Positions 1 through 64,000 of a DNA stretch of 64,000 nt are shown in pieces (within the stretch, counting starts at the first letter, position 1; each line of letters starts with the position of its first letter). The position numbers were made by a program, and so were the translations under genes. This DNA comes from Flavobacterium palustre (GTDB lineage: Bacteria > Bacteroidota > Bacteroidia > Flavobacteriales > Flavobacteriaceae): positions 186,001 through 250,000 of the forward strand of contig NZ_BMGA01000006.1 of NCBI RefSeq assembly GCF_014639535.1, written 5' to 3'. The notes beneath the pieces are model-generated. The model worked only from the letters and a program-made list of their open reading frames with translations. It was not told the DNA's origin and did not search any database.

Positions 1-765
1 CTAAATTCTTTTTTAGCAAATTTTGGAAAAATCCAATTCAAATCATTTGATAATACAGAAAAGCTAATTAGCAAGATTAACTTCAATCACCCTTTATTTT
101 CGGGAGTTTTTGAAAACAAAATTTCTAATTTCCAATACCCGTCAACCAAAGCTTCTTTTACAGTTTCAGACTCCAGTCCGGCAGCTTTATTGTATAATGA
201 CCAAAGTACTTTTTTAACTGCTTTGCAATCTGCTGTTTCTTCCGTTTGTATTTTTTCGGCACCTATCAATACCGAAAACTCTAACTTTCAACAATCGCCA
301 TTAATTGTTCCTGTTTTTTACAAAATGGCTCAATTCAACCAAAATAATGGTGTAACTGCACTGACAATTGGAAATCAAAATCCTTTTATTGTAGATGCTT
401 CGCTGTCAAAAGACGGAATTTTGGAAGTTAAAAATGCCAACGAACATTTTATTCCTATTCAGCAAATTAGAAACACAAAAGTCAAAATGACTTTTAATGA
501 TTTGCCACAGGAAGCAGGCAATTTTGAAATTTACAATCAAAAACAATGGATAGAAAATATTAGCTTTAATTACAATCGAAAAGAAAGCAATCTAAACGCA
601 TCGGATAGCAACATCCTATCCGACTACAATACCGCCGAGTCTATTAAAAGTGTTTTTCAAAGCCTACAAACCGACCGAATGGACAATCAACTTTGGAAAT
701 GGTTTATTATCTTTGCACTGCTCTTTTTGCTATGCGAAATGGCAATTATAAAATTCCTGAAATAA
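1..765 (+). CDS. C-terminal part of a BatA-type membrane protein (5' end outside window)
   Basis: The reading frame is open from the first base of the window, so the gene starts upstream; the in-frame TTG at 190 is only an internal codon. The 254 visible codons end in one hydrophobic segment (WKWFIIFALLFLLCEMAI) followed by a short basic tail. This is the layout of BatA/DUF4159-like Bacteroidota proteins with an extracytoplasmic C-terminal domain and a final membrane anchor. The stop codon lies 12 bases before the dihydroorotase-like gene, suggesting co-transcription. The BatA assignment rests on family resemblance and on this gene commonly preceding a dihydroorotase in flavobacteria. The molecular function is unknown. 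Confidence 0.6.
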   Translation, partial: LNSFLANFGKIQFKSFDNTEKLISKINFNHPLFSGVFENKISNFQYPSTKASFTVSDSSPAALLYNDQSTFLTALQSAVSSVCIFSAPINTENSNFQQSPLIVPVFYKMAQFNQNNGVTALTIGNQNPFIVDASLSKDGILEVKNANEHFIPIQQIRNTKVKMTFNDLPQEAGNFEIYNQKQWIENISFNYNRKESNLNASDSNILSDYNTAESIKSVFQSLQTDRMDNQLWKWFIIFALLFLLCEMAIIKFLK

Positions 766-777
766 AACATTCTCTAT

Positions 778-2031
778 ATGAAACTAATTATCCGAAACGC
801 AAAAATTATCGATCCTCAAAGTTCTTTTCACAATCAAACGGTAGATATTTTAATTGTAGATGGATTAATTGAAAAAATTGGGACTAATTTACCTAATACT
901 CACAATGCCGAAGAACTAAAACTGGATAATCTTCACGTTTCACAAGGTTGGTTTGACAGCAGTGTTTCTCTTGGCGAACCTGGTTTTGAAGACCGCGAAA
1001 CCATTGCAAACGGATTGCTGGTTGCTGCAAAAAGTGGTTTTACGGGAATTGCTTTACAACCCAATTCATTACCCATAATTGACAACCAATCTCAAATTAA
1101 TTTTGTAAAAACTAAAGCCATTGGTCATGCCACAACACTTTATCCTATTGGTGCTTTAACCAAAAATTCCGAAGGAAAAGACATGGCTGAATTGTACGAT
1201 ATGCAACAAGCTGGCGCAATTGCTTTTGGCGATTACAACCGAAGTTTTGAAAATGCCAATTTGCTGAAAATTGCTTTACAATACACCCAGGATTTTGACG
1301 GATTGGTGATTGCTTATTCTCAGGATTCCAATATAAAAGGACATGGAGTTGTAAATGAAGGCATCGTTTCTACCCGCTTGGGACTAAAAGGCATTCCTAA
1401 TCTTGCCGAAGAGTTACAAGTAGCCCGAAATTTATTCTTACTCGAATATACCGGCGGAAAATTACATATTCCGACCGTTTCTACAGCCAAATCGGTAGCT
1501 TTAATCAGAGAAGCCAAAGCCAAAGGATTAAATGTAAGTTGCAGCGTAACCGTTCATCATCTTACCATGACTGATGAGAAATTAGATGGTTTTGACACTC
1601 GATATAAAGTGACACCTCCTCTAAGAACCGAAGAAGACCGACAAGCATTATTAGCCGGAATTCTGGACAACACCATCGACATGATAACTTCTGACCATAA
1701 TCCAATTGACATTGAGCATAAAAAGATGGAATTTGATATGGCAAAAAACGGAACTATTGGTTTAGAAAGTGCTTTTGGTTCTTTGACAAAAGTTTTGCCT
1801 TTAGAAAAAGTAATCGAAAAATTAACTGCCGGAAAATCAGTTTTTGGAATCGAAAATTCTGCTATTAATGAAGGTGCTGTAGCTAATTTGAGTTTATTTA
1901 ATCCTGAAGGAGAAAGTACTTTTACCAAAGAATCCATTTTATCAAAATCTAAAAACTCCGCTTTTTTAGGAATGGAAACAAAAGGTAAAGCATACGGGAT
2001 TATCAATCAAGACCAATTAATTTTAAGATAA
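778..2031 (+). CDS. Dihydroorotase-like amidohydrolase (possibly non-catalytic)
   Basis: This 417-residue protein belongs to the dihydroorotase branch of the amidohydrolase superfamily, which makes or opens dihydroorotate in pyrimidine synthesis. Family motifs seen: the GEPGFEDRETI stretch around residues 66-76, the HIPTVSTAKSV segment, HHLTMTD, and SDHNPID near residue 305. The metal-binding H-x-H that normally precedes the REPG motif is missing; the sequence reads FDSSVSLGEPG. The protein may therefore be an inactive or divergent homologue, like the non-catalytic PyrC' partners of aspartate transcarbamoylase in some bacteria. It lies between the BatA-type gene and a small membrane protein with gaps of 12 and 8 bases, consistent with an operon. 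Confidence 0.75.
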   Translation: MKLIIRNAKIIDPQSSFHNQTVDILIVDGLIEKIGTNLPNTHNAEELKLDNLHVSQGWFDSSVSLGEPGFEDRETIANGLLVAAKSGFTGIALQPNSLPIIDNQSQINFVKTKAIGHATTLYPIGALTKNSEGKDMAELYDMQQAGAIAFGDYNRSFENANLLKIALQYTQDFDGLVIAYSQDSNIKGHGVVNEGIVSTRLGLKGIPNLAEELQVARNLFLLEYTGGKLHIPTVSTAKSVALIREAKAKGLNVSCSVTVHHLTMTDEKLDGFDTRYKVTPPLRTEEDRQALLAGILDNTIDMITSDHNPIDIEHKKMEFDMAKNGTIGLESAFGSLTKVLPLEKVIEKLTAGKSVFGIENSAINEGAVANLSLFNPEGESTFTKESILSKSKNSAFLGMETKGKAYGIINQDQLILR

Positions 2032-2039
2032 TAAATATC

Positions 2040-2360
2040 ATGAATTCAGATAAAGAAGGTAAAAACATAGCTATCATCAGCTATTTCACAATCATAGGAG
2101 CCATCATTGCTCTTTTTATGAACGCCGATAAAAAAAGTCCTTTTGCGTCTTTCCATATCCGTCAGGCATTAGGTATCTTTTTGTCTTTTTTCTTAATTGG
2201 GTATTTTATTGGATATTTTGACAGCTGGACCATTTCTTCAGCTTTTTATTTGTTTTATTTCATCCTTTGGATATACGGATTTTTAGGAGCCTTACAAGGG
2301 CAAATGAAACCAATTCCAATTTTAGGAGAACAATTTCAAAAAATATTTAAAAACGTTTAG
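2040..2360 (+). CDS. Small multi-pass membrane protein, DUF4870/Tic20-like
   Basis: A 106-residue protein with about three hydrophobic segments (residues 10-25, 45-65 and 68-88). A conserved-looking FASFHIRQALG motif sits between the first and second segments. This arrangement, an early helix, then a polar FHxRQA motif, then two more helices, is that of the DUF4870 family of small inner-membrane proteins. No catalytic residue is evident and the function is unknown. It starts 8 bases after the dihydroorotase-like gene and is probably in the same transcript. The ATG at 2040 is the only sensible start. Confidence 0.6.
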   Translation: MNSDKEGKNIAIISYFTIIGAIIALFMNADKKSPFASFHIRQALGIFLSFFLIGYFIGYFDSWTISSAFYLFYFILWIYGFLGALQGQMKPIPILGEQFQKIFKNV

Positions 2361-2421
2361 CCTGATAGTAAATTTCAATGCCAGTACGGGTTTGTCAGGG
2401 CATTCGCAATTAAAATTTTTT

Positions 2422-2518
2422 CACCACAAATTACACAAATCTGCCAAAGGCAGATAAAAATTTGTGTCATCCGATTTTAATTTGATTAGAATTAGTGACA
2501 ATTGGTGTAATTCGTGTC
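2422..2518. repeat. Imperfect inverted-repeat element between genes
   Basis: The left arm (caccacaaattacacaaat, from 2422) and the right arm (ttggtgtaattcgtg, ending near 2515) are imperfect reverse complements about 60 bases apart. A small hairpin (ctgcc-aaa-ggcag, 2441-2453) lies between them. No open frame of note crosses the element. It looks like a dispersed non-coding repeat inserted in the 266-base gap. I cannot see another copy in this window, so calling it repetitive is an inference. Confidence 0.4.
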
Positions 2519-2594
2519 CAACTTTTTTTAAAAGCAAACACTCTGGGCATAATCAGAACATAAATCGAATTCCTAAACTGAACACTAAAAACTA

Positions 2595-2612
2595 TCCCGA
2601 TAGCTATCGGGA
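2595..2612. repeat. Perfect 18-bp palindrome upstream of the hydrolase gene
   Basis: TCCCGATAGCTATCGGGA is a perfect palindrome ending 14 bases before the ATG at 2627. It could form a hairpin in the 5' leader, act as an operator, or be a REP-like intergenic repeat. A related but imperfect 18-mer occurs at 4883-4900. Confidence 0.5.
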
Positions 2613-2626
2613 ACTGAATACTTACT

Positions 2627-3274
2627 ATGAACCTATCCTTAGAATACCTCATCAGAGAACCTAAAATAAAATTAGCTAAAAATCCATTATTACTGCTATT
2701 ACACGGTTACGGAAGCAATGAAGCTGATTTATTCTCCTTTGCCACCGAATTACCGGAAGAATATTATGTTATTTCGGCACAGGCTCCTTATGACTTACAA
2801 TATGGAAGTTATGCCTGGTATGCGATTAATTTTGACGCTAACGAAAATAAATTTTCCGACCACGAACAAGCCAAATTATCAAGAGATTTAATTGCCAAAT
2901 TCATCGAAGAATTGGTTGCTAATTATCCTATTGATGAAAAGAATGTAAGTCTTTTAGGTTTTAGCCAGGGTGCGATTTTGAGTTATGCAATTGCACTTTC
3001 TCATCCTGAAAAAATTCAGAAAGTCATTGCTTTAAGCGGTTATGTTAGCGAACCAATATTTGAAGAAAACTATAAAAACAATGATTTCTCCAATCTGAAA
3101 GTATTTGCCGCTCATGGAACAGTCGATCAGGTTATTCCGGTGGAATGGGCTAGAAAAACCAAACCTTTTTTAGACAAATTAGCAGTAAAATCCGTTTATC
3201 ACGAATACCCAATTGGTCACGGAGTTTCACCTCAGGAATTTCATGATTTTAAAAATTGGTTGATAAAAGAATAA
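2627..3274 (+). CDS. Phospholipase/carboxylesterase-family alpha/beta hydrolase
   Basis: A 215-residue cytoplasmic-type serine hydrolase of the abhydrolase_2 (carboxylesterase/thioesterase) family. Visible features: the oxyanion-hole LLLHGYGSNEADLF motif near residue 25, the nucleophile elbow GFSQGA near residue 118, an acid in AAHGTVDQVIP, and the histidine in YPIGHGVSP near the end. The triad is complete and the length is normal for the family (about 210-230). There is no signal peptide. The natural substrate, a short acyl ester or lysophospholipid, cannot be read from sequence. The gene ends just before a bidirectional terminator. Confidence 0.85.
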   Translation: MNLSLEYLIREPKIKLAKNPLLLLLHGYGSNEADLFSFATELPEEYYVISAQAPYDLQYGSYAWYAINFDANENKFSDHEQAKLSRDLIAKFIEELVANYPIDEKNVSLLGFSQGAILSYAIALSHPEKIQKVIALSGYVSEPIFEENYKNNDFSNLKVFAAHGTVDQVIPVEWARKTKPFLDKLAVKSVYHEYPIGHGVSPQEFHDFKNWLIKE

Positions 3275-3296
3275 TTCTATAATCATTGGCATAAAA

Positions 3297-3329
3297 AAAT
3301 CCCGTCATGTACTGAACAAGACGGGATTT
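3297..3329. terminator. Bidirectional rho-independent terminator
   Basis: The 10-bp arms aaatcccgtc and gacgggattt flank a 13-base loop, with A-rich sequence on the left and T-rich on the right. It lies between two convergent genes (hydrolase ending at 3274, FKBP-like gene ending at 3350) and can serve both. Confidence 0.85.
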
Positions 3330-3349
3330 CTATTTTGATAAAACTTAGA

Positions 3350-4375
3350 TTAATGACAAGCTGAATCTAAATGTTTCTTTTTGCTTGTATCTGTTGGTAT
3401 ATTTCCGCTACAATCAGGAATTGATGCAAAAGGAGTCACAACACCATTAATTGTTATTTCTGATCTGGTCGTAAATTTATCACCATCATCATCAATATCT
3501 AAATAATTAGGAATTCCATCCCCATCCGAATCATCCGGATTTTCAACACCTGTTGCTAATCTTCTCATATAATTATCACCATCTACGTCTTCAAGATAAG
3601 AAGGAATACCATCATTATCTAAATCGGATCTCTTAACAGCATACAACTTAAAACTAAACACTAAAGGCGAATAACTTGGGATAGAACCTTGTCCTGAACT
3701 GTAATAAGCTAATCCTGAAGGCAAAAACATCACTCCTGCTCCAAAATTAGAATATGATACTGTTCCATCAGCATTTGAAACAGGTGTATCGCCTGTTTTG
3801 AATTCCGGAAAAACTTCGCTCCAGCCCGTAACAACACCTGTTAAATCAAAAAAAGATTGTGGGTATTTTAATTCTTCAAATTGATTTGCTAACAGCTCAG
3901 AAGGCACTGCTGGTTGTGCCGGAGTATCTCCAGAAGCTGGCACAGCATCTTTGGCAACGGTGCGATACAAATATTCTCCTTTATAGGATGTTAAAACCTC
4001 ATCCACATTACAAGGTTTTTCGCCTGTTCCTTCTCTCAAAACTAAATAATAAAGTTCGTATGTTATTCCATGTAATTCAACATTCTTTTTTAACAATTTT
4101 GGAAAAGTACTGTTATTCAAATAAGACATTATCGACGGTTGAGTAGTCGAATTGGTTATTTTTTTTATTATTACATCATTATCTGCAAAATTCGGATCTT
4201 CAATATCAATATAATAAGTCTCCAAATATTCTTTGATAGCAATACTATCTGTTGTAAACTGTTCTTGAAAATCTCTAAGGGGTACTTCTTCAATAGAATT
4301 GTTATCGTCTTTCGAACATGAAAATAACGCGAGGCTTGTAATTATTAAAATAAAATAATACCTAAATTTGTTCAT
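3350..4375 (-). CDS. FKBP-type peptidyl-prolyl isomerase-like lipoprotein with thrombospondin type 3 repeats
   Basis: A 341-residue lipoprotein with lipobox LALFSC. The Cys is followed by SKDDNN, resembling the flavobacterial surface-export signal. Residues about 105-245 follow the FKBP pattern: GTGEKPCNVDEVLTSYKG, then FFDLTGVVTGWSEVF, then FLPSGLAYYSSGQGSIP, then LVFSFKLYAV. The C-terminal part has Asp-rich repeats (DLDNDGIPSYLEDVDGD, DSDGDGIPNYLDIDDDGD) typical of calcium-binding thrombospondin type 3 repeats. Foldase activity at the outer membrane is inferred. The protein resembles the gliding-motility-associated FKBP lipoproteins of this phylum, but I cannot assign it to GldI. It is convergent with the upstream hydrolase gene. 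Confidence 0.75.
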   Translation of the reverse strand: MNKFRYYFILIITSLALFSCSKDDNNSIEEVPLRDFQEQFTTDSIAIKEYLETYYIDIEDPNFADNDVIIKKITNSTTQPSIMSYLNNSTFPKLLKKNVELHGITYELYYLVLREGTGEKPCNVDEVLTSYKGEYLYRTVAKDAVPASGDTPAQPAVPSELLANQFEELKYPQSFFDLTGVVTGWSEVFPEFKTGDTPVSNADGTVSYSNFGAGVMFLPSGLAYYSSGQGSIPSYSPLVFSFKLYAVKRSDLDNDGIPSYLEDVDGDNYMRRLATGVENPDDSDGDGIPNYLDIDDDGDKFTTRSEITINGVVTPFASIPDCSGNIPTDTSKKKHLDSACH

Positions 4376-4453
4376 TATAACTGAATTTTAAGTGCGCAAG
4401 ATACAATATTGATTTATTTTTGTAAACTATTTAACTCTGATTTTACAATTTTT

Positions 4454-4861
4454 ATGCGAATAGATAAATATTTATGGTGTGTAAGATATTACAAGACCCG
4501 AAATATGGTTACGGAAGCCTGTAAAAAAAATCACATAACCGTAAATGGCGTGGTTGCAAAGCCCTCAAAAGAAGTTTTTCCTAGCGATAAAATTACTTTT
4601 AGAAAAGACCAGATTACCCAAACCATTACCGTATTAGACATTCCTGAAAATCGTGTAGGTGCAAAATTGGTTGATATCTACCGAAGAAATGATACGCCTG
4701 CCGAAGTTTATCAGCATTTGGAATTATTAAAATTATCCAAAGAACATTATCGAAAAAGCGGAACGGGACGACCAACAAAAAAAGACCGCAGGGATATTGA
4801 TGATTATGGAAACGAGATTCACGAAGACGACGATGAAGATAATTTAAATTCCAATTTTTAA
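4454..4861 (+). CDS. S4-domain RNA-binding protein (Hsp15-like)
   Basis: The N-terminal MRIDKYLWCVRYYKTRNMVTEA is the classic start of S4-domain heat-shock protein 15 homologues, which bind ribosomal RNA on stalled 50S subunits. The rest fits: HITVNGVVAKPSKEV, then a basic GTGRPTKKDRRD tail and an acidic C-terminus. I place the start at the ATG at 4454, giving 135 residues. An upstream ATG at 4409 would add 15 poorly fitting residues and precedes a candidate -7 promoter element (TATTTTTG, 4415-4422). The gene is divergent from the FKBP-like lipoprotein. Confidence 0.8.
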   Translation: MRIDKYLWCVRYYKTRNMVTEACKKNHITVNGVVAKPSKEVFPSDKITFRKDQITQTITVLDIPENRVGAKLVDIYRRNDTPAEVYQHLELLKLSKEHYRKSGTGRPTKKDRRDIDDYGNEIHEDDDEDNLNSNF

Positions 4862-4951
4862 AATTCCAAATCACAAATTCCAATCCTGAAGTTTCGGGAT
4901 AAAAAATCAAAGTTGTATATACGTTTCCAAATTGGAATTTGGATTTTTTAT
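4861..4951. repeat. Inverted-repeat element with central hairpin
   Basis: The left part (aaattccaaatcacaaattccaat, from 4861) is imperfectly complementary to the right part (attggaatttggattttt, from 4931). In the middle, ATCCTGAAGTTTCGGGAT (4883-4900) folds on itself with two G-T pairs. The element fills most of the gap before the phosphoribosyltransferase gene. Its structure, AT-rich arms around a GC-rich hairpin, resembles small dispersed repeats; other copies are not visible here. Confidence 0.4.
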
Positions 4952-4995
4952 ATTTTGGAATTTAAATTCAATTATATTAGCAAAAAAATAAATTT

Positions 4996-5496
4996 ATGAG
5001 CAAAAATATCATTCTAACAAACCTGGAAATAAAACACAAAACAAAACGTATTGCTTACCAAATCTATGAAACCTTCATAGACGAAGAGGAAGTAGTACTT
5101 GCCGGTATTGCCAGTAACGGTTATGTATTTGCTGAAAAAATTGCTCAGGAATTAAAAGCTATTTCCGATTTAAAGGTACTTTTGTGTGAAGTGCATATTG
5201 ACAAACAAAATCCTAACGAACCAATAAAAACTTCGCTGGCAGCCCAAGAATACGCAAATAAAGGCTTAATTCTTATTGATGACGTATTGAATTCCGGCAC
5301 AACCTTAATTTATGCGGTAAAACACTTTTTGGATGTGCCGTTAAAAAAATTCAAAACAGCGGTTTTAGTCGATCGCAATCATAAAAAATATCCTGTCAAA
5401 GCCGATTTTAAAGGAATTTCTCTTTCTACTTCTTTATTGGAACATGTCAGAGTAGAATTTGACCAAGACAACGAAAATTACGCCTGGTTAAGCTAA
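4996..5496 (+). CDS. Type I phosphoribosyltransferase (PyrR/Hpt-like)
   Basis: A 166-residue cytoplasmic protein. Residues 92-104 hold the PRPP-binding loop (LILIDDVLNSGTT), the hallmark of type I phosphoribosyltransferases. Upstream, EEEVVLAGIASNGYVFAEKIA supplies the pyrophosphate loop, and LVDRNHKKYPVKADF provides the downstream base-recognition region. The length and motifs match the PyrR or hypoxanthine phosphoribosyltransferase groups, but the base it uses cannot be told. Its last 9 bases overlap the end of the convergent shikimate kinase gene. Confidence 0.8.
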   Translation: MSKNIILTNLEIKHKTKRIAYQIYETFIDEEEVVLAGIASNGYVFAEKIAQELKAISDLKVLLCEVHIDKQNPNEPIKTSLAAQEYANKGLILIDDVLNSGTTLIYAVKHFLDVPLKKFKTAVLVDRNHKKYPVKADFKGISLSTSLLEHVRVEFDQDNENYAWLS

Positions 5497-6006
5497 AATT
5501 GCCAAAATATCTTCTACCGTCTGCGCAATGGTTCTTTGATCTACAACAACAGTATGTTGCGCCTGATTGTAATAATAACTTCTTTCAAATAAATGAGTAG
5601 CAATAAACTCTTTCATCTCCACATCGTTTTTATTGGCGATAAGGGGTCTATTGCTCTTATTTAACGACAATCTACCCACCAGGGTCTCTATAGAAGCTTT
5701 TAAATAAATAGACTGTACATCGTCTCTTTTCAATAATTCATGATTATTGGCATAACAAGGTGTTCCTCCGCCCAGACCAATAATGATTGGTTCTTTATAA
5801 TTTAATAATTCTACAAAACATTCGTGTTCCACCTTTCTAAAATGGATTTCCCCCTTTTCGGCAAAAATAGTTTTGATAGCCATTTTTACCTTTTTTTCGA
5901 TAAATTCATCTAAATCGATAAAAGGAATTCCTATTTTGTTTGACAATTCTTTGGCTATAGTTGACTTTCCACAACCCATATAACCTAACAGTATAATTTT
6001 CTTCAT
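5488..6006 (-). CDS. aroK: Shikimate kinase
   Basis: A 172-residue cytoplasmic kinase that phosphorylates shikimate at the 3-hydroxyl with ATP, step five of the chorismate pathway. It has the P-loop GYMGCGKST at residues 8-16, the shikimate-binding aspartate in FIDLDEFIE near residue 32, the IHFRKVEHE arginine near residue 57, and the GLGGGTP loop near residue 78. SNRPLI marks the lid arginine. Length is normal. The tail overlaps the convergent phosphoribosyltransferase gene by 9 bases. Confidence 0.95.
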   Translation of the reverse strand: MKKIILLGYMGCGKSTIAKELSNKIGIPFIDLDEFIEKKVKMAIKTIFAEKGEIHFRKVEHECFVELLNYKEPIIIGLGGGTPCYANNHELLKRDDVQSIYLKASIETLVGRLSLNKSNRPLIANKNDVEMKEFIATHLFERSYYYNQAQHTVVVDQRTIAQTVEDILAILA

Positions 6007-6076
6007 AGAATAAAAGCCTATAAACTAATGTGTTAAAATTTATTATTAAAAAAAGACAAATTTATAATAAAAATGC

Positions 6077-6108
6077 TTGGAAAACTTAAAATAAAGTCCT
6101 TATATTTG
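6077..6108 (+). promoter_or_regulatory. Promoter of the tRNA operon
   Basis: TTGG at 6077-6080 and TATATTTG at 6101-6108 are separated by 20 bases. They match the Bacteroidota primary sigma consensus (TTG, about 19-21 bases, TAnnTTTG) exactly at the -7 element. The first tRNA starts 26 bases further on. Confidence 0.75.
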
Positions 6109-6133
6109 CACCCGCAATCAGGGAACGATGCAA

Positions 6134-6206
6134 GACTCGATAGCTCAGTTGGTAGAGCACATCACTTTTAATGATGGGGTCCTGGGTTCGAGCCCCAGTC
6201 GGGTCA
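6134..6206 (+). tRNA. tRNA-Lys (anticodon UUU)
   Basis: The 73-base cloverleaf has acceptor stem GACTCGA/TCGGGTC, D-arm AGCTCAGTTGGTAGAGC, anticodon stem CATCA/TGATG with loop ctTTTaa, and T-arm CTGGGTTCGAGCCCCAG. The discriminator is A and CCA is not encoded. It is identical to the copy at 6252-6324. Confidence 0.97.
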
Positions 6207-6251
6207 CAAATTAAGTGACTCACTTGAAAAACAAACGTTCTCTGATGCAAT

Positions 6252-6324
6252 GACTCGATAGCTCAGTTGGTAGAGCACATCACTTTTAATGATGGGGTCC
6301 TGGGTTCGAGCCCCAGTCGGGTCA
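6252..6324 (+). tRNA. tRNA-Lys (anticodon UUU), second copy
   Basis: Base-for-base identical to the tRNA at 6134-6206 and preceded by a similar GATGCAA leader. This is a tandem duplication probably transcribed from the same promoter. CCA is not encoded. Confidence 0.97.
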
Positions 6325-6325
6325 C

Positions 6326-6358
6326 AAAAGGTTAAGTAAATTTTACTTAACCTTTTTT
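6326..6358 (+). terminator. Terminator-like hairpin after tRNA-Lys
   Basis: Near-continuous 15-bp self-complementarity (aaaaggttaagtaaa with tttacttaacctttt) followed by T-rich sequence. It lies between the second tRNA-Lys and tRNA-Leu, so it may terminate or act as a processing site. Confidence 0.65.
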
Positions 6359-6365
6359 ACTTTTA

Positions 6366-6448
6366 GGCCATGTGGAGAAACGGTAGACTCGCCATCTTGA
6401 GGGGGTGGTGCTCGCAAGGGCGTGAGGGTTCAAATCCCTCCATGGTCA
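6366..6448 (+). tRNA. tRNA-Leu (anticodon GAG)
   Basis: An 83-base class II tRNA. The acceptor stem is GGCCATG/CATGGTC, the anticodon stem CCATC/GGTGG with loop ttGAGgg, and there is a long variable arm (tgctcgcaagggcgtga). The T-arm is AGGGTTCAAATCCCT, the discriminator is A, and CCA is not encoded. Confidence 0.95.
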
Positions 6449-6450
6449 CA

Positions 6451-6491
6451 AAAAATGGGTGAGATATGATAAACATAGCTCACCCATTTTT
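6451..6491. terminator. Bidirectional terminator between tRNA-Leu and the uronate operon
   Basis: A perfect 13-bp stem (aaaaatgggtgag with ctcacccattttt) and a 15-base loop, T-rich on both sides. It can end the tRNA transcript on the + strand and the kduD/cupin operon, which ends at 6521, on the - strand. Confidence 0.85.
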
Positions 6492-6520
6492 ATATAAGTT
6501 TGTACCAAACTTATATTACT

Positions 6521-7036
6521 CTACCTCCCAAAATCGTCCTGTAATCTCACAATATCCTCTTCATCGGAAGGATTTTCGGGATCAGTATGTTGCCAAATTT
6601 CAGCAACAATACCCCATGAATCCAAACCTATTAAACGATGGCGTTCTCCTTTATTCATTTGGATAAAATTGCCAGCCGTGAGCTCCTGAAGCTCTCCTTC
6701 TACGTCTGTTGGACTTGTTTTTACGCCAACAATACCTGCAAGTATTTTCCAAATTTCAGCTCTACGGAAATGATATTGCCAGGACAATCTCTTATTTGGT
6801 GCTACCAACAAAATTTTAGGACTTAATTTATTGGTAATTTTAATTTTATCCATCTCAAGATGCGGGAAAAATTTAGCTGCAAAAACTGCTGCCTGATCTT
6901 CATCAATTACGAAAAAACCTCCCCAAGGACGAGTTTCATCTTTTTGTACAATCGTGAAATTCTCCTTTTGTAATTCGGCTTCAATTTGTTCAAAGATTAC
7001 TTTTTTATCAATCTCATTAGCTGTATTGAAATTCAT
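6521..7036 (-). CDS. Cupin-type sugar-phosphate isomerase (mannose-6-phosphate isomerase type II-like)
   Basis: A 171-residue cytoplasmic protein with one cupin fold. ETRPWGGFF near residue 40 is the RPWG signature of type II phosphomannose isomerases. The metal site is suggested by LSWQYHFRRAEIWKI near residue 105 and by the later GERHRLIG. Close relatives are often annotated phosphoheptose or mannose-6-phosphate isomerase. It lies only 17 bases after kduD and before the shared terminator, so it is the last gene of the uronate operon. It may be recruited to isomerise an intermediate there, or be a passenger; sequence alone cannot decide. Confidence 0.65.
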   Translation of the reverse strand: MNFNTANEIDKKVIFEQIEAELQKENFTIVQKDETRPWGGFFVIDEDQAAVFAAKFFPHLEMDKIKITNKLSPKILLVAPNKRLSWQYHFRRAEIWKILAGIVGVKTSPTDVEGELQELTAGNFIQMNKGERHRLIGLDSWGIVAEIWQHTDPENPSDEEDIVRLQDDFGR

Positions 7037-7053
7037 TTTTTCTCTTTTAAAAA

Positions 7054-7836
7054 TTACTCATTTGAAGGTTTACCAATAGTCGCAAGAATACCACCATCTA
7101 CATAAATCACCTGACCATTCACAAAATTACTGGCATCAGATGCCAGGAAAACAGCAGTTCCCGCTAAATCCTCCGGATCTCCCCAACGACCTGCCGGAGT
7201 TCTGCTAATAATAAATTCGTTAAATGGATGACCATCCACACGAATTGGCGCTGTTTGTGAAGTAGCAAAATAACCCGGACCAATAGCATTCACCTGAATA
7301 TTGTGTTTTGCCCATTCCGTAGCTAAATTTCGAGTAAGCATTTTCAATCCTCCTTTAGCGGAAGCATAAGCGCTTACATTATCACGACCTAACTCACTCA
7401 TCATCGAACAGATATTAATAATTTTTCCTGATTGACGCGCAATCATCCCTTTGGCTACCAACTTAGACATGATAAAAGGCCCCACTAAATCAACATCAAT
7501 TACTTTTCTAAAATCAGAAACCGGCATATCAATAGCCAAAACACGCATAATAATTCCGGCATTGTTAACCAAAATATCAATTTTACCATGATTAGCTTCT
7601 ATAGTCGCTACTTGTTTTTCAGCTTCCACTTCATCAGTTACATCAAAAACATAACCTGTAGCCTTAAAACCTGATTTTTTATATTGTTCAATCGCCACAT
7701 CCAAGGGCTCCTGTACGTTATTGGTAATGATCAATTCGGCTCCGGCTTTGGCCAATCCTTCAGCCATTGCCATTCCTAATCCGTGAATCCCTCCTGTTAT
7801 TAACGCTGTTTTACCTTCAAGGTTAAATAAATTCAT
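7054..7836 (-). CDS. kduD: KduD-type short-chain dehydrogenase (2-deoxy-D-gluconate 3-dehydrogenase)
   Basis: A 260-residue classical short-chain dehydrogenase. The cofactor motif is ITGGIHGLG (residues 13-21), followed by NNAG near residue 90, and the catalytic Ser and Tyr-x-x-x-Lys lie in ICSMMSELGRDNVSAYASAKGG near residues 143-160. The FNLEGKTALITGG start and the C-terminal GQVIYVDGGILATIG are typical of KduD, which reduces 3-deoxy-D-glycero-2,5-hexodiulosonate to KDG in breakdown of unsaturated uronates. A gluconate 5-dehydrogenase role is a fallback. It overlaps the MFS gene by 14 bases, so the two are translationally linked. No KduI, KdgK or KdgA is visible in the window. Confidence 0.85.
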   Translation of the reverse strand: MNLFNLEGKTALITGGIHGLGMAMAEGLAKAGAELIITNNVQEPLDVAIEQYKKSGFKATGYVFDVTDEVEAEKQVATIEANHGKIDILVNNAGIIMRVLAIDMPVSDFRKVIDVDLVGPFIMSKLVAKGMIARQSGKIINICSMMSELGRDNVSAYASAKGGLKMLTRNLATEWAKHNIQVNAIGPGYFATSQTAPIRVDGHPFNEFIISRTPAGRWGDPEDLAGTAVFLASDASNFVNGQVIYVDGGILATIGKPSNE

Positions 7837-9202
7837 TTTGTTTTACTTTAAAATTATTTTGATTACTATTTAATTCACTTTCTGCCGTTAGACTTTCTGA
7901 TAATTCTTCTAAGGTTCTTCCTTTAGTTTCAGGCATTTTAAAGAAAACCCAAAGCAATTGCCAAACCATCATCAAACAAAAAATAGCAAAAACAGTTGTT
8001 GCTCCAATTTCTTTAAACAAAAATGGAATAAAAGAAGGGATCAAGGCTGCTAAAACCCAGTGAACAGACGTTCCAAAAGAAGTTCCCGCTGCTCTTAATT
8101 TATTTGGAAATAATTCGGAAATAAATACCCAGATTACTGAACCCTGACCAATGGCATGGGAAGCGATGAATAAAAAGAAAAATACAGGTACTGCCATTCC
8201 TTGCCATTCAAAATAAAAAGCCAAGGTTACCAAACCTAAGGAAATGATATAACCGACAGAGCCTAAATACATCAAAGTTTTACGTCCGTATTTGTCAATT
8301 AATGAAATTCCGATTAAGGTAAAAATCAAATTAACAATACCAATCCCAATACTGCTGAAAAACGAAGCTGATTTTTCCAAACCTGCCAATTCAAAAATAC
8401 GCGGTGCATAATACAAAAAAGCATTTATTCCGGAAAACTGATTGAACAGTGCAATAAAAAAAGCTAACAACAATGGTTTTCTGTATTTTTTCATAAAAAT
8501 AGATTCATCCAAAATCTCATGTTGTTTTTCATTTTCCATGGCTTTGATCTCTTCAGCCACTTCATCATCTGTATTGACCATACGTAATATCTCAACCGCT
8601 TTTTCCTTATCTTTTTTATATTGATAAATCCAACGTGGACTTTCGGGAATTCCAAAAACCAATAAGGTATATATTAAAGCCGGAGCAGCCTGAACGCCCA
8701 ACATCCATCGCCAGGAATTCTCTCCTATATCCTGCAACAAATAATTAGACAAAAAAGCGATTAGAATACCAAACACAATATTAAATTGATATAAGGCTAC
8801 TAATTTCCCTCTGTCTTTAGCGGGAGCAATCTCCGAAACATAGGTTGGTGCTGCAATCGTGGAAGCTCCAATTCCTAATCCTCCTAAGAATCTGAAAATT
8901 GAAAAAATGATGGAGTCATTAGCCAGTGCGGTACCCACTGCGGAAAGAAAAAATAAAATTCCTATCAAAATTAAAGTTTTCTTTCTACCTAATGCATTTG
9001 TAGGTATAGCACCAAAAATAGCACCTATTACTGTTCCCCAAAGTGCTGATGACATCACTACTAATCCATGATACAAATCAGAAGACCCCCATAATTGCTG
9101 TAACTGTTTGTCTGCTCCTGAAATTACTACGGTATCAAAACCAAACAGAAAACCTGCTAAAGCGACCACGATAGACCAGTATATTATTTTTTTATTTTTC
9201 AT
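7823..9202 (-). CDS. Sugar porter family MFS transporter
   Basis: A 459-residue, 12-helix inner-membrane symporter. Sugar porter signatures are present: FGFDTVVISG in helix 1, GRKK in the 2-3 loop, PESPRWIYQ after helix 6, the QFSGINAFLYYAPRIF motif in helix 7, the second DKYGRKT loop, and PETKGRTLEEL after helix 12. It resembles XylE/galactose-proton symporters. Its place between GH88 and kduD suggests it imports a monosaccharide or (unsaturated) uronate released in the periplasm. The specificity is inferred from context only. Confidence 0.85.
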   Translation of the reverse strand: MKNKKIIYWSIVVALAGFLFGFDTVVISGADKQLQQLWGSSDLYHGLVVMSSALWGTVIGAIFGAIPTNALGRKKTLILIGILFFLSAVGTALANDSIIFSIFRFLGGLGIGASTIAAPTYVSEIAPAKDRGKLVALYQFNIVFGILIAFLSNYLLQDIGENSWRWMLGVQAAPALIYTLLVFGIPESPRWIYQYKKDKEKAVEILRMVNTDDEVAEEIKAMENEKQHEILDESIFMKKYRKPLLLAFFIALFNQFSGINAFLYYAPRIFELAGLEKSASFFSSIGIGIVNLIFTLIGISLIDKYGRKTLMYLGSVGYIISLGLVTLAFYFEWQGMAVPVFFFLFIASHAIGQGSVIWVFISELFPNKLRAAGTSFGTSVHWVLAALIPSFIPFLFKEIGATTVFAIFCLMMVWQLLWVFFKMPETKGRTLEELSESLTAESELNSNQNNFKVKQNEFI

Positions 9203-9227
9203 TGCGTTTTTATTGATTAGTTATTTG

Positions 9228-10469
9228 TTAATTGAATTTATAAGTCAGCAAAGGTTGTTCCCCCCTCTTCATCTTTTTATATCGCATTAAAGCCTCTACA
9301 TAATAATAATCGGCATAGATAATAGAAGCATCGATTTCTGAACCTGCCGGTTTATGTCCCGTAGAATGCAATAAAAGAGCCGTATTTTTATTTCTGCTTT
9401 GATAATTATCCGAAAGTTCTTTTAACATTCCTTCGGCTTTATCTAAATATTCTTTAGCTAAAACAGCATCCTGCGTATAAGTTGATAATTCCAAGAGTGC
9501 CGAAGCCACCACTGCCGCTGCCGAAGCATCTCTTGGCGCATTAGGAATTGTTGGATCATCAAAATCCCAATACGGAATTAAATCTTTGGGTAAACGGTCT
9601 AAATACACTCTTGTAACCTTATGTGCAAAATCTAAGAATTTAGGATCTTTGGTTTCTCTGTAAACCATAGTATAACCATAAATAGCCCAGGACTGCCCAC
9701 GTGCCCACATACTACTGTCGCTATAGCCCTGATGGGTAACCGCTTTTATTTTCTTACCCGTCTCCTTATCATACACTACTGCGTGATATGAAGTATAGTC
9801 TGGTCGGAAATGATTGTTCATCGTAACTGTAGCATGACTCACCGCCATATCGTATAACTTTTTACTTCCTCCGTTTTTAGAAGCCCAAAACAATAATTCC
9901 AGATTAATCATGTTGTCCATAATCGTATTATGCTGTGGCCATTCCATATTAGGCACTTCTCTTGGCCAGGACAAAATGGTTCCTACTTTGGGATTAAAAA
10001 GTGTTGCCAATGTATCGGCTGTTTTTAAAATTACCTTTTTATACTCCGGATTTTTAGTTAAACGATACCCATTACCATAGCTAGTAAAAACCTGAAAACC
10101 TAAATCGTGATCCAGAGCCGGAGTAACTGAAAGCGGTTTCAAATAAGCGGTATATTTATCAGCCTCTGTTTCCCATTTTTGATCTCCTGTAGATTCGTAT
10201 AAATACCATAGTTCACCGGGCCAGAAACCGCTGGTCCAGTCTGTATAATCCACAAATTTCCATTGTTTACTATCCACTGCAATATTCCTGGGAATCGCTC
10301 CATTATTAGGTATTAATTTCAAAGCATCTGAAGATTGTTTTACACAATAAGTTAATTGTGCATCCACATCAAATGCTTTATCTGATTTATTATTTGTAAT
10401 AGTACTTCCACAACCTACCAATAGTAAAGTTGCAAAAAGGGAGCCTGCAATTTGTTTTTTTAAATTCAT
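9228..10469 (-). CDS. GH88 unsaturated glucuronyl hydrolase lipoprotein
   Basis: This 413-residue protein has lipobox LLLVGC followed by GSTITNN. It lacks an acidic export signal, so it probably faces the periplasm. The (alpha/alpha)6-barrel shows GH88 signatures: WTSGFWPGELWYLYE, the catalytic-type aspartate in HNTIMDNMINLELL near residue 181, and RGQSWAIYGYTMVYRET. GH88 enzymes hydrate the 4,5-double bond of the unsaturated uronic acid left by a polysaccharide lyase and free the uronate. That links this gene to the lyases at 24185, 27420 and 33701. Gaps of 22 and 25 bases to GH127 and the MFS gene indicate one operon. Confidence 0.9.
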   Translation of the reverse strand: MNLKKQIAGSLFATLLLVGCGSTITNNKSDKAFDVDAQLTYCVKQSSDALKLIPNNGAIPRNIAVDSKQWKFVDYTDWTSGFWPGELWYLYESTGDQKWETEADKYTAYLKPLSVTPALDHDLGFQVFTSYGNGYRLTKNPEYKKVILKTADTLATLFNPKVGTILSWPREVPNMEWPQHNTIMDNMINLELLFWASKNGGSKKLYDMAVSHATVTMNNHFRPDYTSYHAVVYDKETGKKIKAVTHQGYSDSSMWARGQSWAIYGYTMVYRETKDPKFLDFAHKVTRVYLDRLPKDLIPYWDFDDPTIPNAPRDASAAAVVASALLELSTYTQDAVLAKEYLDKAEGMLKELSDNYQSRNKNTALLLHSTGHKPAGSEIDASIIYADYYYVEALMRYKKMKRGEQPLLTYKFN

Positions 10470-10491
10470 AATATATACCGCTAAATCTTTA

Positions 10492-12408
10492 TTATTTTGT
10501 CAAATTCCAATAGATGATATACCTTTCTCCATGTATATTATAAATTGGACTCAAAGTATTCTCTGTTCCTTTTATTTTAAATTCAAGGACCTTCTCTTTA
10601 TCCTTCAAAATATTATTTTCAAGTTTTTTTGCCGAAAACGGCAGCTTATTCGAAAGACTATTTGGAACCTTATAATCGTAAGTGTAATAATCATTATACA
10701 ACTTTGGATTGCTATAAGGTGCAGGTTCAGCCATAGCCTCCGTTCCCATTTTTCCTGCCAATACTACAGGTCCGTAAGTTATTGCCGCTATATTAGGATT
10801 ATCAACTGTTGGCACTACACTTATTTCCATTCCAAAAGAAACTTCAATTGTATCTCCGTCCATCCATTTACGCTCTAACACAATATAAATTCCTGGTTTG
10901 GTTTTAACCATCTGTTTTTTTCCGTTTACTTTCACTTCGGCACTAATTGCCCATGACGGATATCGAATATGAATTGGCATGCTCACCGGATTTGAAGTAC
11001 TAAGGGTCAGCTTGGTACTTCCTTCATTTGGAAAATTGGTTTCCTGTTTTACAGTAATTCCTTTTTCTTTCCAATTTAATTCAGACGGAATAAAAAGATT
11101 TACATAAAGCCCTTTATCATGGTAATAAATAAACTCCCCGTATTTTGCCTGATTTTCAAAACCACTTCCCACACAACACCAAAATGAATTTTCAGGCGTA
11201 CTGTAAACCTTATGTGCACCGGGCTTCATCGGTAGAAAATAAGCTACCATCCCTGTTTTTGGATCCTGCTGCCCCAAAATGTGATTGTAAAGTGCTTTTT
11301 CGTAATAATCAACATATTTTATTTGCGGATTATAGCCATACAAATGACGGGTTAGTTTTAACATATTGTACACATTACAAGACTCTCCTGTATAACCACT
11401 CAAATGCTCTGAAAGATGATCCGGTTCAAAAAATTTCTCCTTATCACTATTACTCCCCGTAACAAATGTGTGATGATCGACAACGGTATTCCAGAAAAAC
11501 TCAGGGATTTCACGATTTTTATTTCCTCCTTCTAATTCATAATCACGAGAAAGACCTATTAACTTAGGGATATAAGTATTGGCATGTTTTTTATTCAGAT
11601 TATCCACCTTATCCATTAACGGATTCAACGCTTCTTCGTGATAAAAAAATTCGGCAAGAAATTTATATTTGCTTTCTCCTGTAATTTCATATAAAGCATA
11701 AAAAGAATCATTCATACCCCCAAATTCATTCTTAAGCATTCTTTTACGCTCTTCATCAGTTAAAGGCTTTAACTTTTCATAAGCCCAATCGGCCATTCCT
11801 TTAGCAATTTCTAATGCCGGCTTACTGTCGCAATATAAATATTGGTCTATTAAACCTGAAAACAGTTTGTGTTGCGTGTACCAAGGTGCCCAAACACTTT
11901 TTCCTGCAATGGCGCGATCTATTAAATTTTGTGGAAATGCACTTAGATAGCCTTTTTGATTCAGTATTTTTTGAACCTCAACCAAGCCTGTAACCAAACT
12001 ATCCGCTTTAACTTTGTACATTTTCTCTCCCGTAGCAGCATATAATAAAGCTAAACCGGAAAGGATATGCCCTGTACTGTGTCCCCTTAAGTCACAATCC
12101 AGCGATTCCCAACCTCCTAATTTATTCATCGTAAAATAACCGCCTTCCTGACTACTAAATGCCCCTGCATTAGTCCTGAAACTATGCAACAATCGATTAG
12201 CATTAATATTCATGATCCACTTACTTTCACGCACCATATTATCCTTAAACGGGCTATCCAATAACTTCACATCATGAAGATCAAAACCCAAAACCTTTAC
12301 GTTTTTAGTATCATCTAATTTCAATTTCCCCTGATGCTGTCCCGGATAATGAGATTGCCCATACATACTAATTGACATGCCTGCTACTAAGATTAAATAC
12401 TTAATCAT
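10492..12408 (-). CDS. GH127/GH146-type beta-L-arabinofuranosidase
   Basis: A 638-residue secreted enzyme (signal peptide ending near MYGQS) of the former DUF1680 group. The cysteine-based catalytic centre is visible: ESC in GESCNVYNMLKL near residue 343 (zinc-binding Glu and Cys) and the Cys pair in FWCCVGSGFENQ near residue 409 (nucleophile and zinc ligand). GH127/146 enzymes remove beta-L-arabinofuranose from plant glycans. At 638 residues it is shorter than GH146 enzymes with extra C-terminal domains, closer to GH127. It is the first gene of a five-gene operon and is preceded by the conserved operator/promoter at 12531-12595. Confidence 0.85.
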   Translation of the reverse strand: MIKYLILVAGMSISMYGQSHYPGQHQGKLKLDDTKNVKVLGFDLHDVKLLDSPFKDNMVRESKWIMNINANRLLHSFRTNAGAFSSQEGGYFTMNKLGGWESLDCDLRGHSTGHILSGLALLYAATGEKMYKVKADSLVTGLVEVQKILNQKGYLSAFPQNLIDRAIAGKSVWAPWYTQHKLFSGLIDQYLYCDSKPALEIAKGMADWAYEKLKPLTDEERKRMLKNEFGGMNDSFYALYEITGESKYKFLAEFFYHEEALNPLMDKVDNLNKKHANTYIPKLIGLSRDYELEGGNKNREIPEFFWNTVVDHHTFVTGSNSDKEKFFEPDHLSEHLSGYTGESCNVYNMLKLTRHLYGYNPQIKYVDYYEKALYNHILGQQDPKTGMVAYFLPMKPGAHKVYSTPENSFWCCVGSGFENQAKYGEFIYYHDKGLYVNLFIPSELNWKEKGITVKQETNFPNEGSTKLTLSTSNPVSMPIHIRYPSWAISAEVKVNGKKQMVKTKPGIYIVLERKWMDGDTIEVSFGMEISVVPTVDNPNIAAITYGPVVLAGKMGTEAMAEPAPYSNPKLYNDYYTYDYKVPNSLSNKLPFSAKKLENNILKDKEKVLEFKIKGTENTLSPIYNIHGERYIIYWNLTK

Positions 12409-12530
12409 TCAATTCTCTTTTTATATTAAAATCCATTCTCTTTTATACAAAAAACTCTTCTTCACAAAAGTTCTTTCACAATATATTTACTCTATTTTCA
12501 TCAGCAAAAAACATCCCTGCTAAGAATATC

Positions 12531-12595
12531 CAATGTTAGCCAGAAAAATAATTTTAAGCGATAAATTATAATGCAATCAGTATAAATTATCGCCC
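12531..12595 (-). promoter_or_regulatory. Promoter with 21-bp-period direct-repeat operator (GH127 operon)
   Basis: Read on the + strand, GATAAATTAT (12560-12569) and TATAAATTAT (12581-12590) repeat at exactly 21 bases, followed by CGCCC. On the - strand a -7-like element TAACATTG (12531-12538) lies exactly 21 bases from the repeat. The same arrangement precedes three other transcription units in this window. The element lies about 120-190 bases upstream of the start codon. The gap 12409-12712 otherwise holds only the terminator of the next gene. Confidence 0.75.
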
Positions 12596-12653
12596 TTATA
12601 CTCTATAAAAGCGCGCAAATACAGCCATTTATCCATTCATCTCACACCATCAT

Positions 12654-12690
12654 AAAAAAAGCAGCTAAACTTTACTGCTTAACTGCTTTT
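12654..12690 (-). terminator. Terminator of the lyase/GH97 operon
   Basis: On the - strand an aaaagcag/ctgctttt stem with an 18-base loop is followed by a run of seven T. It lies 22 bases after the stop codon at 12713 and closes the eight-gene operon that starts at 26983. Confidence 0.8.
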
Positions 12691-12712
12691 CTTTTTTAGA
12701 CGCCGGAGCGAA

Positions 12713-14323
12713 CTATTTCTTAATCCAAAAACATCGCTCGACAGGTTCAGCCGATTGTAATTGACCCGCAATTCCATATTGCCAAGCTACTACTGTTACT
12801 TTGATTGGGAAATGAGTTCGAGGTGGAATTTTAGTAAAATATAGTACATTACCTTCTACATAAGCCGGCCCCTCTTTTACATAATAATTTACTTTTGTCC
12901 CCGCACTTGATTTTGCATTTAATGCTATTTTTTTTATTCCAATTGCAATATCATTTATCTGTGCAAAATCAATCTGTTGGGGTGTTCCATCTTGATTTTT
13001 AATTGGAAATCGCAAATGCAACTGCTGTACGGCACATTTATAAACGGCATCACCATCATTGTGCGCCAAAAGCCAAATATCATTACTTCGTTTACTATTA
13101 TTAAAACCCAGTTTATCAAATCTGATTTGGAATGTGGAATCATTGATTTTTTTGACCGGGCCACAAATTCTATCAATTGAAAGTGGCGTTTTTGCAAAAT
13201 CAGAAACCGGTTTTAACCTTAAACTATCTGTAAAAAAAGCTTTTAAAGTAAAAGAAATACCATCTTGTAAAGGCTTAAACTTTAAAGCATAATTAGCATG
13301 ACTCTTATCTGGCTGAACTATTTCTCCGTCTTGTATTAAACCAATGTATTGCATTTTCTTGCCTCTGGATTTCGCATAAAATTGTTCCGTATTTTTTGCC
13401 ATATTTTTATCAAATACCCAGGAAGCGGTTTTTCGTTCTCCTTTAAAATGAGCAAATGAAGCGGCTTTTGCCTGCGGAATAGAATCCTGACTCCATTTGT
13501 CCATCAACCAGCCTGATTCCGGCTTTACAGGTTTAAGTTTTGGAACTTCGGTAAATAAATTTTTAGCAGGAAGCCTTCTTTTAGCCACTTCACGAATATA
13601 ATTGGCCACATATTTCACCATAGCATCCGAATAATCAAAATGACCATGTCCGGCATCGGCAAATAAGGTAATCACACTTTTTGGATGCTTTTGAATATAA
13701 GCGTAAGCCGGTTCTATCCTTTTCTCCCACCATTCATATTCTCCCATTATAAACAAAGAAGGGATTCCGTCTATATTTCGATTTCCCCAGTCGGGATTAG
13801 GCTTACCGCTTCCGGTCAGATTCGTTTGTGGGGCATCCCCATGAATTGAAACTAAAGCTAATGTGCGTTGGGGATTAAAAGCAGCAAAATTCCAGGGAAA
13901 ACTCGCCATTGCAGAATGTCCAATGGGTACAATAGGTGCATTAGCTAATTCCTGATAACCTGAAATATTAGCCAATTCCTGAAACATTTCTGAGATAATC
14001 TTATCCTCTCCTTTGGTCGTATCATACATCCAACTCACCACCGGTGTTACCCAAACTTCGGCAAAACCCAATTCGGCCATTACTTTTCTGAAATAGGCAT
14101 GCTCCAAAATCCCTTCTTCGATCATGTTATGTTGTCCGAAAATAATTCCTTTGACCTGTTTGCAATTCTCAGGAATCCATAAATAAGCCTGTGGATGCTG
14201 TTTGGTTTCATCAGAAATCATTCCTTTTACCGGAATACTCCATTGCCAAACCTGCGCATAACTGTTCAGACAAAATAAACTGAAACAAAAAATGAGATAA
14301 TATATTTTTTTCACCTTGACCAT
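12713..14323 (-). CDS. Secreted two-domain alpha/beta hydrolase, probable carbohydrate esterase
   Basis: A 536-residue protein with a signal peptide (cleavage near NSYAQ). Residues 40-255 form an alpha/beta hydrolase: IIFGQHNM oxyanion region, nucleophile elbow IGHSAMAS near residue 133, an acid after FIMGEYEWW, and histidine in ADAGHGHFDYSD near residue 222. The C-terminal half (about 300-536) is beta-rich and unassigned; it may bind carbohydrate. The gene follows GH97 by 2 bases and ends the operon. I do not recognise a characterised family; a glycan deacylase acting on the same polymer is inferred from context. Confidence 0.55.
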   Translation of the reverse strand: MVKVKKIYYLIFCFSLFCLNSYAQVWQWSIPVKGMISDETKQHPQAYLWIPENCKQVKGIIFGQHNMIEEGILEHAYFRKVMAELGFAEVWVTPVVSWMYDTTKGEDKIISEMFQELANISGYQELANAPIVPIGHSAMASFPWNFAAFNPQRTLALVSIHGDAPQTNLTGSGKPNPDWGNRNIDGIPSLFIMGEYEWWEKRIEPAYAYIQKHPKSVITLFADAGHGHFDYSDAMVKYVANYIREVAKRRLPAKNLFTEVPKLKPVKPESGWLMDKWSQDSIPQAKAASFAHFKGERKTASWVFDKNMAKNTEQFYAKSRGKKMQYIGLIQDGEIVQPDKSHANYALKFKPLQDGISFTLKAFFTDSLRLKPVSDFAKTPLSIDRICGPVKKINDSTFQIRFDKLGFNNSKRSNDIWLLAHNDGDAVYKCAVQQLHLRFPIKNQDGTPQQIDFAQINDIAIGIKKIALNAKSSAGTKVNYYVKEGPAYVEGNVLYFTKIPPRTHFPIKVTVVAWQYGIAGQLQSAEPVERCFWIKK

Positions 14324-14325
14324 AT

Positions 14326-16275
14326 TTACTTTTTGACAACTTCAGTAATAATTAAGGCTACACCACCGGAAGCTTTAACATCAAAACTCAAAACTTCTCC
14401 TCCTTTAATCTTTTGTTCTGAAACAGCTACTTTAGTACGCGTTGCTACTTTGTCATCATCCTGAAATGATTTCACTACATATTTTTTCCCTTTAACCAAA
14501 AAGGCTGTTGGAATAGTTATTTTACGTCCTTCATTATTCGTAATTCCGCCTACAAACCATTCTTTTCCACTTCTTCTGGCTACACTAATGTATTTACCCA
14601 CTTCCCCATTAAGTACTTTGGTTTCATCCCAAACCGCTTTTACTCGATCAAAAAACTCAATCTCCGGTTCTCCTTGATATGCAGAAGGCTGATCGTACCA
14701 ATACATAAATTGAATCGGACTATAATACACCGCTGCTAATGCCAATTGGTGAGCATGTGTATTTTTTATTCTCTGGTTATAATATGCAATCGTATAATCA
14801 GCCGGTCCTGCTAAGAAACGTGTAAAAGGTAAAATAGTATTATGATCTGCATCGGGCATTTCTTCGTTTCCACGAATTCCTTCCTGCGTCATTAAATTAG
14901 GGTAGGTACGACTGAAGCCTGTTGGACGGTATTCATCATGAATATCCACCATTAAACCGTATTCTGCACATTTTTTTACCGCTTCATGCATCCAAGTTGA
15001 CCAACGCTGATTGCCTACCTGCACAAATCCAAATTTAATTCCTTTCAATCCCCATTTTTTATATAATGGTAAAATCGAATCCAATTGCTGAATCAGGGCA
15101 CGCTGATTGACATACACCCAAAGTCCAATTCCTTTTGAAGCGGCATAAGCTGTCAATTCAGGCATATTGAAATCTTTAGTTTCAGAAACCGTTGTCGCAT
15201 CGGAACTCATTTTCATCTCCGGTCCATACCAACCTGCATCTAAGTGGATGTATTGTAAACCATGTGCGGCAGCAAAATCAACACATTTTTTAGCATCTTC
15301 CTGAGTCAATTTAGCCACACGAATCACTTTCCCTGGTTTGATCCAAGAGGGATCCTTAATTTGATTTTCCGGATTAAGATTCAAAATGATTGTATTGTTT
15401 TTAATCAAATCGATATCCTTATCTGCAGCCATAATCACACGCCAAGGTGTACTGTAGGCAGGAATTACATCCACACTGCTGTATAAAGACGCCTGTAAGG
15501 TATTTGGTTTTGTTGCATTTAAACTAAATTTCATTCGGGCATAATCAATCATTTGTGCCTCAGCAATGGCTACTGACAAGCCGTTTGTCAGTTTCATAGT
15601 TAAAGGGCGTTCACTTTGCCCTTTCCAATCTTTAAGCGGCAATAACGAATAAGGGCCTTGTGCCCAAGGTTCGTAATAAGCCAAAGTTCCTTCGGGCATC
15701 GTAAACTGGGTTTGTTCTCCTACAATATGGAGAAATAAACCGTTTGAAGGCTCTGGAAAATGATAACGAACTGCTACACCTTCATTATAAGCGCGAACCA
15801 CTACATTCATAAAGTAGCTTTTGTTCTTATCGTAACCATCTGTTAATTTTTGATTATCCAAATCTCCTTTTCGAAAAGCGATGGTCATTTCATTATAATT
15901 ATTGCTTATGGTTGAATTTTCACCATATACCGGTTTCCAAGATGAATTTATCTCCTCTCGTTGAATTCCTGTGAAATTTAGATTTTCACCCCATACTTTA
16001 CAACTGTCATTAGGAATACCCAATGCCGATTCGAAAGTCTGATTTTCTATCAAAACACCCAGTTCAGACTCCTCTACAACTTTTTTCCCTTTGAAAAAAA
16101 GCGTATAATACATTTGTTTCTCTCCCGCATTATTCAGCTTTTGATAAAAAGCAAATTCATAAGCACCGTTTGGCGAATTCAGTTTTTGAACGGTTGCTTC
16201 AATAATAGACTGCGCCTGAATAGTTAGAGTACACAGGAGTAACCCCAGTAAATGATAAAATTTGTTTGTTTTCAT
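14326..16275 (-). CDS. GH97 family glycosidase
   Basis: A 649-residue secreted enzyme (signal ending at TIQAQS) with the SusB-like layout: N-terminal beta-sandwich (to about 280), (beta/alpha)8 barrel (about 290-560) and C-terminal beta domain. Signatures seen are HLDAGWYG, KKWGLKGIKFGF, HDEYRPTGFSRTYPN near residue 447 and EGIRGNEE. GH97 contains calcium-dependent alpha-glucosidases, alpha-galactosidases and a beta-L-arabinopyranosidase. The position that carries the nucleophile Asp in retaining members reads Gly here (KFGF), and the HEx position of SusB reads HDE. The linkage is therefore uncertain. It sits between a decayed gene fragment and the terminal hydrolase. Confidence 0.85.
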   Translation of the reverse strand: MKTNKFYHLLGLLLCTLTIQAQSIIEATVQKLNSPNGAYEFAFYQKLNNAGEKQMYYTLFFKGKKVVEESELGVLIENQTFESALGIPNDSCKVWGENLNFTGIQREEINSSWKPVYGENSTISNNYNEMTIAFRKGDLDNQKLTDGYDKNKSYFMNVVVRAYNEGVAVRYHFPEPSNGLFLHIVGEQTQFTMPEGTLAYYEPWAQGPYSLLPLKDWKGQSERPLTMKLTNGLSVAIAEAQMIDYARMKFSLNATKPNTLQASLYSSVDVIPAYSTPWRVIMAADKDIDLIKNNTIILNLNPENQIKDPSWIKPGKVIRVAKLTQEDAKKCVDFAAAHGLQYIHLDAGWYGPEMKMSSDATTVSETKDFNMPELTAYAASKGIGLWVYVNQRALIQQLDSILPLYKKWGLKGIKFGFVQVGNQRWSTWMHEAVKKCAEYGLMVDIHDEYRPTGFSRTYPNLMTQEGIRGNEEMPDADHNTILPFTRFLAGPADYTIAYYNQRIKNTHAHQLALAAVYYSPIQFMYWYDQPSAYQGEPEIEFFDRVKAVWDETKVLNGEVGKYISVARRSGKEWFVGGITNNEGRKITIPTAFLVKGKKYVVKSFQDDDKVATRTKVAVSEQKIKGGEVLSFDVKASGGVALIITEVVKK

Positions 16276-16285
16276 TTTTGTTTTT

Positions 16286-16444
16286 TTATTTTGTTATTCT
16301 AAACCAGTCAAAATCGGCATAGTCACCTATTCTGACCTTCGGTTCACTTATGATAATAATTCTGTTTTGGTTAAAATTCGTAGGCTCCTTAGTTGTCCCA
16401 TAAGGCTCAACGTTAAAATTGACACTAACTTGACCAAAACTGAA
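16286..16444 (-). pseudogene. Remnant of a GH43-type gene C-terminus
   Basis: The - strand encodes about 52 open codons ending in ISEPKVRIGDYADFDWFRITK and a stop. This closely matches the end of the intact GH43 at 17910-19565 (ISQPNVRMGGYADFDWFRITK). DNA similarity is strong over about 60 bases (16289-16350 against 17913-17974), then fades. The frame is closed upstream by a stop codon and has no start. It is best read as the tail of a duplicated or deleted GH43 gene left in the 198-base gap between GH97 and the beta-helix gene. Confidence 0.7.
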
Positions 16445-16473
16445 TTAATAACCCATTCAATATTAATATCCAC

Positions 16474-17898
16474 CTACCATTTACCTCTTCCACTCATCAT
16501 TTTTACCTCACTATTTTTTAACTCTGGAGATATTGATTTTATATCAAGGTTTTTCGCTTCATCGTTTTTGATAATCAGTTTATTTTCTAATTCATTAATT
16601 AACATGATATTTTCAGCTTCCATAGGTCGAATGGCAGAACTCATTTCTGCATGAGCCGGCATTCCAAATCCCAGCATAATAGGTAAGGCTGGTGTACTTA
16701 TTTTTGAATCATTAGTATAAAGCCTTATACGATGATTTTTACCTGCAATAGTTGCAATAGTATGTACTAAAGATTTAGGCATAGAAGGTATTAGTTCTAA
16801 TTCGACATCAGTGCCTATGGTATTTTCACGAAGATATAGCAGTGGTCCGTATTGAATATCACCTCTGCAATTTCGCACAAGTACATTTGATCCCAGTAAA
16901 AAAGCACGTTCTGTACCAATGGCCTGACATCCTTGAAGTTCTGTACGATTTACAGCATCATTAGTACCTCCAATTTCGAAACCTGAACGCGTGTTTTTTG
17001 CAATACAATTACGAAGTGTCACTTTACCAACCCCTCCATAGGTACGAAAACCATCCTCGCTCAATGATTTTGTATATCCAGGACTTATCAAATAATATCC
17101 ATCACGGTTTTCATACACGCTGCGGTAATTTAACTTTTCTGCAAGCCCCCCTTTTTCAGCTAAAATATCGTCTGTGGTTCGCATTGCCCCCTCAGCATAA
17201 CAATCCTCCAAGACAATATCTCTTGTATCATGACCTTGGGTTTGAATGTAAAAACAATGCCCAAATGCACGGCTAAATACTTTACATCGCCTTAAAATAT
17301 TGTTTTGACCGGCAACCATTATACCGCTTTGTTTTTGAAGTGTAGTCAGCACTGGCCCTCCTTTTCCAAACAAATCACCATAACCATAGGTAGAACCACT
17401 TACATACAACATAACGTCTTCTAATACCGTATTGTTACCAAAAACAGAGAGAATATTACCGTTACTACCTATATCAGGAGATCCGGTATTTTTTATTGTC
17501 AATCCTTTTAAAGTATTACCGTTCCCATCAATAAAAAGGCAGCGCATATAACCATAAGGCAATTCTTTGTATAATTTAGTATCAATTTCTATTGTAACTC
17601 CTGTAAAGTCAAATGTATTATTGTTTCCACTAAATCTTAAAAACCAGCGAGGCGGACGCTTTTGCTGCTCTGTTTGTACAGGTAGCTCTGTTAATAATTT
17701 AGCAATCCGGTCACTATTCAAAAAATCGGCTAAATCATAGACTCCGGGTTTCATACGAATTTGTTGTCCATTTTTAGACGCAAGCTGTACCAAAGCTTCG
17801 AGAGTTTCAATTTCTTTAATTCTATTCTTTGCCTGAACAGTAATCAAAGTAGAAAAAAACAACAAAACACATAAAACATCAATTCTTTTTATTTTCAT
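16474..17898 (-). CDS. Secreted right-handed parallel beta-helix protein of unknown specificity
   Basis: A 474-residue protein with a signal peptide (cleavage near TVQAK). After an N-terminal segment (LEALVQLASKNGQQIRMKPGVYDL, typical of pectate-lyase-like folds), repeated short beta-strand rungs follow: NNTFDFTGVTIEI, GNTLKGLTIKNTG, NNTVLEDVMLYV, NNILRRCKVFSRA, RDIVLEDCYAEGA, GKVTLRNCIAKNT. This is a right-handed beta-helix, the fold of PL1, PL6 and GH28 enzymes. A conserved-looking FGHCFYIQTQGHDTRD lies near residue 215. I cannot place it in a defined family. Its operon (lyase, GH28-like, GH43, GH97) suggests a lyase or hydrolase on the same glycan. Confidence 0.6.
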   Translation of the reverse strand: MKIKRIDVLCVLLFFSTLITVQAKNRIKEIETLEALVQLASKNGQQIRMKPGVYDLADFLNSDRIAKLLTELPVQTEQQKRPPRWFLRFSGNNNTFDFTGVTIEIDTKLYKELPYGYMRCLFIDGNGNTLKGLTIKNTGSPDIGSNGNILSVFGNNTVLEDVMLYVSGSTYGYGDLFGKGGPVLTTLQKQSGIMVAGQNNILRRCKVFSRAFGHCFYIQTQGHDTRDIVLEDCYAEGAMRTTDDILAEKGGLAEKLNYRSVYENRDGYYLISPGYTKSLSEDGFRTYGGVGKVTLRNCIAKNTRSGFEIGGTNDAVNRTELQGCQAIGTERAFLLGSNVLVRNCRGDIQYGPLLYLRENTIGTDVELELIPSMPKSLVHTIATIAGKNHRIRLYTNDSKISTPALPIMLGFGMPAHAEMSSAIRPMEAENIMLINELENKLIIKNDEAKNLDIKSISPELKNSEVKMMSGRGKW

Positions 17899-17909
17899 TA
17901 CTCCAATTT

Positions 17910-19565
17910 TTATTTTGTTATTCTAAACCAGTCGAAATCGGCATAGCCTCCCATTCGTACATTCGGTTGACTTATGGCAAAAACTCCAATTTTGGCAGAA
18001 ATCCATAAATCTTTTTCAGCTATAGCTTCTTGCCCAATGAAAATAAAATCAATTCCATTTTCACTATAACTAAACCTACAGGCAGCATTGGGAGCTGAAA
18101 TTTTCATTCGCAATTGCACTTCGTTCGATACCAAAGGCTTCTCTTCAATTATTTTTTCCAATGTCCCTTCATTGGCATTGATACAACTGATTTGCTGCAC
18201 CCAATATTTCCCATCATGATAGGCAATTGCAGCATAAGCATACGATTTCCCCATTAACAACAAGCCTGCTTTTTTACCTGGCGTATCCCATTCTGTAGTC
18301 AATTTCACTTTGGTTGTTGCTGTAAAATTAGGTGCTGGTAATTTTTGCAATAAAAGATTGGGCACATTCCAAAGGTTGGGTTCCTCCTTCTGGCTTATTG
18401 TAAAAAGTCTCAAATAATCTGTTCCCGGAATTTGAGCACTCCATTTTACCGAACTATTAGCATACCATTGCCATTGTAAACTAGGCTTCCCATTACTAAA
18501 TTCATCACTTTCAACAGGATGCATAATTGGTAAACTATTGTCGTTTACTGGTTTCACCCCAGAAAGTATCGGTTCTCCTACGTCATTTCCATCAAAATCT
18601 TTTCCGATTAAAGGCCAATTATCTTTCCATTGCATCGGTTGCAAATGCAATACGCGCCCATAGACTCCCTGATCCTGAAAATGCAAGAACCAAGAATTAT
18701 TATCAGGAGTCGTAACCCAAGCTCCTTGATGTGGTCCATTTATTTTTGTACTTCCTTGCTCCAACACTATTTTATCTTCATAAGGCCCATAAATATTTTT
18801 GGAACGCATCGCGACCTGCCAACCTGTCTCTACTCCTCCTGCCGGAGCAAAAATATAATAATAGCCGTCTTTTTTATACAATTTAGGCCCTTCCATAGTG
18901 TGATGATGGTCGTGTCCATCAAAAACGTTTTGCCCTTCATCCAGTACTTTTGTTCCTTCGGGATTCATTTTATTGATGGTCAGTACACTGTTTATACCAG
19001 CACGACTTCCTGCCCAGGCATGAACCAAATAGGTGTTTTCTCCTTCCCAAAGCGGACAGGGATCTATGATTCCTTTTCCTGCCATTACTAAAACTGGTGC
19101 TGACCACTTGCCATAAATATTTTTGGTTTTAACCATATAGACACCAAAATCAGGATCTCCCCAATAGATATAAAATTCACCTTTATGGTAACGAATTGCA
19201 GGAGCCCAAACGCCTTTACTATGTTGAGGAATATTAAAAACTGCTTCAGGAATTTGTTGCTCCAAAGCATAGTTGACAATCTGCCAATTCACCAAATCCT
19301 TAGAATGCAAAATGGGCAAACCCGGAATACAGTTAAAACTACTGGCCGTCATATAATAATCCTTCCCTACCCGAATTACATCCGGATCGGAATAATCGGC
19401 ATACAAAATTGGATTGGTGTACGTACCATCACCCCTATCAGATTGCCAAACTTGCGAAGTATAATTGCCTTCCTGTACCTGCGATTCGGTTTTTTTAACC
19501 AATGTACAGGCACCAAAAGACAAGCCTAACACTAATATATATGTATATTTATTTTTAAAAATCAT
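17910..19565 (-). CDS. GH43 glycosidase lipoprotein (beta-xylosidase/alpha-L-arabinofuranosidase type)
   Basis: A 551-residue lipoprotein (lipobox LSFGAC, no acidic export signal, so probably periplasmic). The five-bladed propeller contains the GH43 triad: base Asp in ADYSDPDVIRVG near residue 60, modulating Asp in GIIDPCPLWEG, and acid Glu in TMEGPKLYKK. The C-terminal region (about 345-551) is the GH43-associated beta-sandwich ending in YADFDWFRITK. Family members release xylose or arabinose from side chains. Gaps of 11 and 27 bases to its neighbours place it inside the operon. A decayed copy of its 3' end lies at 16286-16444. Confidence 0.85.
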   Translation of the reverse strand: MIFKNKYTYILVLGLSFGACTLVKKTESQVQEGNYTSQVWQSDRGDGTYTNPILYADYSDPDVIRVGKDYYMTASSFNCIPGLPILHSKDLVNWQIVNYALEQQIPEAVFNIPQHSKGVWAPAIRYHKGEFYIYWGDPDFGVYMVKTKNIYGKWSAPVLVMAGKGIIDPCPLWEGENTYLVHAWAGSRAGINSVLTINKMNPEGTKVLDEGQNVFDGHDHHHTMEGPKLYKKDGYYYIFAPAGGVETGWQVAMRSKNIYGPYEDKIVLEQGSTKINGPHQGAWVTTPDNNSWFLHFQDQGVYGRVLHLQPMQWKDNWPLIGKDFDGNDVGEPILSGVKPVNDNSLPIMHPVESDEFSNGKPSLQWQWYANSSVKWSAQIPGTDYLRLFTISQKEEPNLWNVPNLLLQKLPAPNFTATTKVKLTTEWDTPGKKAGLLLMGKSYAYAAIAYHDGKYWVQQISCINANEGTLEKIIEEKPLVSNEVQLRMKISAPNAACRFSYSENGIDFIFIGQEAIAEKDLWISAKIGVFAISQPNVRMGGYADFDWFRITK

Positions 19566-19592
19566 TCTCTTAATTTCTTTCGAATTCCTCCC

Positions 19593-20795
19593 TTATTTTA
19601 TTACCTTAACTTCTAAAGGATTAGCTATAATTTTTGCTTGTTTATCAAGCATTTCATCCCAGTCCATAACATCTCTAATCTGTTTACTTCCTGTCCAGGC
19701 AAAACCAGCATAATAAGTTATTTTGTTATCTGGATTAGTTAATATTAATAAATTACTTTGATCGGCTGTTTTGGAATCATGAACAAAAGCAGTATCAATC
19801 AATTTAGGACTTAAAATAATCCCTTCTCCTACAAAAGCACTATCAATAGGTTCCCAATGACGAAACCATCCCTTAGGTTTGTTGATATTCACTTCTCCTT
19901 TTTTATCATGAAGCGTAATTCCAACGGTATAATTAGGGATCCTTTTATTTGAACGATAACTAATTTCAAATTTTGAAAAATTGGAATCCAAATCCAGTGA
20001 AATTCTTTTTACTTCCTGAACACCGTAACTACTCCACGGCGCATAAGTCAATTCAAAAACAGTTCTCAAAGGTCCGGTAGCAATGGTTTTGTAACTCACA
20101 TAATTTTTAGATACCTGTAAACTATCTTTTTCCCAAAGTCCTGTACCACCTGTACCACGACTGGCACCTACATGGTAAGGGTCATAACCTTCACCATGCT
20201 CAATATGGTAATATCCCGGATTGGCTACGTTCTTTTTGTACCAACTATCAATAATGGAATAATCTACTTTTTTTAACCATAAGTCGATTCCACTGGAAAG
20301 TGTACCTCCTTCTTTGCCCTGCTCTACTAATTGCTGTGCGACAGGACCATAAGCTCTGAATGCCACCTTATTATTTTCCCAGGCATAATCGTCAATTCGT
20401 TCCGGTACAAAACGCGAATAGGTTTTCGCCTTTGGCTCAGCTACGGCTACAGTATCTATTAAAACAACATATTTGGACGTTGCATTTGCGACTACATTAG
20501 CCTGAAAAAGCAACTCATCACCTAATCCATCTCCATCATTATCAACCCATTGCGTTACTAAATATTGATCAGCTCCCTGCTCTTTGATACGAATGTTTTT
20601 TTGGTCGTTTTTATCTAAAAGGGCTTGCAATTTATTACGTTGCAGGCTAATAATTTCATTACGGCTAAACCCCAATGTATTTTTTATTTCAATATTAATT
20701 TCTTCACGTTTATCCGTTTTTGTACAGGCTGTTAACGACATCAAATGGAAGAAACTTATTGCCAGTAGGCTACTTTTAAAATACTTGTATTTCAT
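19593..20795 (-). CDS. DUF4861 family lipoprotein
   Basis: I choose the ATG at 20795 (400 residues, MKYKYFKSSLLAIS...). The upstream ATG at 20837 would overlap the preceding gene and push the signal sequence inward. A lipobox (MSLTAC) follows. The remainder matches the DUF4861 family, which is found almost only in Bacteroidota glycan loci. Visible features are VDNDGDGLGDELLFQ near residue 70, FRAYGPVAQ near 135, HIEHGEGYDPYHVGASRGTGG near 195, and GWFRHWEP near 305. The fold resembles a large beta-sandwich. Catalysis on an acidic oligosaccharide is plausible, but I know no settled function. Confidence 0.65.
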   Translation of the reverse strand: MKYKYFKSSLLAISFFHLMSLTACTKTDKREEINIEIKNTLGFSRNEIISLQRNKLQALLDKNDQKNIRIKEQGADQYLVTQWVDNDGDGLGDELLFQANVVANATSKYVVLIDTVAVAEPKAKTYSRFVPERIDDYAWENNKVAFRAYGPVAQQLVEQGKEGGTLSSGIDLWLKKVDYSIIDSWYKKNVANPGYYHIEHGEGYDPYHVGASRGTGGTGLWEKDSLQVSKNYVSYKTIATGPLRTVFELTYAPWSSYGVQEVKRISLDLDSNFSKFEISYRSNKRIPNYTVGITLHDKKGEVNINKPKGWFRHWEPIDSAFVGEGIILSPKLIDTAFVHDSKTADQSNLLILTNPDNKITYYAGFAWTGSKQIRDVMDWDEMLDKQAKIIANPLEVKVIK

Positions 20796-20805
20796 AATAT
20801 TTATT

Positions 20806-22248
20806 TTAATTCGTTTTAAAAGTGATTCCTTCCACATGTTCCCCTACAAAAAAGTTAGCCATATCAGAAGTTTTATACCACTTTGGTTTTCCTTGCATAT
20901 CATCAGAAATTAAAACACCGTTTATTTTTAGATTTTCAAAACTGATATTTTTAATTTTTCTGTTTTCGTTATAACCGGCAATTATAGAAGTATTTGCATT
21001 CTTTCCCTTGTATTCAATATTGCGAAACACTACATTTTCTATTCCTAAACCGGGTGCTGTACAATACTTGGCGTTATAAAACACTCTTATATTCAGTAAT
21101 TGTCCTTCTCTGAAATCTTCTACTCTGATATTCTCAAAAAGCACGTTTTTAGCCAGATTATTATCCCCAACATTGATACTCATGCAACCCTGATAATCAA
21201 GTTGCTTTTCTTTTTGATCCAAAATATCAATATTTTGATAGTTTAGATTTTCCAGCACATCCGGTTTTTCACTATTGCCATGTGTCCCGATTAAAATGGG
21301 ATGTCCCACATCGGCCCAAAGGGTAGCATTTTTCATGGTTATATTTGTAGCCCCTCCTTTAAATTCTTTTCGTGTACCGTAAACAGTAGTGCAATCGTCT
21401 GAAGAACGGATGAACACTCCGTCAAACAAGACATTGCTAGCTGCCATTATATTCATTCCATCTCCCCATCCAAAAAAACTTATAGTTTTTACATTTTGAA
21501 TAGTTACCTGATCCGATTCACCTGTGAAGCATTGGGAAGCGAAAACATCCTGAATCGTTACATTTTTCGAAAATGCTACTTTAATACCCAATCTAACTTC
21601 CTGATCAACTATTCCTCTTCCACAAATCTTAACATTTTCGACATTGTCAATTACTATTTGCCCTTTTAATACTGCTCCTCCAGCCAAGTAAACTGTTTTA
21701 TTAGAAGGTACTATCAATTTTTGATTAGGAATCTCGTGAATTCCGGGACCGAAATAAATTACATTTTTACCTTTAGGATTAGGTAGATTTTTTTCAATTG
21801 GATTAGCAAACAAATGCAGATTATGAAAAATATCATCATTGATTTCTACCGATAGATTCGCAGGATTTGTTAAAGTAAAATACAAGATATTTTTCTCGAT
21901 TTGAGTCTTAATTCCTTTCGATAGCGGACGAACTCTTGCTGAATTGATGTTTCCTTTATTTGAAGTCACAGCTACTTCAACCGTTCCTGAAAAATCAAAA
22001 GATGCCATCGAAGCATTTTGCACCGAATGACCTGTACCAATGACCTGATCTACTTTTACATTGTATTCAAATAACTCTTTCCAATCGCCTCCCGGTTTTC
22101 GAACCTTTACAGAAAAGTCATTATTATGCATTGTTTTTATAATGTCAACAGAAGGATTATAAACTACTACGCTGTCTTTGCTAACTGCAAAAACATTAAA
22201 AACCAAAAGACAAAATACTATTGAGATATATCCTTTCTTAAATATCAT
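20806..22248 (-). CDS. GH28-like beta-helix glycosidase, paralogue A
   Basis: A 480-residue secreted protein (signal ending near NVFAVS). An N-terminal beta-sandwich (about 25-155) is followed by a right-handed beta-helix from VIYFGPGIHEIP. Active-site-like residues are WGDGMNIMA near residue 262, RSSDDCTTVYG near 280 and GHPILIGTHG near 312. The paired Asp and the G-H-x motif recall GH28 polygalacturonases, but the canonical NTD and RIK motifs are absent. The N-terminal domain plus helix also recalls GH49. It is a clear paralogue of the protein at 32174-33583. Start and stop overlap its neighbours, so expression is coupled with the lyase and esterase genes. Confidence 0.7.
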   Translation of the reverse strand: MIFKKGYISIVFCLLVFNVFAVSKDSVVVYNPSVDIIKTMHNNDFSVKVRKPGGDWKELFEYNVKVDQVIGTGHSVQNASMASFDFSGTVEVAVTSNKGNINSARVRPLSKGIKTQIEKNILYFTLTNPANLSVEINDDIFHNLHLFANPIEKNLPNPKGKNVIYFGPGIHEIPNQKLIVPSNKTVYLAGGAVLKGQIVIDNVENVKICGRGIVDQEVRLGIKVAFSKNVTIQDVFASQCFTGESDQVTIQNVKTISFFGWGDGMNIMAASNVLFDGVFIRSSDDCTTVYGTRKEFKGGATNITMKNATLWADVGHPILIGTHGNSEKPDVLENLNYQNIDILDQKEKQLDYQGCMSINVGDNNLAKNVLFENIRVEDFREGQLLNIRVFYNAKYCTAPGLGIENVVFRNIEYKGKNANTSIIAGYNENRKIKNISFENLKINGVLISDDMQGKPKWYKTSDMANFFVGEHVEGITFKTN

Positions 22249-24188
22249 TTTCTACTATTTTTTAAAAATTCAAATACTAATCGATTAAAATCAATTGGGT
22301 TTTCCAGATTACTCACATGACCTGCATTAGGTACAATTACTTGTTTGGCAGCAGGCACACATTCTAACAACTTATTGCGATTATTTTTATCTGCTTCACC
22401 CGTTAAAACCATCACCGGCACTGTTATTTTTTGTCCCTTTAACAAAGGAATCACATCATTACCTAATACTAATCGAGGCTCAGCATGCAATGGTTGCCAC
22501 TGATCCCATTTGTAGATCATATCCCAAACAGACCTTCTTATTGTTTCTAAATCAGTACCGCCTTTACGCATCAAAGCATTTAACCATTCCCATTTTTGAT
22601 TCATGGTTCCTGCTTTTTTGATTTTTTCGATTTCTGCCCTTCGAATAGCTAATTGTTCTTTCGTCCAGGGTTGAGAAGGACCGGGAACCGGAAAAATATC
22701 ACCACTAGCCATTGTAGCTGACAAAAGTCGGTCTTGATGCATAGCCAAAAAATCTGTTGCTATAAATCCTCCCATAGAAAGTCCCACTAAATGGGCTTTT
22801 CTAATTTTCAGTTCATCCATTATTTTCAAAAGGTCTTCGGCATGTAAAAAAGATTCTCCTTCTTTTGGCATATCCGAATAACCATACCCCCTACAATCGT
22901 ATCGAATGACTCTGTACTTTTTGGCAAATTCAAAAAACTGAGGATCCCACTCACTATGGTCAAATGAATGACCGTGAATAAATATCAATGGTTCCCCTTT
23001 TCCTAATTCTTCATAATACAATTTCGCATTTCCCACATCAACAAAAGCTGTTTTTACCTCTTTGGGTAAGGCAGCATTTTTATACGCATCCCGAACTATA
23101 ATGGGTAAAACGGGACTATTATAAAAGGAGGAGAAACCTTCTTTATTGGCTTTTGCCACATTTACGTGAGTCAGGAAAAAACCATAGGTATTTGTAGTTT
23201 TATCTATCCAAGGGTAAGCTCCCGCCCAACTGGGACTACTAATTAAAACTACATTGCCTTTAGCATCCAACTCTTCTCTCCATTCTCCTAAGCCATAAAT
23301 CCCATTATGCTTTTCAGCCCGTACTCTTTCCACATATTCGTGATTGGCAACTTTTGCATCTCTTATTTGATTAGACTGCATCTCTGCAACAGATGCCGCA
23401 CTTAAAATTGATTTACCTTTATAAATCCCATCATGACTGATCATCTCTAAAAAGTGAGCATAATCGTGTAGCGTACTTTTTGCTCCTCCTCCCAGCATTG
23501 GGCTATGACCTCCACTATCATCCACAGGAACAAAATGAGTATTCTTCATTTCTAATGGAACTGCAATATTCTCCTGAAAAATAACTTCAAAATCTTTACC
23601 AGTAGCCAATTCAGCCATTCTGCCCGCTAGCTGCATCGCCAATCCTCCATAATGAAAAGCACTTCCCGGCTCAGTATCAGCGGGTAAATTAACAATGTGT
23701 TTTACCGACTCTTCTAATGTTTGGTAATTATCAGTGACCGAATCTTTGGGTTGATAATCCGGAAAACCGGAAGTATGTGAAAAAAGCTGTCTCAAAGTAG
23801 CTTCTCCTTTAACATCTTTAAATTCAGGCAACCATTTGTTCACCTTATCATCCCAGGAAAGATTGGTCTTTTCGACCACCGAAGCTATTGTTGCTGCAGC
23901 CAGCCATTTTCCGGCAGAGGCAATGAATACCTGAGTACCCTTATTATAATTCCCAAAGATTTTTTCATAAATAACCTTGTCATTTTGAGAAACTAAAATC
24001 GATGCCCCTGCATAATAGCTGCTGTCTACCCAGGTTTGAATTTTATGTTCTATTGCTGAGAAATTATAATCTCTATGCTTTATTTGCTGATGGGTTTGTC
24101 CGAATAAATTACTGCAAGCTGTTAGCAAAATAATAAAAATTGCAACATCATAAACTTTAACAAAAATTTGATCCAACGCTTTCATCAT
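22245..24188 (-). CDS. Fusion of a serine beta-lactamase-like esterase and an alpha/beta hydrolase
   Basis: A 647-residue protein with an N-terminal hydrophobic segment (possible lipobox LLTAC). Residues about 45-380 are a class C beta-lactamase/EstB-type domain: nucleophile motif SAGK near residue 92, tyrosine motif FHYGG near 180, and LHDYAHFLEM near 240. Residues about 390-647 are a complete alpha/beta hydrolase: IFIHGHSFDHSEW, YDCRGYGYSD, nucleophile GLSMGG near 470, Asp in LTGEADKNN and His in PNAGHVSN. Both halves look intact. Two esterase domains in one chain suggest removal of two ester decorations from a glycan. Overlaps of 4 bases with both neighbours. Confidence 0.8.
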   Translation of the reverse strand: MMKALDQIFVKVYDVAIFIILLTACSNLFGQTHQQIKHRDYNFSAIEHKIQTWVDSSYYAGASILVSQNDKVIYEKIFGNYNKGTQVFIASAGKWLAAATIASVVEKTNLSWDDKVNKWLPEFKDVKGEATLRQLFSHTSGFPDYQPKDSVTDNYQTLEESVKHIVNLPADTEPGSAFHYGGLAMQLAGRMAELATGKDFEVIFQENIAVPLEMKNTHFVPVDDSGGHSPMLGGGAKSTLHDYAHFLEMISHDGIYKGKSILSAASVAEMQSNQIRDAKVANHEYVERVRAEKHNGIYGLGEWREELDAKGNVVLISSPSWAGAYPWIDKTTNTYGFFLTHVNVAKANKEGFSSFYNSPVLPIIVRDAYKNAALPKEVKTAFVDVGNAKLYYEELGKGEPLIFIHGHSFDHSEWDPQFFEFAKKYRVIRYDCRGYGYSDMPKEGESFLHAEDLLKIMDELKIRKAHLVGLSMGGFIATDFLAMHQDRLLSATMASGDIFPVPGPSQPWTKEQLAIRRAEIEKIKKAGTMNQKWEWLNALMRKGGTDLETIRRSVWDMIYKWDQWQPLHAEPRLVLGNDVIPLLKGQKITVPVMVLTGEADKNNRNKLLECVPAAKQVIVPNAGHVSNLENPIDFNRLVFEFLKNSRK

Positions 24189-26983
24189 TTCATATCAATT
24201 ATGACCCTTTGATACAACAATGCAGGCAGTTTAAAACTAAGCGTTTTTTCTTTTTTGTTATAAATCCCGTTATACTTTGTTCCGGCTGCATCCGTTAAAA
24301 TTCCGTTGTTGATTTTTCCGTCTACTGAAACTGTCAAAACCGATGTAGTATCAGCACTGAAATACATTGTTCCATTTTCGCTTTTTAATACTGCTGAAGC
24401 AGTTTCATTCTCCAAATCAAGCGTATAATTCCCATTGGAAATGTTTTTTCCATTGCCTAAAAAGAGTGTAAAACCATCTGCTTTTTTACTGATTATTCCA
24501 TAAGTTCCAGTAACTGAAAATGAATTATAATTCATTTTTTCATTACTAGTTGTATTCGAAAAAATAAAATCTTCTTTTCCTGATTTATTATTCACATGAA
24601 CTCCAACAAACTCATTTTTCCCAAAGTAATCCACCGACTGGATATTCGTTTGATTATTCAAAGCCGGTTCGTAAACCGCTACAAATGGACGGTTCCAGGC
24701 TTCACCGTTTTGTCTCACTACCAATGTCGGTATCGGATTGTTATTGATGTCATCAGGTAATAATCCATGTGGCAAGGCAGTGGATTTTGGCGATAACACT
24801 GAGAATACTTCCCGGTCTTGCTGCCCTTTAACCCAAAGGTTCATGTTTACTGTTTTGTCTTTTAATACCAAATTAAATTTGCCTTTAAAATCCTGAGACG
24901 TTTCCATTGATTTTTTGTCCCACATATAATCGTAGGCCATCAAATCGCCATCCCCAAAAGCCAATTTAGTTGTTGGTTTAAGCTCTAATGGAGTTCCATT
25001 TGTTGCTGTTAATTCTAAATTTTGCCCCAGATTATGAAAGAAATATTCATTCTTTATGTTATTGCCCTCTTTCTGAGTGGAACGAAAAATATCAATATAA
25101 TACCCCTCTTCAATAGTATCCTTAATAATTCCCATGACCCTGCGTTGGTTACTGTACGTTTCAGGCTCTAAAAAAGACACATCCGAAAAAGTGATTCCGG
25201 AAAAAACACCTTCTTTAACCCCACTTTTAGGATAAGCCGCATTCAAACTGAAAGCATGGTTGCTTTTCATTTCCGGATACTTGGATTTCCCATTTACAAT
25301 TACGGTATTATGAGCAGGAAACTGAGTGTAATATTCAGCATATTCAATCGAAAAATAGCTGGATCCATGCCCCATTTCCGGAGCTAAAGGCAAGCCTTTT
25401 CCATACAATTCCATCGCAATTCCGTTAGAGTGCATGTGATTTCCCAATGAACCTATTTGACTAATCATTAAAGCTGAATCGCCTTCTCCCTGACGTTGCA
25501 CCAGCCAACTTGCATGTGATACATGAAACAAAGGTGTGTTAAAATCAGTGAGTTGAGCAGCTTTTATATTAGTATCAAATTGTAGTGGTTTTTCAGCAAA
25601 AAGATCCTGAATAGTTTTACCAATAAACTTTCCTTCTCTTGCTTCATCGCTATAAATGGTTTGATACATTTTGGTAAAATACTCCTCATCGTCTTTTTTA
25701 CCATATTTTTTAGCATTCTCAATCAGGTATAGCATAGGTTCTTTGCGCAGCTTGTTATAATGACCGTCACCAAAAGAAACCATATATTTATTGGGATACA
25801 GGTATTGCGCACTTGACTTAACTGCTTGTTTTAAAATTGGCATTTCTTTTAACAAATCAATATCAAAATTGCGGTCGTAAAACTCGGCAAACGATATGAA
25901 ATCGCTTAATACATTCATAGAATAGCCCGGGCTTTCGTTCCAAACTCCTGTTTTTTTATCATAACCATAATCCATCAATTTATTCATAGACCACTGACGG
26001 GTTGAGGTTTGATTCATAATCTGATCTAGGTAATATTGAGCTCCCTTTCCGTTTTTATACGCAGAATTATTTTCTAAAATCAAAGCAATATGTGAAATAT
26101 GTGCTGCTTCAAGGAGATTCCAATTATTAAAACTCACCCCATTTTTAATTTGTAAGTCGGCCCATTTTTGCAAGGTGGCGTCATAAATTGTTAAACTTTC
26201 CGGATTTTTATCACGAATGAAATCATGTAAGAAGTCATAACATTGCGTTATTTCATTTAAAATATGATCCTGAATGACTTCAAACTGAATGTAACTAACC
26301 AAAGTTTGATGGTGTCCATGACTTAAATCAATAGGTTCATTCAAATAGTAAACCCCTTTTAAATATGTATCCAGAACATCGTATGCTAAATATGCGTACT
26401 GCTCCTCCCCAGTATACCAATACAGAAATGCAGCATCTCTGGCAATACTTAAAATTTGTCTATTAATAGCATTAGTAATACCACTTGTAGCAGCTATTGG
26501 TCCCCATTCCCACTCATCTGTAGATTTATTTTGAAGATATAAACCTCTCGGATCATCCATGTAGGGCTTAATATCTTCTAATTTTGGGGTTTTATAGCTG
26601 GATGGTGTTCCTCGTCCACCAATAAACTTTACAGTAGGAACCGGAGCTTCTCCATCAGCATGGTCGTATTTCCCTCCATTGATGTAAACCTGTGTTGATT
26701 TGGTTTTCCAATACATCTGCAATCGGGAAACCAGCCAGGTTTTATCTGTTTTATAATGGTCAATATAGGGTGCTACATTATTTTGAGTTTTTGTAATAAT
26801 AGCTGCAGCCCAATCTTCTTTTTGTACCAGTTCTTTTAGCTGATTCAAAGACATATCTTTCCCAAAAACACGAGGATGCTGTGTTCCTATATTTTGAGGA
26901 ATGGGTAAGTTTTGAGATTCAGCATTGCTTACAGAAAACAATAGAAAAAGAAGTACCAAAATTTTATTTTGCATGTTAATCAT
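24185..26983 (-). CDS. Heparinase II/III-family polysaccharide lyase
   Basis: A 932-residue secreted protein (signal ending near NAESQ). The N-terminal (alpha/alpha) toroid (about 30-440) is followed by the heparinase II/III beta-sandwich region. The latter carries lyase-type residues: the NHMHSNGIAMELYG histidine near residue 515, the Tyr-rich EYAEYYTQFPAHNTVIVNG near 545, and SNHAFSL. Such lyases split uronic-acid linkages by beta-elimination and leave the unsaturated sugars that GH88 removes. It resembles PL15/PL17/PL21-like groups, but I cannot fix the family. It heads an eight-gene operon and has the conserved operator at 27205-27269. Confidence 0.8.
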   Translation of the reverse strand: MINMQNKILVLLFLLFSVSNAESQNLPIPQNIGTQHPRVFGKDMSLNQLKELVQKEDWAAAIITKTQNNVAPYIDHYKTDKTWLVSRLQMYWKTKSTQVYINGGKYDHADGEAPVPTVKFIGGRGTPSSYKTPKLEDIKPYMDDPRGLYLQNKSTDEWEWGPIAATSGITNAINRQILSIARDAAFLYWYTGEEQYAYLAYDVLDTYLKGVYYLNEPIDLSHGHHQTLVSYIQFEVIQDHILNEITQCYDFLHDFIRDKNPESLTIYDATLQKWADLQIKNGVSFNNWNLLEAAHISHIALILENNSAYKNGKGAQYYLDQIMNQTSTRQWSMNKLMDYGYDKKTGVWNESPGYSMNVLSDFISFAEFYDRNFDIDLLKEMPILKQAVKSSAQYLYPNKYMVSFGDGHYNKLRKEPMLYLIENAKKYGKKDDEEYFTKMYQTIYSDEAREGKFIGKTIQDLFAEKPLQFDTNIKAAQLTDFNTPLFHVSHASWLVQRQGEGDSALMISQIGSLGNHMHSNGIAMELYGKGLPLAPEMGHGSSYFSIEYAEYYTQFPAHNTVIVNGKSKYPEMKSNHAFSLNAAYPKSGVKEGVFSGITFSDVSFLEPETYSNQRRVMGIIKDTIEEGYYIDIFRSTQKEGNNIKNEYFFHNLGQNLELTATNGTPLELKPTTKLAFGDGDLMAYDYMWDKKSMETSQDFKGKFNLVLKDKTVNMNLWVKGQQDREVFSVLSPKSTALPHGLLPDDINNNPIPTLVVRQNGEAWNRPFVAVYEPALNNQTNIQSVDYFGKNEFVGVHVNNKSGKEDFIFSNTTSNEKMNYNSFSVTGTYGIISKKADGFTLFLGNGKNISNGNYTLDLENETASAVLKSENGTMYFSADTTSVLTVSVDGKINNGILTDAAGTKYNGIYNKKEKTLSFKLPALLYQRVIIDMK

Positions 26984-27020
26984 TATTTTATTTCAGAAAA
27001 TTACAGAAAATTTGATTAGC

Positions 27021-27046
27021 AGTTGCCGAAAACCACCCCGGCAACT
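27021..27046. other. Hairpin in the 5' leader of the lyase operon
   Basis: Perfect 8-bp inverted repeat agttgccg/cggcaact with a 10-base loop, 38-63 bases upstream of the start codon at 26983. It falls within the long transcribed leader predicted from the promoter at 27205. Its GC content stands out in an AT-rich region. It could stabilise or regulate the message. Confidence 0.5.
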
Positions 27047-27204
27047 ACACTACAGTAATCAAACTAACACAAACTAACCAAAATTTGTATTTTACACCAC
27101 GTTTTATATACCTTAAGGAATACGCAAAAATGGATTTATTGTTATTTTTTTTAAAACTTATTAAGGCGTTTAGAAAGACTAAAAAATCAGTTTCTAAACT
27201 TTTT

Positions 27205-27269
27205 CAATATTAGTAAGAATAGGGCTTTTTAAAGATAACTTATCATTCATTTACTATAAATTATAAACC
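27205..27269 (-). promoter_or_regulatory. Promoter with 21-bp-period direct-repeat operator (lyase operon)
   Basis: On the + strand GATAACTTAT (27234-27243) and TATAAATTAT (27255-27264) repeat at 21 bases, followed by AAACC. On the - strand TAATATTG (27205-27212) lies exactly 21 bases away as the -7 element. Predicted leader of about 215 bases. The remaining gap (26984-27419) also holds a leader hairpin and the terminator of the preceding gene; nothing else is seen. Confidence 0.75.
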
Positions 27270-27373
27270 AAAAACAATCGAAAACCATCTAGATCATTGA
27301 CTTTTTTATATATAACACTTAAAATCAATAGTATTTTTAAAGGATTAAGATTTTAATTTATTTTATAAATGAG

Positions 27374-27398
27374 AAAGCCGACTACAAGAGCCGGCTTT
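27374..27398 (-). terminator. Terminator of the T9SS lyase gene
   Basis: Stem aaagccg/cggcttt with an 11-base loop, 22 bases beyond the stop codon at 27420 on the - strand. It is followed by a short mixed TC stretch rather than a long T-run, so strength is uncertain. Confidence 0.6.
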
Positions 27399-27419
27399 AA
27401 TTCAATTCGTATTAATTAA

Positions 27420-30400
27420 TTATTGTTTGATAATACTTTTAACGGTAATTCTATTACCATTACAAACATATAACAAATAGTTTCCTGAAGGCAATCCTTC
27501 TAAAGAAATAGCTTGTAGCGTATTTGTCAATGCCTGAAAACGTAACTTAACACCTAAAATATTATATACTTCAAGTGTTGCGCCACTGTAAACTTCATTC
27601 ACTTTTACATTCAATATAGAAGTCACAGGATTAGGATAAACAACAACATCTTCTGTTGTATCTCCATCAGTAATTAAACTTTTACTCACTTCTTTATTAG
27701 CAACTGCACATGAACCCAACTTATCTCCGTGGTCTAAATGGGATTGAACTGAATTTGAACTCACACAAATTACCTGATTATTATGGCAAACCATAACTTT
27801 ATCATTGGAATTACCACACTGTACATTTAATGTTTTAACCTCAATATAAGCTGTAGTTTGACAACCTTTAGCATCAGTTACAATTACAGTATAAGTCCCT
27901 GCCGCTGATACTGAAATACTTTGTGATGTTTGGTTTGTACTCCACTGATATGTGTACGGTACAGTACCTCCTGCAGGAGTTGCTGTAATATTAAGAGAAG
28001 TTGCCCCATAACCAACATAAATAGTATTCTTCTCATCTACTGCTGAATTAAGTGCATATACATTTGGAATGATAGCTGTTAATTGGATCGGATTCGTGTC
28101 ATCACAATCATTAGTATTTGCTACACCACAGGCTACTGGGCTACCCGCTCCTAATCCATCCCCGTCATTATCAGCATACAGTATTTTAGTATCATCACAA
28201 TCACTGTTATTAGTAGCATATCCTTCAGGAGCAACTGACGAACACAACATTACTGTTTCAGTAGATCCAAATCCATCTTTATCAGTATCAACATAATATT
28301 GAATTGGCTCATGAACTGTGGCATCGTTATCATTGCAATCGGTGTCATTTGCAGCATAACCTTCAGGAGCATCATTCACAGTAAGCAAAGCAGTTGTAGC
28401 CGTTCCAAATCCATCTTTATCTGCATCTACATAAAACAGCTTATTCACAGTTAGCGGTTGTGTAACTGAAGTTGCAGCATTGTAGATTTCATCTCCTGAC
28501 TGTGAAGCTGTAATTGTAGTTGTTCCCGCACCAACAATGTGAACTTTACCATCAACAATTGTAGCAACTTCCGGATTAGAACTTGTATAACTTACTGTCA
28601 ATCCTGAACTCGCAATAGCTCCGGCTGTAAAATCAGCATCCTCTATTGTTTTTTCAGATAGTTTACTGAACGTAATACTCTGATCATTTTTAAGCACCAC
28701 AAGATTTCGTTTCACCACATCGGCTGCATAATAGTTAGCATCCCCAACTTGAGCAGCTGAAATTTCAGAAGTTCCTGCTCCAACAATATGTATTTTTCCA
28801 TTTACAATAGTTGCAACATTTTCATTGGAACTTGACAAACTTACTGCTAATCCTGAACTGGATGTAGCCGAACCAAAATCTGCCATTCCCATTTTCATAA
28901 CGTCTATAGTTGCGAAAGTTATTGTCTGATAAGCCGGGGCAACTAAAGTCTGCAACTCGGCAACAGTTTTAACCGTTTTAACCCAATCCACCTGATAATT
29001 AGCCTCGCCTGATGTAATATCAGCTATTTTAAATTGAAAAGTTGTTAAACTCGTTGGAACAGTTAAAACACCTGCTGTACCAAAACCAGTTTTAGAAAGA
29101 TCAAAATAATAAATGTCATTACCCACTTTACCAGTCCATTTATTACTGCCATTTCCAAAAGATCCCAGATTAGAATCTAGAGTGATATTGGCAACTATTG
29201 GTTTTTTCAACTTAATGGCTACAATAGGATAATTTGCAGGATACAATGTCGCTCCTGCTGTTCTTTTAACATCCCCACGATAAGAACCGTTAGTTTGTTT
29301 AGCAAGACCTACCCGTAAATGACCATTATCCGCTGTAGCAGTAGCTCCACTGGTAGTTGTACTCCAACCGTCTGCAGTTGTCGAAAAATTATCATTTATT
29401 AAACCAGTTGCCGGATCAAAGGCTGTAAGCTCTGCTACTGTTTTAACCGTTTTAACCCAATCTACCGTATAACTTGTTTCACCAGAAGCAATATCGGCTA
29501 CTTTGAACTGAAAAGTTGAAAGTGTTGTGGCTGCAGTAGTTGACAACATAGTAGGCGTTGCACCAAAACCTGTTTTAGTAAGATCATAATAATAAATCTC
29601 CTCTCCTACTTTTCCTGTCCATTTGTTAGCAGCATTACCATAGCTTCCTAAGTTAGTATCAAAAGTAAAATTGCAACTAACAGGCTTCTTGATTTTAATT
29701 GCCAGAATTGGATAATTGCCAGGATGAACCGTAGTAATGTTATTCTGCATGTCTCCTCTTCCTTTCCCATTCGATTGAATTACCGTTGTTATTTTTAATT
29801 GCCCGTCTTCTGCTGTAGCAACCGATCCGGTAGTTACAGCTTTCCATGTCTGAGTTGAAGTTGTAAAATTATCATCAATTAATCCCTGATTTACAAATGG
29901 ATAGTCATTAGCCGGATTCAAATAAAATAATAAAGATCCATAACCCGGGTTATCCGCACCAACAGGAGCACCTTCAGCACCCATTCTCCCTAATACAGCC
30001 ATTGTTTGAGGCATTGTCAAACCTTTACGATACACATAATGATTATAAGCAATTTCAAACACAGGTCTTAACTGCCCACGCCCATTTGGAGAAATTGCGG
30101 TTGGTGTATAATCCTGATAATTTTTTTCACAATAATCATAACTGGTTTGATAAGGAACATCCATACCCAAATTGTATTGAGAAGTATATTCATAACCTCT
30201 CATAATAGCATTATTATTAGCAGAATATAAATCTACCCCTTGTTTCAAGGCCATTTCTGCCAATTCAGCAAGAGAACCTAAAGCCAGCATCGTATGAGGT
30301 TGATCCCGGTTACTTTCCTGTAATTGACCTGCATCGGTAAGTACATAATTTTTAATGCTTCCATTACCTTCTCCGTAATAATAGTAGTTTATAGTTTTGT

Positions 30401-31697
30401 TGAACATGGCTGTATCTTCGGTAAAAATGGCTATTCCCATTAAGGCTTTCATACAAATAATATCCCAGTTACCATGAGCACAAGGTTTGAAATTTCCAAT
30501 TATTGGATAAAAAACCGACTTCAGCATATTTTGGCACTGCAACACTTTGGCTGCCGCCCATGATGGATAAACAGAACGCATAATCTCAGCTGCATTAACC
30601 AACATAAATCCGTACAAGCCATTTAGCTCCGCATCAGCACCAACTATCGATGTAGTAGTAGCAGAATAAGCATCTAATATCTGAATGGCTTTTAAAGCGT
30701 GTGCCTCATTACCATTAATTTTATACATTAACGCATTGTAATAAGCCGCCAGAAAATCACTCTCTACATTATTTTTAACAGTCCCACCCGCTACTCCGTC
30801 AATGGTAAGGGAAGCATCTCTTGTAAGAGCACTATAAGGGCCTTTCATAGTATAAGTTGCAGAAGCTTTACCCGAAGCCACCAAAGCTTGATAACTCTGG
30901 TATGGACGACCCGCCTGCTGAGCTACTAAGTCTTTAATCCTGTTAAGGTCGGCTGCATTATGAAGCAAACCAGGATGTACAAAAGTACCACTGAATTCAA
31001 ATTGAGGATTAGTCGTTCCGGAAGGATTTAAAAAAGCACGTAAGGCATCTACAGAAGCAAAACTCTTCACCCAATCCACCTGATAATTGGTTTTATTTGC
31101 AGCAATTTCTTCATCAGTTAAGACAATATCCGCTACTTTAAGTTGGAATGAAGATAGTGTAGTTTCCTGAGTAGTCGAAAGCGTAGTGCTACCCAATTTT
31201 CCGGTTGAAAGATCCCAATAAAAAACATTACCGCTTTCAGTAACAATTTTAGTTCCGTTGTTATTGGTACCATTATAAGAGCCCAAACTAGTGTCAAAAA
31301 AATAATTACAACGCGGCGGTTTATTAATCTTAATGGCAATTATAGGGTAATTCCCGGCATGAAAAGTTATGCCTCCGTTTTTTTTAAAATCAGCACGGTA
31401 TTTTCCACTTGAAGGTGCCGGAAAGTTCACATTATATTTTCCATTTAAAATTTGACCTGTTGATCCTGCGGTTGCAGCAACCCAGTTAAAAGTAGCTCCG
31501 GTAGAAAAATCATCATTTATCTGTCCGGTTTGAGCTTCAGCTTTTATAAAAGAAAAAAGTAATAGTATAATGGCCAAGATGGCAGTGTTGAACAAATTAT
31601 ATAATTTTTCAGATACTGTTCCAAATGTAGCGACTAACCCAAAAGATTGGGGTAAAGTAAAGTTTTTGTCAATATTTATCAGTTTAAAATTTTCCAT
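27420..31697 (-). CDS. T9SS-secreted multidomain alginate-lyase-like (PL) enzyme
   Basis: A 1425-residue exported protein. Approximate order: signal segment (35-55); DUF4979-like module (57-222); alginate-lyase-fold catalytic domain (237-600) with HPGLLHNAADLNRI, NWDIICMKAL, QLQESNRDQPHT and GQLRPVFEIAYNHY; two more DUF4979-like modules (602-760, 765-915); two Ig-like repeats (920-1085); three calcium-binding DxDxDGFG repeats (1088-1200); a PKD/SprB-like domain; a CHxxx...HLDHGD Cys/His segment; and a type A T9SS sorting domain beginning VVVYPNPVTS near 1350. It is a paralogue of the lipoprotein lyase at 33701. The modules match the surface lipoprotein at 35052. It has its own operator at 31903-31967 and is probably released or surface-attached. 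Confidence 0.8.
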   Translation of the reverse strand: MENFKLINIDKNFTLPQSFGLVATFGTVSEKLYNLFNTAILAIILLLFSFIKAEAQTGQINDDFSTGATFNWVAATAGSTGQILNGKYNVNFPAPSSGKYRADFKKNGGITFHAGNYPIIAIKINKPPRCNYFFDTSLGSYNGTNNNGTKIVTESGNVFYWDLSTGKLGSTTLSTTQETTLSSFQLKVADIVLTDEEIAANKTNYQVDWVKSFASVDALRAFLNPSGTTNPQFEFSGTFVHPGLLHNAADLNRIKDLVAQQAGRPYQSYQALVASGKASATYTMKGPYSALTRDASLTIDGVAGGTVKNNVESDFLAAYYNALMYKINGNEAHALKAIQILDAYSATTTSIVGADAELNGLYGFMLVNAAEIMRSVYPSWAAAKVLQCQNMLKSVFYPIIGNFKPCAHGNWDIICMKALMGIAIFTEDTAMFNKTINYYYYGEGNGSIKNYVLTDAGQLQESNRDQPHTMLALGSLAELAEMALKQGVDLYSANNNAIMRGYEYTSQYNLGMDVPYQTSYDYCEKNYQDYTPTAISPNGRGQLRPVFEIAYNHYVYRKGLTMPQTMAVLGRMGAEGAPVGADNPGYGSLLFYLNPANDYPFVNQGLIDDNFTTSTQTWKAVTTGSVATAEDGQLKITTVIQSNGKGRGDMQNNITTVHPGNYPILAIKIKKPVSCNFTFDTNLGSYGNAANKWTGKVGEEIYYYDLTKTGFGATPTMLSTTAATTLSTFQFKVADIASGETSYTVDWVKTVKTVAELTAFDPATGLINDNFSTTADGWSTTTSGATATADNGHLRVGLAKQTNGSYRGDVKRTAGATLYPANYPIVAIKLKKPIVANITLDSNLGSFGNGSNKWTGKVGNDIYYFDLSKTGFGTAGVLTVPTSLTTFQFKIADITSGEANYQVDWVKTVKTVAELQTLVAPAYQTITFATIDVMKMGMADFGSATSSSGLAVSLSSSNENVATIVNGKIHIVGAGTSEISAAQVGDANYYAADVVKRNLVVLKNDQSITFSKLSEKTIEDADFTAGAIASSGLTVSYTSSNPEVATIVDGKVHIVGAGTTTITASQSGDEIYNAATSVTQPLTVNKLFYVDADKDGFGTATTALLTVNDAPEGYAANDTDCNDNDATVHEPIQYYVDTDKDGFGSTETVMLCSSVAPEGYATNNSDCDDTKILYADNDGDGLGAGSPVACGVANTNDCDDTNPIQLTAIIPNVYALNSAVDEKNTIYVGYGATSLNITATPAGGTVPYTYQWSTNQTSQSISVSAAGTYTVIVTDAKGCQTTAYIEVKTLNVQCGNSNDKVMVCHNNQVICVSSNSVQSHLDHGDKLGSCAVANKEVSKSLITDGDTTEDVVVYPNPVTSILNVKVNEVYSGATLEVYNILGVKLRFQALTNTLQAISLEGLPSGNYLLYVCNGNRITVKSIIKQ

Positions 31698-31902
31698 TGG
31701 TTGGTTTTAGATATAAATTCATATTTTTTTTGGTGGTTTTAGTTTTCTATTCAACTCATTATTATCAAGTTGTATTTATTTTCATCATCTCATTTTGAAA
31801 TTAAATCAATATGAATGACATACCAATTAAGTTTAATTTTTATTTACCATAGGCATTTTGATTTTTGATTATAGCATTGTATTATCTTCATTTATTTACA
31901 AT

Positions 31903-31967
31903 CAAAAATACCTAGATGAATTCTTCTTGAATACTAATTATCAACCATTATATATAAACTATCATCC
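31903..31967 (-). promoter_or_regulatory. Promoter with 21-bp-period direct-repeat operator (T9SS lyase gene)
   Basis: On the + strand a weaker half-site TACTAATTAT (31932-31941) and TATAAACTAT (31953-31962) repeat at 21 bases, followed by CATCC. On the - strand TATTTTTG (31903-31910), a perfect TAnnTTTG, lies exactly 21 bases away. Predicted leader of about 200 bases. The gap 31698-32173 otherwise holds only a terminator. Confidence 0.7.
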
Positions 31968-32097
31968 ATTATTCAATTTATTTTACAAAAAACACAGATA
32001 AATTTTACAACACACCAACACAACATAAACCACTGAATTAAAACACTTTACACCAGAACAAAGACACCCCATAATTCTAGCAATTCTAAATAACAAA

Positions 32098-32131
32098 GCC
32101 AAGAATGCGCTTAAGAAAACGCAGCCTTGGC
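32098..32131 (-). terminator. Terminator of the SusCD operon
   Basis: Stem gccaag/cttggc extended by a second 4-bp stem (tgcg/cgca) across a small internal loop, 43 bases beyond the stop codon at 32174. Only a short T-run follows on the - strand. Confidence 0.55.
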
Positions 32132-32173
32132 ATATAAAAATTAGTAATGGTTTAGGATATTGGTACTTCTACC

Positions 32174-33583
32174 TTATTTAAACTTTAGCTCCTGAACAAA
32201 ATCTTTTACTACATAATTATTTGTTTTATCCTCCTGAATCAACTCACCATTAATTTTAAAATTATTAATTTCAACATCCTGTATTAGTCTATCTTTTGAA
32301 AAACCTTCCAGTAAAGACGGATTTACGGGACGTCCATTATAACTAATGTTTGACAACACTAAATTTTGGATCCCCTTACCAGGAGCATTACTATATTTTT
32401 CATTAAAATAAACTCTGAAATTAAATAATTGCCCTTCCTGAATATCATCAATTCGGATGTTCTCATAACGTATATTTTTCACCAGATTATTATCGCTGGC
32501 ACTAATGGCTAAACATCCCTGATAATTTCGGTCGTCTTCGTCATGTTCCAGAATATCGATATCTGAGAACGTTATATTTTCAATTAGATTCCCCTTACCT
32601 TCAGCATCTCCGTGAAGTCCTATATTAGTAGGGTGTGCTATATCTGCCCATAATACTGAATTATGAATAAGATAATTTTTAGCATCGCCATAAAAATCCC
32701 AACGATGTCCATAAATAGCGATACAATCATCTGAATTTCGCATAAAAACATCATCAATTTCCACATTAGAACAGGACATCAAATCAATGCCATCGCTCCA
32801 GCCTTTACTGCTAAACGATTTGATATTTCGAATGGTTAAATCGTTACTTTGCCCTCCATAAACGGTGTAATGGGAAGGATTAATAAACGTGAGTCCATCA
32901 ATAATTACATTTTTCGAATTCCGAATTTCCACCCCTCTTTCGGGCTGCATAATAATACCTCTTCCTCTAATAGTGACATCTTTTGCATCAGATATAAAAA
33001 ACTTTGCTTTTACAATGGCTCCGCCGTCAATATAAACTGTTTTTCCGGAAGGTATGTGATAAACATTCCCAGGCTGATCATTGGGTTGGTGAACTCCCGG
33101 ACCAAAATAAATCACGTTGGGATCTTTTGGATTCGGCTTATTTTTTTCAAGGGCATTGGCAAAAAGATGTAAATTATGCAGTCTGTCGCCATCAATTTCT
33201 ATTGATAATTTGGATGGTTTGTCTAACGAAAAAGTTATCGTATTTCCCTTTACTATCGACTGAATCCCCAAAATTGCAGGACGAATATTTACCTTATTAA
33301 CTAAGCCATTATTCTTCTTAATCATGACTTCCACTTTACCGGAAAAATCAAAATACGCCATCGAGGCAATTGACTTAGTATCTAAATCCACTTCTACATT
33401 GTATTCAAATAAATCTTTCCATTCTCCTTTTGGAGTTCGTACAAGCACGGTAAAATCGTCATTATGTGCCGAATATTTATATCCTCCCGGTACTTCATAA
33501 GTAATTAATTCCTGAGCTGATAATTGAAAAATTATCAGCAACCCAAGGATTGTAAAAAAAATTTTACTCATATTCTTTATCAA
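32174..33583 (-). CDS. GH28-like beta-helix glycosidase, paralogue B
   Basis: A 469-residue secreted protein (signal ending near QLSAQE) with the same plan as the protein at 20806-22248: N-terminal beta-sandwich, then a beta-helix from VIYFGPGVHQP. Candidate active-site residues are WSDGIDLMS near residue 260, RNSDDCIAIYGHR near 280 and AHPTNIGLHG. The first motif keeps an extra Asp (DGID against DGMN in paralogue A), while the G of GHP is replaced by A. It may act on uronic linkages as GH28 does, but the family is not certain. It ends the SusCD operon, 117 bases after the lipoprotein lyase gene. Confidence 0.7.
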   Translation of the reverse strand: MIKNMSKIFFTILGLLIIFQLSAQELITYEVPGGYKYSAHNDDFTVLVRTPKGEWKDLFEYNVEVDLDTKSIASMAYFDFSGKVEVMIKKNNGLVNKVNIRPAILGIQSIVKGNTITFSLDKPSKLSIEIDGDRLHNLHLFANALEKNKPNPKDPNVIYFGPGVHQPNDQPGNVYHIPSGKTVYIDGGAIVKAKFFISDAKDVTIRGRGIIMQPERGVEIRNSKNVIIDGLTFINPSHYTVYGGQSNDLTIRNIKSFSSKGWSDGIDLMSCSNVEIDDVFMRNSDDCIAIYGHRWDFYGDAKNYLIHNSVLWADIAHPTNIGLHGDAEGKGNLIENITFSDIDILEHDEDDRNYQGCLAISASDNNLVKNIRYENIRIDDIQEGQLFNFRVYFNEKYSNAPGKGIQNLVLSNISYNGRPVNPSLLEGFSKDRLIQDVEINNFKINGELIQEDKTNNYVVKDFVQELKFK

Positions 33584-33700
33584 AGTTTGACTCTGTTTTT
33601 TTTTTTATTATAATTTTCGAAATTAAAATTAAAAACAAACCCATCGGTGTAATTTTAAAAATAATTACAGCAATGGGTAGTTAAAATTATTGGGACAAAT

Positions 33701-34981
33701 CTACTCTACGCTATATAATAAAGTTCCAAATCCTAAATCATCATATCCTCCACTATTTGGGTTCAAATCACCACTACCTCCTTCCGGGTAACCTACATCT
33801 TTGGCCATTTTTATATAACGGGCCTTTATTCCTTTATCTTTTGTATAATGATTGTATATTCTTTCCCATACTGGTCTAATTTGTCCTCGTCCTGCGTCAT
33901 CAGCAGCTGTAGTATGTGTCACATTAGCACAGTTAGTATAAGTTTTAAAAGGTACATTTAATCTGGCAACATTGTATTTAGCCACATATTCAGCCCCTTT
34001 TAAGATCATATTGTCATTATAACCATAAATATCTAAACCTTGATTTTCTCCCATTTGAGCAATAGACCCCAATAATCCAATGACCATTAAAGTATGCCCT
34101 TGATCACGACCTGATTCCTGAACCTGTCCTAAATCAATATCATCATTGGCTGTTTTAGGATGTATGTAATTAATAGCTTTTAATAATTGCCCATTTCCTG
34201 CTCCTTTCATCAGGTAATTAATTGCAAAGGTGTACATAGGAACATCATCATTCAATACTGCTATAGACATAACAGAAGCTAAATTACACAAATCCCAATT
34301 TGCCCAATAATGAGTAATACAAGCATTATTATGTCTGTCTAAAAAATCTTTGTTTACCGGATAAAAAACATCTACCATCCATTTTTTAAATTTTGCTAAA
34401 TCAGTGGCATTCCAACCTGAATAATCACGCATAATTTCGGCAGCATTTGCAAATTGATAACCATAAATTCCTGCTCCCAATGCCTTATTAGAATCACCAC
34501 TAATAGACGTACAGGTAGCAGCCCAAGCATTCAAAATTTGAATCGATTTATTGGCATAAGCTACATCTCCGGTAATTTTCCAACGAATTGCTGTTAAATA
34601 GGCTGCATGAGCATCTTCCATAGCAGCTCCGTAATTATCTGGTAATGGTTCTTCTAATGAACCTCCTCCTCTAATCAATTTTACAACAGGCCCTTTCATC
34701 ACGTAAGTAGCTGAAGCATGGTTATTAGAAATCATTTTATTATATCCCGAAATCCAAGGATCGATCTGATTATCAACCTTTGTTTTCATTCGGTCAAAAT
34801 CAGCTTGGGAATGTAATAAACCAGGGTGCGCAAAAACCATATTAGTTGGAACTGTAATTTCTTCTATTACTGTCCCTCCTTCTACTTTTTTCTCAGGTAA
34901 GCCATAATCATAACTGCATGCAATAAATGTTAACGAACTTATTGCCGCTATTGCTATTTTAGTTTTTATATTTTTTTTCAT
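33701..34981 (-). CDS. Alginate-lyase-like (PL) lipoprotein
   Basis: A 426-residue lipoprotein (lipobox TFIAC followed by SYDYG, compatible with surface export). One (alpha/alpha) toroid of the alginate lyase superfamily fills the rest. Motifs shared with the T9SS enzyme at 27420 are HPGLLHSQADFDRM, ANWDLCNLASVM near residue 225, QVQESGRDQGHT near 285, and GQIRPVWERIYNHY near 370. The superfamily includes PL5 alginate and PL38 glucuronan lyases; I favour an acidic uronate polymer but cannot choose. It lies in the SusCD operon, 70 bases after the IPT-domain gene, and probably makes the first cuts at the cell surface. Confidence 0.75.
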   Translation of the reverse strand: MKKNIKTKIAIAAISSLTFIACSYDYGLPEKKVEGGTVIEEITVPTNMVFAHPGLLHSQADFDRMKTKVDNQIDPWISGYNKMISNNHASATYVMKGPVVKLIRGGGSLEEPLPDNYGAAMEDAHAAYLTAIRWKITGDVAYANKSIQILNAWAATCTSISGDSNKALGAGIYGYQFANAAEIMRDYSGWNATDLAKFKKWMVDVFYPVNKDFLDRHNNACITHYWANWDLCNLASVMSIAVLNDDVPMYTFAINYLMKGAGNGQLLKAINYIHPKTANDDIDLGQVQESGRDQGHTLMVIGLLGSIAQMGENQGLDIYGYNDNMILKGAEYVAKYNVARLNVPFKTYTNCANVTHTTAADDAGRGQIRPVWERIYNHYTKDKGIKARYIKMAKDVGYPEGGSGDLNPNSGGYDDLGFGTLLYSVE

Positions 34982-35051
34982 TTTAGTTTTTTTTTATCTT
35001 TTGAAACTAAACCAGAAATATTATATCTATTTCTGGTCTAGTAATTACTAT

Positions 35052-36221
35052 TTATAAACCAAGGAATGCCTGAAGTTCTGCTTTATTTTTAAAGGTACGA
35101 ATCCAATCTACTTCATAACCAGTCTCAGAACCTACTATATCCGCTATTTTAAACTGTCTTGTAGTTAACTCCGTTTCAGTTAAATAATCCGCAGATAAAT
35201 CATAATAAATTACATTTTTAGAAATATAATCGGTTTTATATTTATTATTACCCGCATTAATTCCTCCGGCAACAGCAGGATCTAATACTATATTACCGGT
35301 TCCAGGTTTATAACTTCCGGTTCCTGTAAAAGTAATTTTCATTGCCAGAATAGGATAGTTAGGTGACTGAACCCATTTTGTTTTTGCTGTTCCACCAGGA
35401 TAAGGGAAAACACCATTAATACTATAATATAAATCGGCACGACGTTTACTTGCTGAAGTTCCTAATTGTGCTGGATCAAAAGTTACTTTCAATTTTCCAT
35501 CTTCAATTTTATAAGTAGCGTTTTGAGCCGGCATCCATTGAACATCTGTAGCATCATCAAATTCAAATATATATTTACCTTTTGGAGGTGCAATAACTGT
35601 AAATTCAGGACCGGTAATAATTTGATTTTCTAACCAAACACGTACTTTTCCGGTTACCGCCCCTTTTGGGATTAATACAGCTATTTGTGTATCAGAAACT
35701 GATACAACCTTTGCAGAAATAGCATCTTTTGTTAAACCATTTGAAAATTTAACTGAAACCTTTGACAAATCTGTACCAAAGCCCTGTCCAGAAATTTGAA
35801 TTTGATCACCTACATTTCCAGTAGTTGGTGAAACACTGCTAATAGTAGCTCCTGCTACATATTCAAAATCTGATGTTTCAAATGTATTAGTCCACACTTT
35901 TACTTTTATTGGTCCAGTACCTGCATTTTGAGGTACTCTCACAGTAACCGAAGTATCAGTATAACTTATAATTTCATCGGCAAGAACACCATTAAAATAA
36001 ATTTTTGCAGCTTGTTGATAATTCCCAAAATTAGTTCCTGTTAAAGTAACTATGTTACCTGATGTTCCCGTTGAAGGAGAAACAGTAGTTACTGTTACTG
36101 CCGGATACGTAACCAAAGGGTCTCCGCTAAAATCCTTTTCCTGATCACTACAGGAAGCCATTAGTACCATACTAAATAGTACTATTGCAGCTTTTATTTT
36201 ATTTTTTATAATATGATTCAT
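35052..36221 (-). CDS. Surface glycan-binding lipoprotein with two IPT/TIG domains
   Basis: A 389-residue lipoprotein (lipobox LMASC followed by SDQEKD, a typical surface-export signal). Two IPT/TIG immunoglobulin-like domains (about 41-125 and 127-212) start with SPSTGTSGNIVTLTGTNFG and SPTTGNVGDQIQISGQGFG. The C-terminal 170 residues are a DUF4979-like module (NYPILAMKITF, VIYYDLSADYL, RQFKIADIVGSETGYEVDWIRTF). It takes the SusE/SusF position after SusD. It probably holds the glycan at the surface, with the C-terminal module as the binding domain. The same module occurs three times in the T9SS enzyme at 27420. Confidence 0.8.
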   Translation of the reverse strand: MNHIIKNKIKAAIVLFSMVLMASCSDQEKDFSGDPLVTYPAVTVTTVSPSTGTSGNIVTLTGTNFGNYQQAAKIYFNGVLADEIISYTDTSVTVRVPQNAGTGPIKVKVWTNTFETSDFEYVAGATISSVSPTTGNVGDQIQISGQGFGTDLSKVSVKFSNGLTKDAISAKVVSVSDTQIAVLIPKGAVTGKVRVWLENQIITGPEFTVIAPPKGKYIFEFDDATDVQWMPAQNATYKIEDGKLKVTFDPAQLGTSASKRRADLYYSINGVFPYPGGTAKTKWVQSPNYPILAMKITFTGTGSYKPGTGNIVLDPAVAGGINAGNNKYKTDYISKNVIYYDLSADYLTETELTTRQFKIADIVGSETGYEVDWIRTFKNKAELQAFLGL

Positions 36222-36246
36222 AATCTTATAATTTTAAAAGTACTAA

Positions 36247-38025
36247 TTAATAACCTGGATTTTGCAACAACTTGGTATTTAACTGCATTTGTGTTGTTGC
36301 TATTGGGAACAAATAATTTTTACGTTGAAAATTTCTATTAGCCACCGGATCTAGTAATAAAGCTCTTAAATTTCCTTTTCCTGTAGTAACGGATAATTCG
36401 CCATAAGGATAAGACGCTGGTTTGTAGATTGCAGTGTTACCCTCGTAATCAGTTCCTTGAACAACTGAACCTAGAATAGGCTCGTTTAATACTTGCTCAG
36501 CTATACCCCATCTTTTTAAATCATCATAACGACTATTTTCTCCAAACAACTCAATAGCTCTCTCTCTTCTAATTTCGTCTAACATATTCAAATTATTAGC
36601 CAATACAAAAGCATTTGTCAAAGCTGGAAGTCCCGCTCTTTGTCTAATCAAATTTACTGATTCATTTAATTGAGCATCAGTAATTGTTCCGTTCAATTCA
36701 TATAAAGCCTCAGCATACATTAAATACACTTCAGCTAAACGAATTTGAGGATAATCAGCTGACTCAGTATTAGCAGCTCTATAGGTTCCATATTTATAAG
36801 CTCTAAATTTTCTGTTTGTATAACCGGAACCACTATCTCCCCCTGGACCAAATAATTTCACAGCTCCAGAAGCAGGAGCTGCATCAGTCGTTGGATCATT
36901 AAAATAAGCATTTAATCTATAATCGCGGTTTTTATACTCATCACCCACTTTTACATATCCTTGAAATAAAGGCGATTTATTAACCGGCAAACCGTCTGTA
37001 CAAAGAAACAGATCCATGAATTTTCTAGATGGAGCCAATCTTGTACCTACAGTATGACTTAAGTTGATACCTCCTTGTAATAATCCGAAATCGTATTTAT
37101 TATAAAGAATAAACTCTTTGTTAGTTGATTTATCCAATCCGGCTGGATTTGAACCTGCATCTTCAAGATTAAACAAATAGTACATACTATTGTTATTCAA
37201 TTGAGAATTATAATTCCATAACTGATAGCCTCCATTACTCATCACATCTTTAGCTAATGTAATTACTTCTTCCAAATAAGCAGTAGTATTTGAGGCAGCA
37301 CCTTCACTTCCGGCACCTGTAGTTACACCATCACCATCAGTTGTAGTACCCACATATTTTTCCCAAGTAGCTTCATACAGTAATACTCTGGCTTTAAAAG
37401 CTTCTGCAGCCCATTTACTAAGGTGTCCTTTATCGGCTGATGAAATATTTTGTTCCAAAGGTAAATCAGGAATAGCTTCTGATAAATCTTTTAAAATTTG
37501 ATTCATTACTTCATAGCGACTGTTTCTTTTACCATACAACACTTCATCATTAATATCTACCACTGTTGTTACTATTGGTACTCCTCCGTATCTTTTCAAT
37601 AAGAAAAAATGATGCCAGGCTCTAAAAAACTTTGCTGCCGCTACATATTGAGCAATATCCGCTTGATTACCTTGATATTGCGCTGCTGCTTTCAACAAAA
37701 TATTATTATCTCTGATATATTTATAAGGATTTCTCCAATAGATATCAGATATAGGAGCAACGGCATTCCCTCTTCCTTCATCCTGACTTAAAGAAGTTAA
37801 ATCAGTACCAAAATCCATGAAGTTATATATATTACTACCATCAACAGCACGCCAGCTTACCATTTTATTATAAAAATTATTAGATGCTGCTTTAAAATCT
37901 GATGGTGTTTTAAAATAAGAAGCTTCCGTCTGTGTATCCAGAGGATCTAAATCCAAAAAATCACTCTGACAACTAGAAAATAATAATACTGAAGACAGTA
38001 CTAATGTTGTTACTATATTTTTCAT
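36247..38025 (-). CDS. SusD/RagB family glycan-binding lipoprotein
   Basis: A 592-residue lipoprotein (lipobox LLFSSC followed by QSDFLDLDP, the usual SusD start). Helical TPR-like repeats and the SusD signatures are present: TQTEASYFKTPSDFKAA, FRAWHHFFLLKRYGGVP near residue 135, RLAEVYLMYAEALYELNG near 430, and RRERAIELFGENSRYDDLKRWG near 495. SusD proteins form the lid of the SusC transporter and bind the oligosaccharide. The gene starts 19 bases after susC. Specificity cannot be read. Confidence 0.95.
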   Translation of the reverse strand: MKNIVTTLVLSSVLLFSSCQSDFLDLDPLDTQTEASYFKTPSDFKAASNNFYNKMVSWRAVDGSNIYNFMDFGTDLTSLSQDEGRGNAVAPISDIYWRNPYKYIRDNNILLKAAAQYQGNQADIAQYVAAAKFFRAWHHFFLLKRYGGVPIVTTVVDINDEVLYGKRNSRYEVMNQILKDLSEAIPDLPLEQNISSADKGHLSKWAAEAFKARVLLYEATWEKYVGTTTDGDGVTTGAGSEGAASNTTAYLEEVITLAKDVMSNGGYQLWNYNSQLNNNSMYYLFNLEDAGSNPAGLDKSTNKEFILYNKYDFGLLQGGINLSHTVGTRLAPSRKFMDLFLCTDGLPVNKSPLFQGYVKVGDEYKNRDYRLNAYFNDPTTDAAPASGAVKLFGPGGDSGSGYTNRKFRAYKYGTYRAANTESADYPQIRLAEVYLMYAEALYELNGTITDAQLNESVNLIRQRAGLPALTNAFVLANNLNMLDEIRRERAIELFGENSRYDDLKRWGIAEQVLNEPILGSVVQGTDYEGNTAIYKPASYPYGELSVTTGKGNLRALLLDPVANRNFQRKNYLFPIATTQMQLNTKLLQNPGY

Positions 38026-38044
38026 ATTAGTCTTTTTTTAATAA

Positions 38045-41000
38045 TTAAAAGGAAACGTTTAATCCTAAAGAAAAAGTTCTTGTAAATGGATAGATATTAT
38101 TTGAACTATCTCCAAACTCTGGATCGTACCCGTCTTTAACTTTTGAAAATTCAAACAAATCATTACCAGAAAAATAAACTCTGAATTTATCCAAAGCAAA
38201 ATTTCCAATTTTAAAATCACCCAAGGTATATCCAATGATCAACGATTTTAATCTTATATAACGATTATCCTGTAATGCAAAATCATTATTTTGCCAGTTC
38301 CACGCAGCTCTTGTTGTATTAGCAGTCATTCTTGGATAGACAGCGTCTGTATTTTCAGGAGTCCAGGTTTTTCCAATGTAAGCAGTTGTCTGACTACCAT
38401 ATAAGGTATTAAAAGGATAAGATAAGAAACCTGTTCTTAGTACATTTTGTTCCAAAACTCCTTGGAAGAAAGTTGAAATATCAAAATTACGATAGTTGGC
38501 ACTTAAGTTGATTCCATACACATAATGTGCAGCTGTATCTCCCATAAATTTAACATCTTTGACATCTATTTTTCCATCATTATTTAAGTCTGCTCTTTTA
38601 ATATCTCCAGGGCGCAAAGCATTTACTCCTGTAGGAAGTGTAGCATTGTCGTAGGTTGTATAATAATCATCTACTTCAGCCTGTGTTTGGAAAAGTCCGT
38701 CTGTTTGATATAAGAAAATAGCATTCAAAGGATGTCCTATAACTTGAGGTTTCGCTGCACTACCGTCCATAACTCCGGGATTGATTGCTTCAGCATTTTC
38801 TTTTTTAAGTAAAATGTTTCTAGTATCTCCTATATTAGCCGAAATACTGTACTTTAATTTACCTATTTCTCCTCTGTAGCCTAAAATCACTTCCCAACCT
38901 TTTGTTTCCAGTTCACCTGCATTTGTCTTTGGAGCCGTTCCTCCTAATACATCCGGATAAACAATATCAGTCAACATACCTATATTCTTTTTAGTAAAGA
39001 AATCATAGGTTCCAAATAACTTTCTGTTAAAGAAGCTAAAATCAGCACCATAGGTTTTCATTACTACACGTTCCCAAGAATTCTGATTTGAAGTAATCCC
39101 ATTTACCCAACTTGCTGTTTGTTGCGCAGCTGTTGTACCAAAAACAGCGCTACCATTACTAATATTAGAAATATAATCATAAAGTCTAATTCCTGATTGG
39201 GCTCCCATTTCACCATAAGTATATCTTAATTTTAAATTACTTAAGGCTTCAAAATTTTTCAAAAAACTTTCTTCGGATACAACCCATCCAGCTTGTACGC
39301 CACCGAAATTATTCCATTTATTACCCGGACCAAATTGAGAAGACCCATCTCGTCTGCCACTGACTTCCAATAAGTATTTATTTTTATAGGAATAGTTAAA
39401 GCGTGCCAAATAAGAATACAATCCTTTATGTCCTCTACCACCGGTAGCTTCTACTTTATTTTCAATAGACCCCATATTAATATCATAAACTCCATTATCT
39501 ACAAAGCCTAATCTATAACCATACAATCTGGTATCTTCTGTTTTCTCAGCTGTTAAACCTGCAAGAGCCGAAAAATTATGATCACCTATTTCTTTCTCGT
39601 AATTCAAGAAACCACCGTAATTTTGATAAGTTATGTCCTTTTTTTCCTGTCTTATGGAAGAAACCGAGTTTACTGATTCCGGTGCTAATTCACCATACCA
39701 GCTATATTGAGGAACAGTTATGATATAATTAAGATTATTGAAAAAATCTTTATTGTAAGCTACCTTTGTTTGAAAAGTTAAACCCTCATACAATTTAAAA
39801 GTAGCCCCTAAATTCATCATAATTTGATCTCTGGTCGTATTATCTCTACCTCCGTCAACTGTAGCCGCTACGTGATTACGATTACCTGCTATATTAAAGT
39901 TAGCATACCATTGTCCATAAGGATTTCTGGATGGGAAAAATGGAGGATCTTGTGATACCGAACCGTCTAAACCTGAAGAAGGAGAAGAAAGATCATACTT
40001 TAAATAAGACATATTGGTTTCTAATTTCAACCAATCGTTCACCTTATAATCATAATTCAAACGTACATTATATTGTTGTTTTCCATCGTAAGCGGTTTGA
40101 AGCGCACCAAGGTCTTCAGAATATCCATAAGAAACACGATAATTTGTTTTATCAGTACCTCCTGAAATACTTCCGGTGTGAAATGTTGAAACAGAGTTAC
40201 CAAACATCTCATCATATCTTGGAGAATTTGAAATGTAAACATCTCCCCAAAATTGTGTTGAATATATTCCTGCATAACCTGTCTTCATCAACTCTAAGTT
40301 CTCTTTAGATTGCCATCCCCAGTAATTAGCATTTACTCCATCTTGTTCAGCTGCTTCAAGCCATACTGTTGCGTACTGTTGCATAGTAGGAGTTTGCGGT
40401 CTAATCCCTAAAGTATTTACCCTTGTAGTTGTAGCAAGATCAATTTTCATTTTTCCGGATTTTCCTTTCTTAGTTGTCACCATAATTACCCCGTTAGAAG
40501 CACGGGAACCATACAAGGCAGCAGAAGCGTCCTTAAGTACAGTTACCGATTCAATATCGTCCGGATTCATGTTATAGAAAGCTTCACTGTTAATTGTTGG
40601 ATTTCCATCAATAACAATAAGTGGAGAACCTCCATTGATAGAAGTAGCTCCTCTAATTTGTAAATTAAGCCCTTCCCTTCCCGGTCTGGATGAGTTACGC
40701 GTAACTACCAATCCTGGAGTTTGTCCCTGCAAAGCTAAAGCTGGATTTGTAACTGCCCTATCTTGAAATGATTTAGCCGTAACAGTTTCAATAGACCCTG
40801 TTGAAGTCATTTTCTTTTGAGTTCCATAAGCTACCACAACCACTTCTTCTAAAGCTCCAATATCAGATCCCATAGTCACGTTAATCGCTTGTTGTGAACC
40901 CACTTTAATCTCTTGAGTCTTAAAACCCACCGCTGTAAAAACAAGTACCGCATTAGATGAGACTACATTTATTCTATAATTTCCGTCAATATCAGTACTT

Positions 41001-41248
41001 ACCCCTGCTGTTCCCCCTTTTACATTTACATTCACTCCGGGAATTCCTAAACCATCCTCTGCAGAAACTACCTTACCTGTTATTGTAATTTGTTGCTGAG
41101 GAGTATTTAAAGCATATTTTTCACCAAGATTAAGATCCTTATTATTTGCTCCATAGGTTTGGGAAGAAACACAAACCAGAAAAGACAAAACCAAAGACGG
41201 TTTGAGCCTATTCCACAATTCGGTTTTATTCAAAACATTTATTTTCAT
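38045..41248 (-). CDS. SusC/RagA family TonB-dependent outer-membrane transporter
   Basis: I choose the ATG at 41248 (1067 residues), which begins directly with a signal peptide (MKINVLNKTELWNRLKPSLV...); the ATG at 41317 adds 23 charged residues. After the signal comes a carboxypeptidase-regulatory-like domain (ITGKVVSAEDGLGIPGVNVNV, about 53-135). The plug follows (LEEVVVVAYGTQKK, DIESVTVLKDASAALYGSRASNGVIMVTT), then the barrel ending in the aromatic TFSLGLNVSF. It imports oligosaccharides with SusD using TonB energy. It heads an operon controlled from the element at 41442-41506. Confidence 0.95.
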   Translation of the reverse strand: MKINVLNKTELWNRLKPSLVLSFLVCVSSQTYGANNKDLNLGEKYALNTPQQQITITGKVVSAEDGLGIPGVNVNVKGGTAGVSTDIDGNYRINVVSSNAVLVFTAVGFKTQEIKVGSQQAINVTMGSDIGALEEVVVVAYGTQKKMTSTGSIETVTAKSFQDRAVTNPALALQGQTPGLVVTRNSSRPGREGLNLQIRGATSINGGSPLIVIDGNPTINSEAFYNMNPDDIESVTVLKDASAALYGSRASNGVIMVTTKKGKSGKMKIDLATTTRVNTLGIRPQTPTMQQYATVWLEAAEQDGVNANYWGWQSKENLELMKTGYAGIYSTQFWGDVYISNSPRYDEMFGNSVSTFHTGSISGGTDKTNYRVSYGYSEDLGALQTAYDGKQQYNVRLNYDYKVNDWLKLETNMSYLKYDLSSPSSGLDGSVSQDPPFFPSRNPYGQWYANFNIAGNRNHVAATVDGGRDNTTRDQIMMNLGATFKLYEGLTFQTKVAYNKDFFNNLNYIITVPQYSWYGELAPESVNSVSSIRQEKKDITYQNYGGFLNYEKEIGDHNFSALAGLTAEKTEDTRLYGYRLGFVDNGVYDINMGSIENKVEATGGRGHKGLYSYLARFNYSYKNKYLLEVSGRRDGSSQFGPGNKWNNFGGVQAGWVVSEESFLKNFEALSNLKLRYTYGEMGAQSGIRLYDYISNISNGSAVFGTTAAQQTASWVNGITSNQNSWERVVMKTYGADFSFFNRKLFGTYDFFTKKNIGMLTDIVYPDVLGGTAPKTNAGELETKGWEVILGYRGEIGKLKYSISANIGDTRNILLKKENAEAINPGVMDGSAAKPQVIGHPLNAIFLYQTDGLFQTQAEVDDYYTTYDNATLPTGVNALRPGDIKRADLNNDGKIDVKDVKFMGDTAAHYVYGINLSANYRNFDISTFFQGVLEQNVLRTGFLSYPFNTLYGSQTTAYIGKTWTPENTDAVYPRMTANTTRAAWNWQNNDFALQDNRYIRLKSLIIGYTLGDFKIGNFALDKFRVYFSGNDLFEFSKVKDGYDPEFGDSSNNIYPFTRTFSLGLNVSF

Positions 41249-41441
41249 AATGAATTGTTTTTTTTCGTTATTAATTGATTCAGTTATTAGTTTTTTATCA
41301 TTTTTCACATTCATCAATGTGATTTAAAATTAGTTTTTGAAATTTAGTTGGTTTTACATTTAATTATTTTTTACAGGTTAATAATTTTAATACTCATAAT
41401 TTTTAATCGTTAATTTTACCATAATGATTATAATAGCATTA

Positions 41442-41506
41442 CAATATTATAGATTAAAAAAAAAGCAGTGTATAACCTATGATTCAAACAGTATAACTTA
41501 TCGACC
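41442..41506 (-). promoter_or_regulatory. Promoter with 21-bp-period direct-repeat operator (susC operon)
   Basis: On the + strand TATAACCTAT (41471-41480) and TATAACTTAT (41492-41501), each preceded by G, repeat at 21 bases and are followed by CGACC. On the - strand TAATATTG (41442-41449) lies exactly 21 bases away as the -7 element. This is the strongest of four copies and lies between susC and the HTCS gene. Leader of about 190 bases. The rest of the gap 41249-41705 shows only the HTCS terminator. Confidence 0.8.
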
Positions 41507-41633
41507 ATTTTTAATTTCCCTTTTATTTTCAAGGCTTTCAGCCTCTTTAGGATAAGTAATATATTTAGAAAATTATTTTACTATTATTTTTTATTTCAGC
41601 GATTAGCTACAAATACTGTCTTAAATAAATATC

Positions 41634-41668
41634 AAAAAAGGTTCAATTTTAATTAAAAACTGAACCTT
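41634..41668 (-). terminator. Terminator of the HTCS gene
   Basis: On the - strand the stem aaggttca/tgaacctt with a 15-base loop is followed by a run of six T, 38 bases beyond the stop codon at 41706. Confidence 0.85.
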
Positions 41669-41705
41669 ATTAGCAATTTATTACGTTAAAAACTCTAAAC
41701 TCTTT

Positions 41706-44700
41706 CTATTCTTCTTTTGTATTTTTTCCTATCCCATCAGAAATATTTTGATCCTGAATATACTGTGTAGGGGTTACTTTAAAAACTTCTTTAAAGGTTT
41801 TCGTAAAATAAGCTGTGGAATTAAAACCACAATTAAGAGCCACTTCTTTAATAGAAAATTGATTGGTCAATAACATTTCTGAAGCATATTTTAATCGAAT
41901 AGTTCTAATAAAATTGCTTGGATTTTGTCCTGTCAAAGAATTAATCTTTCTGTAAAACTGTGAGCGTCCCATTCCCAGATTTCCAATTAAATCATCCAAT
42001 GTAAAATCGATATTACTCACATTATCTACCACTACTTTTGTTGCTTTATCCAAAAAATGTTCGTCTAATGAGTTAATCGTAATTTCAGATGAAGCTACCA
42101 TTCCTCCAATTGCAGCAAAGCGCTCTCGGGATCTTTTTCTGGCTTCCAGTAAATTGTCTATTCGGGTTTTAAGTACCGCCATGTTAAATGGCTTAGAAAG
42201 ATAAGCATCGGCACCGGTTTGATAACCTTTTATCATATCTTCATCCAGATTTCGGGCAGTTAATAACAAAATAGGAATGTGACTGATTTCAAAATCGTTT
42301 TTAAGCTGATGACACAATTCAAAACCATCCATCTTTGGCATCATCACATCACTAATTACCATATTAGGCTGGTACTTTTTAATTTTCTCTAAACCTTCTA
42401 CTCCGTTAGTGGCTTCTTTTACCTGATAATATTCTTTTAATTCATTTTTAAGATGATTGCGAAGTACTTTATTATCTTCTACTATAAGCAATAAAGGTTT
42501 ATTATCTTTTTCATTTTGATTTAGTACAGTATCCGGTTTGTTGTTCTCGTCTGATATTGCAATTTCATATTCAGCCGATTGGATCGCATTCATTTCTTTT
42601 CCTTGTGTACTCCAATTATCGGACTGCTTTTGTTTCACAACTGCTTTTAATTCAGCTGGGAGCGTAATACAAAAAGTTGTCCCTTTTTTATACTGACTTT
42701 CTACAGTAATATTTCCTTTATGCAATTCAACCAGACTCTTAGTGTAATTTAAACCAATTCCTGTACCTGTTTTAGATGCATCAGCATGAAAAAAGCGCTG
42801 AAATACTTCTTTTAATTGTTTCTTTTTAAAACCAATTCCGGTATCGGTTACCTTAATTTGAATTCCTTTTACCTGAGTCTTCGGACTAAAAAACAACTTT
42901 TTATATTTCCTTTCCGATAATTGCACCTCAGATAATGAAAGGCTAATTATCCCATCATTGTCGGTGAATTTTATGGCATTCGACAATAAATTAGCCAGCA
43001 TTTTTTCAATTTTATCAGGATCAAACTGACCATAATATTCTTTTACAGTAGATTTAAAAACAAAACGAATGTTCTTCTTTTTGGCTAAATCTTCAAAAAG
43101 AAAAAAAGTATCCCTGGCAAAGCCTACTATATCCATATTTGAAAGTTCCAAACGGGATTTTCCCATATCCATTTTTCTTAAATCCAAAAGCTGATCGACT
43201 AAATACAATAATCGCTTACTGCTCTTCTGTATAATCAAAGCTGATTTTTTCACCTCTTCACCATCATTAAAATGCGATAAAATTTTCTCAACAGGATTTA
43301 AGATTAATGTGAGTGGAGTTCTGAATTCGTGAGAAACATTAATAAAAAATCGTAGTTTCATTTGGTCTAATTCATGCTCTTTTTCTTCGTTAATTTTATT
43401 GGTATAATATTCCAGTCCATACCATATCGAAGCAACTAAAAATGCAAAATACAACAGATAAGCCCACCATGTTCGCCAAAATGGCGGTAGTACACGTACT
43501 AGAACACTGGTTTTTCCGGCATTTTTCCATTGACCGTCTATAGAAGCCATAACTTCGAAAGTGTAAAGCCCCGGAGCCAGATTAGCGTAATTAGCAACTC
43601 TGTTATTATCGACATTTACATAATCATTATCCAGACCGCTCATTTTATAAGCATACTTTACCCTTTCCGGATTTTGATAATTTAAAGCTACAAAACTAAA
43701 AGAGATATATCCTTCGTTATACTTTAACTCAATTTCCTTGAGGCGTGACACTGAATCTTCAAAAAGTATACGGTCGTTTAATGTATCGCCTGCATTTACC
43801 CGCTTATTAAAAATCTTAAGTTCAGTTATTATAGGCTTCACTCTGTCTGAATTCAATGAAATATCATTTGGATAAAAAACATTGAATCCGTTAATCCCTC
43901 CAACTATAATTCGTCCGTCAAAAGTTTTAGCTATCGATTTACTCTGAAACTCTAATCCCTGTAATCCATCATGGACATTGAAATTTTTAATATTTTGGTT
44001 TTTAGTGTTTAATAATGACAAACCACTCTTAGTACTTATCCAAATATTTTTATTATTGTCTTCCTGTAAGCCTACTACTAAGTTATTAGGCAATCCATTC
44101 TTAGAAGAATAAGAATGCTTCAATTGCAAATTGGTATCCAACTGATACAATCCCATATCGGTACCTACCCAAATATTCCCTTTATAATCCTCGGTAATTT
44201 GATTGATCCGGTTACCCTGAATATTTTTAATTTTTACTTCTTCGAAATTAATTTTTAAAGGAATCCTCTTCTTCAAATCACCTAATTTCACATAACAAAG
44301 CCCCAATGAAGTCCCGACCCATAATCGGTTTTTAGAATCTACAAAAAGAGAAAAAACAAAATTACTGATTAAACTTTTGGAATTATTAATACTATTTTTA
44401 AACTGATAAAACCGCTCATTTTCAACATCAAACAAATTCAGTCCTGCTGTTGAAGTCCCCAACCACAATCGTTTTTGGTTATCTTTGGCAGCACACCAAA
44501 CTGTATTTTGTCCTATTGAAAAAGGATTATTTGGATTGTTTTCATATCGTTTTACATTACCGGAATTTGTATCAAATCGATTAAGACCTCCATCCCAGGT
44601 ACACACCCATAAATCATTGTTGTCGCCTTCTAACAGATATAGAATTTTATTGGAACTTAAAGAATTAGGATTCCCGGGAATTGCCTTAAAATGTTTGAAC

Positions 44701-45911
44701 GAACCATCTCTTGAATTAAACAAATCCAATCCTCCTCCGTCAGTACCAATCCATATTCGCTGTTTATTATCTTCTATAACCGATTGGGCAATTTTAGTAC
44801 TTATACTTTTATCACTATTAGGTTTATAAAAATAATGTCCAAAAGAAGACTTTGACAAAGCCAGTTTATTAATTCCTTTATTATAACTGGCAATCCAATA
44901 AATACCATTCTTATCTTCTAATACCTTTGAAGGCTGGTTATTGGGTAACGAAAAAGGATCATCCTGATTTTGCATAAGATGCTGAACCAAACCTTTATTT
45001 TTATCCAATAAATAAAGTCCGCTACCATCAGTCGCTGCCCATACCGTTCCTTTTTTATCCTGATACAAATGAAAAACAGGAATACTTTGATTAACAGGAG
45101 CAATCTTTTTGATCGCTTTTTTATTGGGATTAAATATAAAAAGATGCGACAAGTCGTTTCCTATCCAAAAATGCCCCTCCTTATCCAACAGAATCTGTTT
45201 TGGTAAATGATTCAAATATTGATTTGCTTCAAAAGCAATTTTAATTCTATCAAAATTATTGGTTTTAGGATTATATCGATGTAAATTATTTCCCCCTGTT
45301 CCTACCCAAATAGTTCCTTTTTTATCCTGAATAAGATTAGTTACATTATTATTATCTATGGATTTTATGTCTTTAGGATTACTTATATAACGAGTATATT
45401 GTAAAGTACTGAAATCAGGAGCATCGACAGAAGCCAAATCCAGTTGCAACAAACCATTCTTGGTTCCAACCCAAAGCAAATTTTTCTTTTTATCAAATAA
45501 GAGACTATTTATTTCTTCTCTTAGATTTAATCCCTCTGTTTTTTTCTTATAAAGATGGATTCTGTAAAACTTCTGTGATTTTTTATCAAAAACATTTAAC
45601 CCATTACTGGTTCCTACCCATAAATATCCCTTGCCATCCTGAGTAATCGCATTAATCCTGTTGTTACTAATGGAATGGATATCATTAATAATGGGCCTGT
45701 AAATTTCAAATTCGTAGCCATCGTATTTATTTAATCCATCAATTGTACCAAACCATAAAAAACCATCACTATCCTGAAAAATCTCCACACTGGTACTACT
45801 GGAAAGTCCTTTGTTTGTATCAAAGTTTTCAAATTTTAAATTGGAATATTGTGCATGACTTAATTGGCTGATAAACAATAACAGCATCCAAAAAATGATT
45901 GTTTTTTTCAT
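41706..45911 (-). CDS. Hybrid two-component system regulator (HTCS)
   Basis: I choose the ATG at 45911 (1401 residues), which starts with a signal sequence (MKKTIIFWMLLLFISQLSHAQ); the ATG at 45980 adds 23 unlikely residues. The periplasmic sensor is a two-propeller array of Reg_prop repeats (GLWVGTxxGLNxxD) to about 720, then a Y_Y_Y domain. A membrane helix lies near 815-837. Then come the histidine kinase (NVSHEFRTPL near 857; NLLSNAIKFTDNDG near 973), a receiver domain (phospho-acceptor in VISDVMMPKMDG near 1187) and a C-terminal AraC-type DNA-binding domain (about 1284-1390). It should sense an oligosaccharide of this locus and activate the 36-bp operator sites. Confidence 0.95.
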   Translation of the reverse strand: MKKTIIFWMLLLFISQLSHAQYSNLKFENFDTNKGLSSSTSVEIFQDSDGFLWFGTIDGLNKYDGYEFEIYRPIINDIHSISNNRINAITQDGKGYLWVGTSNGLNVFDKKSQKFYRIHLYKKKTEGLNLREEINSLLFDKKKNLLWVGTKNGLLQLDLASVDAPDFSTLQYTRYISNPKDIKSIDNNNVTNLIQDKKGTIWVGTGGNNLHRYNPKTNNFDRIKIAFEANQYLNHLPKQILLDKEGHFWIGNDLSHLFIFNPNKKAIKKIAPVNQSIPVFHLYQDKKGTVWAATDGSGLYLLDKNKGLVQHLMQNQDDPFSLPNNQPSKVLEDKNGIYWIASYNKGINKLALSKSSFGHYFYKPNSDKSISTKIAQSVIEDNKQRIWIGTDGGGLDLFNSRDGSFKHFKAIPGNPNSLSSNKILYLLEGDNNDLWVCTWDGGLNRFDTNSGNVKRYENNPNNPFSIGQNTVWCAAKDNQKRLWLGTSTAGLNLFDVENERFYQFKNSINNSKSLISNFVFSLFVDSKNRLWVGTSLGLCYVKLGDLKKRIPLKINFEEVKIKNIQGNRINQITEDYKGNIWVGTDMGLYQLDTNLQLKHSYSSKNGLPNNLVVGLQEDNNKNIWISTKSGLSLLNTKNQNIKNFNVHDGLQGLEFQSKSIAKTFDGRIIVGGINGFNVFYPNDISLNSDRVKPIITELKIFNKRVNAGDTLNDRILFEDSVSRLKEIELKYNEGYISFSFVALNYQNPERVKYAYKMSGLDNDYVNVDNNRVANYANLAPGLYTFEVMASIDGQWKNAGKTSVLVRVLPPFWRTWWAYLLYFAFLVASIWYGLEYYTNKINEEKEHELDQMKLRFFINVSHEFRTPLTLILNPVEKILSHFNDGEEVKKSALIIQKSSKRLLYLVDQLLDLRKMDMGKSRLELSNMDIVGFARDTFFLFEDLAKKKNIRFVFKSTVKEYYGQFDPDKIEKMLANLLSNAIKFTDNDGIISLSLSEVQLSERKYKKLFFSPKTQVKGIQIKVTDTGIGFKKKQLKEVFQRFFHADASKTGTGIGLNYTKSLVELHKGNITVESQYKKGTTFCITLPAELKAVVKQKQSDNWSTQGKEMNAIQSAEYEIAISDENNKPDTVLNQNEKDNKPLLLIVEDNKVLRNHLKNELKEYYQVKEATNGVEGLEKIKKYQPNMVISDVMMPKMDGFELCHQLKNDFEISHIPILLLTARNLDEDMIKGYQTGADAYLSKPFNMAVLKTRIDNLLEARKRSRERFAAIGGMVASSEITINSLDEHFLDKATKVVVDNVSNIDFTLDDLIGNLGMGRSQFYRKINSLTGQNPSNFIRTIRLKYASEMLLTNQFSIKEVALNCGFNSTAYFTKTFKEVFKVTPTQYIQDQNISDGIGKNTKEE

Positions 45912-45958
45912 TAATCCGGAATATTTAGATTGGTTTAGAGGGTAATTTTCGAAGACCT

Positions 45959-45966
45959 CAAATTTA
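45959..45966 (-). promoter_or_regulatory. Candidate -7 element of the HTCS gene
   Basis: On the - strand TAAATTTG matches TAnnTTTG and lies 48 bases before the ATG at 45911, which supports that start over 45980. No TTG is found at the expected -33 position, so the call is weak. Confidence 0.35.
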
Positions 45967-46104
45967 TAAATTAAAATCAAACAGGGAATATTTTTCTATA
46001 TTATAATTAAAATATGTTAAGATTGCAATAAAAACACAAAACCTAAGACCAAATAGTGATATTTTCATTTGATTCTGGTTTAACAATTACAATTTTCTAA
46101 CAAA

Positions 46105-46135
46105 AAACCCGATACTTTTAAACTGTATCGGGTTT
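46105..46135. terminator. Strong bidirectional terminator at the end of the xylan cluster
   Basis: A perfect 11-bp stem aaacccgatac/gtatcgggttt with a 9-base loop, A-rich to the left and T-rich to the right. It lies 330 bases after the last xylan-cluster gene (stop at 46465), with the decayed transposase in between, and about 125 bases before the HTCS promoter region. Confidence 0.85.
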
Positions 46136-46214
46136 GTTTCTAATGGTACATAATTACCAAATAATATTTTTGGTTTGAATCATCGCTTATTTCTTTAATA
46201 ATTTTTGAATCAAT

Positions 46215-46457
46215 TTAAGGTGAAAATTTACTATGTAAATACTTTGTGAGTTTAAAAAGAAAATCGATTTTTCTGACTCCTCTAATATTGACTTCTAAAA
46301 GCTTTTATTTCATCATTAAAAGATTTTTCATGCTTTTAATATTGTTTTTTGTGTTCATGAATTACATTTCAGCCGAAGCATTTGTACTTTGATTATCAAA
46401 ATAATTCAGGATTGATTGATAATTCAGGGGTATGGCATTGAGTAGGATATTGAAGTT
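46215..46457 (-). pseudogene. Decayed ISL3-type (ISAon1-like) transposase, C-terminal remnant
   Basis: Reading the - strand across frames gives the typical end of this transposase group. One frame reads YQSILNYFDNQSTNASAE; after about 40 extra bases another frame reads SFNDEIKAFRSQY, and a third reads RGVRKIDFLFKLTK before a stop. In intact relatives these three blocks are continuous (LNYFDNRSTNASAESFNAKIKAFRSQFRGVR...FLFRLT). At least two frameshifts, in-frame stops and a short insertion, bounded by tgaaa on both sides, show it is dead. No start codon or catalytic N-terminal part remains. The gap 45981-46464 holds this fragment and a terminator only. Confidence 0.8.
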
Positions 46458-46464
46458 TTTTTTG

Positions 46465-47205
46465 CTATTTTAAAACTTTAATTTTTATATCTTTAAAAAA
46501 CACCTCATTTCCATGATCCTGCAATAAAATATTACCCTTTGCTGCATTTCCAAAATTTGGCCAGTCTTTGTATTTACTATAAGCTACCAGAGCATTCCAC
46601 ATTTGATTATTTCGGGTATATTCCACAATTTTAACCCCATTTAACCAATGCTCAACTTTATCATTTTTTACTACAATTGTTGCTGTATTAAAATCGTCTT
46701 TATTAAACTTAAAATCTTTATCTCTCTTTGAAGTAATTAAATCATATAATGATCCAAGGGTACGATTGCCTCTCACACCATTTTTTGCATCAGGATGATT
46801 TTCATCGTCTAATATTTGAAACTCACAACCAATTGCCGATCCCGCTCCTTTATTCAAATCAGAGTCTACAAAGTATTTTATTCCACTATTAGCTCCTTTT
46901 GTTATTTTAAAATCAACTTTCAAAATGAAATTTTTATACTTCTTAACTGTAACAATATCACCTCCATTAGAGGATTCACCTCCATCTGTTGCATGCACTT
47001 TTAAACTCCCATTTACTATACTCCACCCTTTTGCCGGAAACGCATCCATTCGTGCTCCTCTCCATCCATTAGTAGTTTTTCCATCCCACAATAATTTCCA
47101 ACCTTCACTCACTTCTTTTGGGGTTAAAGTATTCGAATTGTCTTTTTGTGCCTGTAAAAGAAAAGTACTAAGTAAAATTATACTTGATAATAATATTTTT
47201 TTCAT
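46465..47205 (-). CDS. DUF1080 (3-keto-disaccharide hydrolase-like) secreted protein
   Basis: A 246-residue protein with a signal peptide (cleavage near LLQAQK) and a single concanavalin-like DUF1080 domain. Motifs are [16 protein letters not shown] near residue 35, the [22 protein letters not shown] strand, [11 protein letters not shown], and [16 protein letters not shown]1080 proteins bind or hydrolyse modified glycosides; some are 3-keto-glycoside hydrolases working with sugar oxidoreductases. The preceding gene is a Gfo/Idh/MocA oxidoreductase (33-base gap), which fits such a pair. It is the last gene of the long xylan cluster. Confidence 0.8.
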
Positions 47206-47238
47206 GATTTGATTTCTGTTATTATTTCTATTAAATCC

Positions 47239-48657
47239 TTATAGTTTGTAAAACTCTTCCCATCCTTTACGAGGAGGGACATCTGTTAATAAAGCATTAG
47301 CAAACGGATTATTGGTAATTGTTTTGGTATTTCTATCAAACTTAAGTGGTGTATTTAATCTTTGGGCAATTACTCCTAAAGAAAAAACCTGACTTAATGG
47401 TCCGAAAATTTCGAACGGTGATCTGGTTTTTTCCTTTCCTAAACAAGACAAAAGGAAATTAGCAAAATGATTAGAAGTACTTACAGGGACATTCGGTAAT
47501 TTTGATTGGATTTCCTTGGCTTTCTCACTTGGAATAATACTTAAAGTACTTCCATGAGTACCTCCCTTAAAAATAAGATCATCACTGTAAATTATTTTTC
47601 CGGGATTTAATTTGGCCTCCTGCAACTTTGCACCCGCGACTGTTGGAATATTAGGATTCAATTCTGAAGTACCGTAACCAGATGGCAAAGGAGGCATATT
47701 ATTTACCCCATCATACCATGTAATATTCATTGGTGGCATATTGCCTCTTTTAGGAAATTTAAATTGGATTGTGGAAGACATTGGAAAAAAATAATCATTA
47801 TGACCTTCAAGTTTTATTGGATTTACTTCATAAGGCAAACCTAAATCAAGAAATTCATGAGCAGTATCTAAAATATGAGCGCCCCAGTCTCCTAATGCTC
47901 CCATTCCGAAATCGTACCAACAACGCCAGTTACCCTGATGGTATTTATCACTATAATCGTGATAAGGTCTGGCCATCAACCAGGTGTTCCAATCCATTCC
48001 TTCGGGAATTGGCTGTCCTTCTGGAAGTTTATATATATTGGGATCCCAACCATGCCATCTTCGTGGCGAATTCATGTGAGCTACTACTTCAGTCACATTT
48101 TTAATAATCCCGGCTTCTTTCCATGCTTTAAACTGAAAATAGTTTGCCTCAGAATGTCCCTGATTACCCACTTGAGTTACTAAATTAGGATGCTTTCTGG
48201 CTGCCTGCATCATCAGTTCAATTTCATAGAATGTACATGCCATTGGTTTTTCAACATAAATATGTTTTCCTAAAGACAGCGCCAACATGCAAATAGGAAA
48301 ATGGGAATGATCAGGTGTACCTACCGAAACAGCTTCGATATCATTGGCTGCTTTATCAAACATTTCCCGAAAATCTTTAAATTGTTTTGCTTTTGGAAAC
48401 ATTGCCATAATTTCTTGTGTATGTTTAGCTCCCATATCGACATCACAAAGGGCTACAATTTCACACAAACCGGTAGCATACAAATCCTTAGCAATTTGCC
48501 CTCCTCGATTGCCAATACCTATTAAGGCTAACTTTACCTTTTCTTTTTCAACTTTTGAAACAGAACTTGCAAATAATGACGGAGCTATTGCAACTGTTGC
48601 TGAAGCTAACATTGCTTGCTTTATAAATTCACGTCTTGATTTCTCTCTTTTATTCAT
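47239..48657 (-). CDS. Gfo/Idh/MocA-family oxidoreductase with Tat signal
   Basis: A 472-residue protein that begins with a twin-arginine signal (SRREFIKQAML), so it is folded before export to the periplasm. The Rossmann fold GIGNRGGQIAKDL (about 45-57) and EKPMACTFYEIELMMQAARKH near residue 138 (the EKP motif) identify the family. C-terminal WRCWYDFGMGALGDWGAHILDTAHEFL is typical of the exported subgroup. These enzymes oxidise or epimerise sugars, sometimes through 3-keto intermediates. It lies between the CE1 esterases and DUF1080. Its substrate is unknown. Confidence 0.85.
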   Translation of the reverse strand: MNKREKSRREFIKQAMLASATVAIAPSLFASSVSKVEKEKVKLALIGIGNRGGQIAKDLYATGLCEIVALCDVDMGAKHTQEIMAMFPKAKQFKDFREMFDKAANDIEAVSVGTPDHSHFPICMLALSLGKHIYVEKPMACTFYEIELMMQAARKHPNLVTQVGNQGHSEANYFQFKAWKEAGIIKNVTEVVAHMNSPRRWHGWDPNIYKLPEGQPIPEGMDWNTWLMARPYHDYSDKYHQGNWRCWYDFGMGALGDWGAHILDTAHEFLDLGLPYEVNPIKLEGHNDYFFPMSSTIQFKFPKRGNMPPMNITWYDGVNNMPPLPSGYGTSELNPNIPTVAGAKLQEAKLNPGKIIYSDDLIFKGGTHGSTLSIIPSEKAKEIQSKLPNVPVSTSNHFANFLLSCLGKEKTRSPFEIFGPLSQVFSLGVIAQRLNTPLKFDRNTKTITNNPFANALLTDVPPRKGWEEFYKL

Positions 48658-48710
48658 ATTAAAATGGTGTTAAAAGCATTACTATTTTTTAGCTACTTAT
48701 TCTTGTTTCA

Positions 48711-49889
48711 CTACTGAAACAATAATGGTGCAAAAGCAAACAAATCGTGTCTCCAAACCGGCCAGCTATGTCCTCCAGGATATTCACTGTATCGGTATTT
48801 AATTCCCATTTGGTCGAATTTGCCCATCATGATTTTACAATTTTCAAAAGCAATATCCTCTTTTCCTCCCATTGAAATCCAAAATTCTTTCAAATTCGAA
48901 TTAATTTTTCCAACATTCTTTTTCATGAACTCATACTGTGGCTCTGATAAAGCGGAATTATTCGCCCACCAGCCTGAACTAAAAACACCCAGAGCAGAAA
49001 AAAGCTCTGAATTTTTAATTCCTGCGTATAGTGTTTGCAATCCTCCCATCGATAAACCTGCTAAAGCTCTGTTTTTGGCATCAGTTGCCACTCTAAAATT
49101 ACTTTCTACAAACGGAATTACTCCCATTTTTAACTCATTTTCGAAAGCCTTTAGTGCATTTTCATTAAAACCTGCTATTCCACCTGCATTTGGTAAATTG
49201 CCATCCAGCATTGCTATGACCATAGGTTTAACTTTGTTTTCTGCTATTAAATTATCTAAAATCAAATTAGCCTTTCCTTGAGTAGCCCATCCTCTCTGAT
49301 CTTCTCCACCTCCGTGTAATAGATATAAAACAGGATATTTTTCGGTAGCTTTTTCATAGCCCGGTGGAGTATAAACATACATTTCACGCCAGGAATTAGT
49401 TGCTTTTGAAAAATAGTGTTTGATTCTGATGTCGCCATGTGGTACATTGTTTAAAGCATAAAAATCTCCTTCCTTATTTGGAATTTCAATACCACTGGCC
49501 ATACGTCCCATTCCGTAAAATGTTTCGCTTGCCGGATCAGCAACTGCTACGCCATCAATTACCAAAGAATAATAATTGAATCCTTTATTGATAACATCAG
49601 TGGTTACTGTCCAAGTTCCATCTTCCCCTTTTGTCATATCGTATCTTTTACCTAAATCGATTTGGACTTTTGCTGCTTCTGGTGCTTTAATTTTAAAAAC
49701 AACCCGATTGTCTTGTAATATTTGCGGATACTTCGCATTGCGGATATTCGTTTGAGCGGGAACACCTAATAATTCCTGTTGGGTTTGACTTATCGAACCT
49801 TGAGCTTTTACTGTAGCAAAATTCAAAAAGAAAAACACTCCTACTGTTAAGCCAATATTGATGTTATGCAATTCTAAAAATTTACTCAT
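48711..49889 (-). CDS. CE1-family esterase with N-terminal CBM48-like domain, copy 1
   Basis: A 392-residue secreted protein (signal ending near VKAQG). Residues about 50-145 form an Ig/CBM48-like domain (VVFKIKAPEAAKVQIDLG, DGTWTVTTDVINKGFNYYSLVIDG). Residues about 155-392 are an esterase-D-like alpha/beta hydrolase: [17 protein letters not shown], nucleophile AGLSMGG near residue 275, acid in GGKED, and histidine in PGGHSWPVW. This layout is typical of bacterial feruloyl and acetyl-xylan esterases acting on arabinoxylan side chains. It is the fourth gene in a tandem CE1 series. Confidence 0.85.
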   Translation of the reverse strand: MSKFLELHNINIGLTVGVFFFLNFATVKAQGSISQTQQELLGVPAQTNIRNAKYPQILQDNRVVFKIKAPEAAKVQIDLGKRYDMTKGEDGTWTVTTDVINKGFNYYSLVIDGVAVADPASETFYGMGRMASGIEIPNKEGDFYALNNVPHGDIRIKHYFSKATNSWREMYVYTPPGYEKATEKYPVLYLLHGGGEDQRGWATQGKANLILDNLIAENKVKPMVIAMLDGNLPNAGGIAGFNENALKAFENELKMGVIPFVESNFRVATDAKNRALAGLSMGGLQTLYAGIKNSELFSALGVFSSGWWANNSALSEPQYEFMKKNVGKINSNLKEFWISMGGKEDIAFENCKIMMGKFDQMGIKYRYSEYPGGHSWPVWRHDLFAFAPLLFQ

Positions 49890-49933
49890 AATTGTTTTTT
49901 TTAGACCGTTGTTAATCCAATATCTGATTATTT

Positions 49934-52017
<2,084 letters not shown>

Positions 52018-52050
52018 TTTAAAATACTTTATTTGATTTACTAAAAAGAA

Positions 52051-53250
<1,200 letters not shown>

Positions 53251-54534
53251 TTAATGCACTTGTGGTGTGATTATTTTATAGTTTCCGCTTAAGTGCATCA
53301 AACTAAAAAGATACATCAAACCATCATAATAAGGGTCAAAATAACCATCCTCATAAGGTTCTAACTTCGCATTCCAAACAGCGTGTACAAAATCTAAACT
53401 TCCCTTTTCATCATTTATTAATGCTGTCGTTGCTGCAGTGGAAACTAACCCAATAGAATGTCTTAGTTTTTTCACTGGACCTGCTTGTAAAATAAATTCC
53501 GGTGTTGAACCGTCAAGATTGAATTGGTCCTCATAAGTATCCATACCTTTTGATCTTAGAAAATTTTGGAAACGGACAGCATATTCTTTCTGCCATTTTT
53601 TGTCCTTACCAAACCAAGCATAATCCATAGCAATATTCATAGGAACACGCCAGGAATCATATCGAAATCCTGCCGGCATCCAACGTGTAGGATGAGGCTC
53701 TCCACTAAATTCAGTATAATCGGAATTAAGCGCTGTTACAGGATGTGTTGCTCTATGAAAAAATACTCTTGAAGTATCTGCGCAGGCCTTATAAAATTCT
53801 TCATGACCATCTTTGGCATATTCCGACCAAACTTCATAAAAAGCAGGTAAATGATAGGATGGATCTGTCCAATTGTAACTATTTCCCTCAGGGACAAAAG
53901 TTATTTGTTTGTGTTCCGTATTGATAAGATTGTAAATATTTCCCGTCCCATCTTTTTTCCACATAGCGTCTAATATGCGTCTGGCTTCCTTGTAATAATT
54001 GATTCCTGTGTCATTTCCCCATTTATTAGAAGCAAATAAAAGACTGGTTATATAATACAATTCTCCATCAGATGCTGAACCCGGAGAATTTTGTTTCATT
54101 GTAACCGGATTGAAACTCCATGCAAAATAGCCTTCTCTTGGACCACTTTGATGCTGAAGATAGGTTTTTGAAAACCTCCAAATCCGGTCAAAAACATCTT
54201 TTTTATCCAGCTGGACAGCAACCATCATTCCGTATGACATACCTTCAGTTCTTGCATCCTTATTTTTTACATCAGACACATAAGCCATTGTATCTCCAAC
54301 AGTAAAATAAACACTATTAGGTCCTTCAAAAATATCATAATAGGCTTTTGAAAGTTTTTTGTCAATAGCTTCTTTTTTATATCCTGATTCTAAAAAAATA
54401 TTTCTGTATTTAATATTTTCGAATGTTCTCGTTGATTTTTTAGTTTGAGCAAAAAACATAGAAGAGAATAAAATTGCCGTTAAAAACAAACCTATTTTAT
54501 GAATATCTGGATATAAATACTTGTGGTTTTTCAT
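53251..54534 (-). CDS. GH8 xylanase or oligoxylanase
   Basis: A 427-residue secreted (alpha/alpha)6-barrel enzyme (signal ending near MFFAQ). The general acid Glu lies in ARTEGMSYGMM near residue 95, the conserved Asp in GSASDGELYY near 150, and the probable base Asp in GFRYDSWRVPMN near 290. GH8 includes endo-xylanases and reducing-end xylose-releasing exo-oligoxylanases. The loop that marks the exo type (Leu-His-Pro) is not clear; the sequence there reads LRHSIGL, so an endo mode is possible. It acts inverting on beta-1,4-xylan. Confidence 0.85.
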   Translation of the reverse strand: MKNHKYLYPDIHKIGLFLTAILFSSMFFAQTKKSTRTFENIKYRNIFLESGYKKEAIDKKLSKAYYDIFEGPNSVYFTVGDTMAYVSDVKNKDARTEGMSYGMMVAVQLDKKDVFDRIWRFSKTYLQHQSGPREGYFAWSFNPVTMKQNSPGSASDGELYYITSLLFASNKWGNDTGINYYKEARRILDAMWKKDGTGNIYNLINTEHKQITFVPEGNSYNWTDPSYHLPAFYEVWSEYAKDGHEEFYKACADTSRVFFHRATHPVTALNSDYTEFSGEPHPTRWMPAGFRYDSWRVPMNIAMDYAWFGKDKKWQKEYAVRFQNFLRSKGMDTYEDQFNLDGSTPEFILQAGPVKKLRHSIGLVSTAATTALINDEKGSLDFVHAVWNAKLEPYEDGYFDPYYDGLMYLFSLMHLSGNYKIITPQVH

Positions 54535-54606
54535 TCAATTAATTGGTTTATTTTGGTTGGTAATCAATAGTATTTTAATCTCTTTGTACTGCTGTTTTTC
54601 TTACTA

Positions 54607-55449
<843 letters not shown>

Positions 55450-55506
55450 CTATAATTTGTTATTTCAAAATTCTAATTTGTCGATAGCAAAAAACTAATA
55501 CTGTAG

Positions 55507-56748
55507 TTATTTGAACAATTCTAAATCAATCATATCCCCCATTCTTTTATAACCTAATTCATTGGGATGTAAAAAATCATTGTCGTGCATATTGGATAAA
55601 ATAGTCTTAGAACCAGGCTCAGAAACCATAGCTTTATCAAAATCAATTACAGCATCAAAACCACTGGTTTTATTTCGAATCCAGGCATTTACAATATCTC
55701 TTGCTTCTTGTTTGAATGGCGCATCATAAAAAGATTTTGCAAATGGCAAAATAGTACAACCATAGACTTTAATTCCTTTAGCATGTGCTTTGTCAATCAT
55801 TACTTTATAAGCATCAATCAGTTCTTGTGCTCTTACAGGAGCATCTTCTGCCCGTTTAATTCCGCCAATATCATTTATCCCTTCGAGAAGAACTAACCAT
55901 TTTGCACCTGCTTGGTACAACACATCCCTGTCAAAACGATTCAATGCCGTAGGTCCTAATCCTCCTCTAACGACACAATTCCCTCCAATTCCTAAGTTCA
56001 AAACTCCAATATTCGCTGTACTTTTATCAGCTAATAAACGAGCAGATAAAATATCTGTCCATCTGTTTTGTTTATTCGTTCCCGATCCACGACCGTCGGT
56101 AATGGAATTACCTAAACAAACTATGGTTGCCGATTCTTTAGGAGCAATTACATCTACCTCCATAATGGAATACCAATGATCTGTTTTTATTGCTCCAGCA
56201 AAATCTACATTATTGAGCTGATCTCCCTCTAAAATGTAAGAAGTAGTTCGAGAGCCCGGATGTCCTGATGTTTTTTGCGAAGTTGCTCCATAATGAATCG
56301 TAATGGCCAAAAGTTGGCCAGGCTGTAAAGCAAAATCAAAGGCATCTGAAAAAACTTGCTGTTCAGGATTCATTGTTATACCAGCATTTCCATTGAAGCT
56401 AAGTGTTTTTTGAGATTTTCCGTCAATAACAGCTCCTTCCACAACATTTGCAATACTCACCGATTTTAAAACCGTGGGCTGATCACTAAATATATTTGAA
56501 AAACGCAATCGCATCTGCTTTCCTCCTATCGAAACTCTGATAATTTGTCTGAGTGTATTATCTGTAAGTCCGGGAGCCGGCGGCATATTATTAGGCTCTA
56601 CCAACATTTGTGCTGTAGCCCATGTACCAACCCAATTTAGAGTACTTGTTTTTTTAGTCTCTTTTATTAATGACTGATTGGATTTACATCCTACAACAAA
56701 AATGAAGAGATTAAAAAATAATAAATATTTAAAATATCTTTTTTTCAT
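55507..56748 (-). CDS. SGNH/GDSL-type esterase lipoprotein
   Basis: I choose the ATG at 56748 (413 residues, MKKRYFKYLLFFNLF...). The longer frame from 56889 would overlap the GH43 gene and bury the signal. A lipobox (FVVGC followed by KSNQ) suggests a periplasmic lipoprotein. An N-terminal beta-rich domain (about 40-185) precedes an SGNH domain with ATIVCLGNSITDGRG, LGIGGN, LLEGINDIGG and the terminal NDFLHPNELGY. This two-part layout is common in esterases of plant-cell-wall loci. Acetyl removal from xylan is the likely role. It starts 25 bases after the GH43 stop. Confidence 0.8.
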   Translation of the reverse strand: MKKRYFKYLLFFNLFIFVVGCKSNQSLIKETKKTSTLNWVGTWATAQMLVEPNNMPPAPGLTDNTLRQIIRVSIGGKQMRLRFSNIFSDQPTVLKSVSIANVVEGAVIDGKSQKTLSFNGNAGITMNPEQQVFSDAFDFALQPGQLLAITIHYGATSQKTSGHPGSRTTSYILEGDQLNNVDFAGAIKTDHWYSIMEVDVIAPKESATIVCLGNSITDGRGSGTNKQNRWTDILSARLLADKSTANIGVLNLGIGGNCVVRGGLGPTALNRFDRDVLYQAGAKWLVLLEGINDIGGIKRAEDAPVRAQELIDAYKVMIDKAHAKGIKVYGCTILPFAKSFYDAPFKQEARDIVNAWIRNKTSGFDAVIDFDKAMVSEPGSKTILSNMHDNDFLHPNELGYKRMGDMIDLELFK

Positions 56749-56773
56749 CTTTACCTTTTTTAAAATTGAAAAA

Positions 56774-58372
56774 TTACTTCGTATTCCTATCATATTTGAA
56801 AAAATCGACATCAACATAGCCTCCGGTAGTCTTTGTAGCATAATTGAAAATGGCAAACTTGGTTCCCATAAAAAGTTTTTTATAATCAAAAATCATTTTA
56901 AACTCTGCTCCTATTTTAGTCCAATTTTTATTATCGAAACTATAATAGTATGTAGCCAAGTCTTTATTCAAATTAAAATCACCATCAATACGCAGATAAA
57001 CAAGGTTTTTAGCTAATTCAACACGTGCTTTTTCATCCACCTCAACATTAAGTATTGCTTTTGTTTTATTATCTAAATCAACAACATTCGTTGACATTGT
57101 CAAATACTTTTTATTACCGTCCATAACAACAGATAAAAGTCCTGAATGTCCGTTAAATGCACTAAAGCCAGCCACATCTCCATCTTTCATTTTAGAAATA
57201 TCCATTGCTATTATTCCACTGCATTTTGGTCCTTCCATACGTTGTGTAATAGTATTAGGCGCAGCGTATAAATTAGTAACAATTCTATCTGTTTTCAATC
57301 TAAGAAAGCCATTTCGCTCTGTTAATGACCAGGCATTATCAATAGGATTATGATTCCATTGCCAATTAATTTTTAGTTGTTTCTTAGAAAAATCATCACT
57401 TTCTACAATACGTTTTCCAGAATCAACCGGCTTTAGAGGAACTTCGGCAGTCAATGGCACTTTTCCATTTTTATCTCCTAACATTGGCCAGCCTTCTTCC
57501 CAACGTACAGGCATTAATAAAGGTACACGTCCTACAGCTCCGCGATCCTGAAAAATTAAAGCATGCCAATTACCATTTTTATCATCAATAACACAACCTT
57601 GTCCTGCATAAGGGAAACCAGCAAAATTATCCTCCAGAATTACCTTTTTTTCATATGGTCCGGTAATATTATCGGCTCTATAACAAACTTGTCGGCGAGG
57701 TTTACCCCTTGGCCAGGAAATCATAAGCAAATAATATTTTCCGTTATACTTAACAACCTGATTTCCTTCTAAAAGCCCTGTTTCGTCAGCATCTTTCTGA
57801 AAAATATCCTGATTAATTCCTCCTTGTTTTACATCCGAAAGATCTTTATTCAACTCAATTATCTTTGTTCCAGTAAAAACAAAAGCGCGGTCATCGTCGT
57901 CAAAAAACAATGAAGCATCGTGGAAATGTTTTGTTCTTGTGACCAATTTCCAATTTCCTGTTTTAGGATTATCTGTTACATAGATATAGGACTTGAATGG
58001 TTCATCATTAGGTGAAAAAAGAACATAATATTTTCCTTTATGATAACGAATAGATGATGCCCATTGTCCGCGTCCGTAAACGGTACCATTCAGCAAATCA
58101 TATTTAGAATTATCAGTAAGACGATTAAACACATAACTACCTATTTCCCAATGTACCAAATCCTTAGACGTCATAACCGGAGCTCCGGGCATAAGGTGCA
58201 TAGTAGTGCTAATCAAATAAAAATCACTTCCTGATCGTGTAATAGACATGTCGGGCACATCAGCCCACATCATAGGATTTGTATATGGTGTACTATCACT
58301 TTTTTTTGTTTGTTGTGCAATACAACCACAATAAACTAAAGCAAATAATAATAAAATTGAATTTTTATTCAT
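56774..58372 (-). CDS. GH43 glycosidase lipoprotein (xylosidase/arabinofuranosidase, subfamily 12-like)
   Basis: A 532-residue lipoprotein (lipobox VYCGC). The propeller triad is the base Asp in WADVPDMSI near residue 40, the modulating Asp in FHDASLFFDDD, and the acid Glu in GLLEGNQVVKYNG near 200. The C-terminal beta-sandwich (about 330-532) ends in GGYVDVDFFKYD. The subfamily impression comes from the NPMMWADVPDMSI start. Such enzymes remove xylose from oligosaccharides or arabinose from decorated xylan. It lies between GH115 (27-base gap) and the SGNH esterase (25 bases), so is co-transcribed. Confidence 0.85.
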   Translation of the reverse strand: MNKNSILLLFALVYCGCIAQQTKKSDSTPYTNPMMWADVPDMSITRSGSDFYLISTTMHLMPGAPVMTSKDLVHWEIGSYVFNRLTDNSKYDLLNGTVYGRGQWASSIRYHKGKYYVLFSPNDEPFKSYIYVTDNPKTGNWKLVTRTKHFHDASLFFDDDDRAFVFTGTKIIELNKDLSDVKQGGINQDIFQKDADETGLLEGNQVVKYNGKYYLLMISWPRGKPRRQVCYRADNITGPYEKKVILEDNFAGFPYAGQGCVIDDKNGNWHALIFQDRGAVGRVPLLMPVRWEEGWPMLGDKNGKVPLTAEVPLKPVDSGKRIVESDDFSKKQLKINWQWNHNPIDNAWSLTERNGFLRLKTDRIVTNLYAAPNTITQRMEGPKCSGIIAMDISKMKDGDVAGFSAFNGHSGLLSVVMDGNKKYLTMSTNVVDLDNKTKAILNVEVDEKARVELAKNLVYLRIDGDFNLNKDLATYYYSFDNKNWTKIGAEFKMIFDYKKLFMGTKFAIFNYATKTTGGYVDVDFFKYDRNTK

Positions 58373-58399
58373 CGTTTTAATTACATTAATTTTATAAAA

Positions 58400-61384
58400 T
58401 TATTTCACATTATGTTGCATCGGAATCGGTCCAAAATAGCTTGAATGTGCATTATCAGGATTCACAACAATTTTCTCCAGAACTACTTCCGGATCAATCA
58501 TGTAAACTTTTAATGTATGAATTCCTGGCTCATCAACTTGTAGCTCTGTATCTAACCATCTTAAATTATCAAAGACTTCACTTCGACGTTGTTTAGCATT
58601 TCCATTTAAATAAATATCCTTATTTAAAGGAGGAAGCGGCTTTAACACTTTTGAATGTGCTAAATTACTGGGTGTGTATTCTCCAAAAGTATCTACTAAG
58701 CCTTTTCGGGCATCGATAATTACCGGAGTTTGATTGTCTAAAGCCACAGCAATTCTCAATCCTCTGGCTGGATTTATATCCTGAGTTGGGAGCATCCCTA
58801 AACAAACAGTAGCTTTTCCTTTTTTTGAAAGAAGCACTTTATATTCTAACCGAGGTGCTGATTCTGGAGTTGCACTTGGAGCTGTTACCGGACTGATTCC
58901 CATACTAGCATCCGATCTTCCTAAATCGGTCAAAGTAACCCATTTTGCAAATTTTCCCGGAACACTTGCATTGTACTTACTTGAAGGTATAGAAAATTCT
59001 CCTGTTAAACTTCCAAAATAAGGTTCATTAATTTTTGGGGCTGCTGTTTTTACAACATTAAGTTGCACTGGTATCGTTTTGTTCCCTTGGCTAATTTCAA
59101 TCAAACCGTCAAAAGTACCATCTGCTAAAGCATTCCAATCAATGGCTACCTCAATGCGGGTTTCTTTTTCTACAGTCCCTTTAGACTGACTCAATTTAAT
59201 CCAAGTTTTATTTGCTTTAGCAGTAAATTCAAACTTTCCAAGACCCCGATTATACACATCAATATAATAGCTGGATTTAGCCAATCCGTCAAATACTGGC
59301 AATATCGCTTTATCGGTAGTATTTGGCCAAGACAATTCAGATCCTTCTATGGCTACTCCCATCGTTGGTTCTGATAAAGGAGTAACTTCTTTTATTTGAG
59401 GAATTACATTGGATTTAGGCATTGACCACATTTTATATTCCATATGAACATCGCTCATCATATTTTTCCACTTCCCATTAGACATTATAGTATTATAATA
59501 ATCACTTAATTTTTTGTCTTCCTCAAAAAGTTCTTGGGTACGTTTGTAGAAATCATTTGCACTCACTCTGCCTTGTTTGGCAAAAAGCATATTTTTATCG
59601 GATGCAAGATACATTTCAGCGACACCTGCCGAAGCTTTTGCAGGATACAATACTAATTGATAATAAGCATCTTGAGCATCGGCAGGGATTTTTGATTTCA
59701 ATTGATCTGCTTTATCAGCTACTGCTCTCCAAAGTTGTAAAACGCTATCCGATTCGTGGTTATTAACGATGCTAAAAACATTAGCAACCTGTACTTCTGG
59801 CTTACGCCAAAGATTGTATTTAGCATATTTAGATACGATATCTGCTACTTCTACAGCATTTTCTTTTCCAAATATTTTGCTAGCCCAATCAATTGTATAA
59901 TCCAATGTTTTATTAGCAGGAATCGCATCTGGATTCCAAGCAAAATGCATAATAAAATCAATAGGAAGTTCTTTAGGTTTAAGATCACCAACATTGACAA
60001 TCCATAATTTATCAAGTCCTGATTGGTAAGCCAGATTAAATTGCTCCTGTAGTTTAGGAATTGTAGTTGTATTGATCCAACGGTCGTTCCAAGGACCTCC
60101 GTTCATATCGATATGATAATACAGTCCACCGCCACCTATTCTATTTTTCACTTTTTCTTTTTCTGGATATGTACGACGAATTTGTCCCCAATTATTATCA
60201 CAAAACAGAAGAATTACATCATCGGGAACTTTTAATCCCGCATCATAATAACGCTGCACTTCTGTAAATATGGCCCAAACCTGAGGATGGTTTTCAGGAG
60301 TATCATTATATACTTTTTGAATAATTTCTCTTTGTTTCTTAATCACATTTTGTAAAGTTTGGATGTTCTTTAAATCATCGCCTTCTCCCATTGCCACATC
60401 ACCTTCACCACGCATTCCAATAGTGATTAGGTTATCAAAATTTTTATTACGTTCTAATCCATCATAAAAAAATTGACTAATGTTTTTTTCATTCGTTTCA
60501 AAATTCCATTCACCTATTTCCTTCTTTCTATCCGTGTATTCTTTTTGAGAACGCATCATCGGTTCGTGATGTGAAGTTCCCATTACAATTCCATATTCAT
60601 CAGCAACTACCGGATTAAGCGGATCGTCTTCATTAAACGACTTCCCCCACATTGCCGGCCACAAATAATTGGCTTTTAAACGCAAAAGCAATTCAAACAT
60701 GGTGGCATACATCTTAGAATTAATTCCGCCATAAGCTCCTCTCGCCCATTGAGCAAACGAAGGCTCTTCATCATTGATGAAAATTCCACGGTATTTTACT
60801 TTTGGAGAATCTTGAAAATATTTACCTGCTTTGATGTAAAGCTCTTTTGCTTTTTTAGCGGGTACATCAGCCCAAAAGTACCATGGGGACACTCCTATTT
60901 TTTCCGAAATATCATAAATACCATAAATAGTACCTCTTTTATCACTGCCTGCAATTACTAACTGACCATCAACAGTCTGGATTAAAAATGATTCCCATTT
61001 ACCTTTTATACTGGAAACATCAATTTTTTTAGTCGCAATTAATTTATCGATAATGCTACTTCTACCAATAGTTCCCACAACAATTGAGTTTTTTTCAGGT
61101 TTGCCATTTTCAAAGACTGGAGAAGCTATTCCAGTTACTTTTCGGGTATCGTCACCTAAATCTTTTGCAGCACGAATCACACCTTTCCAATCCTTTGGAT
61201 CAACATAAATTGAAGTTGATTTGCCATTCGCCACAATTGTAAAAGCCTTCGCTTCCATTTGATTTAAAACATAATTAGCCGGAGTTCTCTGGTCGCTTTT
61301 TTTAATGGATTGACCAAATGTACTTGCCACTAAAAACAATACTAGTGAAGACGAATAAAGTTTTATTCTGGATTGAAGATTCAT
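58400..61384 (-). CDS. GH115 xylan alpha-1,2-glucuronidase
   Basis: A 994-residue secreted enzyme (signal ending near STFGQS), the normal length for GH115. The N-terminal domain (about 40-175) contains SIVVGTIGRSS and GTIYGIYDISEKIGVSPWYFWADVP. The catalytic barrel follows with YRGIFINDEEPSFAQWARG near residue 195, LLRLKANYLWPAMWGKSFN, GIVMGTSHHEPMMRSQKEY, GMRGEGDVAMGEG and a long helical region. The C-terminal domain near 740-994 is beta-rich. GH115 removes (4-O-methyl-)glucuronic acid from internal xylose residues of polymeric xylan, which other glucuronidases cannot do. It is strong evidence for glucuronoxylan as substrate. Confidence 0.95.
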   Translation of the reverse strand: MNLQSRIKLYSSSLVLFLVASTFGQSIKKSDQRTPANYVLNQMEAKAFTIVANGKSTSIYVDPKDWKGVIRAAKDLGDDTRKVTGIASPVFENGKPEKNSIVVGTIGRSSIIDKLIATKKIDVSSIKGKWESFLIQTVDGQLVIAGSDKRGTIYGIYDISEKIGVSPWYFWADVPAKKAKELYIKAGKYFQDSPKVKYRGIFINDEEPSFAQWARGAYGGINSKMYATMFELLLRLKANYLWPAMWGKSFNEDDPLNPVVADEYGIVMGTSHHEPMMRSQKEYTDRKKEIGEWNFETNEKNISQFFYDGLERNKNFDNLITIGMRGEGDVAMGEGDDLKNIQTLQNVIKKQREIIQKVYNDTPENHPQVWAIFTEVQRYYDAGLKVPDDVILLFCDNNWGQIRRTYPEKEKVKNRIGGGGLYYHIDMNGGPWNDRWINTTTIPKLQEQFNLAYQSGLDKLWIVNVGDLKPKELPIDFIMHFAWNPDAIPANKTLDYTIDWASKIFGKENAVEVADIVSKYAKYNLWRKPEVQVANVFSIVNNHESDSVLQLWRAVADKADQLKSKIPADAQDAYYQLVLYPAKASAGVAEMYLASDKNMLFAKQGRVSANDFYKRTQELFEEDKKLSDYYNTIMSNGKWKNMMSDVHMEYKMWSMPKSNVIPQIKEVTPLSEPTMGVAIEGSELSWPNTTDKAILPVFDGLAKSSYYIDVYNRGLGKFEFTAKANKTWIKLSQSKGTVEKETRIEVAIDWNALADGTFDGLIEISQGNKTIPVQLNVVKTAAPKINEPYFGSLTGEFSIPSSKYNASVPGKFAKWVTLTDLGRSDASMGISPVTAPSATPESAPRLEYKVLLSKKGKATVCLGMLPTQDINPARGLRIAVALDNQTPVIIDARKGLVDTFGEYTPSNLAHSKVLKPLPPLNKDIYLNGNAKQRRSEVFDNLRWLDTELQVDEPGIHTLKVYMIDPEVVLEKIVVNPDNAHSSYFGPIPMQHNVK

Positions 61385-61494
61385 ATAATGTATGTTATAT
61401 ATTTTTTAAAATTTGTGATGATTTAGTACTAATTGTTATTGATGTGATAAAGGCACTTCTATTTAGAAGTCTGTTTGTTGTTACTAAAACCAAA

Positions 61495-62655
61495 TTATTT
61501 TTTAGGAACATTCACAACGGCTTCAAACGCCCGTTTTGGTTTTTTGTTTCTATCATACAACAACGGATAATTCGTTCTTTTGTCAATAGGGTAATCATTT
61601 TTCCAAGACATACCATCGTGCAATCCCCAAACTGTAACACGATCTATTTTATCTCTTTTTTTATAAAAAATCTCAAATAATTCAGCATATCTGTCAGCCA
61701 ATGCTTTTTGTTGTGCTTCAGGTAATTCTTTTTGATAGGGATCCAAGAATGTCTTGAATTCTTCTAATTGAAACTGCGGATGCAACATTCCTGTACCTAT
61801 AATTTGCCCCTCTTTGGTTAACGGCAATACATCTACATCCAACTCTGTAATCATCACTTTTATACCAAGAGTAGCAAAAGAATCTATTGCCGCTTCAATA
61901 TATTCTGTTTTAGGATAATTGAGCCCCCAATGCCCTTGAATGCCAACACCATCAATTCTTATTTTTTCTTTTTGAAGCATTCTTACTAGGCGCATAATTC
62001 CATCTCTTTTTTCTGGTCGCCAAACATTAAAATCATTATAATAAAGTTCGGTATTAGGTGCATATTCACTAGCAAACTTAAAAGCATTTTTTACTAATTC
62101 ATCTCCACTTCCCACACTTTTTACCCAAGCCGTTGTACTTCGATACGATCCATCATTATCAATCACTTCGTTCACCACATCCCAGGCCTGCACTTTTCCA
62201 GCATATCTTCCTGCCACTGTTTTGATGTACTCTCGCAAGCGTTCGATTTGGGCTTTGGGTGTATTAGGATTTCCATTTTTATCTTGAAAAAACCAAGCTG
62301 GAGTTTGATTGTGCCAAACTAAAGTATGTCCTAAGGTAAACAAATGATTTTTTTGACCAAAGGCAACATAGTCATCTGCTGGTTTAAAATTATAAACTCC
62401 TGGTTCAGGATTTATTACCTCCGCTTTCATTACATTTTCAGGTGTAATGGTATTAAATTGTTCTAAAATAATTTTTTGTGAAACTTTATCTTTACCTGAC
62501 GAAACTTCTTCATTAACAGCACAACCCATTAGAAAAGCATCTTTATATGAAGTCTTTAATGTTGTAGTGTTTTTACTTTTATTCGTTTTTGTAGTACAAC
62601 CTAAGAAAACCAAACTAATAAGAATTACACTAAAAAAAGGGCCTATTTTTTTCAT
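61495..62655 (-). CDS. GH10 endo-beta-1,4-xylanase lipoprotein
   Basis: A 386-residue lipoprotein (lipobox VFLGC followed by TTKTNKSK, no acidic export signal, so probably periplasmic). One GH10 barrel has ITPENVMKAEVINP, LVWHNQTPAWFFQD, the acid/base Glu in WDVVNEVIDN near residue 162, the YYNDFNVW strand, IQGHWGLNYP and the nucleophile Glu in MITELDVDVLP near 270. VWGLHDGMSW is near the end. It cleaves xylan or imported xylo-oligosaccharides with retention. It lies 110 bases ahead of GH115 and downstream of a second GH10 gene. Confidence 0.95.
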   Translation of the reverse strand: MKKIGPFFSVILISLVFLGCTTKTNKSKNTTTLKTSYKDAFLMGCAVNEEVSSGKDKVSQKIILEQFNTITPENVMKAEVINPEPGVYNFKPADDYVAFGQKNHLFTLGHTLVWHNQTPAWFFQDKNGNPNTPKAQIERLREYIKTVAGRYAGKVQAWDVVNEVIDNDGSYRSTTAWVKSVGSGDELVKNAFKFASEYAPNTELYYNDFNVWRPEKRDGIMRLVRMLQKEKIRIDGVGIQGHWGLNYPKTEYIEAAIDSFATLGIKVMITELDVDVLPLTKEGQIIGTGMLHPQFQLEEFKTFLDPYQKELPEAQQKALADRYAELFEIFYKKRDKIDRVTVWGLHDGMSWKNDYPIDKRTNYPLLYDRNKKPKRAFEAVVNVPKK

Positions 62656-62872
62656 ATTAATTTTAAAATTACAACCGATTGTGTAAATATATAAAATATT
62701 ATTGCTCAGCTTATCTATTCTACTTCATTTATTCGATATTAAATAATAGAATCCTGCTATATGTTATTCTATTTTGCTGCTGAAAATGTGCTTAAAAGTT
62801 ACTCTTTGATTAACCTCTTAAACTCATTATAAGTTTAGTATTTAATTAAACTAGTTTTGATATTAACAGAAT

Positions 62873-64000
62873 TTATTTAGTCAAACTTGTCTCAATAACT
62901 GCTTTGTAGGCTGGCTTAGGGTTCAACTCTCCATCAAACAAAAGCGCATCTTGCCCTCTACGCCAAGATTTAGTATCACTCAATCCCCAGAAAGTTACAC
63001 GGTCGATTACATCTGAATGACGCATAAAAATTTCGAACAACTTTTTATATACCTCTGCTTGCTTTTGATAGTTCTCAGCCGGGATTTTTTTCTCTCCTTG
63101 ATTTACTCCCATAGCACCACTATTATCTCCAGTTGCAGTTACATCTAATTCAGTAATAGAAACTCTCAAGCCCAGAGACGCATAGTTTTCAATAGCTTTT
63201 TCAACATCAGCTAAATTAGTATCCAAGTGCCAATGTCCCTGAATTCCAACACCGGTGATTGGAGCACCTTCTGCAATAAGTCGCTTGAGTAATAACATAG
63301 AACTGGCGTGTTTCCCTTTGTTTTCAACTGCACCTTGTTCAATATTATAATCGTTGTAGTACAACTGCGCTTTGGGATCTGCTTCGTGTGCCCACTTAAA
63401 AGCCATTGTTATAACTTCGGGACCAACATATTTATACCAACTGAAAGTGCGAAGATTTTCTGTTTTGCCGTCACCGCCATCGGCAATCGATTCATTAAAG
63501 ACATCCCAGCCAACAACTCGTCCTTTGTATCGTCCAGCCACAGTCGCAATATGTTTTTTTAAACGTTCCAAAACGACTTCTTTACTCGCGATCGGACCTG
63601 TAATCTCACCCCTGTTGCGGCGAGGGCCATTAGCACTCGTTGTTGGCGTAGTCGCAGTTGGGGCAGGTGCAACAGCTGGAGCTATTTCTCCGGAAGCTGA
63701 ACTTTTATCTTGAAAAAACCACTGAGGGGTTTGACCATGCCAAGCCAAGGTATGCCCCCAAACCTTTAAACCATTCTTCTTACTCCAATCAACCATTGCA
63801 TCGGTAGTTACGAAGTTGTAGGTATCTTCGGTAGGATGAATAGGCTGTGGTTTCATACAATTTTCTGGCGTAACAATATCATATTGTGCTCTGATACTTG
63901 CTTGATAGGCTTCGGAATTCGAACTTAAATCATCGGCACATCCTATCAAGAACTTCCCTTTAAATGCTTGTTTTAAAGTTTTTAGAGATGACGAATTGTT
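62873..64000 (-). CDS. GH10 endo-xylanase with Pro/Ala/Thr-rich insert (5' end outside window)
   Basis: The frame stays open to the right edge (NNSSSLKTLKQAFKGKFLIGCADDL...), so the TTG at 63949 is internal and the N-terminus lies beyond. The visible part is nearly a whole GH10 barrel: ITPENCMKPQPIHP-like start, HTLAWHGQTPQWFFQD, acid/base Glu in WDVFNESIAD, YYNDYNIEQ, nucleophile Glu in SITELDVTATG, and the TFWGLSDTKSW end. About 35 residues rich in Pro, Ala and Thr interrupt the barrel right after WFFQDKS, from about 63712 to 63600. Other Bacteroidota GH10 enzymes carry inserted binding modules at this loop. The 217-base gap to the next gene shows no clear promoter. Confidence 0.9.
   Translation of the reverse strand, partial: NNSSSLKTLKQAFKGKFLIGCADDLSSNSEAYQASIRAQYDIVTPENCMKPQPIHPTEDTYNFVTTDAMVDWSKKNGLKVWGHTLAWHGQTPQWFFQDKSSASGEIAPAVAPAPTATTPTTSANGPRRNRGEITGPIASKEVVLERLKKHIATVAGRYKGRVVGWDVFNESIADGGDGKTENLRTFSWYKYVGPEVITMAFKWAHEADPKAQLYYNDYNIEQGAVENKGKHASSMLLLKRLIAEGAPITGVGIQGHWHLDTNLADVEKAIENYASLGLRVSITELDVTATGDNSGAMGVNQGEKKIPAENYQKQAEVYKKLFEIFMRHSDVIDRVTFWGLSDTKSWRRGQDALLFDGELNPKPAYKAVIETSLTK

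Follow-up and report, generated by a model that had tools for sequence, protein, structure and literature searches.

Direct repeats spaced by two helical turns are a published feature of hybrid two-component system (HTCS) regulators, predicted for Bacteroides in 2013. According to Ravcheev et al. 2013 (PMC3878776), the predicted motifs are direct repeats of 12–16-bp sites with an average period of 21 bp, and those of HTCS_Hep, HTCS_Man, HTCS_Rgu and others lie before PUL operons adjoining the HTCS gene. The authors propose that an HTCS dimer sits on one face of the DNA, and no position of these operators relative to a -7 box or a start site was found there. For SusR, 67 or 77 bp are reported between the repeat centres (PMC3878776). 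In BT4124 and BT4663, whose receiver/DNA-binding fragments are described together with the promoters of bt4114 and bt4662, receiver contact is reported to restrain DNA binding in the unphosphorylated state, and the promoters hold predicted sites (PMC11253607). HTCSs are reported to be capable of repression as well (PMC3404733). AraC of E. coli is a soluble sensor of arabinose and can loop to araO2. On araI1-araI2 its half-sites lie at -69/-53 and -48/-32, so that the proximal half-site adjoins the upstream element of the promoter. With arabinose, araI1 and araI2 are the sites that AraC binds (PMC4760080, PMC7499043).

In the window analysed here, meaning the whole stretch of 64,000 nucleotides from Flavobacterium palustre, four such repeats are very probably the operators of a single HTCS, which would act as a class II activator of the four units behind them (Table 1). 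The first-pass annotation had located the four repeats, and direct reading bears out its coordinates, as well as the half-site period of 21 bp, the letters A (position 2) and CA (positions 5–6) of the spacer and the CC three bases past the second half-site, all of them in four of four copies. Its consensus nATAAnYTAT is strict in only three, because the first half-site at 31932 reads TACTAATTAT and has two mismatches. The repeat unit is bipartite and about 15–16 bp long. The letters kept between the half-sites, like the CC, form its other box and are no spacer: each unit is a TTG(A)- or GG-type box with ATAANTTAT, the palindromic core of each half-site, 3 bp on. The units, spaced by two helical turns, occupy about -69/-55 and -48/-34. 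With a period of 21 bp at all four sites, the arrangement is that of the predicted Bacteroides operators and not that of SusR. Those operators belong to another genus and other PULs, and the likeness is one of geometry. The half-sites of AraC are likewise two turns apart and their positions nearly coincide with those in the window, although here the promoter, unlike that of the E. coli system, is of the Bacteroidota sigma-A type and the DNA-binding domain sits in a membrane histidine-kinase fusion.

Table 1. Regulator gene, operator copies, -7 boxes and target units in the window, with predicted transcription starts.
Feature	Position	Strand	Details
HTCS regulator	41706-45980	-	Pfam: Reg_prop propeller sensor, Y_Y_Y, HisKA, HATPase, receiver, AraC-type HTH
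Operator copy 1, strong	12560-12595	-	before GH127-GH88-MFS-SDR unit; relatives-only matrix score 40.0
Operator copy 2, strong	27234-27269	-	before eight-gene lyase operon; relatives-only matrix score 36.8
Operator copy 3, weak	31932-31967	-	before T9SS lyase gene; two mismatches, in the promoter-proximal half-site; 3 mismatches in composite search; relatives-only matrix score 15.8
Operator copy 4, strong	41471-41506	-	before susC-susD; relatives-only matrix score 37.6
-7 box TAACATTG	12531-12538	-	21 bp from operator copy 1; predicted +1 at 12526
-7 box TAATATTG	27205-27212	-	21 bp from operator copy 2; predicted +1 at 27200
-7 box TATTTTTG	31903-31910	-	21 bp from operator copy 3; predicted +1 at 31898
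-7 box TAATATTG	41442-41449	-	21 bp from operator copy 4; predicted +1 at 41437
Unit 1	7054-12408	-	GH127, GH88, sugar-porter MFS, SDR dehydrogenase
Unit 2	12713-26983	-	eight genes: heparinase II/III-type lyase, beta-lactamase/hydrolase fusion, unknown, DUF4861, GH43, FdlA-like, GH97, unknown
Unit 3	27420-31697	-	1425-aa secreted lyase: DUF4979, Alginate_lyase domain, T9SS sorting tail
Unit 4	32174-41317	-	susC, susD, TIG/DUF4979 protein, Alginate_lyase-family protein

The units are those named in the first-pass annotation (GH127-GH88-MFS-dehydrogenase, eight consecutive genes of the lyase operon, the T9SS lyase gene and susCD) apart from one label: the gene called kduD scores above the cut-off of the NCBIfam gluconate 5-dehydrogenase model, and KduD models match it only below theirs. 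A 171-aa PF01050 protein (6521-7036) lies closely downstream of unit 1 and may be part of it. Gene spacing indicates that unit 2 is one operon; its heparinase II/III-type lyase resembles Uly1040, and its sixth protein resembles the fucoidan lyase FdlA. Unit 4 perhaps also includes a GH28, with a gap of 117 bases ahead of it, and its susC probably starts at an ATG 23 codons into the ORF. The start of the HTCS is likely also an ATG 23 codons into its ORF (45911). The operator at 41471 stands between the HTCS gene and susC, and the susC, lyase and GH127 units all have a site before them within the cluster that encodes the HTCS, as they do in relatives.

A -7-like element had been placed exactly 21 bases before the first half-site, and in all four copies it is there, following on the gene strand the pattern TAnnnTTG of a sigma-A-type -7 box. 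The predicted starts assume this box at -12 to -5 and are one base off the earlier values. The promoter-proximal unit ends at -34, where a -33 element would begin. In the 24 distinct sites compared, TTTG at -33 is absent from the linker, and a TTTG starting anywhere between -42 and -20 is found in one, at -29. Columns -33 to -27 of the 24 relatives' sites hold 0.01–0.14 bit, except for a C at -31 (15/24, 0.99 bit). Both the position and the missing -33 consensus fit an operator that would replace the -33 element.

The specificity of the pattern depends on how much of it is searched for. With search patterns built from the four sites themselves, the repeat with CC (up to 2 mismatches) gives 5 matches in the window, where 100 shuffled windows average 0.06, and adding the promoter box (up to 3 mismatches) gives 4 against 0 in 100 shuffles. 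The fifth match to the repeat with CC is an opposite-strand echo of the first site. Across the whole genome, only the three strong sites match the repeat exactly. With 2 mismatches allowed, the bare repeat has 48 matches on both strands against 34 in the reversed control, and was discarded as a genome-wide detector; the weak site at 31932 is thus indistinguishable from noise by the repeat alone. The first-pass annotation had held that many matches with the same spacing elsewhere would speak against it; searched genome-wide with up to 3 mismatches, operator plus box returns exactly four matches, all of them the window sites, and none in the control. A tandem array at C7:199932, which scores well by composition, was rejected as a simple repeat.

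In a set of 299 genomes searched as one genus, the composite of operator and box occurs at ten places in seven genomes, two of the places being the window's own sites and two being copies of one locus in G349, and at none in the reversed control. When the linker was freed to between 10 and 40 bp, the same ten places returned, all with the same linker. When the promoter columns are left out, a matrix of the window sites yields 24 sites scoring at least 17 in 350 kb of relatives (17 loci). Over all these searches, sites occur in five named loci and six genomes, with genome G363 and named locus L018 being one record. As a marker of orthologous loci the T9SS lyase was rejected, since its matches, present in 256 of the 299 genomes and informative in few, are mostly to single domains and repeats; the HTCS protein and the composite pattern took its place. 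TAnnnTTG lies exactly 21 bp on in 20/24 of the matrix sites, or in 13/17 once the seven composite-search sites, which were selected for spacing, are excluded. The exact box is absent in four, one with a linker of 22 and three with no box, and some of these may therefore not function. In the 24-site consensus the -7 columns owe their conservation to selection, and they were set aside as evidence. At orthologous loci, where the first-pass annotation had proposed looking for the motif, site, linker and gene context all recur: the relatives' sites precede susC, a GH127 or GH88 operon, the lyase operon or the T9SS-lyase gene. The motif is conserved along with orthologous DNA-binding domains, that of the HTCS being 67–90% identical in the eight relatives compared, against 31–42% for six paralogues in the same genome. 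A relatives-only matrix ranks the window sites first to fourth, the next place scoring 10.9, but the two matrices are not independent, because the relatives' sites were found with the window-site matrix.

The doubt that weighs most concerns the site at 31932, which could be a chance or decayed match, leaving the T9SS lyase gene outside the regulon. This is unlikely, although one of its half-sites has two mismatches, equally poor repeats are common in the genome, and it ranks fifth in the window in a leave-one-out search. In 12 other HTCS stretches of the genome, the relatives' matrix also gives two unrelated places about the same score, namely L190:12449 (15.5, without a box) and L194:11928 (17.0, in a simple repeat). 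Against this, the site keeps the exact linker, the box and the letters CA and CC, and the search for repeat plus box singles it out. Furthermore, a better site with a box in G459 (L177:10203) precedes a gene 81% identical over 750 residues to the T9SS lyase.

That the HTCS binds these sites mainly to repress, or acts both ways, is very improbable: repression of some targets is reported for BT0366 and BT2391 (PMC3404733, PMC11253607), but a proximal unit that stops short of a -33 position lacking TTTG is the layout to be expected of an activator that makes the upstream contact. Each half-site core is a dyad, and an A+T-rich dyad near a promoter is common for repressors, yet a symmetric repressor, such as a LacI, GntR or TetR protein, acting as two dimers side by side, one on each ATAANTTAT, is very improbable. 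This reading was rejected on two grounds: the second box shows one-sided conservation (in the proximal unit TTG at -50 to -48, in the distal unit G at -69, with the mirror positions not conserved), and a mirror promoter box at 21 bp is found in 0/28 sites (24 of relatives and four of the window). Moreover, the sites track the HTCS across species. Of the 57 window ORFs, 41 were scanned with Pfam; the HTCS is the sole regulator among these 41, none of which is a LacI, GntR or TetR gene and 6 of which lack a Pfam match.

The reading of the repeat as the site of an AraC-type HTCS dimer, put forward in the first-pass annotation, thus draws support from position, periodicity, linker, genome-wide specificity of repeat plus box, conservation with gene context and the conserved DNA-binding domain. 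In the switch proposed here, for which we infer binding, phosphorylation, activation and start sites, the periplasmic sensor would meet an oligosaccharide of the target polymer and the receiver domain would, as in the family, be phosphorylated. The two AraC-type domains of the phosphorylated dimer would then bind head to tail, one on each bipartite unit. Since the proximal unit reaches to where the -33 element would start, and the -7 box follows at a fixed 21 bp without a TTTG at -33, the dimer would replace the -33 contact and recruit RNA polymerase by class II activation. In this way susCD, the secreted lyase, the lyase operon and the GH127-GH88-MFS-SDR operon would be switched on jointly. 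By sequence, a 397-residue C-terminal query from the window HTCS is matched over residues 136–391, spanning its receiver and DNA-binding domains, by a hybrid two-component system protein in the PDB (12aw, E 6.1e-55), and the domain order of the window HTCS is that of BT4124 and BT4663, whose PULs differ from the one in the window.

It is worth considering if the arrangement is general. A fixed repeat-to-promoter distance for HTCSs was not found in the literature searched, and it may be common to many of them: two sets of HTCS loci that are not orthologous give a statistical signal of the same geometry. The susC-only subsets, with 16 boxes each, are too small to weigh; the top grid cell is at lag 22 and offset 14, not (21,21), in the first set, and at lag 21 and offsets 18–20 in the fresh one. 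Operators of the genome's other HTCSs, sought one by one in 12 stretches, gave only poor candidates and are not claimed. Nor is a period-22 class (24 strong repeats in other HTCS loci), because the -7 box is not enriched near these repeats (1/165 positions at offsets 19–25, vs 8/697 elsewhere). The balance tilts slightly towards HTCS operators across Bacteroidota sharing one ruler, with units 21 bp apart and a proximal unit ending about 21 bp upstream of TAnnnTTG, as a class of -33-replacing activators, and by the same narrow lean the ruler would hold whatever the half-site letters, with a geometry near that of AraC on araI1-araI2.

For this organism, the four units give one HTCS that lies outside the gut Bacteroides a complete candidate regulon, and the positional rule can be checked directly against existing start-site maps. 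If the ruler is true, it would allow HTCS promoters and their start sites to be located in any genome with no motif known beforehand. If it is general, many orphan HTCSs would become regulators with predictable promoters, and it would offer a simple way to design promoters inducible by glycans in Bacteroidota.

The four sites lie where the first-pass annotation had placed them, as direct reading of the sequence confirms. Both distances it had claimed, a 21-bp period between the two half-sites of the repeat and a 21-bp linker from the promoter-proximal half-site to a TAnnnTTG -7 box, are exact at all four. The genes concerned, in the presumed target units (GH127, lyase, T9SS-lyase and susCD), are all on the - strand of the window. 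On the gene strand, each strong site has the form GG-nnn-ATARNTTATA-(11)-ATARNTTAT, then 21 bp, then TAnnnTTG. The half-site consensus first proposed holds at these three but not at the weak copy, where the proximal half-site is TACTAATTAT (+ strand), with two mismatches. With patterns derived from the four sites themselves, the repeat plus CC (up to two mismatches) has five matches in the window, one of them an opposite-strand echo, against a mean of 0.06 per shuffled window, and the repeat plus CC plus box has four against none in 100 shuffles. Genome-wide, the exact repeat is found at the strong sites only. The bare repeat with up to two mismatches is unspecific (48 matches vs 34 for the reversed control); a whole-genome motif search with repeat plus box and up to three mismatches returns exactly the four sites, with 0 for the control. 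A matrix made only from 20 relatives' sites, which had themselves been retrieved with the window-site matrix, places the four sites at the top of the window (40.0, 37.6, 36.8 and 15.8; next 10.9). In 12 other stretches of the same genome it reaches 15.5 at a place without a box and 17.0 at a simple repeat; letters alone therefore do not set the weak site apart. Units like AAGTTATGAGTTAT, repeated in a short tandem array on contig C7, mimic half-sites.

Coordinates of the operators and neighbouring features
Feature	Sequence	Position	Strand
Strong operator	window	12560-12595	
Strong operator	window	27234-27269	
Weak operator	window	31932-31967	
Strong operator	window	41471-41506	
HTCS gene (AraC-type hybrid two-component regulator)	window	41706-45980	-
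Hairpin	window	46108-46132	
Xylan-type cluster (putative)	window	46465-63949	
Operator before HTCS gene	F. ajazii, locus L021	9700	
Operator before HTCS gene	G340, locus L175	19188	
Short tandem array	window genome (G000), contig C7	199932	

With the T of TAnnnTTG placed at -12, the distal unit extends over -69 (G) to -55 (A) and the proximal unit over -50/-48 (TTG) to -34, positions that resemble those of araI1-araI2 of AraC. The CA (+ strand) singled out earlier in the spacer and the CC after the repeat are indeed conserved, but not as spacer: they represent one and the same box, CA in the proximal unit and CC in the distal, and each unit is therefore bipartite and 15-16 bp long. An AraC-type domain has two helix-turn-helices, which fits such a unit. 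Across 24 relatives' sites, the most conserved linker columns (-33 to -13) are T at -16 (23/24, 1.41 bit) and C at -31 (15/24, 0.99 bit); -20 to -18 lean towards A/T (0.48-0.75 bit) and the remaining columns have at most 0.5 bit. The box columns of this consensus are conserved through selection of the sites and were excluded from the evidence. T at -16, four bases before the -7 box, may be an extended -7 element. TTTG stands at -33 in none of the 24 sites and starts at -29 in one. The -12 placement follows Flavobacterium psychrophilum, in which the sigma-A box TAnnTTTG occupies -12 to -5 (PMC9723704).

Close relatives of the HTCS are found in Flavobacterium seoulense (83% identity), F. ajazii (72%), F. 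fluviatile (54%) and two Maribacter (53%), the remainder of the 80 matches listed being far lower over full length. In 299 same-genus genomes, repeat, TTG and box at the fixed linker occur at ten places in seven genomes, two being window sites and two more the same G349 locus, which appears at either end of its contig; the reversed pattern occurs at none. With the linker left free between 10 and 40 bp, the search recovers these ten places, the linker unchanged, and adds nothing but an overlapping second box at one place. The G349 locus (L172/L173, at the ends of the 3.85-Mb contig C1) has broken reading frames in its second copy, and looks like an untrimmed circular overlap of the assembly, not a duplication. 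A matrix built from the four window sites, with the promoter columns left out, gives 24 sites of score at least 17 across 17 relatives' loci (350 kb): TAnnnTTG follows exactly 21 bp on in 20, at 22 in one and not at all in three. Once seven sites preselected by that spacing are dropped, the figure is 13/17. A mirror box at 21 bp on the opposite side is seen at 0 of 28 sites (24 relatives' and four window sites), and opposite-side boxes within 60 bp at three (at 51, 19 and 19).

The genes behind these operators recur as well. The operator precedes susC-like genes in F. seoulense, F. ajazii, F. fluviatile, both Maribacter and genomes G340, G415 and G459, a GH127 or GH88 operon in G510, G349, G340, G459 and both Maribacter, a heparinase-type lyase in F. 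seoulense, and in G459 a T9SS lyase with 81% identity across 750 residues. The HTCS gene itself has a full operator plus box in front of it in F. ajazii and G340, an arrangement that suggests positive autoregulation there; with the relatives' matrix at a score threshold of 8, none precedes the HTCS gene in the window. PMC6874557 portrays low-level constitutive expression as typical of PUL regulators.

The HTCS of the window has the complete domain order (Pfam) and is the sole regulator among the 41 of 57 ORFs of at least 100 aa that were scanned, most of the other 16 overlapping longer ORFs. Its DNA-binding domain is 67-90% identical in eight relatives, in each above the sensor domain (51-84%), and 31-42% identical to those of six HTCS paralogues in the same genome. 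The recognition helices are assigned as in AraC-type proteins: the predicted second one, FNSTAYF, is kept in relatives (FNSSAYF in G415) and differs in all six paralogues, and the predicted first one, SQFYRKI, is kept in relatives and present also in one paralogue (L184).

A more general ruler (two units 21 bp apart, the proximal one ending about 21 bp upstream of a -7 box) was sought, with no motif used, in 598 regions upstream of genes near non-orthologous HTCSs, from 75 HTCS-match loci and 12 own-genome stretches, L017-L021 excluded. Self-similarity upstream of every TAnnnTTG (45 offsets x 22 lags) peaks at offset 21, lag 21, with z 4.68; adjacent cells are correlated, and z is not to be read as a probability. 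Ranked among 20 permutations of its letters, the real box comes out on top in that cell (next 2.39). A fresh set of 274 regions (40 HTCS loci, 17 genomes, no 40-mer in common with the first; 15 of the loci supplied by just two genomes of the window's genus) also peaks at lag 21, here with offset 17 (z 5.04; 4.23 at offset 21), the real box again being first of 20, with one permutation at 3.49. In the first set, a good -7 box lies at offsets 19-25 from strong lag-21 repeats in 7/235 positions vs 5/1012 elsewhere, and is not enriched there for lag-22 repeats (1/165 vs 8/697). Against a general ruler stand the small size of the mean effect (about 5 matching letters in 15, vs 4.4) and the fact that most strong lag-21 repeats have no box where one would be expected. 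Nor does the susC-only subset of the first set (16 boxes) peak at (21,21), and one-by-one searches gave no convincing operators for the other HTCSs of the window genome. Explicit cases with other half-site letters exist, for example three in locus L065. At a gammaproteobacterial HTCS locus (L067, Alteromonas sp. KUL42) a candidate lag-21 repeat precedes a TAnnTTTG-like box, perhaps by chance or in a transferred PUL.

In the lyase operon, one protein matches Uly1040 (9vtk, 2.5e-26), from its name presumably an ulvan lyase, and another matches fucoidan lyases (7xzf, 1.6e-40; FdlA, 7xza, 3.3e-40), alongside GH127, GH88, GH43, GH97, GH28 and alginate-lyase-family proteins. This set of enzymes makes a uronate-containing polymer the probable target. 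Upstream of the HTCS lies what looks like a xylan-type cluster (two GH10, GH115, GH43, GH8, several esterases, GFO/IDH/MocA); the window scan with the relatives' matrix finds no operator copy there, and the cluster thus seems separately regulated. A hairpin, CCCGATAC...GTATCGGG between A and T runs, probably terminates transcription between the HTCS gene and the gene upstream of it.

Direct repeats with a period of 21 bp on average were predicted for 16 Bacteroides HTCSs, as were HTCS dimers on one DNA face (PMC3878776), HTCS fragments are reported to bind DNA, restrained without phosphorylation, at promoters of such type (PMC11253607), and ChIP-seq located HTCSs at their PULs (PMC3404733). 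A fixed distance from operator to -7 box was not found in the passages of papers searched; it may be derivable from Additional file 2 of Ravcheev. The general ruler is thus possibly unreported so far, and the four-site system is well supported as a further example of the predicted HTCS operators.
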